Source: Daphnia pulex (lineage: Eukaryota > Arthropoda > Branchiopoda > Diplostraca > Daphniidae). From it: a DNA stretch of 64,000 nt. The DNA is taken from contig NC_060027.1 of assembly GCF_021134715.1 (NCBI RefSeq), positions 3,162,001 through 3,226,000 on the forward strand, given 5' to 3'. The translations under genes and the position numbers were made by a program. The notes below the pieces were generated by a model. That model searched no databases. It saw only the letters and a list, made by a program, of their open reading frames with translations, and was not told where the DNA came from. Below are positions 1 to 64,000 of the stretch, piece by piece. Numbering within the stretch: position 1 is the stretch's first letter; each line of letters starts with the position of its first letter.

Positions 1-1595
1 CCTAGACGTTGAGCTATCGAACATAATCCTACCAAACAAGGTTTATGCTTCATATAACAATACAATGACTGTAACTTATCGAGTTGTCAATGCATCAGAT
101 AACTTTGATTGTAGTTGGACAACATTTCGGGAGCCCACGACAACAACCGATTATAAATGTGATTACTAGATTCATATTCCATTATTTTGCTCAACTTATA
201 ATATTGTCAAAGAATTCATAGCATATTTTTAATTTTTCAGGGTGTCGTGATGGTAAGACCACAGCAGCCAATGGATCCATTCAAACTATGCGTGAACCAA
301 TAGGAAATGATATAATCCCAGTTAGAGTTTGTCCCTTTGTCATCAATTCATCATCCAACAGTCAAGTACAGATGTCTTGCGCGTCCCAAACTTCTTGGGA
401 ATTTAGGCTATTTACAGTAAGAAATAGTTTGCCATGTATAGATGATCGTAATTTTTCAAATGTTCAACATTTTCTTAGTTTGACATCTTCGAAAACTTTT
501 ATAACTTTCGACCTAAATATTATAAGACGACATCAAATGGAAATGAAATAGAAATACTGCTGAGCCGCGTCGTTACCGATGCAGGCTTTCCAATTGATTG
601 TAAATGGACGACGACAGCAGCCAGCGTAACGGTGAAAGACTTCAACTGTAATTTAAATTCAGATTAAGTCTTGCTTGGACTTATTATGGAATCCACTCTG
701 CCTAATACTTTTTGATTTTAGACTGCGTTCACGTACAATCAACGGCTTCAAACGGTGTCATTACACCATTAACTAATGCGACCGACTCAAACATATGTTT
801 GTTCTCTATTATTGTTCCCCTCTGTCAGCACATTCAGATATCTTGTACGGTCGTCAACCTCACCGAAGGCAGCTACATTTGGGTAGGTCTGTTGTTGTAA
901 TGCATTGCAATTTGCAATTCAAATTCATTTTTGTCAGCTGGGTGGGATCAATGAACTTGAAAGGAGTGGTGTCCCATCACCTGACAAGGTTTACACGTCA
1001 ACAGGCAATCAAGTAGACGTTATATCGACGTATGTAAACCAAGAAGATTGGTTTCAATGTAATTGGACGACTATAACCAACGACGACTGATTTCAAACGT
1101 AATTTCAGACTTAAAGCAAAACAATTTTTTTTTTAACGGTTTGTCTTAATTTATTCGCGTTGCGAATATGTCGTTTGAGCATGTTTAGTGTGCCTAGATG
1201 GAGAGACAACAGAAGACCGCGGGACAATTCAACCATTTAATAGTAGGCGTAATGTAGCGGAAGGACAAAGTAGTTGTCGCTTTACTATAACTGCACCTAT
1301 GAGTAAGCGTATTCAAATGACTTGCCTGACCAACGACGACTCAAGCCCTGATTATTGGGTTAGTGAATCTAAATGTCTATCTATGTCAACTTCACTGGTT
1401 GTTAAGCAATATTTGCAGTAACACAAAAACTTTCTTATCATGTTATAGAACCTCTTTGAATTCGTGCCCTCACTCTCGGTTATCGCTTCACCAATCATCG
1501 CCAACGCGACTTACAATTCTACGGGAAATGAAATGATCTTGCTAGTTCAATTAAAGGATTCATTTTGGTTTAATTGCACTTGGATGTTCATCTAA
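1..1595 (+). CDS. Secreted protein of repeated CUB-like modules, 3' end of gene
   Basis: The 5' end lies outside the window. Exons by splice signals: 1-158, 241-416, 479-647, 722-882, 938-about 1090, 1189-1358, 1449-1595 (stop TAA at 1593). Each module spans two exons. The first exon opens with a cysteine (C-x-D-G-x-T in two of three), then G-x-I-Q/T, C-x-F-x-I and I/V-Q-M/I-x-C. The second carries Y-x-S/T-x-GNE and ends F-x-C-x-W-T-T. Introns between modules are phase 1 and those inside modules phase 0, the classic layout for domain duplication. Spacing of cysteines and the GNE segment suggest a divergent CUB fold, so an extracellular protein is inferred. Several N-x-S/T sites are present. 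Oddity: module three meets an in-frame TGA at 1088-1090 before its apparent donor, so that module is damaged, the gene ends there, or splicing skips it. Confidence 0.6.
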
Positions 1596-2169
1596 CCATG
1601 TTTGTAACGGTTTTTGAACGAATGAGTCCTCCCAATTATTGGTGGAAAGAATAACGAGTAAAAAGAGGGTGGGGAAATCAATCAAGCGCAGATGTATAAT
1701 TATGCCTCATCCTTTTTAGTACTTAGGTATTGCTTATTTACTTTATACTGTGCATTTTCCAATTTAATTTTCTTCAGTTATTTTTTAATGTTCATGGTGC
1801 AGGTATTTGCGATTGTAACCACCTTTACTTCTGCATGAATTCATACACTTCCTTTAAAGAGCAAAAGCTTCAAAAATAAGCATAAGTCTAACAAAACAAC
1901 CAATTAAATAATAAGATACATTTGGTTTTAGTTAAAAATCAATTTTCTATTTATCAACGAATTATGTTCAAAAGTGTTGCTTTATTTACCAGTCATTCGT
2001 CATTCTAAGATCTGAATGTTTCTAGTTCTGATAAAAAGCCATTTTGTTTTTCTCTACTCAATAACCTTAAGGACAGCGGACATCTGGTAGTATAAAAACA
2101 CTTGTTTCATTGTATGGGCTGTCCTTGTGCGTGTTTTTATTTATTTTTCAAAAATGCTTTTTACGTACA
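1596..2169. other. Intergenic, AT-rich
   Basis: No coding exon or RNA gene was recognised. A TATA-like segment (tataaaaac) lies near 2092, but no convincing exon follows it. The stretch ends where similarity to the second duplication copy begins. Confidence 0.4.
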
Positions 2170-2332
2170 CAGGCTTTCGGGATTGCCTCTAGATTCATGG
2201 ACATATGTTAATTTCTATTTTTTACAACAGTTGTATGAATCTATTCCTCAGATAATGAGCTTATTCTATGATCATAATAATCCTAATTGATTGCTTTAAT
2301 ACTTACAGCTGTCGTAAGTTCTTAATTATAAG

Positions 2333-3067
2333 ATGACTGCTGCCCGATCTACAAACCTACAAGTGCTACCCAGTCATGGTGAAAGGCCGGCAACCAATCC
2401 GGAAGACGGCAACAACAAGTCATCATAGAGATCGACTGAAACGAATGCAACAGCGTGTGAAAGAGGAACGGCTAAGATGGAGACCGTGCCGAGCTATATA
2501 TTGCGCACATCTTTCCCCGAAAATTGTTCTAAGATGAGGTATTTAATCGCACAGAAAAGTTTCGTTTTTATATTTGTAACAGTAATTGAATACGATTTGC
2601 TTGTATAGTTGTGCCGACTGCAGTGTCCTGCTCGAGTGACCAGCTATAAATCCTAAGTAGCTGACCAAGCATATTGACTAAAAATCGTTCTGACGGCAAA
2701 GTTCGCCCTGGAAGAGTTACGGAATCATCTCCAACACGTCGGCAGATTAAAGAAAAGGCTCTTCTTATGACCCAACGACACCTTCATCCTTTGCCCTCAC
2801 TGCTCCCACTCTATCTCCTTGAGAGACAAGTCAAGGTAAACTCAAGAAACTTTCAATTAATCCACCGGCAAAATAATATGATGGTGATGTTAATAATTTG
2901 TAATTCAGGAACTTGTTCGCTTAGATTCTCCCCATTAATTGCCCCAACCCTTGTTGATCAAGGAATGGGTTCTGAGTGAAGTTCGTCGTAGGATTGCTTT
3001 CCTCCCATAGAAACTGTTGAGCTCCTGAGAGGATCTCTTGAAGAGAAGCCCCAGCATCAAGACAAAG
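2333..3067 (+). pseudogene. Broken multi-exon gene of unknown function (copy A)
   Basis: An ATG at 2333 opens MTAARSTN, as in copy B (54958), but an indel moves copy A out of frame and it stops at a TAG after about 30 codons where copy B continues to 68. Further on, an exon-like block runs to 2836 (ending LLERQVK before gtaaac), followed by an acceptor near 2908 and a block that stops after DSPH here but reads on in copy B. The region is basic and rich in R, K and Q. No family was recognised. I take it as the relic of a real gene that was already damaged before duplication, because copy B also stops before the next donor near 3067. Confidence 0.45.
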
Positions 3068-3122
3068 TAGGATTAGCGTTTCATATTTGATCATTTTCTA
3101 TTTCTCTAAATGTTGGGATTGT

Positions 3123-3146
3123 AAAAAAAAAAAAAAAAAAAAAAAT
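3123..3146 (+). repeat. Poly-A tract
   Basis: A run of about 24 A. The matching place in copy B (near 55802) has only about 9 A, so the tract has changed length since duplication. No target-site duplication or retroposon body was seen beside it. Confidence 0.7.
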
Positions 3147-3414
3147 AGGGAAGTGAGAGGTGCCGTCACTTTGGTATTCGGTCATTTGGTTTGCGTCAGC
3201 TGCGTGGTAAAATGCGTCCCTGCAAGACTGACACCAACAGTAAGTACACTTGCACATCCTATGAAGTCTTCAAGTGGTTTCTCTAGTGTTTTCACACATT
3301 TAGGTAAATGATTGTTGGGTAAATGGTGATTGACGAATCCAACGAACTTATGGCATTGCTTCTGACCAGTTACATGTCGAACGATTAAGTTACAAGTCGA
3401 GGGTCTTAACTCTC

Positions 3415-3660
3415 GAAGTTCACGGAGATCATTACGTAAAACGTGTGATGCAGTGGTGTAGAGGTTGGGTGAGAACGGGATGTGTTAAATAACCATTTGG
3501 TATTCATTTTGAAATTGGTTTTTGTAGACCCATCCCCAAGAAAGTCTACCTGCAGGAGGAAAGGCCAGTTTGCATTTCCTTCACTATCGAAGGTCACGTA
3601 GATCATTACGAAAAACGTGTCATAAATTGTGTAGAGGTTGGGTGAGAAAGGGACGTGTTT
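3415..3660 (+). repeat. 174-bp tandem repeat, two units (copy A)
   Basis: Units begin gaagttcacggagatcatt (3415) and gaaggtcacgtagatcatt (3589) and share ggttgggtgaga; the first also holds agtctacctgcaggaggaaa. Copy B has three units at 56074, 56248 and 56410. The period of 174 is a multiple of three, which keeps the minus strand open (3406-3777), with WPFLLQVDF in every full unit. The array sits just upstream of the TATA box of the first YTT gene. Confidence 0.75.
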
Positions 3661-3722
3661 CATAATTATCAAGCAGGTACAACAGCCGCAAGGCTTAAGA
3701 GGTGGAGGGAGGAAAAATATTG

Positions 3723-3758
3723 TATAAAAGGAGAGAGAAAAGGCTACAGAAATCAGTC
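3723..3758 (+). promoter_or_regulatory. TATA box and TCAGT initiator of YTT gene 1 (copy A)
   Basis: TATAAAA at 3723-3729 is followed about 30 bp later by the arthropod initiator TCAGTC at 3753. The same pair precedes the matching gene in copy B (56544 and 56574), and the initiator block aatcagtcgagtg recurs before the other YTT genes. The leader then runs about 90 nt to the ATG. Confidence 0.75.
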
Positions 3759-3845
3759 GAGTGTGCATCTCTGACACGTCAACATCTGTTGCAGCGCACT
3801 ACTTGTTACCAATTGCCTTCTTCATCGTGTTACCAGTTCCCAATC

Positions 3846-4074
3846 ATGGGTAAATATTGTGTTTTTTTTTTTACTTAGTGTTGTATTAATGCTACTTTTT
3901 ACTTTTGTAAATGTCATTAATTACAGAATATTTTTGTTTTAATTTATTGATTGTCTATTTAACTAAGGCGTCATGCTGCTGTTGGGTGTTGTACCATTGA
4001 TGGCTGGTTACTGTTCCCCTGGCGAGATATCGGGTCCCTTTTATAAAGCATTAACGAAGAAATCAGTCGAGTGA
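3846..4074 (+). pseudogene. YTT-family secreted protein, gene 1 copy A (truncated)
   Basis: The first coding exon is only ATGG (3846-3849) before gtaaat; the second starts at 3968 after ctaag. Spliced, it reads MGVMLLLGVVPLMAGYC, a clear signal peptide, and then runs straight into the TATA and initiator region of the next gene, stopping at TGA 4072-4074. The YTT-rich mature part found in genes 2 and 3 is missing, so an internal deletion seems to have joined this signal exon to the promoter downstream. A short secreted peptide of about 37 residues could still be made. The same structure is present in copy B. Confidence 0.6.
4042..4068 (+). promoter_or_regulatory. TATA box and initiator of YTT gene 2 (copy A)
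   Basis: TATAAA at 4042-4047 and TCAGTC at 4063-4068, only about 21 bp apart against about 30 in gene 1, suggesting a small deletion between them. The initiator flank matches the other YTT genes. Confidence 0.55.
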
Positions 4075-4126
4075 TCATCACACGGCAACAACTGCTTTTT
4101 TTGTCGTATTTAAACAATTCGCAATC

Positions 4127-4417
4127 ATAGGTAAATATTAATTTATATTTCGAGTCAATTATGTCTCGTTTTTAGTTGTTATTAAATTCTTAGTTAACTA
4201 AGATGTCGTGCTGCTGTTGTGTGTTGTATCTTTCTTGGCTGGGACGACCGCTGGTGTACCGACGTCTCCTGGGTATGACGGATACCAAGCCGCAACGCCG
4301 TTGTCTTACTACAAATCAACATCAACGCACCGACGCCCCAAGTACTACACTGAGATGGCCGAATGTTCACCAACTGCGTTCTTCGTCGTATTACTAGTTT
4401 TCTATCATGGGTAAACA
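4127..4417 (+). pseudogene. YTT-family gene 2 copy A (start codon lost, fused to gene 3 leader)
   Basis: At the place where gene 1 has ATGG before gtaaat, this gene has ATAG (4127-4130), so the split start codon is lost; copy B shows the same change. The second exon starts at 4203 and encodes VVLLLCVVSFLAGTTAGVP, then GYDGYQAATPLSYY. It continues through the 5' leader of gene 3 and stops just past gene 3's own ATG (HG-stop at 4417). Compared with copy B, roughly 190 bp holding the end of gene 2 and the promoter of gene 3 are gone. No in-frame ATG is left before the signal peptide, so it is probably not translated. Confidence 0.6.
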
Positions 4418-5036
4418 AAACATGAAGTTATGGATTAACTCTACTTTTTTCTATTTGTCAACATGCAAGTTATTATTGTATATTATGTTTAAATCGATTA
4501 ATTGTTTAGTAAACTATTCCGTCGTGCTGCTGTTGGCTGTCGTATCGTTGATGGCTGGCGTATCGTTGATGGCTGGGTCGACCACTGGTGTACCGATGTG
4601 TTGTGGGTATGGTGGATACCAAACAGCAACGCCGCTGTCTTACTACACAACAACAACATACAAAACAACCGCATACTACACCACTATTCACCAGAGTATA
4701 ACCCACAACTTATGATGCCTCGAACTACTACACCAAAGCCCCAAAATATAACTCTGCCCAGAGTTACACCACGGAGGCAGCGGAGTACTACACCACGGAG
4801 GCAGCGGAGTACTACACCACGGAGGCAGCGGAGTACTACACCACGGAGGCAGCGGAGTACTACACCACGGAGGCAGCGGAGTACTACACCACGGAGGCAG
4901 CGGAGTACTACACCACGGAGGATGCTGCCCCAGCCTTTTCTACCGAGGCTCCCAAGTACTACACCACCAAGGCACCCGAGTACTACACCATAAACTACGC
5001 TTCCGCAATTTGTTCCTTGGAGGTTTCTAAATGCTA
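4407..5036 (+). pseudogene. YTT-family secreted protein, gene 3 copy A (frameshifted)
   Basis: ATGG (4407-4410) splices to 4510 (gtttag acceptor) to give MVNYSVVLLLAVVSLMAG, with the VSLMAG segment duplicated in tandem (18 bp), then GVPMCCGYGGYQTATPLSYYTT. This frame ends at TGA 4713-4715. The downstream repeat reads as EYYTTEAA units only in another frame, continuing as KYYTTKAPEYYT to a TAG at 5034-5036. Small deletions around 4685-4705, shared with copy B, separate the two frames. The intact ancestor was probably a signal peptide followed by a Tyr/Thr-rich repeat protein; a gut-lining, cuticle or mucus role is conjecture. The current product would be about 69 residues. Confidence 0.6.
4766..4909 (+). 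repeat. 24-bp coding minisatellite, six units (copy A)
   Basis: Six near-perfect units of 24 bp encode EYYTTEAA in the family frame; a partial unit follows at 4910. Copy B has twelve units of a variant encoding EYYTTKGA. A unit of eight codons preserves frame whatever the copy number. Confidence 0.9.
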
Positions 5037-5595
5037 GAGCCGAAATTTCTATTTGATTTTTTTTATATTGGTCGGTCGTCTTCATGGTCATTGGTCACTG
5101 GGAATTAATTGTTGATCTTAGATCAGAAAATAAAAATTCTAATGCTGGTAATTCTTTTGTAAGACTTTTGGTAGTAACATCAAGCCTGTCATAATTTCGA
5201 CAGGTGTCTATTGGTGTTGGACTTCTTCAAGGCCAGTATCCTGCGCTGTAATATGTCTGTTTAATATTTTGGAGGTGACTACTGCCTTAGTCAGTCTGCA
5301 TATGAACGTATTCTTATGTTTAGACGATGTTAGAAGGGTAGGTTACGAAAGAAACTGTTGATTTTGGTTAGTCATATAAGTAAAAGGCAAGTGGATGTAC
5401 TTTGTATTAATGAAAGACTTGAAAGTTGAGAGAAATATATTTTAACAATTCCTAAACAAAACTTGGTATTAATAACTAGGTAAATTAAGAGACAATGAAC
5501 AAAAAACGTATAAAAAGAATTGTGTTATATTGTCCCACCTCCACCCACAATTCCACCACATTTTACAGTCACATACACACAAACATACACTTAAG
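5037..5595. other. Downstream flank of YTT gene 3
   Basis: AT-rich sequence matching copy B (58143-58717). No exon was recognised. An AATAAA at about 5128 could serve as the polyadenylation signal of gene 3. Confidence 0.4.
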
Positions 5596-5865
5596 TTAAC
5601 CCGTTGGCTGCCACGCCATACAACCCGTGGGTTGTACTCTCTACTACTCTACGCGCCACGTCAGAAGGATCCATGACCAAGGTGGGACTTGCCATTGCTG
5701 ACAAGTCCGGGCTGACAAGAGGGGTGCATGGTGCATTGCCTGAAACAGGCGCCTCGCGGCAAGTTTTGGGCTTGGCGACTTTCCGACCCCGCGGCTTGTA
5801 AACCACGAGACCGAACAGCGCGGCCCGTGCAGGGGAGAACAAAGGCGTGGCAGTCAACGGGTTAA
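5596..5865 (+). mobile_element. piggyBac-like MITE (copy A)
   Basis: A TTAA at 5596-5599 is followed by CCCGTTGGCTGCCACGCC; the right end carries the inverted form GGCGTGGCAGTCAACGGG followed by TTAA at 5862-5865. The element is about 262 bp with one mismatch in the inner part of the inverted repeat, and it is more GC-rich than its surroundings. TTAA target sites with ends starting CCC are typical of the piggyBac superfamily. No transposase is encoded, so movement would depend on one supplied in trans. The same element occupies the same place in copy B. Confidence 0.85.
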
Positions 5866-5872
5866 CTAACAC

Positions 5873-6049
5873 TTAACACAAACGACATAATACCAACAAT
5901 ACGATGATCCACGTTGATGACGAGTCTCGGTGTCTGTCGCGATTCGACCGAGTTTCGTTCGCACCAGGAGCAGGGGCAACATCCGACGGAGACCGGTGAC
6001 GACTGTTAAAGATGAGAAATCCATCTTCTCGACGTCTCCTCTGCATTAC
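5873..6049 (-). CDS. Candidate last coding exon, unknown protein (copy A)
   Basis: On the minus strand a good acceptor (tttttattcag) at 6050 opens VMQRRRREDGF, then a Ser/Arg/Asp-rich stretch, and ends in the hydrophobic tail WIIVLLVLCRLC before a stop at 5873. Copy B (58989-59165) keeps the whole frame with a few replacements (V/I, A/E, C/L). Conservation of the frame and acceptor in both copies suggests a real exon; the tail would suit a tail-anchored membrane protein. Upstream exons were not found with confidence, and the stop lies only a few bases from the MITE, which may have supplied or moved the 3' end. Confidence 0.4.
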   Translation of the reverse strand, partial: VMQRRRREDGFLIFNSRHRSPSDVAPAPGANETRSNRDRHRDSSSTWIIVLLVLCRLC

Positions 6050-6214
6050 CTGAATAAAAACAAAACAATTCTTATTAAGTGACATGCCAATAAAAGTTAC
6101 ATAATAGTCACATAATACATATAAGTTCATTGATATGGTTTTTTTGCTCAAAACTTCAAAGGCGCGCTTTAAATTGCTTAAAATCTACCTAACAATGTTG
6201 AGAACTGTACACAT

Positions 6215-6602
6215 AACAAAGCTCACTTGCTAGTCTAAAAAAAAATTCCGGAAGTAGACCGGAAGTAACAACAGCGCCTCAACCATTGAGCTGTCATCAA
6301 ATTAAACCACATTTTCGTGATCCCCATGAAATTTGGGGTCGATTAGATGTGATTTAAACGAAATCCAAAATTTGGCCAAAATCGAGAATTTTCCTGAACT
6401 ATAGTTCAGGAAAATTTTCGAAACCGGAAGTACGAAAACGTAAAAAATATAACATGAACTTTACTACAAATTTTACGAGGATCACGAATATGTGGTTCTT
6501 TTGCTCCTCAAATGAATATTTACTGAACTACAGACTGAAATGAGCAAACCGGAAGTAGAAAAAAAAAGCAAAATATCGAAAATTTAACAAGTGAGCTTTG
6601 TT
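6215..6602. mobile_element. MITE with palindromic core (copy A)
   Basis: Terminal inverted repeats AACAAAGCTCACTTG (6215-6229) and CAAGTGAGCTTTGTT (6588-6602) bound 388 bp of AT-rich sequence. The centre holds a perfect 30-bp palindrome at 6387-6416 whose arms contain TTCCTGAACTA. CCGGAAGT occurs four times inside. There is no coding capacity. Copy B carries the same element at 59331-59717. The superfamily is uncertain because no clear target-site duplication was seen. Confidence 0.75.
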
Positions 6603-9051
6603 GCTGGCATAGTAATCGTCAGTTATCACTAAATATTTCAACAAAATAACTGCCAATAAATATAAAAAGAGATGTTCAAAGTAACTGAAACTGACTGTTT
6701 TGACAGCTGCAAATTATCAAAAAGCCATCTAGCGTTAGAAAAAAGAAACGTCCAAGTAAAACTTCGTTGGCGCCTGATTTTGGAAACTATTACACAGACA
6801 GAGACTAACGCAACTAGACTATTGGTAGATAACCTACGAAAATAAGTCAATTGTTGGGTACCTGGGCATAATCCCGTGGTGAGTGACTGCACAGCGGACG
6901 GAAGCGATCATGAAGTGGTCCAGAAACTCGCCAAGTCGCCAGTGAAGTAAAAAAAATTTGTATTTAGAAGCAGTGAAGCTAGATGATAAGCTAGCTGAGG
7001 ATGCAGGGGGATGTCGCGAAGATAAGGATGGACGTTGGTGGAAGTCCTGCTACGGCAGCGTTCGGTCGTGTGTGTAAACAGCTCCCAAGATCTTGCTTGT
7101 TTTCGTGAGAAATCCTGACTTTTCGTGCCCCAAAGTGCGCCCACTCGTGCCTCTTCCGTCATGGACAAAGATCAGCATTTGCACAAGAATCTTCGTGCCA
7201 GGACAGCACGATTCCATAAAGAAACTGCGTGCTCTGTAAAAACGAATGTTTTACATTAATATTAGAAATAACAATGATAAAGCATATCAATCTTTACCTT
7301 TTCTAAGAAGCACACTGAAATGCTCATGATAAAAAAACCGTAAAAATGGAATCCACAGCAGGTCTCGCATCACACTCTTCATGTCTCTGAAACTCTAAGT
7401 GGAAATGGGACAAGGAAATTCTCTACGTTATTTACAAATTTACACAAATTTACCTTTAAGAAATAAAACTCTACCTATCTCTTAGCTGGGTTGCCTTCTA
7501 AACCGAAGTAAAAACAGCCATAACAAAAAACATGCTGTTGCAGGGTACACCTCCAAAATTGCGAGATTCAGAAAAGATCCTATGGTTCATGAGCAAGAAT
7601 ACCTATGTTTTATGAAAATCAATTGTAATGGTCTGGTAGCAGTAATGGGGAAATACCTTATCTCAATACATTTGTATTCCTCTATGTGTGGGCTTCAAAC
7701 ATGAGTTTTAGGCTTTTGACAGCATGATGATCTAATGGATGAGCGCTAAGTCAACTTGTTGGAATGACTGACAGTATGCATCTAAAATTTGAAGAAATAA
7801 GTTGGTACAGTATAAAAATAAGGAAACTAGGTAAAGATAAACCTACATATGATGTGAAAATCACAGGAATATAAGTATAAATTAGCTACAATTGGTTTCG
7901 CCCATTTCGCCTCGTTTCACGATGAAAGAACAACAAAGGCGACACTGGCGACATCTGGTAATGAGTTTTGAATCCTAATTGTTTGCACAGTCACAGCTCA
8001 AATTATCCATCTTCGGACGACAGCCAAAATAAGGGCCGGCTATTCCCCGGCGTGCAGTGCTCACGCGTGTTTCTTTTCCAGTGACCGAATCGTCTTAGCA
8101 ACGAACAAGATTACGTATATACATAATACATATACTCGTTTCCTACAAAAGAGCCACTAAGATCTTGATTCTTTTATTGCTAGAAAACAAATCAATAAAA
8201 CCGTCTTGAACCACAGTCTACACTTTTATAGAAATAAAGGGTATTTTATTTATTTCTAAAGATTGTTGACATGCAAAAGGGATGAACAGTCCCATCCGAG
8301 TGGTTCATGCATAATGCGAAAACCAATTTGTTCCAAAAAATGATGCGTAGTCAAAATGTTTCTGATATGATACACGTTTATTCTTTATGATGACTATACA
8401 TGATTATATTAACACAGAATCCGACGAACGATTTGAATAAATGATGGCGTATCAACGAACGTGACGTTTGTCGTTCATCCCTTAATCACAGAGAGAAACA
8501 ATCAGGTCACTATCGCGTAGAACACGAAACATTGGTGTCCGCCGTAATGAATATACTGGGATTATATATGTGAATCTACTTTCGTGTGGCTTAAAGTTTG
8601 TCCATCATGAAATATTACTTAAATCTTTTAAAATATGGGATAAATCACAATGGCCTGCAACATGCTCAAACCTTAACTCGTCGAACATTGACGTGTAGAT
8701 ATAATATTTGACACAGCAATAAAATTCTTAAGCAAGTGGAGGGTTTTTCCAAATACTGTTCTACTCTAGATTGAGGTCCGTTACCAACCAAAAAAGAAAA
8801 CTCAAAAATAATAGACTGTTGAAAAATAAAGTGAACCGGTAAAAGTAAAAACTGAAATCAAATCAAATAATGAACTGAGCTGTCATAAAAGTTATCGTTG
8901 AATTGTTCAAAGAACGAAAATAATAAACGGACGTTGAAACGTTGAACTGCAGTTTGATCAAACTTTGTTCGATCAAATAGAATTCAATACCAAAACTTAA
9001 TTGTTTCTAAGGAAAACTGGATAGATGAATGAGGAAAGAAATTTAATTTAA
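6603..9051. other. End of copy A and intergenic region to timeless
   Basis: Up to about 7905 this matches copy B and holds short exon-like fragments on the minus strand (for example GDLASFWTTS near 6910-6940 in both copies) that could not be joined into a gene. From 7906 to 9051 the sequence is single-copy, AT-rich and without recognised genes; it probably includes the 3' UTR of timeless. Confidence 0.4.
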
Positions 9052-12000
9052 TTAAACATCCCGGCCATCACGGGGCAAGGAAATTTCACTTCCAATCGCT
9101 GCCATTTCTTCATTGCTACTAGAGTCTCCACCTCCAACTGTGTTCATTTGCATCGCTGCCCAGTCAGGACGGACTTCTTCCATGGAAACAGATTCGTTTG
9201 ACGAAACTGGTTCACCTTCTGTCATATTGCCCATTCCACTACCGGTACACGCGTTTAACACGGCATCCTCCATTTCTTCGTCATCGCTCGAGTCTGTTTT
9301 GTGAACTTCCAACGAACTAGTCGTGCTGATGCTGTTAAAAAAAAATGAATACGACGACCAATTATGAATAAATCCAGTCTGAAGCAATCAATTATTCTCC
9401 AAAGTACCTATCGAGCGGTCGATGACTGTGATTACTGATGCTGTGGCTACTATTGTGTCCGTGACTGGTGATTTCTGCTGATCGGAACAAAGATCCAGAT
9501 TGTTCAACCCAATGCAGCCAATGATGGGGGACCGCCGACAGCGATGTGGACGGCCCGGGACCCAAATACGGTTGCCAAGTCAGTGGTAGGGATCCTATAA
9601 AACAACGAACAGTTTAGATAAAATAATTGTTGTCTTCAAAGTCATTAAACTGACCATCTACGGGCATCTCTGCGAGCGAGCTGGGAATGGGTAACTCGAC
9701 TTTGCTGACGAGTGACAAATCGAAATCGACTTTCTGCTGATCGATGGGGCCAAAGGAGAGAGCAACGCTGAATATAGTATCAGTCGACCATTCCGGGGGG
9801 ATACGAGGATACAGTCCGGCATGAGGGACGGGCGGAAGAAGGCCCAAGCGATGAAGCAGGAAGAGGAAGAGATCCGAGCGCAGGGCAGATGCTTCGACTT
9901 CCGTCCATGGAATGATCGGACACGACACCTTCATTTTGCGACTGAGACTGGCGATCGGATTACGGAATTCTTGGCCATTGTAGGTGCCCAAACGAGCAGA
10001 GCAGGAAACCAACAAGGAAGACTGAATCCAGTCGAGCTGTTTTTGGAATCCTAAACGTTAGACGAGAGAAACGTAAAAAAGATGGTTTCAGTATTCAAAT
10101 TAATTGGCAAAACAAACCAGAATCCATAAGCTGACCCCTGAGTGATTCAATATCGGTGCGAGGAGTATCGAAAAATGGATCATCGTCTCCTGCTGGTGAT
10201 GCCTGAGCGTCAAACTGTTGTTGGGCTTCAGTATCGGTAGCTGGCGAACCACCCTCTTGATCCGGCGATCCACTCACACTCCTCTGTGGCGACCCAACAT
10301 CGTAACAGCCGCCGGTCTGGAAATTGCGCAAAAATTTCTGCACAACATATTCGATAAGGTCGTCCCAATCGTCACACATCTAAAAGTTAGAAACAAAAAT
10401 GAGGTTAACATCGAACCAAAATAATTGGACAACTGTAAAGGCTTACATTGAATTCTTCCTCCCAGATTTTGCTGAAGGAACGCAAAATAACCGGTTCGCA
10501 CAAGAGATCAGCTCGTCCAAGATCAGCTCCGATATGATGCAATACAGTCAGAATGCAGTCGTTGACAAAAGGGCCGTTGGTTTTGAAATCCTCGAGAGCG
10601 GTTCCGTATCGAGTGAGTATCGTCTTGGAGCAGAATTGATGCAAATGATCCCGCAAATCAAAGCTCGGCCCGTACGTCGACTGCTGGGCGGCTCGCTCGA
10701 GCGTCAGCAAAAGGACGTGATTGGCTGTGATGACGTCACGGAGATAACGACGACTCTGAATAATTGGATTGAAATGACGAAGTTGGAGCAGGAAAAGTTG
10801 ACGGAGATCACGTATCGCCGGCAGGTAACCACGTAGCTGACAAATTCGTTCTTCGTAGCCTTGGGACGATCCATTCCCAGCGGCATTCTGTGAACTGCCA
10901 AGACGCGAATACGTTTCCAACGCTTGAAGATATTCGCGAATAGCGGTGACGCCCAGATGTAGGCGCCTCAGACAAGGTTTCAGGTCGATTGAAGGCCGCA
11001 ATGAGTTCATTTCGAATTCCTCCGTCTCCCGGACAGCCTCCCAAGTCAGGTAGCATAAAAGATCAATAGTGAAGACATCTTTAAAGTGTTCCATATCCAA
11101 CTCCAGCTGGGACGCGAAGCGTAAGAAGTAGGTTATGAGCCAGAGAAAGTGCGATTTGTCCAATGGAAGGTCGTCCTGTTGCAGCAGTTGCTGGTGCAGT
11201 TCGCCCACCAATGCGTTGTAACCTGTCGAAATAATAGCAGACGATGAGGATATTGCTTGACATATAATTAACAAAATGTCTCTCTCACCGTTGAGGAGAA
11301 AGTCGACGGTGAATTCTTTCAAAAGTTGTGAAATGTCTTCCTCGGTCGGAGTGTACTGAACGGCCTTCATCTTGATGTGACCCATCGTTCGACTGCGTTT
11401 ACTCAATTTCTTTCTACGCTGTTCCTTCTCTGGAGGCTGAACTTTTCCCGTTTTGTGAGTAACTTTATTACTTCTAGGAAAAGAAGAAAAATGTTAGATT
11501 CTTCAAATATTTTATCTTCATTTCATGTTTTAACTACCTTTTATTGTTTGTATCCTCCGTTTGTTGGAGAGTTACAGTCGGCGTTCCACTAAAACTAGTT
11601 GAAAGAATTTCTTCCTTAATTATGACGGGAGTTTGAATTGTAGTCGGAATAACGGTTTCATTTCTTCGTTCCGAATTCTGAGAGTTGCCGTGACAACGTC
11701 GCTTGGAAGATTTTTCTTTGTGATCATCAGAATCCTTGGCGTGATGACTGGGATGTTGATTTCCAGAATTCTCCGAGTGGAAGCCACTGGATACGCTGTG
11801 CTGACTGGACCGTCGAGATTTGTCTATAGGTCACCACTCAAGTTAATAATCATCCCAATAAGAATTCAATATCTAGTGATGATCCTTACCCGACTGGCTG
11901 CTGTATTGAGAAGGAGCAGTGCTGGATGTGCTAGCAGTATCTCCTCCAGGTGCTCCAGAAACGGTCGAAAATTTGTGACCTTTACCACGACTTGATTTTC

Positions 12001-15000
12001 CAGTAGCCACTTGAGTCGTTGCTCCTGGCGACGTAGTGGACGCCGTATTTGTTACAACCGCCTTCTTTTCAATTGTCGTCATAGTTTCTGTTTGTGATTC
12101 GTTTTGATTTGCCTCGGAGTTTTCATCTGTCGGCACGAGGTTCAACGTTACGAAAAGCTGCTCAAAAAACAAGTTAAGATGCAATTCAATCATCTACCTT
12201 GAGGAGCTAGAGCGGAAGCTTTCCTCTGCGCCGAGTCGGACGAATCGGATGTCGGATCGGAGGACGAAGTCAGGATCTGGGGACTGTTGCACGGGCCGAT
12301 CTGTAACGAGATCAATATACATCGGATGTAAATCAAGGCTTCTAATTAACTCGGCAACCGGATTTCGTTTCTTTTTTTGCTGCAATCACTTACGGGAGGC
12401 GATGTGTTGCTTTCGTCATCGTCTTCAGATGATTCGGACGTGGTAGGATTGATCCACGTGCCCAGCAATTTCTGCATGTTCTCCACGTGCTGATCTTTGT
12501 AGAAGAGAGCGATAAGCTGCACGATCGTCACCACCCACTCGTTCTAAAGCGTTTAAAAATAGTCCAATTTAAGCAAGAGACGTTTTAATGTCATCCAGAA
12601 ATAACCCCAAGTCCTCAAAAATAGTCAAATGACGGACGTCACTAGTTCTTTTTATACAAACAACGGCCAGCGAGTTCGAAACTAGAGCCCCTTTTTGGCA
12701 ACAAACTAAGGAAAATCGAGGAAAACCAGGTAGCCTTGACAACGACGCTCATTCATCTGTGAGCATCGCTCTAATATGTTGCTCTTTTGATAAATGCCGT
12801 TTTGTTACCGTCTCATTGCATATAAAGACCAGGATAGAAAAAAGGTGTAATTCTAGAAGAAGTTGGACGTCATCTGGCTCTCTTGGCAACGGTTCAGAGA
12901 GTCTGAGAACCTTACAAAGTTACAAGTCATAGCATATCGACGGATGTATATGTTTTTCGCCCACGGGATATCAAAAGTATGGCTCAGCTTACCGAGCATC
13001 AACAGCACATCAGTCAACGTCAAAGGACGGAAATACTAAACCTTTTTCTAATGACAAGACACGAGCGAGTTGAAGTGAGGTTGTTTATAAGCTCTCGTTT
13101 GCAACGTATTGATCCATCTTGTTGTTGGTGAACCAAAACGGTGGGAAACTTCCAGAAGGCTCTGATTTTCACAATCTCCATACATCTTTTATTCATCTTT
13201 ACTGCTGAGCGTGAATATTATAAGCTGTTTGCTTGCCCAGTTCACAGAATCCATGTCTAGATTTAGACATCGTTTGGGCGTGATTGTCGTACGTGGGAAA
13301 TAAACTTGGTCTCTACCATTTCTACTGGAGTTTTAGTCCCTTCGTTGCGTAACTCCAAGTACACAAAGCGAAGACTTATTTCTGGCACTCTATCTCGCTA
13401 GCTTGGAAATATATATCAATCCACCCCTGTGTATTTGAGCTAGAGAGCTCAGAAAATAGTAACACGTTGACAAAAAATATAAAGCAATATCAAAGAGTGG
13501 GGTTCGGCCGTTCGGGGGTGGAAGAACGTCATTTCTCCAAGTCCGAATATAGAATTCAATCAGACGTGCACTCGTGACTTGTGGAACCCATTGAAAACCT
13601 GTTCAATCACGACCGAGCGGTAACCAAGGATCAATAAGAAGAATTTATAGCCTTAGAAATGAGCGATCGACGTCATCAGTTGGTATTATTCCAGATTTAA
13701 AAGAAGAAGAAAGAAAAACATTCGCTGGATGATTTCTATTTCTCGCGAGCTGACGGGATGGAAGAGAGAGAACTGGCAAACAACATTAACAACAACATCT
13801 CTTTCGGCACGCGGCGACTGGCTCTCATCCGCCGCGTGCCCAAAGCTCCCAGACATCAGCCATTTCTCCCTGGTAAGGTAAGGGGGGAAAAAATCGATCG
13901 GTTTCCTAGAAAAGAGATCGTTCGCCGTTGGCAAACAACGCATTTGCTCTCCTAGGTGTACTCACCATCAGGGAGTGATCACGTGGTGCATCCCATCGCA
14001 CACCCAAGGCAATCTCAATACCGGTAAAAAATAAAAAAAAAAAAACCTCTGGAACTGGAAACTTGTTCGCAGAATATCTGTAACTTTCGTGAACTTTCCT
14101 TTCATCATTAGTAATAAATCAATAACGGTATGAACAAAAGAAGGTAAGGTTAAACACTGCAAGCGGTATAATTAACCCAATATGAAACTCGATTCTAAAA
14201 GGAATTCGGGAACTGTAAACAATTGACTTTGACTACCTGGGAAATTTCGTTTCGGAAAATCGTGATTGAATTATTGCTACTATTGTTTAAAGAGGTTAAA
14301 AGCTTCCCAATTTCACTTTCTTGACTCGATAAATTGTGTTTGTTATGTCTGTTATGTAAACGTTCAACAAATCCTTCGTTATCAAATTCCAAAATAGTTT
14401 CCGGCGGTCAATATAATCTCCTACAGTGAACTTTAGAGGCTAAACGAGCTAAGCGAGTGTTTACAATCTACGAGAGCTATGACGTACACACACAAAATTA
14501 GATAAATATAACAGAAAAAAAAATTTCGATGGCCAAAAGGAAACATAAACAATAACAACGTAAACGAATTTCTTTTACGGAACGCGCTGTCGTAGCGCTC
14601 ACGCTACTACTGGGCGGCCAAATTTTTTTAAGGTCAAGAGAAGGACATGATAAATAAATAGATTAAGGATAGCGCTGCCGACGACGACGACATCAACAAG
14701 ACGAGATGGAAAATTGATCGCTCGACGGCCCAGTGATCGCATTAATGCGCAGAAGAAATCAAATCTTTTGCTCCCATTCGAAAAACGTACTGAAACCGAT
14801 TCGATTGCTTGAAAATCGGTTCTCTGTTCTCAATCGTAAAATTTGGGGTAATGTTTTATAAGGGACACAAGAACGCCATCAGTTCATAAGAGACTTTAGG
14901 GATTCTGGACAGCTATGTGCTGGCTATCAATCAATAATAACTAACATCTTCATGAGACCATGAATCACAATTTCGAATTTCATGAAGATGGATAGTAGCG

Positions 15001-18000
15001 GAAAGGGAAAAACCATGTGGGTCGATAGATAGCGTCCTCGTGACTATCCAAAACGAAGGATCAATAGACAATTCGATAAATCAAGAGAAAATGGAATCTG
15101 TTTCCTGGTCTGCTTGGTGGAATATGGAATATGGATCATGCATTATGAAGAAAAAGTTTTCGTGTTGCAACCATTGTATGATCCAAAATTCAGAAGTCAT
15201 CACAGTAATAATTGATCTTAAAAAAAAATAAGCCCCTCACTAACGAGAAAAGACATCATTAATTCCGACTGTTGCATTCGAGACAGCCATAAATTCATTA
15301 AAACTTTAGTTTTTCTCCCTGACAGCTATAGAAAAAGTTTCGGCATAAATAACGAAGGCTCAGTCAACATCAAGGAGCTTGCAGTAAGTTTATCCAGTGC
15401 CGAATCGACCTGTAGAGCTCTCCTCCTTTTCGCCGTGAGCTGTCCTCTTTTTTCTTTTCTATCTTACGCTCAATATTTAAAGAAGCTCTGAGTCCCCGTC
15501 TGTTGTCAAGCAGGCTACTGCGTCGCGCTGTCTACCAACTTCCCCACTTCGCCAGGGCCCCTTCACGCATGAGTGCATTATACACTCACACGATAATGGA
15601 CTAACGTTTCCAGGGGGTTCTGGCAAATCAAACCATTTTTTTCGCTTCAAATTTTCCAGTAAAGAACCGTAAAAAGATATAAAAGTGTGCCATCTCGTTT
15701 TGCCTTAAAGTTGATGCGAAAGACGCATCGGTCCGTGTTATGAACAATTCCTGACAACCAGCCCTATAGCTTGCTGACGTATATGATCGATGCTTACCTT
15801 CTGAGAAGAGGCCAACAAGTTGATGAGAAGTCGATCGAGTCCTTGCGAAAAAAGGTTCCACAATAGGCGATTCTGCTGTGAACAGTCGGCTGTAAAACCG
15901 TGGCTGTGAGAGTGCGGGCCGAGATACGGCGTCTGCGAATTGTTGGAGCCCGGTTGAGCCGAAGCTGTTGCAGCTTCATTATCGCCGACCTCAGTCATGT
16001 TTGGGGGTCGTTCGGGAGCGTGAAGGATGTTCCGAATGAGAAGCAGCGAGTGATTTACCGACTCGCTGTCGTCACTCGACAACGGTTGCTAAGAGAAAGA
16101 AAACTTCGTCAGTTACAGGTGTCGGAGTTCTAGAAAAGAAATTTACCTTCTCTAAAAGACGATGAAGATGATCGATAACGGCTCGAGTGGCCCTGGGGTC
16201 AAGGAAAGCTTCTTTGGCATTGTAAAGAAGTTGGGTTAGCTCGTGAACGATGTGCTGCGAAGTCGGGCTCTGGTTGGAAGTATCCACGCAGACGAGACAT
16301 TCGACGGGGACCGTTAGACCAACCAACAACCTAAGAAAACGTGAGTAAAACCAAGAAAATCAATTACAAGTTCATGTTACCTGCTGCCTGGTAAGTAACA
16401 ACAACATGGTGATAGAGCAGCCACTCCTTTCTATAGAGAGTGCTGCTGTTCGCTACCATCCGTCTTGGCGAAAGCAGAAAGGAGAGACATGAAAGGCTGA
16501 AAGCCAGCCAAAACATCGTTCTAGACTTTTAGTAGAAAGACCAGTTGATTGAAAAGGAGCTACTACCACGGGTGACTGTCAATGTCTTTGGCAACTATAA
16601 AACATTGTGTACTTGGGAAACCAGCTCATTCTCTTTTAAAGCAGAATCTTTTGAACCGACAAACGATTCATCACCAACGAGGAAATTGGCAAATTGCAAG
16701 GAAAATTCAATTTCAAAGTCTCCCGTTGTCAGCCAGTTTTAATTACTTTTGTTCGGTCTCTTATTTCGCATGCTTTCGAGCTCTTTGTTTAATCATCGCG
16801 AAACATCGTCTATATAGTTCATTTCCTTACTTGATTGTAGAACAAAAGACGCTGGGTTGATCCTTACTGTTGATCAGGATAGGGATCAGATCCTGGTGGA
16901 AATCAAAATTATTCATTAAAATGGGTCATTTCGTTATCGATAGTGCTAATCTTCATTTACCTTATTTAGAATGTCCATGAAGCCGAGGGCACACCGAAGT
17001 GGACGAGTAGTTTGGTCTTCGCAGTTGAGTTTTTCAACGATTTCCTCAAGGTGAACTGGTGGCACGTGAAGTAGAAACAAGTGTTAGGTATAATAAAGTC
17101 TCATCCGCACAAAACCGGAGTTCTTATATTGTGAGGCGACGATCACTTGGTATCGATAAAAAGGGAGAAGAACTTAAAATCGAGAAGGATGTTTCGAACT
17201 AAAAAGAGTTTCTTCAACGATTTCAATGTTTGATCAGCCGAGGGAAACTGGCTAATCGCCGATAATTAATCAAAGATCTTCCTTTAACAAGGACAGCAGC
17301 ACCAGTAAAATCGAAAAAAATTGCACGCATCTTTTTGAGCTATTTGGGGAGATATCTTGGAAGATTTACTGAAAAAACTGCGAGTGAGATTGTGTAGCAA
17401 AGATTTGGTATATCCGAAAGCGTAACCACTGGTCTGGAGGTAGATCACGGATCGACTGACGGCCAGAGAGGCGGTGGTCCTGGGTAGCTATGGTAGCAAT
17501 CACACCCTTGACGCAGTCGTACCGAATCGGGGATACAGAATCCAAGGAAAAGTAATAAATTGGTCCTTCTACTTTCTTTAAAGCCCTGCCCCATTCTTTT
17601 AGAATGTTTTTAGGAGTTAAAGAAAAACACCACCACGTGGTGACAGGAAAATTGCGCAACAAAATTAGTCAAAGACGAAACACGATTATCTTTTTAAAAC
17701 AACAAGAGAGTCCAGTCTTCCCTACGAGGCAAAGAGTCGATAAACATCTACAAGGGTCATTGAATTGGAAAGAACGAATCTGGAATCCAGTTTTTTTTCT
17801 CGAAAATGCGTAATGGTCTAGCTTGACTGCTGTTCTGAATGTCCTTATACGAGTAATGGGAGTGGACAATCATAACGCTGCGGACGTGACAGGAAGCATC
17901 TAACCAAGCCGTATTCTCATGTAATCGTTTAAGTTGGACAAATATTATTTATTGACATTGAAGAAGGTGGAAGGTCAACCTAACAACGATTGCTGCGTTT

Positions 18001-18330
18001 TACTTATTTAAGAGATGATTTCTTTCAGCTGACATAACCAAAAGATAAAAAGGTCATAAAAGTTTGATTTTGAGCTAAAAATGAAACTTTCTTTGAGACT
18101 AGGACAAGGTAAAAGTAGGGATTAATGCAAACAATGACTCACTGACGATACTGATTTAACAGTGAAAGTAAGTAATCAGAAATAACCTTAATGAGGTAAA
18201 TAATGAAATTGTTAGAAAAGTTGTACTCACGCAAACAATCATCACTGATGTAATATTTGTTATTGTGGAGAATTCCTAATGGAATGAGAGACAAAGATGG
18301 GACACCACCACTCAATGTCAGCCAATCCAT
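9052..18330 (-). CDS. tim: Circadian clock protein TIMELESS
   Basis: Fifteen coding exons keep phase throughout (5' to 3'): 18231-18330, 16961-17055, 16831-16892, 16147-16330, 15798-16088, 12394-12543, 12198-12300, 11890-12126, 11538-11823, 11289-11473, 10447-11222, 10118-10379, 9655-10050, 9408-9594, 9052-9331; 1,197 residues, shorter than fly TIM (about 1,400). Landmarks of insect TIM rather than TIMEOUT: MDWL start, [58 protein letters not shown], a basic NLS-like [10 protein letters not shown] (about 522-532), [51 protein letters not shown], and an acidic Ser-rich tail. TIM partners PER or CRY2 in the nuclear feedback loop and is light-sensitive in flies; its role here is inferred. An acceptor (cttag) directly before the ATG implies a 5' UTR intron. 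Intron 5 is 3.25 kb. Confidence 0.96.
17631..17642. promoter_or_regulatory. Palindromic E-box in timeless intron 1
   Basis: CACCACGTGGTG is a perfect 12-bp palindrome with a canonical CACGTG core, inside the first coding intron of tim. A second CACGTG lies at 17063-17068 in the same intron and a third at 13980-13985 in intron 5. CLOCK/CYCLE binds CACGTG in arthropod clock genes; function here is inferred from position. Confidence 0.4.
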
Positions 18331-18331
18331 G

Positions 18332-21300
18332 CTAAGTTGGGGGTATCAATCGGTCAAGTACTGAAGAGGCTGTTTCAAATAGCAATCAGCTTTATTTAAC
18401 CGCCAGGTATTTGCTTTGAAAGATGAGTAGACTTTTGAGTCCTACCAGAATTTCATCCATAAGTGTGCCAGGAGAAGGTAGCAATGGTGGACAGAGCAAA
18501 AACCCTGAACAAGGATCGATAACACGAAAATATTTAGTGACCTTACATAATGGAGGTAGTACAGGCGACACTGTTATTGAAAATCCATGTCTTACCTTTC
18601 GATTGGCGTGGCACTAAATAATTAAAGATGTCTGATCAAGAAGATTGAAAGCTGTCCCAAAACGCTCCTGCTGTGTATGGCGAGTCCCAATGGTGCTGTG
18701 TAATCCTATCTATCTTCTGTGACGATTTCAATAGCAAGAGCTGAACTTTTTGGCTTCTTGTTGATTTCCCTACCCTTCGCTTATTTGACTAACTCAACTT
18801 CGACTACTCGCCGTCGTGGCTAAAATGAAGCCCCTTCTTTCACGGAATTTTCTAGGAACTGTAAATAAAAAGAAAAGAATTTTCATTTTTGTTAAAAGTA
18901 TTTTAAAAAATTGGGTTCTACTTCTACTATTACGATTTACAAGGATAGTTTAACATCATTATTTCCTCGTCCACATGTTGTTTTAATATTGACCGATAAA
19001 TTGGCTACATTTACGTTTTACAAAGACTAGAGATGATTCATTTCCTCTTCAATTTTTCATTTCCTTGTTTCAATTACACCTTGTCGCTGCCGAATCTTAA
19101 AGACACATGGGACGGAAGGAAAAGTGCCGTGCGTCATCAATCAAAATCTCATATAAATGTTAATTTGTAAATTATTTTACTATTCCAATACATCCAAGAA
19201 GAGCCAATATATTCATGCGAAATATTGAAAGTAACGGGAAAAAACGGTAGGATAAGATATATCCACACACGCAGCGAGGTTGGCTGGGTGAGAATTGTCG
19301 ATCAATAATGTCATACTAGCAGTAGTAGGGCGAGCTTTCCCCTGGTAAAAGGGAAGCCACGTGAATCGACATCACATGTTGTTCAGAATCTGTCCTTCTC
19401 TAACCAAAACCAGCTAGGCTTTATATTTTCTTTGTTATTTCACAAGGTCCCTTTTCCAAAGGTGGGTCACCATATCTTTTCTAACAACAATCCAACCCAA
19501 TAAACTATACGCAAATGACCACCACTCGGATGTGATTTTTTCTTCAAGACATCTGTGTGCAAAAGGGGTGCGGCATCATCTGCCAATGATTAGAAGGACT
19601 CGCTAAATGGAACATCAGGGCCTATAAGTAGAGACGTCTGGGACCGGGGGTTTTTTCTATTGGTAGAAAGGTCGCTGATAAACAGACAAAGGACGACTTA
19701 AAAATTGAAACCGGGGCAATAATATTTGCCGATTGTAAAAATAAAAAAGAAATATCACCTCCGGTGGAATACGTACTCTTAATGAAGCCTTGCTGATTTC
19801 TTATCTCTTTACCATTTCAAGTGGAATGTATACGACAATGAAAGGTTTAAAAAACCGCGTTCTCTAACTAACTTTCTCTACTGCTCTATCTCCAAAATCC
19901 AAAACTGTGCACATGGGCGATTTTTAATTACTGAATATTAGTCTGGAAAATTGGATGAAACGGGCCGGCCGCCCGTCTATTTTAGTGCGCAATAATACCC
20001 GTGGATAAGTATCCTTTGGCACTGTGCAGTAAAGAGCGTCACGTGTCACCGCCGCATGTTAGCCTCTCTCTCTCTCTCTCCAATGTAACGTTAATTATTT
20101 CACGAATCTATACTCTATGCACTTATTCAGCAGAAACCACCAACCAGCAGATGACATTATGATTAGCAAAAGTTTAACTTTGAGTGCCATATACTCACTT
20201 GACATTCACGAAGCGACTGCAATTTGATCAATCTCCACTTAGGCTTGATTGGCGAAAGAAGTAGACACTTGTAAGTTTCGTCTAGAAGTTTCATCGAACA
20301 TTGTCCCGCAAGGTGACAGTTATGTATCAAGCTCAACGTCTGAATTTGGCTATCGATGCCGGGAGCGCAATATACTCGACAACTCTTTTTTGGGGTTAAC
20401 CGAATTATACCAAAAACTTTCGTCTGTTACAGAAATGCTCGGGATTGTAGAAAAAAAAAAAAACAATTCCACGAAATACGAACGAATTTAAAAGCGGCAA
20501 ATTTATCCGAAAAATGGCGACGCCTTCACTTGTTCCTACGCTCGACTGAAACTGTACTCGCGCGTCACTCCAAATTAGTCGTGATCGAAAGGACCTCCAA
20601 ATAAAACGAATAATCGATACATCCATCATCACGATTTTATTTTGTTTCGGAGAAAAGAAAAAGATCACCTAGAGCTATCTTTAATGTCGGCCTCTTTGAT
20701 ACGCTCCCGTTCCCTACTATTCCAGTTGTTATATAATAAAACGAACCGACGCCTATTATTTCCATGTCACGCTCTCGCGGGTCATTCCGAATAATTGAAA
20801 AGAAATCTGAATCACAAAAACACAAGGTTTAGAATATATACAAGGAAAAATACTCGATAGTGTATTTGCGAATGGATATGAAAAATTACCAACTCTGACA
20901 AGAGTATTGTAAATTATTATTATTTGTTTGCTGTCTATTTCACTCGTTTCATATATTTAAAAAAATCAGATGGGAAACTGATTGAAGGAGGAGAACTACA
21001 GTAGTACACAGGAGAAAAAGGGCATAAGTTTGGTATTTTTTTTTTCAAGGGTGTTATATAAATGAAGGCATCTGTTTTTTTCCGACCGAAATATGAAAAT
21101 TCTTAATTTTTTTTTTCCTTTTTTGCTCTGTCTTTTGCTATGCTATGCGTTTTTAATCGTATTTTTTTGTTGTGTTTTTTTTTAATTATTATTATTCTTA
21201 TTTTTTTTTTTCTTTCCATCAATCTGCCAGAATTTCGCCCGGGAGTTTGTTTTTTTCCGATAGAAAGTCTTTGCCAACACACACACACACGCAATCGCAA

Positions 21301-22977
21301 TCACGAGAAACCAGAAAAAATTTATAATAATAATAATAATAATAAAGAAATTGGTATAAGAGAGAAAAGAAAAGTGAGAGAAAAGATATTTTGATGCTCT
21401 CTCTCTCTTTTCCATCTCTCTCTCTAACCAATCATGAAACAATTTTTCGTCGTGGTCTCTTGCAATGATAAGAAAAATCTTCAATTTTGTTTTAAATGGG
21501 GGGAAGAGGACAGCAGGTCGTACATGATGACGAAACGAGTTGGAAAAAATACGTTCACACATACACCAAAAAGGGGTTATCACATGATCATATAAGACCT
21601 GGCATTGCGAACAGGAGGAGGAAAAAAAAAAGGACAGCACGTCATCGGCTCTAAGACATTTCGAAGATGTGTGTAAACAAATTTGCTGATAATGAGTGGG
21701 GGAGGAGAGAAGAATGAAAAGAAGGAAAATAGATGAGCGTGACAGGGCAAGACTTGGGGGGTGTTTCTTTTTGCTTTCCCTTGAATCGGATTGCATCCAA
21801 ATAAAAAATGACTTATATAATATGAATTCACGCAATCCGGGGGTCTTGATGAAATGTAAACTGCAAATTGGAAACGGACAATAAAAGGGAGATTTTAAAA
21901 AAGAACAAAGAATCCATTTTGTTGTTGTTTGTTTTTTTTTCCAAGGAAAAGTCTGGGAGAGGAGGAAGTTTCTGGTCCACTAGCATACACATCGTTGGCA
22001 CTTGAGTCTCGACTGTTTGAAGAGTAGGACGAAAAAGAAAAAAAGGTTCGCATGCCGGACCGCGCGCAAAAATCTGAAAATCATCAAAAAATGAGAATAA
22101 ACATTAATTAAAAGTGACAAGTAAAAGAGAGATGTTGGCAGCCTTTCAAGACGCATTTTCTTAACCAAGACACTATGGGGGGAAAACACCAAATGGGAAT
22201 CATTCCAATTTAGCTTCATTCCTAGCCGGATTGTACCAGGCAGAAAGGAAAGGAGGGGGAGTTCAGACTTTGGAATGAGAACAATAGGTGTCGATTTATC
22301 TCTCGATCACCAGAAAGGACGATAAAACGAAAAAGGGCTGAAAGACTGTAAAACTCAGGCGCGGTTTGCTTTTTCACTGTTGCCTATCAGATGTTTGAAA
22401 GGCTACCTTATCGCTTCCTGTGTTAAAAAACACAAAAATTGGGAAAGAACTAACAAAAAAAAAAGAGAAAAACTCACCAGCCGATATATCGGAAACCAAC
22501 AGATCCAGACATGAAGCCCCTCCACGTTCGAGGAAGTGACGAATAATATTTAAAAAAGGAAACAAATAAACAAAAAGAAGAAGAAGGAAAAAACTGAATG
22601 TACACAGCAAAACGGACAGCCCGGTCACGGATGAATATTTTTCTACTAGACTCTTTTTTTGATATGAAATGCCATTTCTTCAACGTGACACACACACGGG
22701 GGCCCCCGTGATGATGATGATAAGTTCTAACTCGTCGGTTTTTCTCTCTGGCCGAGCACACACATTTTTTTTTTTCTTCTTCTTCTTTCCCCCAATTTTT
22801 GTTCGTTGAAGGGGCCGCGCCCCCCGTCACATAGTTCCAACAGGCATTCACGCACACACACACACACACACGCCACAAATGATGAAACGCAGCTAAGATG
22901 AAGGGAGCACACGATGATGGAAGAATATATGAAGTTGTTTCGCCGGGGACGTATCAGACTCTTCTCTAAGATGTTTC
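18332..22977. other. Region between timeless 5' end and Rap2-like 3' end
   Basis: It should contain the tim 5' UTR exon and promoter (nearer 18332) and the Rap2-like 3' UTR (nearer 22977). From about 20900 to 22900 it is rich in A/T runs and simple repeats: a TC run at 20065-20083, ATA/TAA triplets near 21325, GAGAGA at 21395-21424 and a CA run at 22849-22872. No further conserved gene was recognised; the longer open frames here translate low-complexity sequence. Confidence 0.5.
19358..20045. promoter_or_regulatory. Upstream E-boxes of timeless
   Basis: Canonical CACGTG hexamers at 19358-19363 and 20040-20045 lie about 1.0 and 1.7 kb upstream of the tim ATG. They are the expected class of site for CLOCK/CYCLE control of tim. 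The transcription start is not located, so whether they are promoter-proximal is unknown. Confidence 0.4.
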
Positions 22978-23590
22978 TCAGAGAAGATTGCAACAGCAAT
23001 AGGGACGCTTTTCTTTGGCTGGATTGCAGTTCATTTCGCGAACGATTTCGGCAAAAACTTCGTTGACGTTCATCTTGTTCCTGGCAGAAGCTTCAATGAA
23101 AGGGCAATTCCAAGCCTGGGCCAGAGCCAGGCCCTCCATGGTGGCTACTTCTCGCTGATGCTCCAGGTCAACTTTGTTCCCAACCAGCAACAATGGCACA
23201 CGGTCTGTGCCCTTGACACGGGTAATCTGAAAAGGAGAGTCAAGAGTTGTGTTAGCCACTTCAATTCGATCAAGAGCAAATCTAAGTACGTACTTGTTCA
23301 CGCATGGTCTTGATGTCTTGAAAGGTTTGGTGATTAGTTATCGAGTAGACAATAACAAACCCCTGCCCGTTCCTGATGTAGAGATCTCTCATGGAAGCAA
23401 ACTGCTCGGTTCCAGCAGTGTCGAGAATCTCCAGTACAGAAGGTGAACCGTCAACCTCAATCTCTTTGCGGTAGAAATCCTCAATGGTTGGGTCGTACTT
23501 CTCCATGAAGCAGCCTGTCACAAATTGGACAGTGAGGGCACTTTTACCCACACCCCCAGATCCCAAGACAACAACTTTAAACTCCCTCAT
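22978..23590 (-). CDS. Rap2l: Rap2-like small GTPase
   Basis: Two exons, 23294-23590 and 22978-23226, joined in phase 0, encode 181 residues. Motifs in order: P-loop GSGGVGKSA (10-18), effector loop [13 protein letters not shown] typical of Rap2, switch [17 protein letters not shown], and the SAR variant of the usual SAK. The tail ends CCCNLL: a CAAX box with leucine last (geranylgeranylation expected) preceded by cysteines that could be palmitoylated. Rap2 proteins switch between GDP and GTP at membranes and act through TNIK/MINK-type kinases on cytoskeleton and junctions. Length and sequence are normal. It is divergent from the scramblase gene with about 1.07 kb between starts. Confidence 0.94.
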
Positions 23591-24661
23591 TTTCTGATTC
23601 TTGGCAGACTCCCAGAGATAATGAAATCACGATGAACAAAGAGTGCAGTCAAAGACTCGTCGGGCAACAGGCTGACACGTACTGATCCCGAAGAGATGCT
23701 GATGAATAATAAACACACACACAGCCAACACACAGAGCTTTTATAACCAAATCAAAATCTGACAGAAGCTTTTTTGAGAGGGGGGGGGGAAGAACTTGTT
23801 GTATAAACAATAAAGTTTCTTGTTGTTTGATTGAATATTTAGTTTTGTATCACAGGGGATAGCTACTTGACGAGCTTGTAAATGTTTTCAACCGACTGAC
23901 GAAACTGCTGCACTAAAGAAACTCGAAAACTCAGAAACTCGGAACGACAAATGGTCTCCCCTTGAGGCGTGCAGACTACCAAGTGGGGATAGGAAAAAAA
24001 ACTCTATACCCCACCCCTCGGTGCGGGGGGGGGGGGGATGGGTTTTATGCCGTGACGTCACAGCAACGCCGCTTTAATCAAATCTTGTCGTTATTTTGAC
24101 ATTGCAATTGCAACTATTTCATCATTTCAAGAAGCATACGCAAGGCTGGATTTTCTTTATGCATAAATTAAAGCATCAAGCAGCTGTCGTGTAATTTGTT
24201 TCAATAAAAACGATGGTATTTAGTTCGACTTCACAGGTGCTGTTCAGCCCTAGCCTGAGCCCAACCCAAAACAACAGAAGAAAAAAAAAAAAAAACCCAA
24301 AAAATTTCACAACACTAGCCATTTGTTGGAATTCATTTCCATTAAATTCTTCTCTTTTTTGGTTCCGTGGTGACTCATGGTTGTCTGACCACCGCACTGA
24401 CATACTCTGGTAGTTCTAGCGTTCATTACTGATACTCGAGGCAGTAGTAGTAGAGTTGAGATAGACGTGTGTATTTGACCAATGACGTTGGACTTGTTGG
24501 ATTGCTCAACAGTTCCGCTTCAGTGCCCGTCTACTTGTTCCGCTTTTTCACCCACAGCCGTTATTATTATTCTTTTTCAAGAGAACGACCGGAACAACCT
24601 GTTTCGTTTGCGGTTCCCAGTGTTCCACCTCGTTGGAGCTTAGCTTAGTTCAGTCTCAGAT
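23591..24661. promoter_or_regulatory. Divergent intergenic region, Rap2-like and scramblase 1
   Basis: The spacer separates two start codons facing away from each other. It contains a full palindromic CRE, TGACGTCA, at 24053-24060, just beside a run of about 13 G near 24025, and the 5' UTRs of both genes. A bidirectional CREB/ATF-responsive promoter is possible but unproven. Confidence 0.45.
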
Positions 24662-26225
24662 ATGTATGAGCCGAATGCTCCTCCAAAAGGAGGTGAGTTG
24701 ATTTTTTTCGGGTTGTTGGACTTTCACTTATGATAAGAGCAGATATTGATTTTGACATATTTATCTGATAGGTTATCCGCCAGCTCCAGGAGCACAGCCA
24801 CCACCTTATTCTGAACAGGGAGTGTCATATCCCCCACCAGCACTGGGACATCCTGGATATGGTGGATATCCTCCACCTATAGTTGGACAGCCTGAAATTG
24901 GTTTTGCTGGTGGGGCTTATCCAGCATACCCTCAACCAAGTGCCCAGGCATACCCACAGCCATACCCATATCCCCAACCTTATCAGCCTCAACCAAATCA
25001 ACCTTATGGAGGACCTGCTCCAGGACAGCCAATTGTTGTCCAACCAACAGCACAATCCACTGGTTAATAAATACTTAATTCATAGCAATTGATTAGAAAA
25101 CTAAATTATTTTAATATGATCAGGTGCAGGAGAATGGATGCCATTGCAACCAGCATTTCAACAAAATTCAAACTGTCCACCTGGACTGGAATACCTGACT
25201 GCCATTGATCAACTGTTGGTTCACCAAAAAGTCGAACTTCTTGAAGGTACACATTTACTTGGTCATTATCAAAGCGCTGCGCGGTTCATTCTCACACTTT
25301 ATTGTTTGTTCCGCACCAATAGCTTTTACTGGATTTGAAACTACCAACAAGTACACAGTGAAAAATTCGATGGGACAAAAAGTCTTTCGTGCGACTGAAA
25401 TCTCCGACTGTTGCACCCGTCAACTTTGCGGACCGAACCGCGCATTTGATATGAAAATTGTCGATAACAACGATCATGAAGTCATTCATCTCAACCGGCC
25501 TCTAGCCTGTTCGTCTTGTTTCTTTCCTTGTTGCTTACAGGCAAATATCAATTGTTGTTGTTGGTCATCATCTTTCGCCTTTGACTCAAAACGTTTACGT
25601 CCACATTTAGACCATGGAAGTAACCGCTCCACCAGGCACTGTAATCGGTTCTATTCAGCAAGAATGGAGCATCATTAAACCCAAATTCAGCATTAAAGAT
25701 GCTTCGGGAGAAACAGTGCTAACCATAGAAGGACCGTTCTGTACCTTCAGCATGTGTGGAGATGTGGAATTTAATGTAACAGCGAATTATACTTTGGTCG
25801 GGTGGGATGCAATGTTGATAATTAATCGCTGATATGAAAAATAGGTTTACTCTAGAGGCGGTGACAAAGTTGGCAAGATAAGCAAACAATGGAGCGGATT
25901 GGTTCGCGAAGCTTTCACCGATGCCGATATGTTTGGTTAGTTTCACTCTAGTCAACTCGATATGACAATCAAAAAGGAACAATTAATTTTTATTGGTTTT
26001 TTTTATTAGGTATAAATTTCCCGCTTGATCTTGATGTGCGTATTAAAGCCGTTATGCTGGGTGCCTGCTTTCTTATCGTAAGTGATCTCTTTGTTTAATC
26101 TGTAGTTGCTCATTTTGGGTTCGAATGGGATTAATATTAAAATCCTTGTTGGGAAATGTTTGCAGGATTTCATGTTCTTCGAAAAGTCTGGCGACAAAGA
26201 AACCGACCGGCCAGGGATGCTGTAA
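24662..26225 (+). CDS. Phospholipid scramblase 1 of cluster
   Basis: Eight exons: 24662-24692, 24772-25062, 25124-25246, 25323-25540, 25611-25775, 25845-25935, 26010-26077, 26166-26225; 348 residues. The N-terminal 115 residues are Pro/Tyr/Gln-rich ([21 protein letters not shown]), as in PLSCR1-type proteins that bind WW or SH3 domains. The scramblase core starts at CPPGLEYL and includes a cysteine-rich patch ([12 protein letters not shown], a likely palmitoylation site), [10 protein letters not shown], and the Ca-binding-like [15 protein letters not shown] with the C-terminal membrane segment CFLIDFMFFE. The family moves phospholipids between bilayer leaflets in response to calcium. The intron after exon 4 uses a GC donor (TTACAG|GCAAAT); its paralogue uses GT at the same point. 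Confidence 0.93.
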
Positions 26226-27456
26226 ACAAGTTGTGGATACACAAAGGTCTGAAAGGAATCTTTCCGAGTTACAAAGAATCTACTTGCCATCAAATTTATT
26301 CACAAAAATTATTTATACAGTAATTGGTGCTGGATGGTTTCTTTTTTCTACAACCTTTAGAAATTTGCTTTTTTTTTCTTCCCTAATGATGTTTGATTGT
26401 GCTAAACTGGCTTTGTTAAAGACCCTCTTTCAACAGTCAAGTCCACTTATTCCACTTTATGCCTGGGTTGTACAAGACTATGTGCATAGAGCTCCATTTT
26501 CAGTCAAAGACTGGAAACCACCATTGCCATTTAATGACTAAATAGCCAATTTACGTACGTACAGTTGCCATCATTATATTTGTGTGTGCCACCTTATTAG
26601 TGTCATATTGTCCCGTGCCTATCCACTTCAAGCCAATCTTGTTTATAATTTTGGTGTAGTATCTAGTAAACGAAATAAGTTAATCCAGCAATCAGTGTAC
26701 CAGTCCTTAATTCCTGCATAAATCAGAAGAATAGAAATCCAGACTGCGCGGGTGCGCGGATTGTTACACTGTGCGTAAGCCGTCGTGGTAAAACCCACTA
26801 CGACAAGCGCAGGCCAATAATTTGCCAATCATTTGTCGGATTGCTCCACATTGTTCCGCTTCCGCTTCATTGCCTTTTAATTGTTCCGCTTTTTCACCGA
26901 TCCAAGTTTGCGATTTTTCTATCGAACGACCAACCACCAAATCTAAAGAAACTGTGCTACAAAGCCTTTGGCTAGGAATTACGTAACTATGCCCCAGGGA
27001 AATCAAACTAACGCCGAGTTCCGATTACTAAGAAAAGATCGATTCTGAACGTGTTGTGATTATTAGTCAACACACCAACCCATTCAACAATCAACATTCA
27101 ACAGGTCTTCCTTCTGGTTAGTTGATGAAACTTACATTTAATTATTATGGCATAGTTTGTCTTTTACTATGTGATAACGCTTCATTTGGCTGTTTTTATT
27201 TTATTCTTTTAAAATCGCCAGATCTGCTTGCAGTACAGCTGGAAGGCAACATGGCCTCCGACGCAACGATTCTTTTACAAGGTTATACCGAACAACTTGA
27301 ACAAAGTTTTCCTTGCCTATATTTAGTAACCAGCACATATTGCCGTTTTTAATATAGAGTATCAAGCGGGAATATTAACTGCTCTACAACTATTACTTGC
27401 AACTATTTAAAATGTCCATAATTATTTGAAAAAAAAAAAACTGCAGAGATCAGCGG
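26226..27456. other. Spacer with duplicated leader of the decayed scramblase
   Basis: The text around 26860-26960 (ttgttccgctttttcacc, cgaacgaccaacc) resembles the leader upstream of scramblase 1 (24530-24600). It is best read as the duplicated 5' region of the decayed gene that follows. No other gene was recognised. Confidence 0.45.
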
Positions 27457-28386
27457 ATCAGCCATGGCCAACAGAACCCTGTGGTTGATCAACCTCAATC
27501 TTTTGTCGCATCTAACGATCCTCAACAACATCTTTTGGGACCGCCAGGATCGTTTCTACCTGTACATGAGTGTACAAGGTAAAATTCAACTAAACTACAA
27601 TAAGCGCTAAAGAATTGACTGGCAGCAGATCAGCATTGAAGGACAAATCCTTCCATGAAGATTGTCCTCCGGGTCTTGAACATCTGATTGAAGCCGATGA
27701 AATCGTTGTGAAAAATCCGAACGAGGTCTTAAAAAGTCAGTTTTAGTACATTGAATAATTGTTTCGTTATTTTCAAATGTTGCTCTTTTATCTAGAGGTT
27801 TCTTGTCTGGAAAATAATAACAAATAACGTCGTCAAGAATTCATTTGATCAGAAGATTTTTTCCACAGTCGAGGACAGTGGTTGTTGCAGTCGATTTTGG
27901 TGCTCCAATACCCGGTCTTTGGAATTGAAGATCATTGACAATTTCGGCAACGAAGTCATTCATCTGAATTGTCCACTGGCCTGCCAAAGTTGCCTCTACC
28001 CGTGTTGCTTGCAAGTCATTCAATTAATCAAATTTTTAGAACTTTTGAGTTTGGTCGCGAACGCAAACGGTCCAGAATTTCAAAGGGAATCGACAACTTT
28101 GGTATTTAATGCAATTTTCCACATATTGTTAAGCCAAATAATAAAATATCGTATTTCTTCATTTACCAATAAGGTATCACCTTCCCGATGGAATTAGACG
28201 TAAAGATGAAAGCTGTTTTGCTAAGCGCTTGTTTCCTTATCGTAAGATTTAATCAATTTATTTTAATATTCCAGAATTCACCAATTCTGATCTTTTCAGG
28301 ATTTCCTGTACTTTGAGTCTGACAGAGAATCCGTGGGAGATGATGGTTATGAAGCAAACGATCTATTGAACGATAATAGTGCGTAG
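27457..28386 (+). pseudogene. Decayed phospholipid scramblase
   Basis: Exon remnants align with scramblase 2 in order: 27457-27578, 27626-27735, 27796-28014, 28174-28241 and 28300-28386. The start codon is ATC where the paralogue has ATG (27457). The core exon at 27796 carries an extra base relative to its equivalents (219 against 218 nt) and local compensating indels, so the frame breaks. The three exons for APPG through DADVFG are absent between 28015 and 28173. The last two exons are well kept ([28 protein letters not shown]). A functional product looks impossible without rescue from elsewhere. Confidence 0.8.
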
Positions 28387-30806
28387 ACACTATTCTAAAC
28401 AGCCTTGGAGTTTCATATCCGCACTCCACTTGTCATTCGTTACATATTTAATATTCAAGTCATATGCACCTTAAAGGTGATTGATGCCTGTTTTTAACCA
28501 ACTAATAATTGCCCCTCCATCAGAACAATAACCCAGAACCCACCGATTAAATCGCTCAAATTTTTTTAAAGTCAATTAAATGAAACCACTTTAACTTATT
28601 GGTTTGTTATTTTGTTCTGTGATATAGCGCGCTCCGTATTGTTGCTTCCTTGTTGTTATTTAAAAGCCAAGCTCGACTGACCACATAGCGTTGGCATAGT
28701 AAGTGAGGGTTGATATAATCAGACAACTGGCGCGTGTGTGTGTGTGGCGTCGGCGCTCAAGTTGACAGCAGCGAGGCTGTTGCACTGTAACTAGCGCAAT
28801 GTCGTCATGCCGGATGTCACGTCGATAAGCTGAGCGCCAGCAACGGATATGCTCACAGTCCACCCGGGTGGCAGCAGCACATACATAGTAGATCCCGACG
28901 CCCTTGAATCCGAATAACACATGTTGATGAAAGATTATGTTATTTGTCTTTTTTCACCACAATATATTTTAAGTCAAAATAATTCGTTTGGAGGAAAACG
29001 GAATTTGATCTTTTGGCAACTACGACGCCATCTCTGTTTCCAATTATGTAGAAATCCTTTGGCAAACATATTACCTAATAACAAATGAACTGCCAAAAGG
29101 AAACTTACCGTGTTTATACTACCTGACTCATGTGGGGAAAGTTACACTCACAACAAAATGCGTGTAATCCATTTATGGTGGACATGGCCCCATTAGGGAG
29201 CTACTTCGGTGAAAAGGATTCATCAGCGGAGTCACTATGGAGCATCATTAAGGTTTAAAGACGCATCTGTATCCTCTCATTAGCTGGTAACCATGTAAAC
29301 TCTCACTTAATATAAAAGATATAAGATAAGAATTTTAGTTTTACCGGTAGTTGGAATTGCAAGAGCTTATGCAATAATTCATTTACGGAATTTAAAACAT
29401 TGAAAGAGAAATTGTGGTTTGGCAACGAATTTGAAAATGTCTGGTATTTCCATATATCCTTATGGCGTTATGGGCAATTTTTCAAACAGCGGATGCGCGG
29501 TTTCTCATTAAATTCGCCGGGGATTACACAATGAATTAATTAGCATCAGATAATGACGCCGCTAGGATATGTTTCCTTCAAAGCACGGTTTTTTTAAAAA
29601 TAATCTAAAACTCGTCTAATTAATATCACATTTCCTTTAGTTTGTCTAGTCATTATAATTCATTTTTTTATCAGATCAATTAGCTTCATCATAATTAAAA
29701 GACCTATGCAATTAGCAACGGTGTTTGAAGATTCAGTTTCAGTTAGCGTCTTTTCTCAACAGCGATGTTGATGTATAGTATCAACTTTATCCCAGCTAAA
29801 TTTAGAATGTTTTTGTCAACAAAACATTTTTTCCTTTATATAATCTACCGCCTCGAAGAAAGAGTTTGCAATTGTAAACACACTGCTTCTTTGTGAACGC
29901 CAAACGTTCGCAATCCGTCGCAATCCCGAAAGTTGATTTCCGCACCTATGCTATCCAAACTATTTTTGGGAAAGTTCTCCTCAACTATTATATTTAGTAT
30001 AACCAGCTTATATGGCTGTTTTTATAAAGACGAATAAATATTTATAAGCTCTCCAATGCGCTTTTTGGTTTAATATTTTTAAGTAAATGCGTAGCAACTG
30101 CAATTTACGAAGTTTGTATTGTCAGGATTTCCTGAAAGAGAGTACGGAAAAACCTTGAATTAATAGTCTCAGATATTCAGCGTATGATTAAGTTGTGTTC
30201 GGTTGTGTTGCGAAACTTTATGACATGCGTCAATAATCAATTCAAGGCAGCTGCCGATGGAAATCTATTATACTTGATTTGCCCATTTTGGTATGCGATG
30301 AAAAGTGTCAAATAGACGTCATCGGATCCTTGGATGCGAGCCCTGCTGTGTGACTCAACTTTGTCAATAGCGACTTGTGACCACTTGAACTTTATCCTAT
30401 ATGCATTTTGATGATTCAAACACAATGATGACGTTAATATCACCATAAATGTCTCAATTTCAATAAGCAAAATTTTTTTTTATTGGTATAGTGTACACGA
30501 ATGCACTTTCACTTTAAGATAACACAAATCATCAAGCGCAACCTGCTGTGTCCATGACAGTTTTCTTATCGGAAGGACCCACACGGACGTCACGTTTAGA
30601 TAACGTGCAATATGAGATAAAGCGCGTTGTAAAAAATCAATTTCAGTTGCTGTGGTGTTTTTACAGGTGAATAGAGTTGAGCAGGTTACGTCTTTCAAGT
30701 GAAATCAATAAATACAGAATATCAAGTGAGAGTAAAAATCTAATTCTAAATTACTTTATTATACTTGCAGTTGTTTAAAATTTCCCTACTGTTGAAAATT
30801 GCAGAG
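28387..30806. other. Spacer with a possible scramblase exon relic
   Basis: Mostly AT-rich with no gene. The block at about 29185-29275 contains atggagcatcattaa followed by aaagacgcatctg, resembling the exon of scramblase 1 that encodes [15 protein letters not shown]; it may be a stray fragment of the exons missing from the decayed gene. The 5' leader of scramblase 2 should lie in the last few hundred bases. Confidence 0.4.
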
Positions 30807-32114
30807 ATGAGCCACGATCAACAGTACCCTGTGGTCAATCAACCCCAAGGTTATGGCGCTTATGGTGCACCGACCTCGCCCAGTCCGCAACAACATCTAA
30901 TGGGACCACCTCAACATGTTGGGGGTAAAGTACAACAATTATGCAATTTACGAACATGTTAAAGGATAAATACTAATTTTTTTAAATTTTGTTGACAGGA
31001 GACCAGCAATGGATGCCAAAGCCAAATGGAGGAAATTGTCCTCCGGGTCTGGAATATTTGACTCAAGTCGATCAAATCCTTGTACATCAAATGGTGGAGA
31101 TCTTAGAAAGTCGGTAGAATAATCCTTAGAGACAAACACAACAAGTTCCGTTATTCCAATGCTATTATTATTCCGTGCCGCAGTGTTTACTGGTTTCGAA
31201 ACCAATAACAAATACGTCGTCAAGAATTCAGTCGGCCAGAAGATCTTTTTCGCTGCCGAGGATAGCGGTTGTTGCGAGCGCTATTGGTGCAACAACCTCC
31301 GTTCTTTTGAAATGAACATCCTTGACAATTTCGGCAACGAGGTTATCCACATTCATCGTCCTCTGGCCTGCCAGAGTTGCCTCTACCCGTGTTGCTTGCA
31401 AGTCAGTCATTAATCAAATTTCATAACTTTGAATTTCGTCGCTAATTTAATTGCACAATGATTTGCGGGTTCATAGAAAATTGAAGTTTCGGCGCCTCCG
31501 GGTAACGTGATTGGCACCATTGAGCAAGAATGGTCCATTTTCCCGAGGTTTAAGGTTAAAGACGTTTCCGGTAACGTTGTTCTTAAGATAGAGGTACGCA
31601 ACTTTTAAATCAGCAATTTTAAAATGATTTAATTTGTCGAGGATTATTGGAAATTTTAGGGGCCTTTCTTCCCATGCAGTTGCTGTGGCACTGATGTCAA
31701 TTTCGAGGTAAACCTAAAATAGCACATTTCAATAAAAGGAAATGATCAACGATTTGATTTGTCTTTGCGTAGATATTTTCAAGTGACGGAGAGCAAAAAG
31801 TTGGAAAAATTTCGAAACAATGGGCCGGAATTTTAAGAGAAATGGTCACGGACGCTGACGTCTTTGGTATTATGCAATTTTCTAGATATTTTCTAATCAG
31901 CAAAATAATAAAATATAATGTTTCATCATTCATAAGGTATCAACTTCCCAATGGATTTAGACGTAAAGATGAAAGCCGTTTTGTTAAGCGCTTGTTTCCT
32001 CATCGTAAGAATTTCTTTAATTTCTTAAATTTCCACAACTCACCAATTATTATGATCTTTTTTCAGGATTTCATGTTCTTTGAGGACAAGCAAAACAGCC
32101 GCAATCAAAACTGA
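30807..32114 (+). CDS. Phospholipid scramblase 2 of cluster
   Basis: Eight exons: 30807-30924, 30999-31109, 31184-31401, 31477-31593, 31660-31707, 31773-31866, 31937-32004, 32067-32114; 273 residues. The Pro-rich N-terminus is much shorter than in scramblase 1 ([16 protein letters not shown]). The core is complete: [60 protein letters not shown] and CFLIDFMFFE. Exons 4 and 5 (117 + 48 nt) correspond exactly to the single 165-nt exon 5 of scramblase 1, so one intron was gained here or lost there. Expected activity is calcium-activated lipid scrambling at a membrane; target membrane unknown. Confidence 0.92.
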
Positions 32115-32305
32115 GTGCTCATTATTACTATACCTCTTTACAAACAACACGGGCATTTCTTTGTTAAGAGAGAAATACAGCACACCGTAATGCAAATCTA
32201 GTTTTAGAAATAAAGAAACAAGCTTAACCTAGAAAATCAGACATTTTACATGGTTATGTACACCTAGAGTCATCGATGCTAAAAATGTTGGTCAACTATA
32301 AGGCT

Positions 32306-33575
32306 TTAATATATTTCCGTTTGAACAATCAAGTATTCTTCACGCGGAACTCCGTTCCAACAACTTTTAGAACAAGAATAGATTAAAACTGTGTCCAATT
32401 CGATGCCAGGCGTTTGCGCTGCAGAATCTTCTATTGTCAAGCGTTGACCAAGATGGGGCATCAGCTGCATTTCGAAGACAAGGGTAGCATTACAATGTTG
32501 GCACTTAAAAAGGACCGGGTCTTCTTTGGCGAGCTGCTTGAGTAGAAGTGGGTTACTTGCTCCACGATTATAGCGGATCAGCTGCTCGGGACAGGCCTGC
32601 ACTTGAGTGACGAACTTGTGTACCAATCGATCGCCGTGACTAGGGGGAACTTTCTCGTACACTTCGTCTACTCGACCTGGAGTACTTTTACTGCTCTTCT
32701 GCATTTGTTTCAAGTCGCAATTTTCCCGGCGTTGGTATTCTTCCCAAAGTTGTTTGGCTCGCTCGTCCAACTTTTGATCGGAGAGTACAGCAGCGTATTG
32801 CTCTTCAACCACATTGAGATAAAAGCTTGAGAATTCAGAGCCAGAAAAATCGGGAATAGGAGCAGATGGAGGTGCAAAGAAAGTTCTGATGTCAACAGTT
32901 GGCTGAGGAGGTAGATCATCTAACAGAACAGATTCTTCAACACCTTCTACTTCCGCTGTAGGGACATTCATCATATTATCACAAGTATCAGCACTGTTTG
33001 ATGGTGCAGGATGTTCAGGGCTAGAACTGTCCATGTTCTGGATTGTTAGGGAGCCAATTTCAAGTTCATGCACAGTAACTTCATCAGGTCTGTCATTGAT
33101 AGTGGTGGGGGTCCCAGTGCCACTCTCCATATTTTCGTCATCACCCCAGTCGTCAGCATCATCAATCCAAGTTGTGGTTGAGGCTGTAGTTGCTGTTTGT
33201 ACTTTGGCAGAAGTTAAAGTGGTAGATGTATCAGCTACTTCATCCCGTAAACAAATCCATCCTTCCTTTTTGCTGTGGCATTGAGGAGCCAGGCAACAAA
33301 ATTGGTATAATGTTCTGTGATTCGGGGAATCATCTAGAGGTGCATAAATTTGAACAGCAAGTAACATCTTTCTGTTGCACAATTTACAACCAGGATTTGG
33401 GTAGTCTCCACTTGCCCAATTCTAGGATACAAAATTATTTGTTATTATCAGTAAATTTATGATGAAAAAAGTAAGGATTTACCGGTTTTCCCCCAACTTT
33501 GTTGACTTGAAAGTTAATTATTGCATTATCGTCTTTACCGATAGGTTCATCTTCCATACCCAACAAATAGGTCAT
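32306..33575 (-). CDS. PDCD2L: Programmed cell death protein 2-like
   Basis: Two exons, 33483-33575 and 32306-33421, give 402 residues. The N-terminal part has the family layout: LLGMEDEPI start, GGKPNWASGDYPNPGCKLCNRKMLLAVQIYAPLDDSPNHRTL split over the first zinc-binding CxxC, then FCCLAPQCHSKKEGW. The C-terminal domain carries VLFKCQHCNATLVFEMQLMPHL and SCSKSCW. A long acidic, Ser/Thr-rich linker separates them. PDCD2-family proteins act as chaperones for ribosomal protein uS5 and in 40S assembly; PDCD2L shuttles between nucleus and cytoplasm. It is convergent with scramblase 2 (192 bp apart) and divergent from the LRR gene (490 bp). Confidence 0.9.
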
Positions 33576-34047
33576 TTTCGAAATAAAATTGATATAATTA
33601 TTTTATTTTAACAAACGATTCTTATCAAAAGAAAAAAAATTGTGACAGATTTCAAAGCAAAAATATGGATAGGGCTGAACAGAATCTTTCGAGTTCTTCG
33701 CAATGTTGTTGAATAAATTACTGTTTTGTTTTTTCCACAGTTTTATTTAGGATTCGTTTAATAATCAATAGACCTGGACAATTATAGAGTAGTGGAGCAA
33801 AGTAATAAGGAAGTGGAAACCGTGCGTGCACTCATTCTTATAATGATGGATCGAATGGTGAAGGTGACCTTATGGCCTACAAAGTTGCGCACACGCTCGC
33901 CGCTAAAGGGCTTATGTATAATCACTACCCGTGTTTTAAATGGCCAGTCACAAGCGGAGAAGAAAAGGAAGAAGAAGAAGAAAAGAGGAGGGAGAAACCT
34001 GATTTGAATAACACCAGCACAAAACGAATAAGACTCACGAAAAAGTT

Positions 34048-34065
34048 TCAGTCGCATCTCTGACA
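34048..34065 (+). promoter_or_regulatory. Initiator and very short leader of the LRR gene
   Basis: TCAGTC at 34048 followed by GCATCTCTGACA (34054-34065) abuts the ATG, implying a leader of only about 16 nt. The same TCAGTCG ... GCATCTCTGACA arrangement occurs at the initiator of YTT gene 1 in both duplication copies, suggesting a shared core-promoter style. Confidence 0.4.
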
Positions 34066-35335
34066 ATGATGAAAACGGATCTGGTTGAATCAATTGTGCG
34101 CCGCTGGAACATTTTCCAGTCGATTATTATCATTTCCACATTCGTGACTGGAATAATTGCAACATGTCCCGATCCTCGTCTAATTACGCCGTGTCAATGC
34201 CAAACCGAGAACAATGTCGTCTCCATGGTTTGTGCTAACCTACAAAGTGTCCAACAATTAATGAAAATCTTTGAACCGCCGTACCCTGTTAATCAACTCT
34301 GGCATTTGACGGTGAAACACAGCCACTTGGATGACTTGGAAGCCAATCTCCTTGGTGACAAGTCATTTGTCGTCATTTTGTTCCAAAATGTGACTGGCGT
34401 GAGCAAGATTATGCCACACGCATTTGCCGCTTCCGTCGATAGACTTCGTGTCCTGACTTTCGACTCATCGCCGTCGCTCAACGTCCTTTCAGTTCAAGGA
34501 ATTGCTGACTTGGAAAATCTTGTCGACTTTGAAGTGACAGCCAGCGTCGATCAATTGATAGTATGCCCTTCTGATTTTGGCCGGTTTAAATTCACGACCA
34601 CTCACGGTTATTTCTCATTTGCATTTATTAGGATTTTCCTTCTTTACCCAACTTGCAATATCTACACCTTTATGGCAATAGGTTTTCTGTTCCACCCAAT
34701 CTACCGCAACTGCCTAAACTTCACTCGCTCTGGTTGAACTCTGGCAAGTTGACAACTATCAAACCTCTTGATCTAGCTTTCTTGCCTAGTTTGAGAAAGA
34801 TTGTTCTCTTCGGCAATCAATTGCGACAGTTGGATGCTGGAGATTTGCATTTTCTATCTCCGCGAGTTGATCTGGTAGACTTGAGTGATAACGACTTGAG
34901 CAGTGGTATTCATCCAAATGCTATCCAAGGTAGAAAACACATGATTTTAATTAAATTTCTGCTGATGAATAGCTAATTCAATCATTAAATTAGGGATTAG
35001 CTTTAGCACGATTATTGACTTGAAGAAAACTAATCTCACCCAACTGGAGGAAGCTACTTTTCGGCCGATTCTAAATGTACTCGCCCGTGGTGCAGGACAT
35101 ATCCAACTTCACGGTAAACTCAATTGATTCACGTTTGGCTTTCACGAATAATTAAAAACCTTTTTATGCAGGAACCATGCTACAATGCGACTGTAATTCT
35201 TTTGGTTGGCTTCTTCGCGAACCCAAGTTAATGGCCAAAATTTCGCAAACTTCCAAATGTTCTGATGGCGTGAATATTCATTTCAAAACCAGCCGCCTAA
35301 ATTGCCCTTTGAACGAAACAATATCCAGCCAGTAA
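34066..35335 (+). CDS. Secreted leucine-rich repeat protein
   Basis: Four exons, 34066-34560, 34632-34929, 34994-35113 and 35172-35335, encode 358 residues. An N-terminal hydrophobic segment (IIIISTFVTGIIA) acts as signal peptide, followed by a cysteine cap CPDPRLITPCQC. LRRs follow (LPNLQYLHLYGNRF, LPKLHSLWLN, LPSLRKIVLFGNQL, VDLVDLSDNDLSSG), closed by a cysteine-rich cap (LQCDCNSFGWLL ... C ... C). There is no transmembrane tail, so secretion is expected. Size and caps resemble crustacean proteins annotated as the non-catalytic subunit of Oplophorus luciferin 2-monooxygenase, a name that need not imply light production. Ligand unknown. Confidence 0.8.
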
Positions 35336-35802
35336 AAACTAAAATCACACACAACTTCCTCAATTAGAAATTTAACGTATTATTTTAAAATATATATAAT
35401 TTTTTAACATTTATTTTCGCAGTAAGTTTGAATAACGCTAATAATATATTGTAAAGAAAAACAAATGACAAACAATTCTATTTCCGCATAACAAAAACAA
35501 TGTGGCCAGAAACGGCTTCACCTGGGTTCGACGTGTGGGGTCGTTTAAAAACATAGGAGCAGCAAGCAAAGTTTTTTGTCCTTGTCCTTGGGTCTCTTGT
35601 TGCGTCTTTTCAAAGGAAAAAACTAAGATATTAAGCTTCAACGAAAGTTTTAATGTCAGTCATGTTGGATTAGCTGGAAAAATTGAAATTCTGTCGTGTT
35701 GTTTGCTGAAGAAAAAGTAACTCTGAGCACCGCAAATGTGGCTGGCTTTGCGGCTTACTGTTCACTGGTGAGGAATATTGAAGTTCAGTGGCGTGTGGAA
35801 GA
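35336..35802. promoter_or_regulatory. Spacer before smoothened
   Basis: 467 bp between the LRR stop and the smo ATG should hold the end of the LRR 3' UTR and the smo promoter and 5' UTR. No TATA-initiator pair was recognised. An AATAAA was not obvious immediately after the LRR stop. Confidence 0.35.
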
Positions 35803-38800
35803 ATGAAGTGGGTTTCCGTGGCCTTTCTTCTGTCCATCGGCACAGTTGTCGCCAGACCGAAATCTAGTAGCACTGAAGGAGGAATAGTTTTAAATGACAT
35901 ACCCACAAGTTCAGGCTCTAGGTCGAGGATTGAGCAGCCTTACCTACGGCACGCCTTAACTAGTGACTTGAGAAGGACTGAAGGACAAGATTTCTGCCGT
36001 AAAACAGCAAAATGTCAGCCAATCAAAAACAACATTTGCTTGACAACGAAATTACCATATTCACAAACATCTTTGGAACTGGTTACCGATTCACACACTC
36101 AGGATGATGTTCAGGTTTGGCAACATGATTTGCATTGTCCTTTTACAGGTTTGGCTAATCCTTTGTTTTTCTTCTAGGATAAGCTCATGTTTTGGCAGAA
36201 CTTGAAAAGTGTTCCCAAATGCTGGGCTGTGATTCAACCCTTTTTGTGTGCTCTCTACATGCCAAGATGTGAAAATGGAACAGTAGAACTTCCTTCTCAG
36301 GTACATACAAAATTAGAATAAGTATGTTCAATCACTCAATGACATTTTACTTACAGGAAATGTGCAAGGTTATTCGTAATCCTTGCAGAATTGTGGAACT
36401 TGAACACAGGAATGGCTGGCCAGATTTTATGAGATGTGAAGACACTGAAAAATTCCCTTCTGGCTGCAAAGTTTGTAATTATTATGTGCATTCATTTGCT
36501 ATTACTAACGAAACTTTTTTCTCTTGCAGAATGAGGTGAGAGAATTGAAATTCAACATCACTCCAAAGTGCCAGTCTCCTCTGGTGGAAACGGACAATAG
36601 TTTGGCTTATGTTGAAGGAGTTGACGGATGCGGACTGCCTTGCACTTCCCCGCTGTTTACAAAGGAGGAACATGAACAAGTCCAACGATTCACACAGACT
36701 CTGGTCGCCATGTGCCTCACCACCAATTTGTTTGCTGTGGTAAGATAATAAACACGTTTAGAATATGGAGATAAATGAATCAATAATCAATCGATTGCTA
36801 TGTGAAGTTTACGTTCATGATTGACTGGCGCTCCGCTTCACGCTACCCGGCCGTTATTATTTTTTACATGAACGTATGCTTCGCTGCCGCTTGTATCGGT
36901 TGGATTGCTCAATATATTCCCAGTGCTAGACAGGATATCATATGCCGGAAAGATGGAACAGCTCGTGTATCAGAACCAAGGTATGATGCCAACTCAGCTT
37001 AAGCCGCATTTCAATGTCTGTAGCAATTTTGGTTTTATGCTTTCACGATTTCGTTTGATTTATTTTTTTATTTTAGTGGCGGAGAAACGCTGTCTTGTGT
37101 TGTTATATTCATCTTAATCTATTATTTTCTCATGGCTGCTTGTGTTTGGTTTGTCATGCTAGCCTATTCGTGGTTCGTCAGCTTCCAAGCCCTGGGTAGA
37201 ATTTTAAATTTTTTTTAACTGCCACCCCAAAAAGAATGAAGACAAAACTGAATGTCATCATTGAAATCTCTCTAGGTAAAATCCGTGAGAAAGTCAGCTC
37301 CAAAGCTGCTTACTTTCACTTGGTCTCCTGGTCAATCCCTCTGGTCCTTACAATTACATGCATGGCGCTAGCACAGGTTGAGTTTTATTTTAAACAAGGA
37401 ATTTATGTGTGAACGTATTTGTTGATTTATATTTATTTATTTCCAACGCAGGTCGAAGCACAAAGTCCTCATGGAATTTGTTTCGTGGCCAACAGCAAAG
37501 TGGTGCGGTCTGGTTTCGTTCTGGCCCCTGTAATGATCTTGCTTTTCATTGGCCATGTGTTTCTCTACCGCGGTTTGCTTATTTTGATTCGTCTCAAACT
37601 GGGCAGCGCTGCCTCAATCTCCGCTTCCGCCAATTCCAAGTTACGCAACACCATCGTTCGACTCGTCTCGTTCTCAGCCTCTATTATCTGTGCTATCGGT
37701 TTGTCCATTTTCTGCCATGTTTACGAATTCGATAGACGAACTCAGTGGAAAACTTCCTTCCGCTCCTACATGGTGTAAGTAATTTTTAAAAAATTGTATC
37801 TAAGGATCTCCGCTTAAATCATAATACTTTTACTTGTAGTTAAATTAGCTAAGCTTTTCACGTTCCTTATCACTCTTATTTTCATGGGGTATTAATACTG
37901 GTTTTTATCATGGCGTCTATATGAGTACGGAATTTAAACTTGCTTTAGGTAGTCCTGGCTATCGCACCCAATTTCAACATGGCCTTGTAGTCTATTTATC
38001 CCCATAAAACTAGTGCGCAGCCGCTTTTCTATCCAATAAATTAATAATTCATTTTCAGATGGCACGTTTCTGTGCCACGTGCAGAAATTCGCCAACAACG
38101 CTAATAAGAGTTTCCTTCTAAATCCAGATCATTAACTGAAATTGAATTTTCTCTGCCAATCTTTCCTTATAAAAATTCAATTAATTATGAAACCAAACTA
38201 TTTTTATCCAGACTTTTTTCAATTTGTACTACTACAAAAAAAATAATTATCTTTTCCTTCCCACGAAACGCTTTCATCCCCCCCCCCCCAAACTAATTAG
38301 TTCCAGCATATAAATGTCGTTTTATGTGTAGGAGGCTTGTTACCTCGAAACGTTTATAAGCCCCATAATTTCAAAATAGGTATTTTACGCCCCCGTTTTG
38401 AAGTAATCAAGTTGAATAATTTACCATTTCCCCTCAAACTTAAAAACAATAATTTTTTAACTAAAAGAAAAATTCATTGTGTTTTTTTCAACGTTCGTAT
38501 TTGACATTGCAGATGCCTGGCCAATCAAAACACCTCTCGCATTCAGAATCAAGGCCTTGCCGATGACTGTGAATTGGAATCTCGACCGAGCATGACCATC
38601 ACCCAAGTTCATTTGATTGCCGTCTTTGGAGCTGGTGTAGCCGTATCTTCGTGGGTCTGGACAAAGGCTTCCGTCCTGGCTTGGCGGAGGTGGTACCGAA
38701 GGTATACACACTTCTTGTTTACTCCCTGTCGGCTTGTTTGCATGTAAACATCGTTTTTATTTCCAGGACCTTCAACAAGAGACCGTTGGATGAACGCGTT

Positions 38801-40444
38801 CGCATTCGCAAACATAAAATCATTGCTCAGGCGTTTGCCAAGCGAAGAGATCTGAATCACATGGGCCGGATGTCTATCAGTATCCACAGTACGCACGACG
38901 ATCCAGTCGGTTTTGGCAACCTTGATCTGAATAGCGCCGCTTCCAATGACGTCAGTTCTGCATGGGCTGCCGCCATTCCCAAATTCGTCACACGCCGTGG
39001 CGCTATCGTCGGCGCGGCTGGAGCCTTTGGACTGCGGCGCAATTCGCTGGATTCCGAAATAAGCATGAGCGCCGTCCGGCGTATTTCGGTCGAATCGAGA
39101 GCCAGTCAGTCTCGCCGTCACTCATTCGATTCACAATACTCGGTACATTCTCAACAAACGACGGATTTGGAGCGGCTCACTAGACTACACTTCCGCCATG
39201 GAGGTCGTAAACGTAATAATTTGCTCCGGGGCGGAAGAAAAATGGCGCTGAGACGCAGGGGAAGTATTACGTCTCAAGCTAGTTCGAAAGGGTCGCAAAT
39301 ATTGCCAGCCATTACTAAACTTGCGCTGAGAAATCGCCGAGGAAGTATCACTTCACTGGCCAGTTCTAAAGGCTCGCAAATCTTGCCGGCCATTACCAAA
39401 CGTAGAAACCAATTACTTCCTCTTGGATCAGCTGGAGCGAGCACTGTTGTCCAGGTTCAACCCAATGACAAGCGGCAATCATCGCAAGTCGATCTGGAAC
39501 GAATTGAGCGCTTCTCGCTCAACCTGCCGGGCGACGGAAGTAGCGACGAAAGTGACATCGATAATGGAGAATCATGCAAAGTTACTACGGTCCCTGTCAC
39601 CCAGTCGACTCAAACTGCCGTGACGTGGAACGTGGCCACACAGACGTCGCCCAGTTTATCGACGCTTCGACCTATTTCTACCAAGAGTGCTAAAACAACA
39701 ACGCAGTCTGTGTCTAAAGGCACACAGGTGACTTCATCTTCTTCTTCATCGTCACCATCATCCTCGGCATCCACTTCACCGGAAGCCGTCCGTAAATCGC
39801 TGCCGAAACCGTCGACATCGGCCCCAACGAACATCTCGAGCTCAAAGTGCCACAGAGAACGAGGTCAAGCCGATGGGTCACCCAATGGAAGCTCATCAGA
39901 CGTATCGGATCACATATCAGCCAGCGGGCCTGGCCTAAGTTCGCCTTCGCAATCATTGCTCGATTATTTGCTGCCCATCAAATCGGAGAAGAAATCTGAT
40001 GATCGACAACTCAACGGTTCCAAGAGCAGGTAAATATTTAGCACATTTGCATTCGTTTGCAAAATTGGCGTTGACATTTAAATTTTCAGTGGCAGGTCCA
40101 ATAGGAACAGAAGCGCCCGCTCTCGCGGGGTCGAAGCAATTGAGTTGGACCGTTCGTCTATCGCCCGCCTTCTTGAAAAACTACGAGAGGAGGACCACAA
40201 AGCGGCGGTTGAAGCTGCCAATGCCGTTATCGATTCAGACGAACGTCCTAAACGCTCCTACGACAGGCGTCATCGCGTTGAGCGTAATCGTCGCTCACAA
40301 TCTGAACGCCACGACGGCAATGAAATTGAATTAGATTGCTTGCTGAGCTCCAAGAATTCGAATCGCTCTGATCGATCCAGAAAATCCGGCAGTCGACGCT
40401 CCCGTTCCAAGCAAGAAACAATTGTCAATGACGATGTATCATAA
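35803..40444 (+). CDS. smo: Smoothened, Hedgehog pathway seven-pass receptor
   Basis: Eleven exons: 35803-36114, 36178-36300, 36357-36470, 36530-36739, 36808-36980, 37077-37195, 37276-37376, 37452-37774, 38513-38701, 38767-40029, 40090-40444; 1,093 residues. Signal peptide 1-17; Frizzled-type cysteine-rich domain ([11 protein letters not shown] ... [17 protein letters not shown] ... GWPDFMRC ... FPSGC); linker [10 protein letters not shown]; seven membrane segments from about 245 to 552, with [37 protein letters not shown] and WVWTKASVL. The long cytoplasmic tail (about 540 residues) holds five RRxS sites (near 642, 658, 671, 716, 743), matching the PKA/CK1 clusters that control arthropod Smo surface level. 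The last two lie in a tandemly duplicated 26-residue block. A Ser-rich, then Arg/Ser-rich segment ends the protein. Start chosen at the ATG before the signal peptide. Confidence 0.96.
39248..39405 (+). repeat. Internal tandem duplication in the Smo tail
   Basis: Two consecutive units of about 78 bp (from 39248 and 39326) each encode RRGSIT followed by [14 protein letters not shown]. Codons differ at many third positions (caaatattgccagcc against caaatcttgccggcc), so the duplication is not recent and the protein sequence has been kept. Each unit carries one PKA-type RRGS site. Confidence 0.85.
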
Positions 40445-41238
40445 TGATCAAATCTTTTCTTAACTCCCTTTTCGGTCTTGACGATTCAACTTTATTTCCT
40501 TTTTCCTCTCCCGTATTCCGACATTTTATTTTATTCTTTCCCCATATACCTGAACGTGACAATCGTTGTTACCAACGACCTCCGTTTATTTTTAAAAGTT
40601 ATGTGACTCAACTTTCTATGTAACTTTTTTTTATCTAAATCCAACAGAGGACGAATCTCATATGCAGCTAAAAATCAATCAATCAGGTAATGTGAGTCCC
40701 TTTGTTGCCTTTCAAACTCTGACTTTGGAATTCCATGCATTCTTCCACTTATAGATGGTTTTAACTTTATCGAACCGGATCTCTTCTTGGCAAATAGTGT
40801 CAATAAAAAAAAATGTAAGTGCCATTTGAATTGAACTTTGTCGAAACTACTTTTAGAATATCCCAGTGTAACCCAGTAACTTGAAATAGGAACACAATTC
40901 GAGCTGCCGATTTTTTCACGGCATAATCAAATGTGCGCGTTCAGCTGAGCTTTTTTAAATCATTCGATTTATACCACGGCTGAGTTGCTGCTAGCTGGAA
41001 GCGGAAATGGTGCATCCGCTCCTTTTGGCTACGACAATTTCATTTAGGTATATACTTTTTTTTTCCACGTGTCAAGTTAACGTGCTCTACTACAAGTACG
41101 TTGCCTTTGCTTTTGATGAAGTAGCAGCTGCGCACTAGTTTTCTGATGAACATTTTGGACTCATATAAAGGAAGTTTTTTAAATGAGGTGTTTGTCAAGA
41201 AGTTCAGTTGAATGGGGAATGTGAATTGACTTTCTATC
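40445..41238. other. Spacer between smoothened and the GPCR gene
   Basis: About 800 bp holding the smo 3' UTR and the GPCR upstream region. AATAAAAAAA near 40801 is a candidate polyadenylation signal. A CACGTG E-box lies near 41069. Nothing else recognised. Confidence 0.4.
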
Positions 41239-42261
41239 ATGTCTGAGCTACAGGTTAATACTAGTAGTCTATCGAATAATCAGCAGTGGTCTCACGATGA
41301 ATCGCTCGACATGGATCTCACGATCACCGTTTCATCAGTGCTGTACATTGTCCGTTGGATAGCCGTTAGTTTGGGGTTGCCAATTCACTTACTCGTGGCT
41401 TTCGTCATCCTAAGGACTCGCCAACTACACAGTCCTCGGAACGCTTTCTGGCTTGGAATTATTACGTGTCATTTGTCTACTCTTATGATGGCCTCTTTGG
41501 AATATTTCGTACAAGTTGGCCAGTGGAAGTACTTTGTTATTTGCAGGACATACATCCTCCTTGTCGATACGCCCTATACAAATCTGCTGGTCAATCTATT
41601 GATGGCAACGGCCGACCGCTGGATCGCCATAAGTTATCCTATTTGGCATCAAAGACGAATCACCGTCGTCGGAGTGGTCATGTTTATCATCACGTCTTGG
41701 ATTGTGGTGTTGCTCATGCAAACTAGTCCCTATTGGTTAGGCAAAATTCAGTTTCCCGTATGTTCCGTTGAAGTGTCTGTGGTGAAGTGGGTGACGTTTT
41801 CTCATTTCGTCCTGGTTGGCATCATAACTGTTGCGCAAGTCGTCGTGTATGTTAGAACTCGTCATTATTTACGCTTTAAAACGCTCCTACCGACAACAAA
41901 CGCTGTACTCAAACCGGATGAGCACTTTGTGCATTTGCCAGATAAAACTATTTCTCGTTTAGAATTGGAAGCGAGCGTCACTCTCGTGTCTGGAATAGTT
42001 CCGCTAATTCTCTTCGCTTTGCCATTAACTTTTGTTTTCCTGGCCATCGTTATCTGTCAAATGAATCCACGCCAATGCAGCGATTCAACATTCACGGCAC
42101 TCATTCCATACGTACGTGAACTGCATCTGTTGCACGCAGTCATTAGCCCTTTGCTCTACATTCTCAGGAGTACTGAATTCTCTAAAGCGCTAAGGAGGAC
42201 ACTTCCGCTATCTTTGTCACTGCGAAGACGTGACAGAACAATAGCACTCAGACACTTTTGA
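41239..42261 (+). CDS. Rhodopsin-class G-protein-coupled receptor, intronless
   Basis: A single open frame of 340 residues with seven hydrophobic segments and an N-terminal tail carrying an N-x-S/T site (NTS). The TM3 end reads ADRWIAISYPIWHQRR, a DRW variant of the DRY motif. TM7 reads HAVISPLLYILRSTEF, so the NPxxY motif is SPxxY. TM1 lacks the usual GN. The C-terminal tail is short and basic with clustered arginines. The YPIWHQRR second loop recalls peptide receptors such as cardioacceleratory or vasopressin-like types, but no subfamily can be assigned. The absence of introns, unlike its neighbours, may point to retroposition or intron loss. Confidence 0.82.
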   Translation: MSELQVNTSSLSNNQQWSHDESLDMDLTITVSSVLYIVRWIAVSLGLPIHLLVAFVILRTRQLHSPRNAFWLGIITCHLSTLMMASLEYFVQVGQWKYFVICRTYILLVDTPYTNLLVNLLMATADRWIAISYPIWHQRRITVVGVVMFIITSWIVVLLMQTSPYWLGKIQFPVCSVEVSVVKWVTFSHFVLVGIITVAQVVVYVRTRHYLRFKTLLPTTNAVLKPDEHFVHLPDKTISRLELEASVTLVSGIVPLILFALPLTFVFLAIVICQMNPRQCSDSTFTALIPYVRELHLLHAVISPLLYILRSTEFSKALRRTLPLSLSLRRRDRTIALRHF

Positions 42262-42574
42262 AACACCTTCTCGCAAGTCATCACTTGATCAGAGGATGGC
42301 ACTTCATCCATTGATTTTTCTCACGTGCCGTTAACATTATTCGTACCTAGCTAACCTTTTCTTCCTAGTTTTTCCATTCATAATTGCATTTTCTTAACGT
42401 GATGATCTCTAAATGGACTCGAGAACGAGCAAACAATCCAATTAAGTTTTTTTTGGCCTTTAAATGTCGATTAATTTAAATGCAATTTTGTAAATATGCG
42501 TAAAAGAATTATTTGTTTATTCGTCCTCGATCCTTGCCATCGTTTCAACTGAAAAAAATTATAACCTTTCCTAA
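42262..42574. other. Convergent 3' spacer
   Basis: 313 bp between the GPCR stop and the stop of the minus-strand WD40 gene. It contains the two 3' UTRs; no gene seen. A CACGTG lies near 42323. Confidence 0.4.
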
Positions 42575-44924
42575 TTAAGCGTCAATTTCGCCTAGGTAAA
42601 TCAGCTTGTCACTGGCACCGGATGCAACTATGTTTCATTCAAAATAAAAAATCTGAAATTAATTGATGTCCTTGATGTTGATTTGCTGCGTAAATTACCA
42701 ATAGGTTCCTTAGGATGAAATACAACGTCATTGACACTTCCGTTGTGACCAGGTAATTTGTAAATGATGCGGCGAGATGTAGTGTCCCAAATGTAAACGA
42801 ATCGGTCGGCAGATCCCGCTGAAACTTTGGTTCCGTCAGGTGACCATGAGCAGCGAAGTAAATTCTATAACATTACACAAGGTATTAGAATGGATTGAGA
42901 AATTCGCCGGCATTGTATATACCTTTTCAAAGTTGTGAGCATGGCCAACCATCATTTTGATACAACGTTCTTGAGGAGCGAAAGGTCGTACATCCCAGAC
43001 ACGTAAAGAGTTGTCCATCGAGTTTGACAACACGTAAGATCCATCAGGACTGAGAGTCAAGCCGGTCACAGTGTCGGAATGGCCCTTCAAGGAGTAGAGG
43101 AGAGCATTTTTTCTCAAGTCCCAGACCTAAAAAGGAAAGTGTATGATTTACCTATCTCTCCATATTCACGTGAATAGCTCAAGGCCAGGACCAGTTGAAA
43201 TATCGCAAATGCAAAACTACTTTTCAGGTTTTAAAATGAATATCTTCCAAAAAAAGGAGAAAACTTAACATGGGTTTAGTTCGAACGAAAAGATAATCGA
43301 TAAAAAGTGAAAATTATCTATTTTTCAGAGTAAATTCTTCCTAAAGATGTCGCAAAATTGTCATAAGTATTACGGGGAAAAGTTTTGATCGATAATGTGC
43401 AACCATCTGACAAGCAAAGAAGTATCAGAATCCGCTTCCAGCGTTTCACATTTGCCTCAAACTGACAAAACACAAAAATGCGCATCTTCAGTAATTAGGA
43501 TGGAATTAGGACATTTGACGAGACCCTACTGCTGAAATTACTTGAATTAATTTTAAAAACTTCGCCTACGAGCTTACATTAGTGAACCCATTCATATATC
43601 AAAGAGAAGGGGCCCTGGAAGTAAGGAAGGACTTGGTGACCTTATCAAGGTGAGACACGCGATAATCAGAATACCAAAGTTGAAATCCCTTGCACTCTTC
43701 AAGGAAAATGAACTCGATGATAGGGTAAGACAGAACTTGCACGAATATGGTTCAATATTAAGTAGAAAACAATCAACAATGTCGAAACTTTAGTTTTTAC
43801 AACAAAGACAGAATATGACTGCAGGTCCTTCCTTTTTTGCCAAACTATTCTCTTGAAGCCATCAAGTAAAAATACTGAGAACTTTAATCAATTCTGTAAG
43901 AAAAATACTCAAGTTTGTGACTTTCTCCCACTCACACGGAATATGAAGTTCGCCGAATCGGTGGCTTAATTCAAATTCTTGGAAATTGGTCCCATAGTTT
44001 TTCTTCTCTCTCTCTCTCTCTCTATTACAACAATTGAATTTTGCGAACTCACCTTAACATCGTTGTCGATGCCTGCGGAAATGACTTGTTCGGCGGTATC
44101 GTTGAAGGTGACGGAAGTCGCTTGGTAAGAATTATCTAATGATACTGTCTCGGTTCTTTTTCTTGGATCCCAGACTTTGATGTTGCAGTCATCTGAGGCG
44201 CTGCAGAGAAGAGGAGGTCCTCTTCGTGCAGGATGAATAGCATTGACAAAGGAGGAGTGGCCTGTTGAAACAAATTGTTGTTGGGTTCAATTGCTAAATA
44301 ATGGGACAGTGACAATGGTATACCTTTCAGTTTCTTGATTTTAGCTCCTGTTCTGGTGTCCCACAAACAAATGGTTTTGTCTGTACTAGCAGTGTAAATG
44401 GTATCACCATCGGTAGACAGCTGAAGATCCATTACTGCTCCGGTGTGACCAGACAACACAGCAAAGTTTTCACACTCTCCATAAACATTCCACAAAACTG
44501 TTGAACAAGAGGTTGATTATCCAAACAGTAGAGATGCTCAAATGTATATATGATGCTTACATATTTGTCTGTCGAACCCGGTGGAAACCAAAAACTGGCC
44601 GTCAGGATGGAACTTCAGGCTAAAGATATCTCCAGGATGTCCTGCCAGGAGCATTATAGGAGCCATGAGGCTAGACGTTCTTGCTGGTCCCTGTTTATTG
44701 AAAAAGTCAATATCACATTTGAATTCATCATAGCATCTACAACAACAAAACACACAAGCTGGTCAGCATGTGGTTGGATGCAATTCTCTTTTGTGATGCA
44801 TTCGGCTCATTTAAAAGTTTATAAATAAAACACAAATAAATCAAACCTGTTGCAGGGCCACTTGACCCGAGGTGGCCGACACCAATTCATTATTGCTGGG
44901 ATTGTTTACTGACACAAGCGCCAT
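42575..44924 (-). CDS. SNRNP40: U5 snRNP 40 kDa WD40 protein
   Basis: Seven exons: 44847-44924, 44561-44690, 44324-44497, 44053-44261, 42923-43126, 42699-42864, 42575-42627; 337 residues, close to the family's usual length. Diagnostic segments: SSLMAPIMLLAGHPGDIFSL, FHPDGQFLVSTGFDRQIFLW, NVYGECENFAVLSGHTGAVM, HSSFVNAIHPARRGPPLLC, GIDNDVKVWDLRKN, SMDNSLRVWDVRPFAPQERC, AGSADRFVYIWDTTSRRI and the end SGASDKLIYLGEI. Seven WD repeats would form one propeller. It binds PRP8 in the U5 particle and stays with the spliceosome through catalysis in the nucleus. The intron between exons 4 and 5 is unusually long (926 bp) and contains a TC microsatellite near 43995-44018. Confidence 0.95.
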
Positions 44925-46287
44925 TGCTCCGGCTTCTAGACTTTTAAGAAAATTTTCAAGTTGTAGAAAAAAAAAGTGAAAAAGTTTTGACAACTACTAC
45001 TGACGGAGCAGAAGCCTTTTCTTGCTAGATCTATATTTTATAGTGGTCGCCTTTTCCAAATCTTGTTGGAAACTTGGAAAGACTTTGGTATAATAAAAGA
45101 ATAAAAATTGAGATGGGGAAAAGCTGTCACAGTGGTATATCGCTCAAGAATTTCCGAACCCTTTTTCTCTTTCTTTTTTTGGGAAAAAGAAGTTGTAACT
45201 CGAGGAATTTCATGAACACCCGCGCAGTCTTGGAAAACAATGGGTATTATTGGGGCCGGAAAACAGGCGAACCCACGATCGTAAAAAAAGAAAAGGAGTG
45301 TTAGAAGAAGGAGGGAGAAACAACAAACATTAAATCTCTCCCCTCGATATTTTCTTAAGTTTTGTGTGTCCGTGTGACTATAGAACAGAGGACCTTCTAG
45401 TTTTTTAACACTCGCAAGAAAACGACTTCACCAGTATATGTGATAGTCGCTATGTCTGGGATTTCTTTTCCATTCCAACGAAATTTGGTGCGTCGGAAAG
45501 AACAAAACTAGTCTCTCGAGATGAAGATATTTTGAGCGCTGAATCCATGACCTAAATTGAGTCATTCATTTTTTCCCAACATGATGAGGAAATGATGAGA
45601 TTGATTTTTGTTTTTCCTTTTCTTTCCCGTGTGTGTGGTTTACATTCGTCCGTATAATTTCCACGTCTATGTTGTTGGAGGAGAAAGTGGGGAGGAGCTG
45701 AAAACTGCCGCCAGATGGCAGAGTTTTTGGTACCCAATGGCGGCGGAGGGACACAAAGAAAAATCCAGTCCCTTCAGTTTAATGGCGGCTCTCGGCTGGT
45801 GTGTTTGATGATCTGGGCGTGAGTTGGGATCTTTTAATCCATTTCGGCCTTTGGTTACATCGAGAAGTGTCTCGAAATCACGCCAATTCCCGGCAACTCT
45901 TTTTGTTCTGTTGATATTTAACATTCCGTCCCCGAATCGACGAGTAAAACTCGGCCATCGTTTTGGCTTCACCAGTGAACTGTGTGGTTGAGTGCGCGCC
46001 TGTGAGAGAGAAGAAGTGTGAAAGAAAGAAAGAAAATGCCCAGCCTGACCTGAGAGCATCACCGTCTGTGTTTAGAAAATTAGAAAAACGGACAAAAGGC
46101 TGCAACTATCCTAATTTATTCGACCACGTTCTCCACTTTTGTATTGAAATAACACAAAAATCTTGGAAGAAAACTTTAGAAACGGATATCCGGCTCTTAA
46201 AATAAATAATACTGAAAAAATCTCTCTCTCCACCCTCTCACACACACGTAAGGCAGACTCTCAAACGCTCAGGAAATTCTCTCAAAA
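44925..46287. promoter_or_regulatory. Divergent spacer, SNRNP40 and syndecan
   Basis: 1.36 kb between opposed start codons. It contains GA-rich runs (gagagagaagaagtgtg near 46002; GAAA repeats 46020-46034) and TCTCTCTC just before the syndecan ATG at 46288, which could bind GAGA-type factors. No exon was recognised. Confidence 0.4.
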
Positions 46288-48874
46288 ATGAATCCCAGAA
46301 TACATATGGCGATTTTCATCGCCTTTTTGGCTGCACATTCGGTTAGCAGTAACATCAACAGTGCATCATCGGTTGCCAAGGTAAGAATGCCACCACTTTT
46401 TATTGATCTTTTCACACATCTGGACTATCATAAAACTCCCACACCCTTGATTCCAGGCTCACAATTTTGTCACGACACATTTTGTTGGGTTTTGTTTTAT
46501 TTTGTCGTTCTTTTTAAACTAACGTTTTGTGGAGAGAGAGAGAGATTACTTAATGATGTGGAAGTTTTGTTTTCTTGTAGTTTTAAAAAATTTCAGCTAA
46601 GTTGTTTGTGTTTGTCTCTCGAGTTCTGTTGATGACATTAGCATCAGCACCATCGAGAGGGTCTCCCATGAGCCCCTTAAGGAAATATGGCGTCTGATGT
46701 TCAAATCAAGACATTCCTCTGCGCTCGATTTTCCCGAACGGTTTTATTTTTTCCAAAAGAAAAAGAACCTTTTAACAATTTTGGCAGATATATGAGAAAT
46801 TGCAGCTCTTTTATGTAACTGTTTTTCATTCTCAAATAGGAGAGAAACGAGAAAATTTGCATGTGCCGACCTTGGTCGTACCTCTAAGGTTAACCTGAAG
46901 TTTGAACATGAATGAATGTCCTTTGCTAGTAGTAATCTAGGCCATTGGAGGTCTCAAGGCTTTTTCCTTGCGAAAAACTAAACAAAACAAAAGAAGCTAC
47001 GTACCAGTCAAGGATTAAGTCTTGATGATTTATTCATTTGACTCGTTGCGTCTCATGTTCATCCCCCGCCCAATTGAAATTCCCTCAGTTTCTAGAACCC
47101 CCCACGCCCACTAACATTTAAGAAGAACTGAATTATACAACGACACGTAATCTTCTTCTTCTTCTCGATTCCGTATGGCAGCAGCAGCAAGTGAGTGGGC
47201 TCAATCTGAAAGCTCTCGACGACTTGTACATTGACGACGAAGGTGACGACGACATCCAGCTGGCGGATGAAGCTTCCGGATTAGGTCCCCTGAAACCGGG
47301 TAAGAGGAGAAATATCTATCGATGAGTCGACTCTGTCTCCCTCTTTCTTGTTGTTGTTTCAGAGGGAACAGCAGTGCTCGGCGTTTTGTTTGTGCGATTC
47401 GTTTCTCTTTTGAAATTGAGTTTGATGGTTTATTGTTTCAGCCCTCGGGGTGGAAGACGAAGAAGAAGAAGAGGAGGAAGAAGAAGACGAGGAAGAAGTG
47501 GATGAATATGACGACAACCCTGCGCCGGTAGAGGCAGCCAAAAAGGCCAAGGACGCCGGAACTACGGCTACCGCTACCACAAACAGCGGCGGTGGCAGCA
47601 GTAACAACATGACGGCCGGTATCGTCAGCTCTAGCGACTACAAGGATGACGTTGTGGCACCACCCAAAGTGAGTCCCGTGGCGGCCTCACCAACGATGGG
47701 CAAACCTCCGGCGCCGGCCGTCGAGGACGATGAAGACGACGAGAACTTTGACGGGTCGGGCGGATCGGGCGCTGGAACCGGGTCCAACGTCGACGACGAG
47801 AACGAAGACGAGGACGACTACGACGACACGGTGACGGATGAGGAGGGTGGAGGCATCGACCTCGGCTCCGTCATCACGGAACCGGCGCCAAAAACAACGA
47901 TGAAGCCCGAAAAGAAGCCCGAAGTGGTGGTGGTCGCACCACCCACCGCTCCTACTTCTCCTACCAAAGCGCCAAAGGAGACGACCCAGGCTCCTTCGTC
48001 TCCTCCGCCGCTGTCCGGCGGCCGAGATGAGAACCAGGTTCCGGCCGAACCGATGACAACTCCCGTTCCAGGGCCCGTCGATCCTTCCCAGGGCAGCGGT
48101 GGTTCCGTGGACGGCAATCGAGGCCATAACGACGTGCAGATTCTCGATCACAAGCCAGATGAGCGTCAAGCTTCGTTCTTTGCTCAGCCCGGAATACTCG
48201 CCGGTAAGTTGATTAAACACAGACGACGACGATGGTCCGAGTTCTTTGTTTCTGTCTTTACCCCATTTTGTTGTGTGCTGTTTTTGTTTTCGTTTTCTCC
48301 CATGGAGAGAGAAAAAGAAAAGAAGAACAGGCTGCGCAAAAAGGAGAGGAGGGGTCTCTCGAGTAATCTGGCCAGTTGTTGCCACCATTTGCTAGTTCTA
48401 TCACCGAGGGATTTCCGCCTTCGGTTTTTCTTTTTTTTGATTTTTCTCCTTGTGAAGAAGAAGAAGAAGACCTAGCCCCTTTTGGGCGGTGGCCACATGG
48501 CCTATCACACACACACAGAAAACAAGCGCCAATACATTTGGGAATGTCTTTCGCCTTGTCTTTTCTGTGTGTGAATGTGCCGCCGTATAGTATCCATGTC
48601 TATGCGGCTGCTGTTGTTCTTGATGCTCCCTCCCACTCGACCTCTTTGATCCGTCCGTGTTAAGTCTGATAATCTCGAAAAATGTTTTCAACGTTTGTTT
48701 ACAGCCGTGATCGGGGGAGCCGTGGTGGGTCTGCTCTGCGCCATTCTCCTCGTCATGTTCATCGTTTACCGCATGCGCAAGAAGGACGAGGGATCCTACG
48801 TCCTCGACGAGCCCAAACGCAACTCGCCCAACTCGAATCCGTACAATAAAAACAGTCGTGAATTTTACGCTTAA
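46288..48874 (+). CDS. Sdc: Syndecan, heparan sulfate proteoglycan core protein
   Basis: Four exons, 46288-46380, 47182-47299, 47442-48203 and 48705-48874, encode 380 residues. Order: signal peptide (1-21); acidic ectodomain with Ser-Gly attachment sites in acidic settings ([19 protein letters not shown]); a run of consecutive Glu/Asp near residue 75; a Pro/Thr-rich stalk; one membrane segment ([21 protein letters not shown]); and the cytoplasmic tail [16 protein letters not shown] ... [14 protein letters not shown] is the conserved C1 region and EFYA the C2 PDZ-binding end, so identity is secure. Syndecans act as co-receptors for growth factors, Slit/Robo and matrix. Further alternative exons may lie in the 0.8 kb intron 1; a small candidate follows ttgtttcag at 47362. 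Confidence 0.95.
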
Positions 48875-51800
48875 TTTAACCAATGATATAACTACTATCC
48901 CGCCATTTTTTTTTCATTCTTTGGGTTAATTTTTTTTTAATCATTTTTGATTTTATGGCTCCCGCAAATCCTCCCAAAAGCTTCACACTTTTTTTTAACC
49001 TAGAATCTACTCCCGAGTTGATTATTTGAATAATTTTTTTTCATGTCTTGATAATTAATGATGAAGTGAAAACCAACAAAAAAGCGAAATCAGCGTATTA
49101 TGTATAGTGCATCGTTGTTACCGCCACGACTAATTATTTCACCATGATTTTATTCTTTTTTTTTATTATTTTAATCCCTAATCGCATTCCGTACTCTTTA
49201 TTTTGACTCAAATTAATCAGCCAGGAAGAAAGAAAAGAAAAAAGGAAAGAAACACACATAGAAATGCTCTTCTTCTCTTTGAACTTTGATGAATTTATTA
49301 ATTAAAAGAAAAATAATTTTTTTTTCCTTTTTTTTTTTATTTAAATCCATACATTATTCATTTGCGGGCGAGAGGCGGGACTTGCCTACAAAAATTATTT
49401 ACATCATTGAATTTCACCGGCACCACATTTTTCTCCCCCCTCCGTATAATTCAGTTACGTTGTGCCAATCATTTGAAGTATAATAACTCTCTTTCATTTC
49501 TCTCAGCTTAATTATTATTATTATTATCTAATTCTCTCCTTCCGTTTTCTAATGATGACACACTTGCACGGGATAATAATTTTTTTCGCCTGATTTTTCG
49601 TTGTCTGTCAAATCGAATTTTTTTTTTGTTTTGCCGTCACGTGGATGTATAAAAAAAAGTAACGAAACGTTGACTCTCCTCCTATCACAATATCTTGTAA
49701 AAGGAAAAAAAGAAACATTAAGCTAAATCCTTTCGTGTAATCATCAAATTCAGGAGAGAGTTGTATACATTTCGTTTGTATTTCTCTTATTATTTTTCAA
49801 AAAAAGACAAAAAAAAACAATTCGTCCTCATATGCAATAGTTAGGAAGTCGATCAAGAGATAACAAGAAAAAATAATAAAAAAAAAACCATGAAAAATAA
49901 AATCAGAATCATTTTTCTTTCTTTCTCTGTCGGACGATGTATATCAAAAAGTGAAGAAGTTGAAGAAGAAGAAAACAAAAAAACATTTGATAATTTTCTT
50001 TTCGGCGTATTCAGCATATTGTGCGTGTTGTTTTTTTTTCTTTGACAATTCCCCCTTCTCATCATCTTACATAATATTCTGTTCTCTATTGATTCTCCGT
50101 TGTGTCGCCCTCCTCACTTTGGCAATCTATCAAACCGACGCCGGAAGAAAAAGGAAAAAATAAGACATATGTCTATTTCTTCTTATCTTTCGTTCTTTTT
50201 ATTATTATTATTATTATTTTTTTGTGTCCTCCCTGCCCTCTTACCTTTTTTGAAATGAAAACAAAATATAAAATAAAAAAATTTTGTCCTTACAAAAAAC
50301 AAATTCAACAAAAACAGAAATATGTGAATCTCTTTCTTTCTCACTCATTCAATTTTTGAGTTTTTGGGTGGTGACGCATCGAATGAATAAGGCTCGCGTA
50401 TGTACATCCCTCCCCCGACGAAAATAAAATAATAATAAATATATACAAGTTGATTGAATCAAGTCGTTGACAACGACGACGACTGGTATGGCTACTGATT
50501 GGGGCGGAGAGGAGCTCCTTGGTATATAAAAGGCATCGGCACAAAACCGTGAGTGATTCTGTTACGGAATATTACGCATTCTTATTCGTGGAACGTAACG
50601 CCAGTGCGCATTACCCCACACTCTCTCTCTCTACATGTGTGAGTCGATTTTTATTTATAACCTCAAAGGACTTCCTTTCGGAAGGGAATATCTTTTGAGT
50701 TTTTCGCTCCCGCTCCGGCGGCCTACCACATGAAAATGACTCACCGTTTTGATGTCGCGGGGATGGGAAATTTTTTTTTCTAAAGGAAGTCGGCAGAGAT
50801 CGATGACGAGTTCGTTATAGTTTTGAAAAAAGAAAAAAGAAAATTTGGTTCTACACGACTTTTATTTAATCCAGGAGAAAGAAGAAGAAGAACCCAATTT
50901 CTCTCTTCATCATATTCGTAGATTTTTTTGATTTTCTCTTTTTCTTGGCTTTTGTCGTCGTTGGTCTTTGTATAGAAAAAGAAGAAAAAAAATGTCTTAG
51001 CTCTCTCCCGTTTGGCCAACTGCGTCATTGCATTCATGTATGCCGTCGGTCAAATTTGCATAATCAGAACGTGCAGACGGCGGCAGCGGCGGCGCCGAGC
51101 AAACTGCTCTCGTCTGTTCCTCATCATCTTAGTACAGTACATATGCGGACTTATTAGAACATGAGCCAAAGTGGAGATCCCGTTATATACGAGTCCCCGG
51201 GTGACAATTCCGGCCGGAATTCTCGGCCACCCCCTCCCTTTCTTTTCTCGCTCGTTTTCGACGCGCGTCAGCCCCAACACCTACACACACACAGACATAT
51301 CTGAAAGTCTTCTTTTTTAAAAAGAGAAAAAAAGGGGAACACACGGGACTATTTAAACAGGAAAAAAAAGATACACGCATCGCATCGGAGCCAGTCAACA
51401 GCGCACGCAAACTATGAGAGATAACGTGACTGCCGGGTAGATTTGTCACGCCACAGAGAGAGAAGAGACAAGACGAGAAGGAGGAAATTTGTTTTAAAAA
51501 AGTGGGAAATAGACGAGAGGGCCCTAGCGCGAACTGGACACAGCGCCCAGAGGATGGACAACTGCTGCTGGCGCCAGTGCGTTGGGCGATGAGGAAATGT
51601 GTGTGTGCATTTTCTCGTTTTTATCTGTTCAAATGTTCCGATATTTCCCCGCGTGACACGTGGATGTGTGCTGTGGTGGTGGTTGTTTAGCCTTGAGAAA
51701 TGCCACGACCATTATACACATCACGTCTTCTGTATTTATGACCAATACTACCATATATACATGTTCAAAAAGCCCGGGCTGGCAGCAGTTAGATATAGGC

Positions 51801-53472
51801 GGCAGCAGGGCGGCGTCGCTTAAGAAGAAAAAAAAACCTTGACCGATTGTCTGTTTGTCAGTCACGCACTTCGTGAATGGTTTCTTCCTAAAGAGGATCG
51901 TAGACCCGTCAGCTAAATTTAAACACGTCTCCAATCAAAGTCGAAAACTCTCTCCCCCCCCCCCATCTACTATACCAGCACCAACCATTGAATGAATAAC
52001 CAAGTTTATATTTCCCCTAGATATATTTTTATCTCGTGAATTATTCATCTGCATTGGATTTCATCATCATTCTTTTCCATACATGCTTTGAAAACCTAAA
52101 AAATAAATCAAATACAAATCCCCCACCATCTCTTTAATAGATGACTGATTGTAGACAGTGGAGAGTGCGTATAACTAGTATATTCATAGCTCGATCTGAT
52201 GAATCATAATTTAAGGGTGGTACGTATATACATACTAACATCGTCTATTTGGTGAGCCTCCTTGTGCACGTCCCTTGACATTTTCGGGATCGATGGATGT
52301 AATCATTCGCCAATCAAGAATCAGCCCGGGAATTTTTGGGTTGTTGTTGTTGGGGGAGTTACTGCTATAGTATATACTCGATTCACCGAGTCTATTTGCT
52401 GCTCCTATTATCACACAGTGCCTCCTTTATTTTGGATGTTTCTTCGGGAGTTCCTATATTTAGCCGAGAGAACAAACTTTTTGGATAGACCGTCAGGGCG
52501 TCGGCCTGACTATATATCCTGCAGCGCCCAGCGGACTCTTCTTTTTCTTTTTTTTTTCTCAAATAGATGAGCAAAGATGAAAGAGAGAGAAGGGCAGAGG
52601 GGAAAAAAAGATGAACATCCGTCGCCTTTCGCTCCTTATCGGAGCCGTTGACTCGGGCTAATCAGTAAAAATAACATGCGGACGGATGAGGCGCCACCAC
52701 CACTGGCGCAAAACCCTAAGGGAGGTGCGAAGTATCGTTGAGGAACGTTAACTTTTTTTAATTTTTTTCCCCAAAGAGTGGGACGAAGCAAATAAAAACA
52801 AAAGGAAACCTTCCCACTTTTTTCTTTTGGTTTTGTTTGTTTCTGGTTTTTTTTATACCGGAAATCAATTTCTCTTGGTTATGTCGAGGAAAAGACAATA
52901 ACTGTCTGATAGCGTTTATTATTTCATGATGGATTATTCTCCGTCTAGTCTAACGAGGCGTAAAGATATGTGTGTGTATGTGTGTGTATGCATGTACTCG
53001 ATAGTAAATGCTGACGGACCAGGAGAAGAATCTTGTTTTGTGTGTTGGCCCGCATTGACGCCGTGCTTTTATTGGGCGCTAGGTGGCAGCATTTTCTTCG
53101 CCCGACAACTACAACAACAATTCAATCACGAATCCACCACACTCCCTCAAGTTTTCCAATGACATTTACTAAGTAACTATACTAAGGGTTGTTTGCCTCT
53201 TTATTGGATTTTCACTGTCATAGCAACAGAATATGATTGGCAGAATGCGAAAGAGAAAATCTATTTTGGTAGCAATTGGATTGGATTGAATTGGTTTTTA
53301 CGTAAATGAAATGAGAGCGACATACTCGTCGGGATGAAAATACTATTCGGGGTTGATTTATGTAACAAAAAACTGTACACCACATTCTCCACATTGAACG
53401 TCATCATAAAACTCTCACTAACGAATATTTTTATAGTTTGTATTTATAAGTTAAATTCATACATGTATGTAA
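48875..53472. other. Syndecan 3' UTR and long intergenic region
   Basis: AT-rich, with many T and A runs, triplet repeats (TTATTATTA near 49510 and 50200), a CA block at 51280-51295 and a run of C at 51953-51964. Candidate AATAAA signals occur in the first 1.6 kb. Two CACGTG hexamers (near 49639 and 51657) were noted. No conserved coding sequence was found; longer open frames are low-complexity. Confidence 0.5.
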
Positions 53473-53545
53473 GCCTGGCTAGCTCAGTCGGTAGAGCATG
53501 AGACTCTTAATCTCAGGGTCGTGGGTTCGAGCCCCACGTTGGGCG
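53473..53545 (+). tRNA. tRNA-Lys (anticodon CTT)
   Basis: A 73-nt cloverleaf folds by eye: acceptor GCCTGGC with GTTGGGC (including G-T pairs), D arm GCTC...GAGC, anticodon stem TGAGA/TCTCA with loop CTCTTAA (anticodon CTT), five-base variable loop GGGTC, T arm GTGGG-TTCGAGC-CCCAC, discriminator G. The A box (TAGCTCAGTCGG) and B box (GGTTCGAGCCC) are intact. CCA is not encoded and there is no intron. Confidence 0.96.
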
Positions 53546-53549
53546 ATCC

Positions 53550-53555
53550 TTTTTT
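53550..53555 (+). terminator. RNA polymerase III terminator of tRNA-Lys
   Basis: Six consecutive T residues begin four bases after the tRNA end, the standard Pol III stop signal. Confidence 0.8.
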
Positions 53556-54792
53556 AAACCAATTTTTTGAATGGAAGTATTTATTTATCTCTATTTGTGT
53601 TTTAGTACAATAAACCAGGACTACATCTTTGTTATTGGTCTGCTTCGTTATAATTGAGCAGAATTTTTGTCAAAATTGTTTTGCCACTTTAAGCAACCTT
53701 TGTGACATTTATTTAATTATTTGTGTTTGATTATGCATTTAATATATTTTTATCCATGGGTTGATAGTCAGACATGTTCAAGCTGTTAACACTTTATTGT
53801 TGCTGTCCAAGTGTCCAGTCCAATGTGCAAGGAGCCAGCCAACAGCCACAGGACTAAATAACTAAATTACTCGTTTGAATGGATATTTTTAAAAAGTTCA
53901 AAATTATTTTATGTCTAAGTGCAATTTTTTAACGTTAGATGTCCTTCTATTGCAAGTGCAATTTTTTTAGGCAAGATGGCGGAAATCAATCACGCGATTT
54001 CACGAAAAGTAGGAACTAGGTCCGTATGCAAATTTGTTTAGAACTTGAATTTATGGTAAATTCAAATGAAAATATTCATTGAAGAGTGAAATATTTTTAA
54101 ATTGTCTAATTCTAATAGGCCTGCGTTCCACCAATCCACACTTGGTGGTCGTCTTCGTTTGCAGAAGGAGCATAGCCATAGCTAATAACGTCGGATTAAA
54201 AGTTAAAAACGTAACAGTTAGACGTACTTACAGACTTGAAAACGAAATGACCTTAGGTGAATGTTTAAAATTGTGAGCGTTTTTAATAGTCTACTGAAAC
54301 AACAGAAACAGCAGAAACAAATTGTCTAAAGATTCATGCATGGTGTAAGTTGAAATTTAATCTCTTGTTTTTTCCACATCTTCTATATTATGTCTTCTTA
54401 TTTTATTTTAAGGATTGTGTTTTAGCTATTCTGTAGAATAGAGTTGCAATTATTGGCAGCTTGTTTTCCAAATGATTTATCAGCAGTCAAGGTAAAACAA
54501 AAAGCTGAAAATAAGTTATGATCGTTATTGTTGAGTGTAATTGAGACTTGGTTCAGTCAGTTGGGTTTCAAATTGTCAAGAGAACACCAGTTGGAAACCA
54601 AAAAAAATGATACCATGTTATTGTTTCCTACATACATTTATTTATTTCCTAATTAAAGTAGGGAACCTTCAGTTGGTTTTCACCTCATTGAAGTAAAGTT
54701 TACATTTTTAATGTTCTTAATGGTTCATTCAAGATCAAACAAAAATTTGATTCATTTTTTTGTTTGTTCATATCCCATAACAAATTCTTCAA
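53556..54792. other. Intergenic with a possible small gene start
   Basis: AAGATGGCGG at 53973, a YY1/Kozak-like start context, opens MAEINHAISRKVGT before a possible donor (gtccgt), and an acceptor at about 54119 would continue the frame for some 20 codons to a stop. The product of about 36 residues is unrecognised and may be chance. The rest is AT-rich sequence up to the start of duplication copy B. Confidence 0.25.
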
Positions 54793-54957
54793 AGGCTTTC
54801 GGGTTTCAACTCTTCCAATGCCTCTAGATTCATGGACATTTGTTTATTTCTTTTTTTACAACAGTTGTATGAATGTATTCTTCAGATAATGAGCTTATTC
54901 TATGATCATAATAATCCTAATTGATTACATGCAGCCGTCGTAATTCTTAATTATAAG

Positions 54958-55746
54958 ATGACTGCTGCCCGATCTACCAACAAGTGCAGTACCCAAGTCA
55001 TGGTGAAAGGCCGGCAACCAATCCGGAAGACGCCAACACCAAGTCATCATGGAGATCGACAGAAACGAATGCAACAGTGTGAAAGAGTAAGGGCTAAAAT
55101 GGAGACCGTGCCGAGCTGTTGTACACATTTTTCCCCGAGAATTGTTCTAAGATTAGGTATTTAAATCGCACAGAAAAGTTTCGTTTTTATAGTTGTAACA
55201 GTAATTGAATACGATTTGCTTGTATAGTTGTGTCGACTGCAGTGCCCTGCTCGAGTGGCCAGTTATAAATCCTAGGTAGCAGACCAAGCATATTGACTAA
55301 AAATCAATCAGATCATATAGATGAACTATCATCAGCCCAATAAAAAAAATTCAATGGACGACCGACGGCAAAGTTCGGTTCGCGCTGGATGAATTACGGT
55401 ATCGTCTCCAACTCGTCGACAGATTAAAGAAAAGGCTCTTCTTATGACCCAACGACACCTTCATCCTTTGCCCTCACTGCTCCCACTCTATCTCCTTGAG
55501 AGACAAGTCAAGGTAAACTCAAGAAAGTTCCAATTAATCCACCGGCAAAATAATATGATGATGATGTTAATTAATTTGTAATTCAGGAAATTGTTCACTT
55601 AGATTCTCCCCATTACTTGCCCCAACCCTTGTTGATCAAGGAATGTGTTCTGAGTGAAGTTCGTCGTAGGGTTGCTTTCCTCCCATAGAAACTGTTGAGC
55701 TCCTGAGAGGATCTCTTGAAGGAGAAGCCCCAGCATCAAGACAAAG
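54958..55746 (+). pseudogene. Broken multi-exon gene of unknown function (copy B)
   Basis: The first block reads 68 codons from ATG 54958 (MTAARSTNKC ..., rich in basic residues) to 55164, twice as far as copy A. A later exon-like block ends LLERQVK at about 55510; after an acceptor near 55587 it continues EIVHLDSPHYLPQPLLIK to a TAG at 55686-55688, with frame-disrupted sequence to a donor near 55747. Copy B keeps more of the ancestral frame than copy A but is still interrupted. No family recognised. Confidence 0.45.
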
Positions 55747-56073
55747 TAGGATTAGCGTTTCAAATTTGATCATTTCTATTTCTCTAAATGTTTGGATTGT
55801 AAAAAAAAATAGGGAATTGAGAGGTGCCGTCGCTTTGGTTTGCGTCAGCTGCGTGGTAAAATGCGTCCCTGCAAGACTGACACCAACAGTAAGTACACTT
55901 GCATATCCTATGAAGTCTTCAAGTGGTTTCTCTAGTGTTTTCACACATTTGGGTAAATGATTGTTGGGTAAATGGTGCTTGCCACTGATTGACGAATCCA
56001 ACGAACTTATGGCATTGCTTCTGACCAGTTACATGTCGAACGATTAAGTTACAAGTCGAGGGTCTTCACTCTC

Positions 56074-56480
56074 GAAGTTCACGTAGATCATTACATAAAA
56101 CGTGTGATGCAGTGGTGCAGAGGTTGGGTGAGAACCGGATGTGTTAAATAACCATTTGGTATTCATTTTGATATTGTTTTTTGTAGGCCCATCCCCAGCA
56201 AAGTCTACCTGCAGGAGGAAAGGCCAGTTTGTATGTCCTTCATTTTCGAAGGTCATTACGTAAAACGTGTCATGGAGTGTAAAGGTTGAGTGAGAACGGG
56301 ATTTGTTAAATAACCATTTGGTATTCATTTTGAAATTGGTTTTTGTAGACCCATCCCCAGCAAAGTCTACCTGCAAGAGGAAAGGCCAGTTTGCATTTCC
56401 TTCACTTTCGAAGGTCACGTAGATCATTACGAAAAACGTGTCATAAATTGTCTAGAGGTTGGGTGAGAAAGGGAGTGTTT
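56074..56480 (+). repeat. 174-bp tandem repeat, three units (copy B)
   Basis: Units begin at 56074, 56248 and 56410 (periods 174 and 162, the shorter from a 12-bp deletion). All share ggttgggtgaga or ggttgagtgaga and aggaaaggccagtttg where complete. Both periods are multiples of three, so the minus strand stays open across the array (56044-56427) with WPFLLQVDFAGDG repeated; there is no independent sign that this is translated. Confidence 0.75.
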
Positions 56481-56543
56481 CATAATTATCAAGCAGGTAC
56501 AACAGCCGCAAGGCTTAAGAGGTGGAGAGATGAAACAAAATCG

Positions 56544-56579
56544 TATAAAAGGAGAAAGAAAAGGCTACAGAAATCAGTC
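56544..56579 (+). promoter_or_regulatory. TATA box and initiator of YTT gene 1 (copy B)
   Basis: TATAAAA at 56544-56550 and TCAGTC at 56574, spaced as in copy A. Preservation in both copies supports a working core promoter. Confidence 0.75.
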
Positions 56580-56666
56580 GAGTGTGCATCTCTGACACGT
56601 CAACATCTGTTGCAGCGCACTACTTGTTACCAATTGCCTTCTTCATCGTGTTACCAGTTCCCAATC

Positions 56667-56968
56667 ATGGGTAAATATTTTTTTTTTTTTTTTACTTAGT
56701 GTTGTATTAATGCTACTTTTGATTTTTTGTTAATGTCATTAATTACTGATTAGTTTTGTTTAAATTCATTGATTGTCTATTTAACTAAGGCGTCATGCTG
56801 CTGTTGGGTGTTGTACCATTGATGGCTGGTTACTGTGCCCCTTGCGAGATATCGGCTCCCTTCATAAAGCATAAGCAACAACGAAGAAATCAGTCGAGTG
56901 ATCATCACACGGCAACAACTGCTTTCTTCGTCGTGTTAAAACAATTCGCAATCATAGGTAAATATTAA
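56667..56968 (+). pseudogene. YTT-family gene 1 copy B (truncated)
   Basis: ATGG (56667-56670) splices to 56790 to give MGVMLLLGVVPLMAGYC, then reads through the degraded promoter and leader of gene 2 to a TAA at 56966-56968. As in copy A, the Tyr/Thr-rich mature part is missing and the tail is former non-coding DNA; here a small indel puts it in a different frame. It could give a secreted peptide of about 61 residues. Confidence 0.55.
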
Positions 56969-57295
56969 TATTTATTTCGAGTCAATTCTTTCTCGTTTTT
57001 AGTTGCTGATATGAGCAGATATAACTGATAATTTATTTTCAAATTGATTAAATTCCTAGTTAACTAAGATATCGTGCTGCTGTTGTGTGTTATATCTATG
57101 TTGGATGGGACGGCCACTGGTGTACCGATGTTTCCTGGGTATGGCGAATACCAAACCGCAACGCTGCCGCCTTACTATACAACACATACAACACGACCAA
57201 TTTCTACACCAAGGCTCCAAAGTACTACACCACCACGGCACCGGAGTACTGCACAACTACATTTCATGGGTAAATATTCGGTTACATGTTTTTAA
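56954..57295 (+). pseudogene. YTT-family gene 2 copy B (start lost, frameshifted)
   Basis: ATAG replaces the split ATGG (56954-56957), as in copy A. The second exon (57069 onward) encodes IVLLLCVISMLDGTATGVP and GYGEYQTATLPPYYTT; a frameshift near 57200 then separates this from NFYTKAPKYYTTTAPEYCTT in the family frame. The signal frame stops at 57295. Sequence beyond TTAPEYC, missing in copy A, is kept here. Confidence 0.55.
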
Positions 57296-57341
57296 GTATG
57301 CTAATTATTAAATATCCAATTTTATTTATTTATTCTTGTCG

Positions 57342-57374
57342 TATAATAGGAGAGCAAAGGCGAAAGAAATCAGT
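57342..57374 (+). promoter_or_regulatory. TATA-like box and initiator of YTT gene 3 (copy B)
   Basis: TATAATA at 57342-57348 and TCAGT at 57370-57374, about 28 bp apart, with the family flank gaaatcagtcgagtg. The whole element is deleted in copy A. Confidence 0.65.
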
Positions 57375-57462
57375 CGAGTGATCATCTCCGACACGACAAC
57401 AGCAACTGCAGTGCAGTATTATTCACCAACTGCGTTCTTCGAAGCATTACTAGTTTTCAATC

Positions 57463-58142
57463 ATGGGTAAACATTTTTACATGAAGTTGTGAATTAACTC
57501 ACTTTTTTCTATTTGTCAACATGCAAGTTATTATTGTATATTATGAGGTTTAAATCGATTAATTGTTTAGTAAACTATTTCGTCGTGCTGCTGTTGGCTG
57601 TCGTATCGTTGATGGCTGGGTCGACCACTGGTGTACCGATGTCTCGTAGGTATGGTGGATACCAAACCGCAACGCCGCTGTCTTACTACTCAACAACAAC
57701 ATACGCACAACCACTATTCACCAGAGTATAACCCACAACTTGTGATGCCCCGAACTACTACACCGAAGCCCCAAAATATAACTCTGCCCAGAGTTACACC
57801 ACGAAGGGAGCGGAATACTACACCACGAAGGGAGCGGAGTACTACACCACGAAGGGAGCGGAGTACTACACCACGAAGGGAGCGGAGTACTACACCACGA
57901 AGGGAGCGGAGTACTACACCACGAAGGGAGCGGAGTACTACACCACGAAGGGAGCGGAGTACTACACCACGAAGGGAGCGGAGTACTACACCACGAAGGG
58001 AGCGGAGTACTACACCACGAAGGGAGCGGAGTACTACACCACGAAGGGAGCGGAGTACTACACCACGAAGGGAGCGGAGTACTACACCATCACGTATGCT
58101 GCCCCAGCCTTTTACACCGTGGTCTTTAGTACTACACCATAA
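57463..58142 (+). pseudogene. YTT-family secreted protein, gene 3 copy B (frameshifted)
   Basis: ATGG (57463-57466) joins 57571 to give MVNYFVVLLLAVVSLMAG, then GVPMSRRYGGYQTATPLSYYSTT; this frame stops at TAA 57729-57731, giving 54 residues. The downstream repeat is read as EYYTTKGA in the family frame, which continues TITYAAPAFYT and stops at 58140-58142 after a further shift. The disabling deletions near the 5' edge of the repeat are shared with copy A and therefore older than the duplication. Promoter, split start codon and signal peptide all remain intact. Confidence 0.6.
57796..58083 (+). repeat. 24-bp coding minisatellite, twelve units (copy B)
   Basis: Twelve units of 24 bp encode EYYTTKGA in the family frame; only the first unit differs visibly (gaatac for gagtac). 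Such uniformity points to recent expansion or homogenisation. Copy A has six units of the EYYTTEAA variant, so each array has homogenised separately. Confidence 0.9.
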
Positions 58143-58717
58143 ACTACGCTTCCGCAATTTGTTCCTTGGAGGTTCCTAAATGCTAGAGCCGAAATTTCCA
58201 TTTTATTTGATTTCGATTGTCTTCATGGTCATTGGTCACTGGGAATTAATTGTTGATCTTAAATGGGAAAATAAAAATTCTAATGCTGGTAATTCTTTTG
58301 TAAGACTTTTGGTAGTAACATCAAGCCTGTCATCATTTCGACAGGTGTGTATTGGTGATGGACTTCTTTGGGGCCAGTATCCTGCGCTGTAATGTATTTT
58401 TCATATTTTAGAGGTGACTACTGCCTTAGTCGGTCTGCATATGGACGTATTCTTATGTTTAGACGATGTTAGAAGGGTAGGTTACGAAAGAAACTATTGA
58501 TTTTGGTTAGTCATATAAGTAAAGGCAAGTGGATGTACTTTGTATAAATGAAAGACTTGGAAGTTGAGAAAAATATATTTTAACAATTCCTAAACAAAAC
58601 TTGGTATAAATTAAGAAACAATGAACAAAAAACTTATAAAAAGAATTGTGTTATATTGTCCCACCTCCACCCACAATTCCACCACATTTTACAGTCACAT
58701 ACATACATACACTTAAG
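58143..58717. other. Downstream flank of YTT gene 3 (copy B)
   Basis: AT-rich sequence matching 5037-5595; no exon recognised. AATAAA near 58270 could end the gene 3 transcript. Confidence 0.4.
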
Positions 58718-58988
58718 TTAACCCGTTGGCTGCCACGCCATACAACCCGTAGGTTATACTCTACTTCTCTACGTGCCATGTCTGAAGGATCCATGACCAA
58801 GTGGGACTTGCCATTGCTGACAAGTCCGTGCTGACAAGGGGGGGACTAAGGTGCATTGCCTTATAACAGGCTTGCCTTGCGGCAAATTTTGGGCTTGGCG
58901 ACTCTCCGACCCCGCGGCTTGTAAACCACGAGACCGAACAGCGCGGCCCGTGCAGGGGAGAACAAAGGCGTGGCAGACAACGGGTTAA
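58718..58988 (+). mobile_element. piggyBac-like MITE (copy B)
   Basis: TTAA (58718-58721), the same CCCGTTGGCTGCCACGCC left end, about 263 bp of interior, the inverted right end and TTAA (58985-58988). It sits at exactly the same place as the copy A element, so insertion preceded the segmental duplication. It differs internally by substitutions and small indels. Confidence 0.85.
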
Positions 58989-59165
58989 CTAACACAAACG
59001 CAATAATACCAACAATACGATGATCCACGTTGATGACGAGTCTCGGTGTCGGTCGCGATTCGACCGAGTTTCGTTCTCACCAGGAGCAGGAGCAACATCC
59101 GACGGAGATCGGTGACGACTGTTAAAGATGAGAAATCCATCTTCTCGACGTCTCCTCTGCATTAT
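58989..59165 (-). CDS. Candidate last coding exon, unknown protein (copy B)
   Basis: Counterpart of 5873-6049: acceptor ttattcag, IMQRRRREDGF, Ser/Arg-rich middle and hydrophobic end WIIVLLVLLRLC. No stop or frameshift separates the copies. Function unknown; a tail anchor is possible. Confidence 0.4.
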   Translation of the reverse strand: MMQRRRREDGFLIFNSRHRSPSDVAPAPGENETRSNRDRHRDSSSTWIIVLLVLLRLC

Positions 59166-59330
59166 CTGAATAAAAACAAAACAATTCTTATTAAGTGAAA
59201 TGTCAATACAAGTTACATAATAGTCACATAATAAATATAAGTTCATTGATATGGTTTTTTTGCTCAAAACTTCAAAGGCGCACTTTAAATTGCTTAAAAT
59301 CTACCTAACAATGTTGAGAACTGTACACAT

Positions 59331-59717
59331 AACAAAGCTCACTTGCTAGTCTAAAAAAAAATTCCGGAAGTAGACCGGAAGTAACAACAGCGCCTCAACC
59401 ATTGAGCTGTCATCAAATTAAACCACATATTCGTGATCTCCATGAAATTTGGGGTCGATTAGATGTGATTTAAACGAAATCCAAAATTTGGCCAAAATCG
59501 AGAATTTTCCTGAACTATAGTTCAGGAAAATTCTTAAAACCGGAAGTACGAAAACGTAAAAAAGATTACATGAACTTTACCACAAATTTGACGAGGATTA
59601 CGAATATGTGGTTCTTTTGTACGTCAAATGAATATTTACTGAACTACTGACAAAAATGTGAAAACCGGAAGTAGAAAAAAAAAGCAATTATCGAAAATTT
59701 AACAAGTGAGCTTTGTT
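59331..59717. mobile_element. MITE with palindromic core (copy B)
   Basis: Inverted ends AACAAAGCTCACTTG (59331-59345) and CAAGTGAGCTTTGTT (59703-59717). The central perfect palindrome is 34 bp here (59501-59534) against 30 in copy A. CCGGAAGT is again present four times. Same insertion point as copy A. Confidence 0.75.
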
Positions 59718-61165
59718 GCTGGAATAGTAATCGTCAGTTTTCACTAAATATTTCAACAAAATAACTGCCAATAAATATAAAAAGAGATGTTCAAAGTAAC
59801 TGAAACTGACTGTTTTGACAGCTGCAAATTATCAAAAAGCCATCTAGCGTTAGAAAAAAGAAACGTCCAAGTAAAACTTCGTTGGCGCGTAAAAGGGCCT
59901 GATTTTGGAAACTATTACACAGACAGAGACTAACGCAACTAGACTATTGGTAGATAACCTACGAAAATAAGCCAATTGTTGGGTACCTGGGCATAATCCC
60001 GTGGTGAGTGACTGCAGGTGTGTAACAGCGGACGGAAGCGATCACTGAAGTGGTCCAGAAACTCGCCAAGTCGCCAGTGAAGTAAAACAAATAGTGTTTA
60101 GAAGCAGTGAATCTAGATGAGCGTGCGTCGTGAAGATAGTGACGGAGAAGAACGTTGGTGGAAGTCCCTCTTCCGTCATGGACAATAGTCAGCATTGGCA
60201 CAAGAATCTCCGTGCCAAGACCATACGATTCCATAACAGAAACTGCGTGATCTGTAAAAAAAAAAAAAAAAGTTTTACATTAATGAAAATTTAACAATGA
60301 ATAAAGCATATAAATCTTTACCATTTCTTAGAAGCACACTGAATGTTCATGATGAAAAAACCGTAAAAATGGAATTCACAGCAACCAACAGCAGTACTCC
60401 ATGTTGAGATAAATTTCCTGATGCTAAAGAAAGTGTCATGAAGTATTGCATTAGCGTGGTGATGGGTGATATTGATGTTTACCTTTATCATACGGGTGAT
60501 GAATTTAGTAAAGCATTTGACTTTCATCAAGCAGATCTGGTACATGAACATACACATGGCAGGTTTCACTTCACACTCTTCATGTTTCTGAAACTCTAAG
60601 TGGAAATGGGACAAGGAAATTCTCTACATGATTTACAAATTTACACAAATTTACCTATGGGAAATTAAACTCTACCTATCTCTTTTAGCTGGGTTGCCTT
60701 CTAAACCGAAGTAAAAACAGCCATAACAACAAACATGCTGTTGCAGGGTACGCCACCAAAAATGTGAGATTCAGAAAAGATCCTATGGTTCATGAGCAAG
60801 AATACCTATGTTTTATGAAAATCTAAATTGTGATGGTCTGGTAGCAGTAATGGGGAAATACCTTATCTCGATACATTTGTATTCCTCTATGTGTGGGCTT
60901 CAAACATGAGTTTTAGGCTTTTGAAAGCATGAGGATCTATTGGATGGAAATAATTGACTGAGCGGTAAGTCAACTTGATGCCTTGATGGAATGACCGAAT
61001 GACTGACAGTCAGCTGACAGTATAGAATTTGAAGAAAAAAGTTGGTACAGTATAAAAATAAGGAAACTAGGTAAAAATAAACCTACGTAAGATACGAAGT
61101 TCAATTTGGTATTTCAAATCACAGGAATCTAAGCATAAATTAGCTACAATTTGTTTCGCCCTTTT
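59718..61165. other. Right part of copy B
   Basis: Matches 6603-7905 with indels on both sides, including a run of about 16 A near 60259. Minus-strand fragments such as GDLASFWTTS recur but do not assemble into a gene. Confidence 0.4.
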
Positions 61166-61917
61166 CTGCCCTTTTCTATGGCACGAATCCATCACAAAAA
61201 CAAAACAAAGTTTCGCCACAACGCCATCTAGCGATCAAATATGGAACTGCATACAAAAATTCCCTTTTCTTGCCCCAAAACGCGGAAATTTTCTTCGTTT
61301 ATTCGTCAGTACGTGAGAAGAGAACTCAAATCACTCAAACTAAAAAAAGTGCAAAATTACAACAAGAAGATAAAACAAATAAATACTGTTACAAATTTTC
61401 CTGAGATTGAATGGTTTCCATAATTCCTAAAATCAGACCTAAAAGAATTATTAAAATAATATTAGCATACACTCGAAATTTAATATGTATGCAATATTAA
61501 GTTGTCATCCAATTTACAAAATTAAATTTTGATTGCCTAAATCTTACATAAAATAAGAAAATATTTAACATAAATTAACAAAAAGGGTAAAATGAGGCAA
61601 TTACAGCGAATTACAGTCAGCTAAGGGACAACCTTTGCCATAATGCCATTCTGATAACGAACGTTACTAAAATTTACACAAAGTGCAAGGAAATTATTAA
61701 AATTTTCTTTCAGATATGTGTGAAAAAATTCTGAATTGAATTAAATAAATAGTTTATAAAATTGAAGATTATAAATATTAAAGATTCAAAAAACATTGCG
61801 CACTGAATACTTGCTCTTCAAGATGACATCCTAGAGCCTAGAACCTTTAAAGAGGCAACGTGAAACTTCAATAAGGCATGAGTGTTGAGCACAATCAACT
61901 AAAAACTTCAGAAACCA
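61166..61917. other. Intergenic, AT-rich
   Basis: Unique sequence between the duplication and the coiled-coil relic. A 60-codon lysine-rich open frame at 61241-61423 has no recognisable features and is not called. Confidence 0.4.
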
Positions 61918-63433
61918 ATGTTTACTTCATTCGTTGTTTTCACTGTCGGAACAATCTTTTTATATGGCAGTGCTTGGCTTTTGGAACTCCTTAGTCCTGC
62001 TCGCAAACATCTCAGAGCAGAAGACAAAGGAAAAGTAAACATTCCTGAAACTGGAGAAGAGTGTGGACTAGGAGATGCAAATTTCGAAATAACCTGCTCA
62101 AAAGCTCATTTTGACCAACAAAAATCTACTTTGGAAGATGCGGTTAAGGTCGCTAAAACGGAAATCGAAGAAAAGCGCATACTTTAGGATGACGCGAACT
62201 AAGAGGTTAAGAATTTGAAAGCGGACTTCGACCAACAAAAATCCAAATTAAATGAAGAAAAATACGCTTTGCTGGATGCGGTTAAGGTCGCTAAAACGGA
62301 AAACGACGTGAATTGTCGACTTTTAGAACAGGCTAACACGAGGCTGACGGAACTGAAAGCGAACTTTGATCAACAAAAATCTATCATCGATAAAGACAAA
62401 TCCCTTTTGGTGGATGCGGTTAAGGTTGCTAAATCTGAAACTGAAGAAAAGTGTATACTTTTGGATGAGGCGCAAACATAGTTGACGAATTTGAAAGCGC
62501 ACTTCGAAAATCAGAAATCCACCCTTAAACTTAAAATATCCGCACTAATGAATGCGGTAACCCTTGCTAAAGCTGAAACAGAAGAAAAGCACAGACTTTT
62601 TAGATGAAGCGAACGTCAAAATTGAAAATTTTAAAGCGCACTTTGACAGCGAAAAATCCATCCTCAATCAAGATAAATCCGCTTTAGATGATGCTGTTAA
62701 CTTTGCTAAACTAGAAACCAGAGGCAAATGCAGACTATTAGATGAAGCACAAATCGAGTTGACTAAATTAAGAGCGCGATTTGACAACCAAAAAGCTATT
62801 CTCGAACTCGAAAAATCCGCACTAATGAATGCGGTTAACCTCGCTAAAACGGAAACCGACGAAAAGTCCAGACTTTTGGATGGAGCAAAAAACGAGTTAT
62901 CCATCTCGAAAGCTCAATGTAATCAAGAAAAATCCGCGGTCATGGAAGTAGACCAAAAGATTCTGGAATTAGAACGATAATTAAACTTGTGCAAAGAAGA
63001 TTTCAAAACTTTGGCGGAACAATCTCACAATAAAAAAGAACTGCTATTGAAATTAACCGATGAGAAAAATGAAGTTGCACAGTCTGCAGCCACTGCCCGA
63101 CAACAAGCTGAAGCTCTTGTCACTGAACAAGCTGCAGCACTGACTGAAGCTCTGAAAACATTGAAACAAGCTGTAAGACGTGCGAAAGAGGAAGCACAAT
63201 CTGATTTGTCAAGACCGGAAGATAAAGAAGATCCGGTTGGAATAAATGAAACTTTAGAGGAATGGTTAGTCAAACATGGTTTGTTAACTAGAGTACCTCC
63301 AAAGACTTGGATCCAATTACTGGAGCACTCTGGGTTTTTGATAGAAGAAAAGGCTTCGCATCTCCGAGAAAAAGCTGATAGTCTCTTCCATCATGATCCT
63401 GAAGCAGGCGACCACGCAAACAACCAGAATTAA
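61918..63433 (+). pseudogene. Decayed membrane-anchored coiled-coil repeat protein
   Basis: The frame opens with a hydrophobic segment (FVVFTVGTIFLYGSAWLLELL), then repeats of about 40-48 residues around KAHFDQQKS, DAVKVAKTETEEK and RLLDEA, typical long coiled coil. About six units precede a distinct C-terminal part (TLAEQSHNKKELLLKLTDEK, AQSAATARQQAEAL, then EEWLVKHGLLTRVPPKTW). Five lesions interrupt it: TAG 62185, TAA 62200, TAG 62479, a one-base T insertion near 62600, and TAA 62978; removing the lesions restores one frame throughout. No intron signals were seen. The gene must have been intact until fairly recently because the repeats remain clear. Function unknown. Confidence 0.75.
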
Positions 63434-63571
63434 GATACGTTTTGAAACAACCGTAGGGAAGAGATGCTTATTTAAAATGTTTGTGGTCTGAATACTTCCA
63501 GTTTAATCTTCCTGATTAAGCATTAACTGTATACTTTCCATTTTGGAATAAAAAAATTTGTCTTAACTACT
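63434..63571. other. Convergent spacer
   Basis: 138 bp between the coiled-coil relic and the stop of the GST gene; an AATAAA at about 63547 on the plus strand may be the old polyadenylation signal of the relic. Confidence 0.4.
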
Positions 63572-64000
63572 TTATTTATTGATTTCCATGTCATATTCCG
63601 GATTCCCAGCTAGAAAACTTGTAATAAATTTTGCGTGATTTTCAGGAGAAATGAAACTTTCTTTGACCGCATCGTCTTCTTTCATGGCATCAAACCACTT
63701 TATCTGTTGTTAAAATTATTTTTGTATGATGAAAAATCACTACACACATGCTGTAATGGTCTTTAAAAATTATTTACCAAAGAAGGATAATTTTCCATTT
63801 GAACTTTTAGCATCCCATGGCTCAAAATAGGCAATGAAGGCAATCTCTCCATCCAAGGCCATATCATGTAATCTACAATCCCAGGATTCTGACCTAGAAT
63901 CAAATCATTTTCATGAATTTATTTAAAAATAAAAATTAATAAAAAAAATTCAGCTAAATGAAATCTACCTACCTCCAAAAAATTTTATTTCTCGTTTTGC
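63572..64000 (-). CDS. Omega-class glutathione S-transferase, C-terminal exons
   Basis: Three exons on the minus strand keep phase: 63973 to beyond 64000, 63778-63893 and 63572-63703; the 5' part is outside the window. The translation runs KFFGGQNPGIVDYMIWPWME, LPILSHGML, WFDAMKEDDAVKESF, then FLAGNPEYDMEINK. FFGG followed by VDYMIWPWMER is the hallmark of omega GST C-terminal domains (FFGG...IDYLIWPWFER in vertebrate GSTO). Omega enzymes use an active-site cysteine in the N-terminal domain, not visible here, and act as thioltransferases and dehydroascorbate reductases in the cytosol. Confidence 0.9.

Follow-up and report, generated by a model that had tools for sequence, protein, structure and literature searches.

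Palindromic gene pairs whose inverted arms are kept alike by arm-to-arm gene conversion are known from the human Y palindromes, Adineta vaga and Folsomia candida. A palindrome survey gives at most 19 palindromes per genome and leaves Daphnia pulex out of the palindrome count (PMC7953838). The window analysed here, a stretch of 64,000 nucleotides of the D. pulex genome, carries two direct repeats, A and B (Table 1), both of which belong to a large family of gene units dispersed through the genome. A single search, counted over its scored candidates, yielded 35 loci at which units of this one gene family stand tail-to-tail, against at most 19 palindromes per genome in that survey, which used a different method. 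Like the palindromes maintained by arm conversion, the family has inverted arms that are 96-100% identical, against a median difference of about 8.5% between copies; unlike them, A and B are themselves solitary arms. In its mosaic copies, chromosome-biased variants and homogenised stretches, the family also resembles dispersed multigene families that evolve in concert through interlocus gene conversion. It differs from those in being most homogeneous in the noncoding DNA that surrounds a long hairpin rather than on the gene side, and in that its loci are over-dispersed. In the open literature, searched by titles and the starts of abstracts, no description of the repeat family, its palindromes or its spacing was found. 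We consider it likely that A and B are solitary members of this family that were locally duplicated and then patched by conversion, their bracketing of a set of genes being a by-product. Should other clones show this pattern as well, it would amount to a set of palindromic gene pairs that is unusually large among animals, spaced along the chromosomes and homogenised between them. Daphnia alternates clonal and sexual reproduction, and the family would then provide a natural test of palindromes and ectopic gene conversion under that alternation; it could also test whether what is kept is the noncoding hairpin and not the gene.

Table 1. Positions of the repeat units, their parts and selected genes of the bracketed interval within the window.
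Feature	Position	Strand	Basis
Copy A, solitary (non-palindromic) unit	2180..7993	+	self-comparison and global alignment
5' segment of A; full-length relative in B only, weak partial relatives elsewhere	2180..3400	+	
Signal-peptide-like exon frame in A (VVLLLAVVSLMAG), Tyr/Thr-rich protein gene	4398..4715	+	
24-bp tandem array in A, coding YTTEAAEY, 6.5 units	4765..4921	+	
Core of A, without a recognised conserved reading frame	5480..6986	+	
Conversion-like patch in A versus L010 (C11 3.298-Mb palindrome)	5523..6056	+	run test
Near-invariant long hairpin in the core of A	6300..6505	+	fold z -6.25
Conversion-like patch in A versus L013 (chromosome-7 copy)	6328..6655	+	run test
3' module of A	7360..7993	+	
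timeless C-terminal exon, inside the interval	9614..10054	-	PF05029
smoothened membrane-region exons, inside the interval	37024..38744	+	PF01534 on three ORFs
Copy B, solitary unit, direct orientation relative to A	54800..61166	+	self-comparison and global alignment
5' segment of B, counterpart of that of A	54800..56000	+	
Signal-peptide-like exon frame in B, terminated by a stop codon	57498..57731	+	
24-bp tandem array in B, 12.3 units	57795..58089	+	
Core of B	58607..60120	+	
Counterpart hairpin in B, apical palindrome 59501-59534	59416..59621	+	
3' module of B	60559..61166	+	self-comparison

Comparison of the window with itself by blastn joined A and B in six blocks, from 2184/54819 to 7908/61166, with conserved order and orientation and 84-91% identity, which bears out the direct repeats of about 6 kb described in an earlier note. 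The alignment that it had proposed as a check, performed globally over A 2184-7908, gave 93.4% identity over 5482 aligned columns (K2P = 0.070), with many indels (1109 gap columns) and perfect runs of at most 146 bp; by 200-bp window, identity ranged from 82% to 99.5%. Because the copies differ by substitutions and indels, they do not represent a simple assembly duplicate, a point on which we agree with that note; every copy compared comes from one assembly. Other family loci align to A up to 7972-8006. No second inverted arm of A or B was found in the window, nor in the 9 kb to its left and the 9.9 kb to its right. The 5' segment of A, used as a query with all 15 candidates scored, returned 16 matches, of which the next best after B was 71% identical over about 400 bp. 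Between A and B this segment is 93-98% identical per 200 bp, and B is the best match of A in each of windows 1 to 13 of the 29, tied in one of them with another family copy (L012). Since the full-length 1.2-kb 5' flank is confined to A and B, one was probably copied from the other, most likely by local duplication.

From 5' to 3', the full unit consists of a region with 88-bp repeats, at least one Tyr/Thr-rich gene, a 1.5-kb noncoding core and the 3' module. Genome-wide, at least 244 matches to A were found (21 of 1068 candidates scored), as were at least 97 matches to the core on nine contigs (40 of 729 scored), while two further family searches scored 40 of 297 and 40 of 598 candidates. The hairpin motif has 386 matches at three mismatches or fewer, against 0 for the reversed control, and the signal exon gave 722 first-look candidates, all 150 of those scored being significant. 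The union of these incomplete lists holds at least 230 family loci, A and B included, and what the two copies share privately at full length is confined to the 1.2-kb 5' part. Because A and B are two of so many loci, genes bracketed by consecutive members are ordinary wherever the family occurs: seen within one window, two repeats can pass for a special cassette, where the whole genome shows two beads of a series. An inverted, near-identical second arm is present at 8 of the 19 loci of the first search with A (A and B among the 19). Of 36 two-strand loci among the scored candidates of one search, 35 are tail-to-tail, and palindromic loci carry the 3' module at their centre or close to it. The core arms of palindromes are 95.9-100% identical in 11 of 11 arm pairs, the median over all copy pairs being 91.5%.

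The gene carried by the unit is short and encodes a secreted-type Tyr/Thr-rich repeat protein. It looks broken in both copies. In A, the signal exon frame stops short of the repeat array, whose reading frame (4702-5037) is a different one, so that the gene looks broken unless an intron intervenes; in B, the array frame (57732-58142) directly follows the signal-exon stop codon with the frame unchanged. A scan of the window with Rfam at gathering thresholds found nothing in the repeats, the sole match being a tRNA at 53473-53545.

Both A and B are mosaics, with a pattern, read from the alignments, that resembles interlocus gene conversion. When 21 other loci, with L037-L040 included, were ranked by alignment score, B came closest to A in 19 of 29 windows, and A came closest to B in 15 of 32 windows of B. 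In a run test based on permutation of polymorphic columns, which ignores shared ancestry and rate variation, an excess identity run was detected in 22 of 231 copy pairs at global P<0.05, and the A-B pair lies outside these 22. (One copy, L029, was left out of the run test because of indels and retained in the comparison of hairpin divergence.) Over the first of the two patches in Table 1, A agrees with L010 at 102 polymorphic sites in a row (global P 0.013); within it, at 5580-5980, L010 is 100% identical, L012 98-99.5% and B 92-96%. Over the second, A shows 0 differences from the chromosome-7 copy L013 at 85 successive sites (global P 0.001), with 100% identity at 6380-6580 against 91.5% for B. 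Conversion donors are not unique. It appears that, once A and B had duplicated, gene conversion overwrote short tracts with sequence from donors both on their own chromosome and on others, but the mosaics could alternatively stem from the manner in which new copies were made. Exchange involving the repeats, which the earlier note had anticipated, thus does seem to occur among family copies, but its significant traces run from A and B to other loci, several of these lying on different chromosomes.

This bears on the proposal that A and B are low-copy direct repeats between which unequal crossing-over recurrently deletes or duplicates a 47-kb block, changing the dosage of tim and smo together. 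The interval between the copies measures 46.9 kb. A first Pfam scan matched 5 of 10 ORFs (TIMELESS_C, two Scramblase ORFs, PDCD2_C and 7tm_1) and a second 6 of 8 (Frizzled/Smoothened on three, WD40 on three). The genes named in the earlier note are accordingly backed by domains for tim, the scramblases, PDCD2L, smo, the GPCR and the WD40 gene, but the ORFs tried for the LRR and Sdc-like genes gave no Pfam match at 0.001. As in low-copy repeats and segmental duplications, A and B are direct, over 5 kb long and over 90% identical in aligned columns; they stand in the same orientation, 47 kb apart across the interval and 53 kb from copy to copy, with core windows and perfect runs reaching the maxima given above. 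Unlike the repeats that flank rearrangements, they are not a private pair, exchange is patchwise and involves many loci, and no rearrangement was seen in the one assembly. A 6.1-kb smo/GPCR stretch of the interval, checked for a second full copy in that assembly, has none, and no sign of unequal crossing-over was found there; moreover, significant exchange traces lead to other loci, with none between A and B, and loci separated by 20-45 kb are scarcer than expected. The view of A and B as a special pair that drives the block's loss or gain is therefore unsupported, and we regard such recurrent exchange as very unlikely. Under local duplication followed by conversion, the bracketing of tim, smo and their neighbours would be a by-product of family density where the family is present rather than a recombination cassette. 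A mobile origin, in which the unit would be a gene-carrying transposon of the foldback or long-terminal-inverted-repeat type and A and B its degenerate insertions, would account for the two inverted, near-identical arms, the short centre with the 3' module and the hundreds of dispersed candidate copies, and the outer ends lie near one family repeat in three of five palindromes (L010, L019, L021). In contrast to such transposons, there is no single common outer end: the ends, approximate because they were taken from blastn, do not fall at a single base, L017 and L023 have theirs at other places, and inspection of these approximate ends by eye revealed no target-site duplications in the five palindromes. 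The four unit ORFs scanned with Pfam yielded no match reaching the curated cut-off and no transposase, and the loci avoid close neighbours; we consider this origin unlikely.

The core raises a further question of what is being kept. That of A is 88-94% identical to the full-length cores scored at other loci, and its 206-bp hairpin has a 40-bp apical palindrome at 6382-6421. Within the unit, the core finds closer matches at other loci than the gene side. Mean hairpin divergence is 4.0%, against 7-12% in adjoining sequence (L029 among the copies compared), and differences per column amount to 0.8% in the apical stem against 5.4% in unpaired columns. The strongest patch (A with L013) overlaps this slow-evolving hairpin, and that of A with L010 does not. 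Such figures, together with over-dispersed loci, chromosome-biased variants and the retention of the core in A and B though the gene looks broken, could suggest that selection maintains an active chromosome-level element (a boundary, pairing or replication site), with the gene secondary. Yet no compensatory change was found in 65 predicted pairs among 25 distinct rows, 34 of 1622 cells were broken, and palindrome-centred conversion could equally produce the low divergence; selection for such an element thus seems improbable. It is also quite improbable that the unit is a chromosome-arm bead, in which the hairpin marks or organises arms and palindromic pairs with conversion keep it uniform.

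Family loci are over-dispersed along the chromosomes. In the union list, 4 of 218 gaps measure 20-45 kb against about 20 expected, with null means of 19.5 to 21.7 and P(null<=obs) of 0.0000 each time in three 2000-trial runs; these gaps were counted after inspection of the chromosome-7 list, so the statistic was chosen after a first look. Signal-exon loci alone give 0 of 87 such gaps (null 4.3, P 0.011), and 152 of the 218 listed gaps measure 45-200 kb. The under-representation implies that close pairs have possibly been removed rather than kept. The lists are incomplete (150 of 722 signal-exon and 40 of 729 core candidates scored, about 100 of 386 hairpin rows listed), a thinning that should blur regularity rather than create it, and detection bias may contribute to the over-dispersion. 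Gap regularity on chromosome 7, measured as the coefficient of variation, is not significant on the left arm (P 0.33) and reaches P 0.015 on the right arm. Variants are chromosome-biased among the matches listed, 100 of 147 (chi2 P 7e-14). A bead-like hairpin, with its hundreds of copies, few gaps under 45 kb and chromosome-biased variants, would have pairing, loop-boundary or replication sites as candidate roles.

The two direct repeat copies that bracket the tim/smo interval, A and B, are two solitary (single-arm) members of a dispersed, partly palindromic family of units that we read as linked by conversion. Self-comparison of the window, C11:3162001-3226000, places both copies where the earlier note had them, with orientation and feature order alike, and the substitutions and indels claimed between them are confirmed by an end-to-end alignment (93.4% identity over 5482 columns, 1109 gap columns; 82% to 99.5% identity per 200 bp; longest perfect run 146 bp). 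The repeats are thus real, but their reading as a pair apart gives way to a dispersed unit family: in the 133.2-Mb assembly (13 contigs), A as a whole and most of its parts used as queries recur across the genome, the 5′ segment being the exception (see table). Copy A returned at least 244 matches (21 of 1068 candidates scored), the 1.5-kb noncoding core at least 97 on nine contigs (40 of 729), the 3′ module at least 58 (40 of 297) and the signal-peptide-like exon at least 150 (150 of 722), while a 44-base hairpin motif gave 386 matches with up to three mismatches, against 0 for the reversed pattern used as control.

From 5′ to 3′, a unit comprises an 88-bp-repeat region, at least one short gene, the core and the 3′ module. 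In the product of the short-gene exon, a hydrophobic, signal-like peptide leads into Tyr/Thr-rich repeats (e.g., YTTEAAEY, 24-bp tandem unit). In A, the signal-exon frame stops short of the repeat array, and the array is read in a different frame; copy B has a stop in the signal-exon frame, and its array follows with the frame unchanged. The gene therefore looks broken in both copies, unless an intron intervenes; at L016, a C7 locus, a 333-aa open frame spans signal and repeats. The gene-side blocks of A match other loci at mostly 65–86% identity (24-bp array left out) versus 88–94% for full-length cores elsewhere (40 of 729 core-search candidates scored), so that the noncoding core is the better-kept part. 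A subfamily with an identical 99-aa open frame occurs on contigs C1, C7, C9 and C11 with near-equal scores in the signal-exon search (52.3–52.6 bits), as if recently spread.

Positions of features in the window (bare coordinates) and elsewhere
Feature	Position	Observation
Copy A	~2180-7993	
5′ segment of A	2170-3400	full-length only in A and B (genome search, 15 of 15 candidates scored)
Relatives of the private 5′ segment	C11:2480481-2480921 and C11:2496620-2497061	weak (70-71%), opposite orientation, 16 kb apart
Stretch of A	5580-5980	identical to L010 (C11 3.298-Mb palindrome); L012 98-99.5%; B 92-96%
Stretch of A	6380-6580	identical to L013 (C7 copy); B 91.5%
tRNA gene	53473-53545	~1.3 kb upstream of B
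Copy B	~54800-61166	
Tandem repeat	62116-62891	shortly after B; ~138 bp, 5.6 copies, within a coiled-coil-like reading frame
Gene subunits	L012:4595-6411	C11 3.45-Mb unit; tandem of ~550-bp subunits
Open frame	L014:7935-9500	C7; 522 aa, beside a family unit; by eye looks like a non-LTR retrotransposon protein
smo match	36200-36848 vs C7:6141917-6142502	90%, ~0.6 kb of smo

When the nearest relative was called by alignment score per 200-bp window among 21 other loci, B came out nearest for 19 of A's 29 windows and A for 15 of B's 32; L012 was nearest for much of B's gene side. Throughout the first 13 windows of A the nearest relative is B (L012 ties in one of them), a pattern in favour of a common local origin of the two copies. 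Beyond them, the nearest relative switches between loci, and two stretches of A are identical to loci other than B (see table). Applied to 22 core copies (370 polymorphic columns), a run test of the Sawyer type gave a global P<0.05 in 22 of 231 pairs, values that are only indicative because ancestry and rate variation are ignored. The top pair joins A with L013 (85 sites, P 0.001), A and L010 share a run of 102 sites (P 0.013), and the A–B pair is absent from the 22 significant pairs. From sequence comparison, the switches of nearest relative and the identity runs are read as interlocus gene conversion.

A 206-bp stretch of the core is predicted to fold into a long hairpin (z -6.25, 200 shuffles) and has 25 distinct forms among 34 copies. 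Its mean pairwise divergence is 4.0% versus 7.3–12.1% in other core stretches (253 pairs); no compensatory changes were seen among the 25 distinct forms, with 34 of 1622 pair cells broken. Hairpin variants are chromosome-biased: at one position, in the 100 matches listed out of 147, A is carried by 37 of the 40 C7 matches, and C by 23 of the 24 on C5 and all 15 on C9 (chi2 P 7e-14, paired-arm rows of one locus not being independent). Of the 30 copies of a second variant, 17 lie on C10 and 5 on C12.

Of 19 loci taken from the initial search with A (A and B themselves and 17 others), 8 carry the unit as an inverted pair. Arm-to-arm core identity is 95.9–100% in all 11 loci with a core readable in both arms, three of which (L037–L039) were chosen because already seen as pairs in the 3′-module search; at L040, fetched likewise as a pair, the core was read in one arm only. 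The median identity over all pairs among 34 core copies is 91.5%. Grouping the 150 scored signal exons into 98 loci gives 36 with both strands, 35 of them tail-to-tail, a count that covers partners within those exons only. Neither A nor B has a second arm in the window, in the 9 kb to its left or in the 9.9 kb to its right.

In the union of listed matches (at least 230 loci), neighbour gaps of 20–45 kb number 4 of 218 versus about 20 expected under local jitter, and 0 of 87 versus 4.3 for signal-exon loci alone (P 0.011), a statistic picked after a first, mixed-outcome spacing test on C7. Long stretches are empty of listed loci, such as C7 2.4–8.9 Mb. The scarcity of close pairs may reflect purging by ectopic recombination, in line with the earlier argument that unequal exchange between direct repeats deletes or duplicates what they flank, or such pairs may never have formed. 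Only eight of the 218 gaps are smaller than the one between A and B (53 kb), and 152 measure 45–200 kb; genes lying between two family members are therefore ordinary where the family occurs.

For the interval itself, Pfam backs tim, two scramblases, a PDCD2-like gene, smoothened, a rhodopsin-type GPCR and a WD40 protein. Nothing in favour of recurrent loss or gain of the bracketed block was seen within this single assembly, where 36200-42300 (6.1 kb of the interval) has no second full copy. The smo match on C7 is a possible processed retrocopy fragment, 58 query bases being absent between two touching matches, as after intron removal. The same 6.1-kb query also gave weak matches (73–75%) touching the GPCR on C10.
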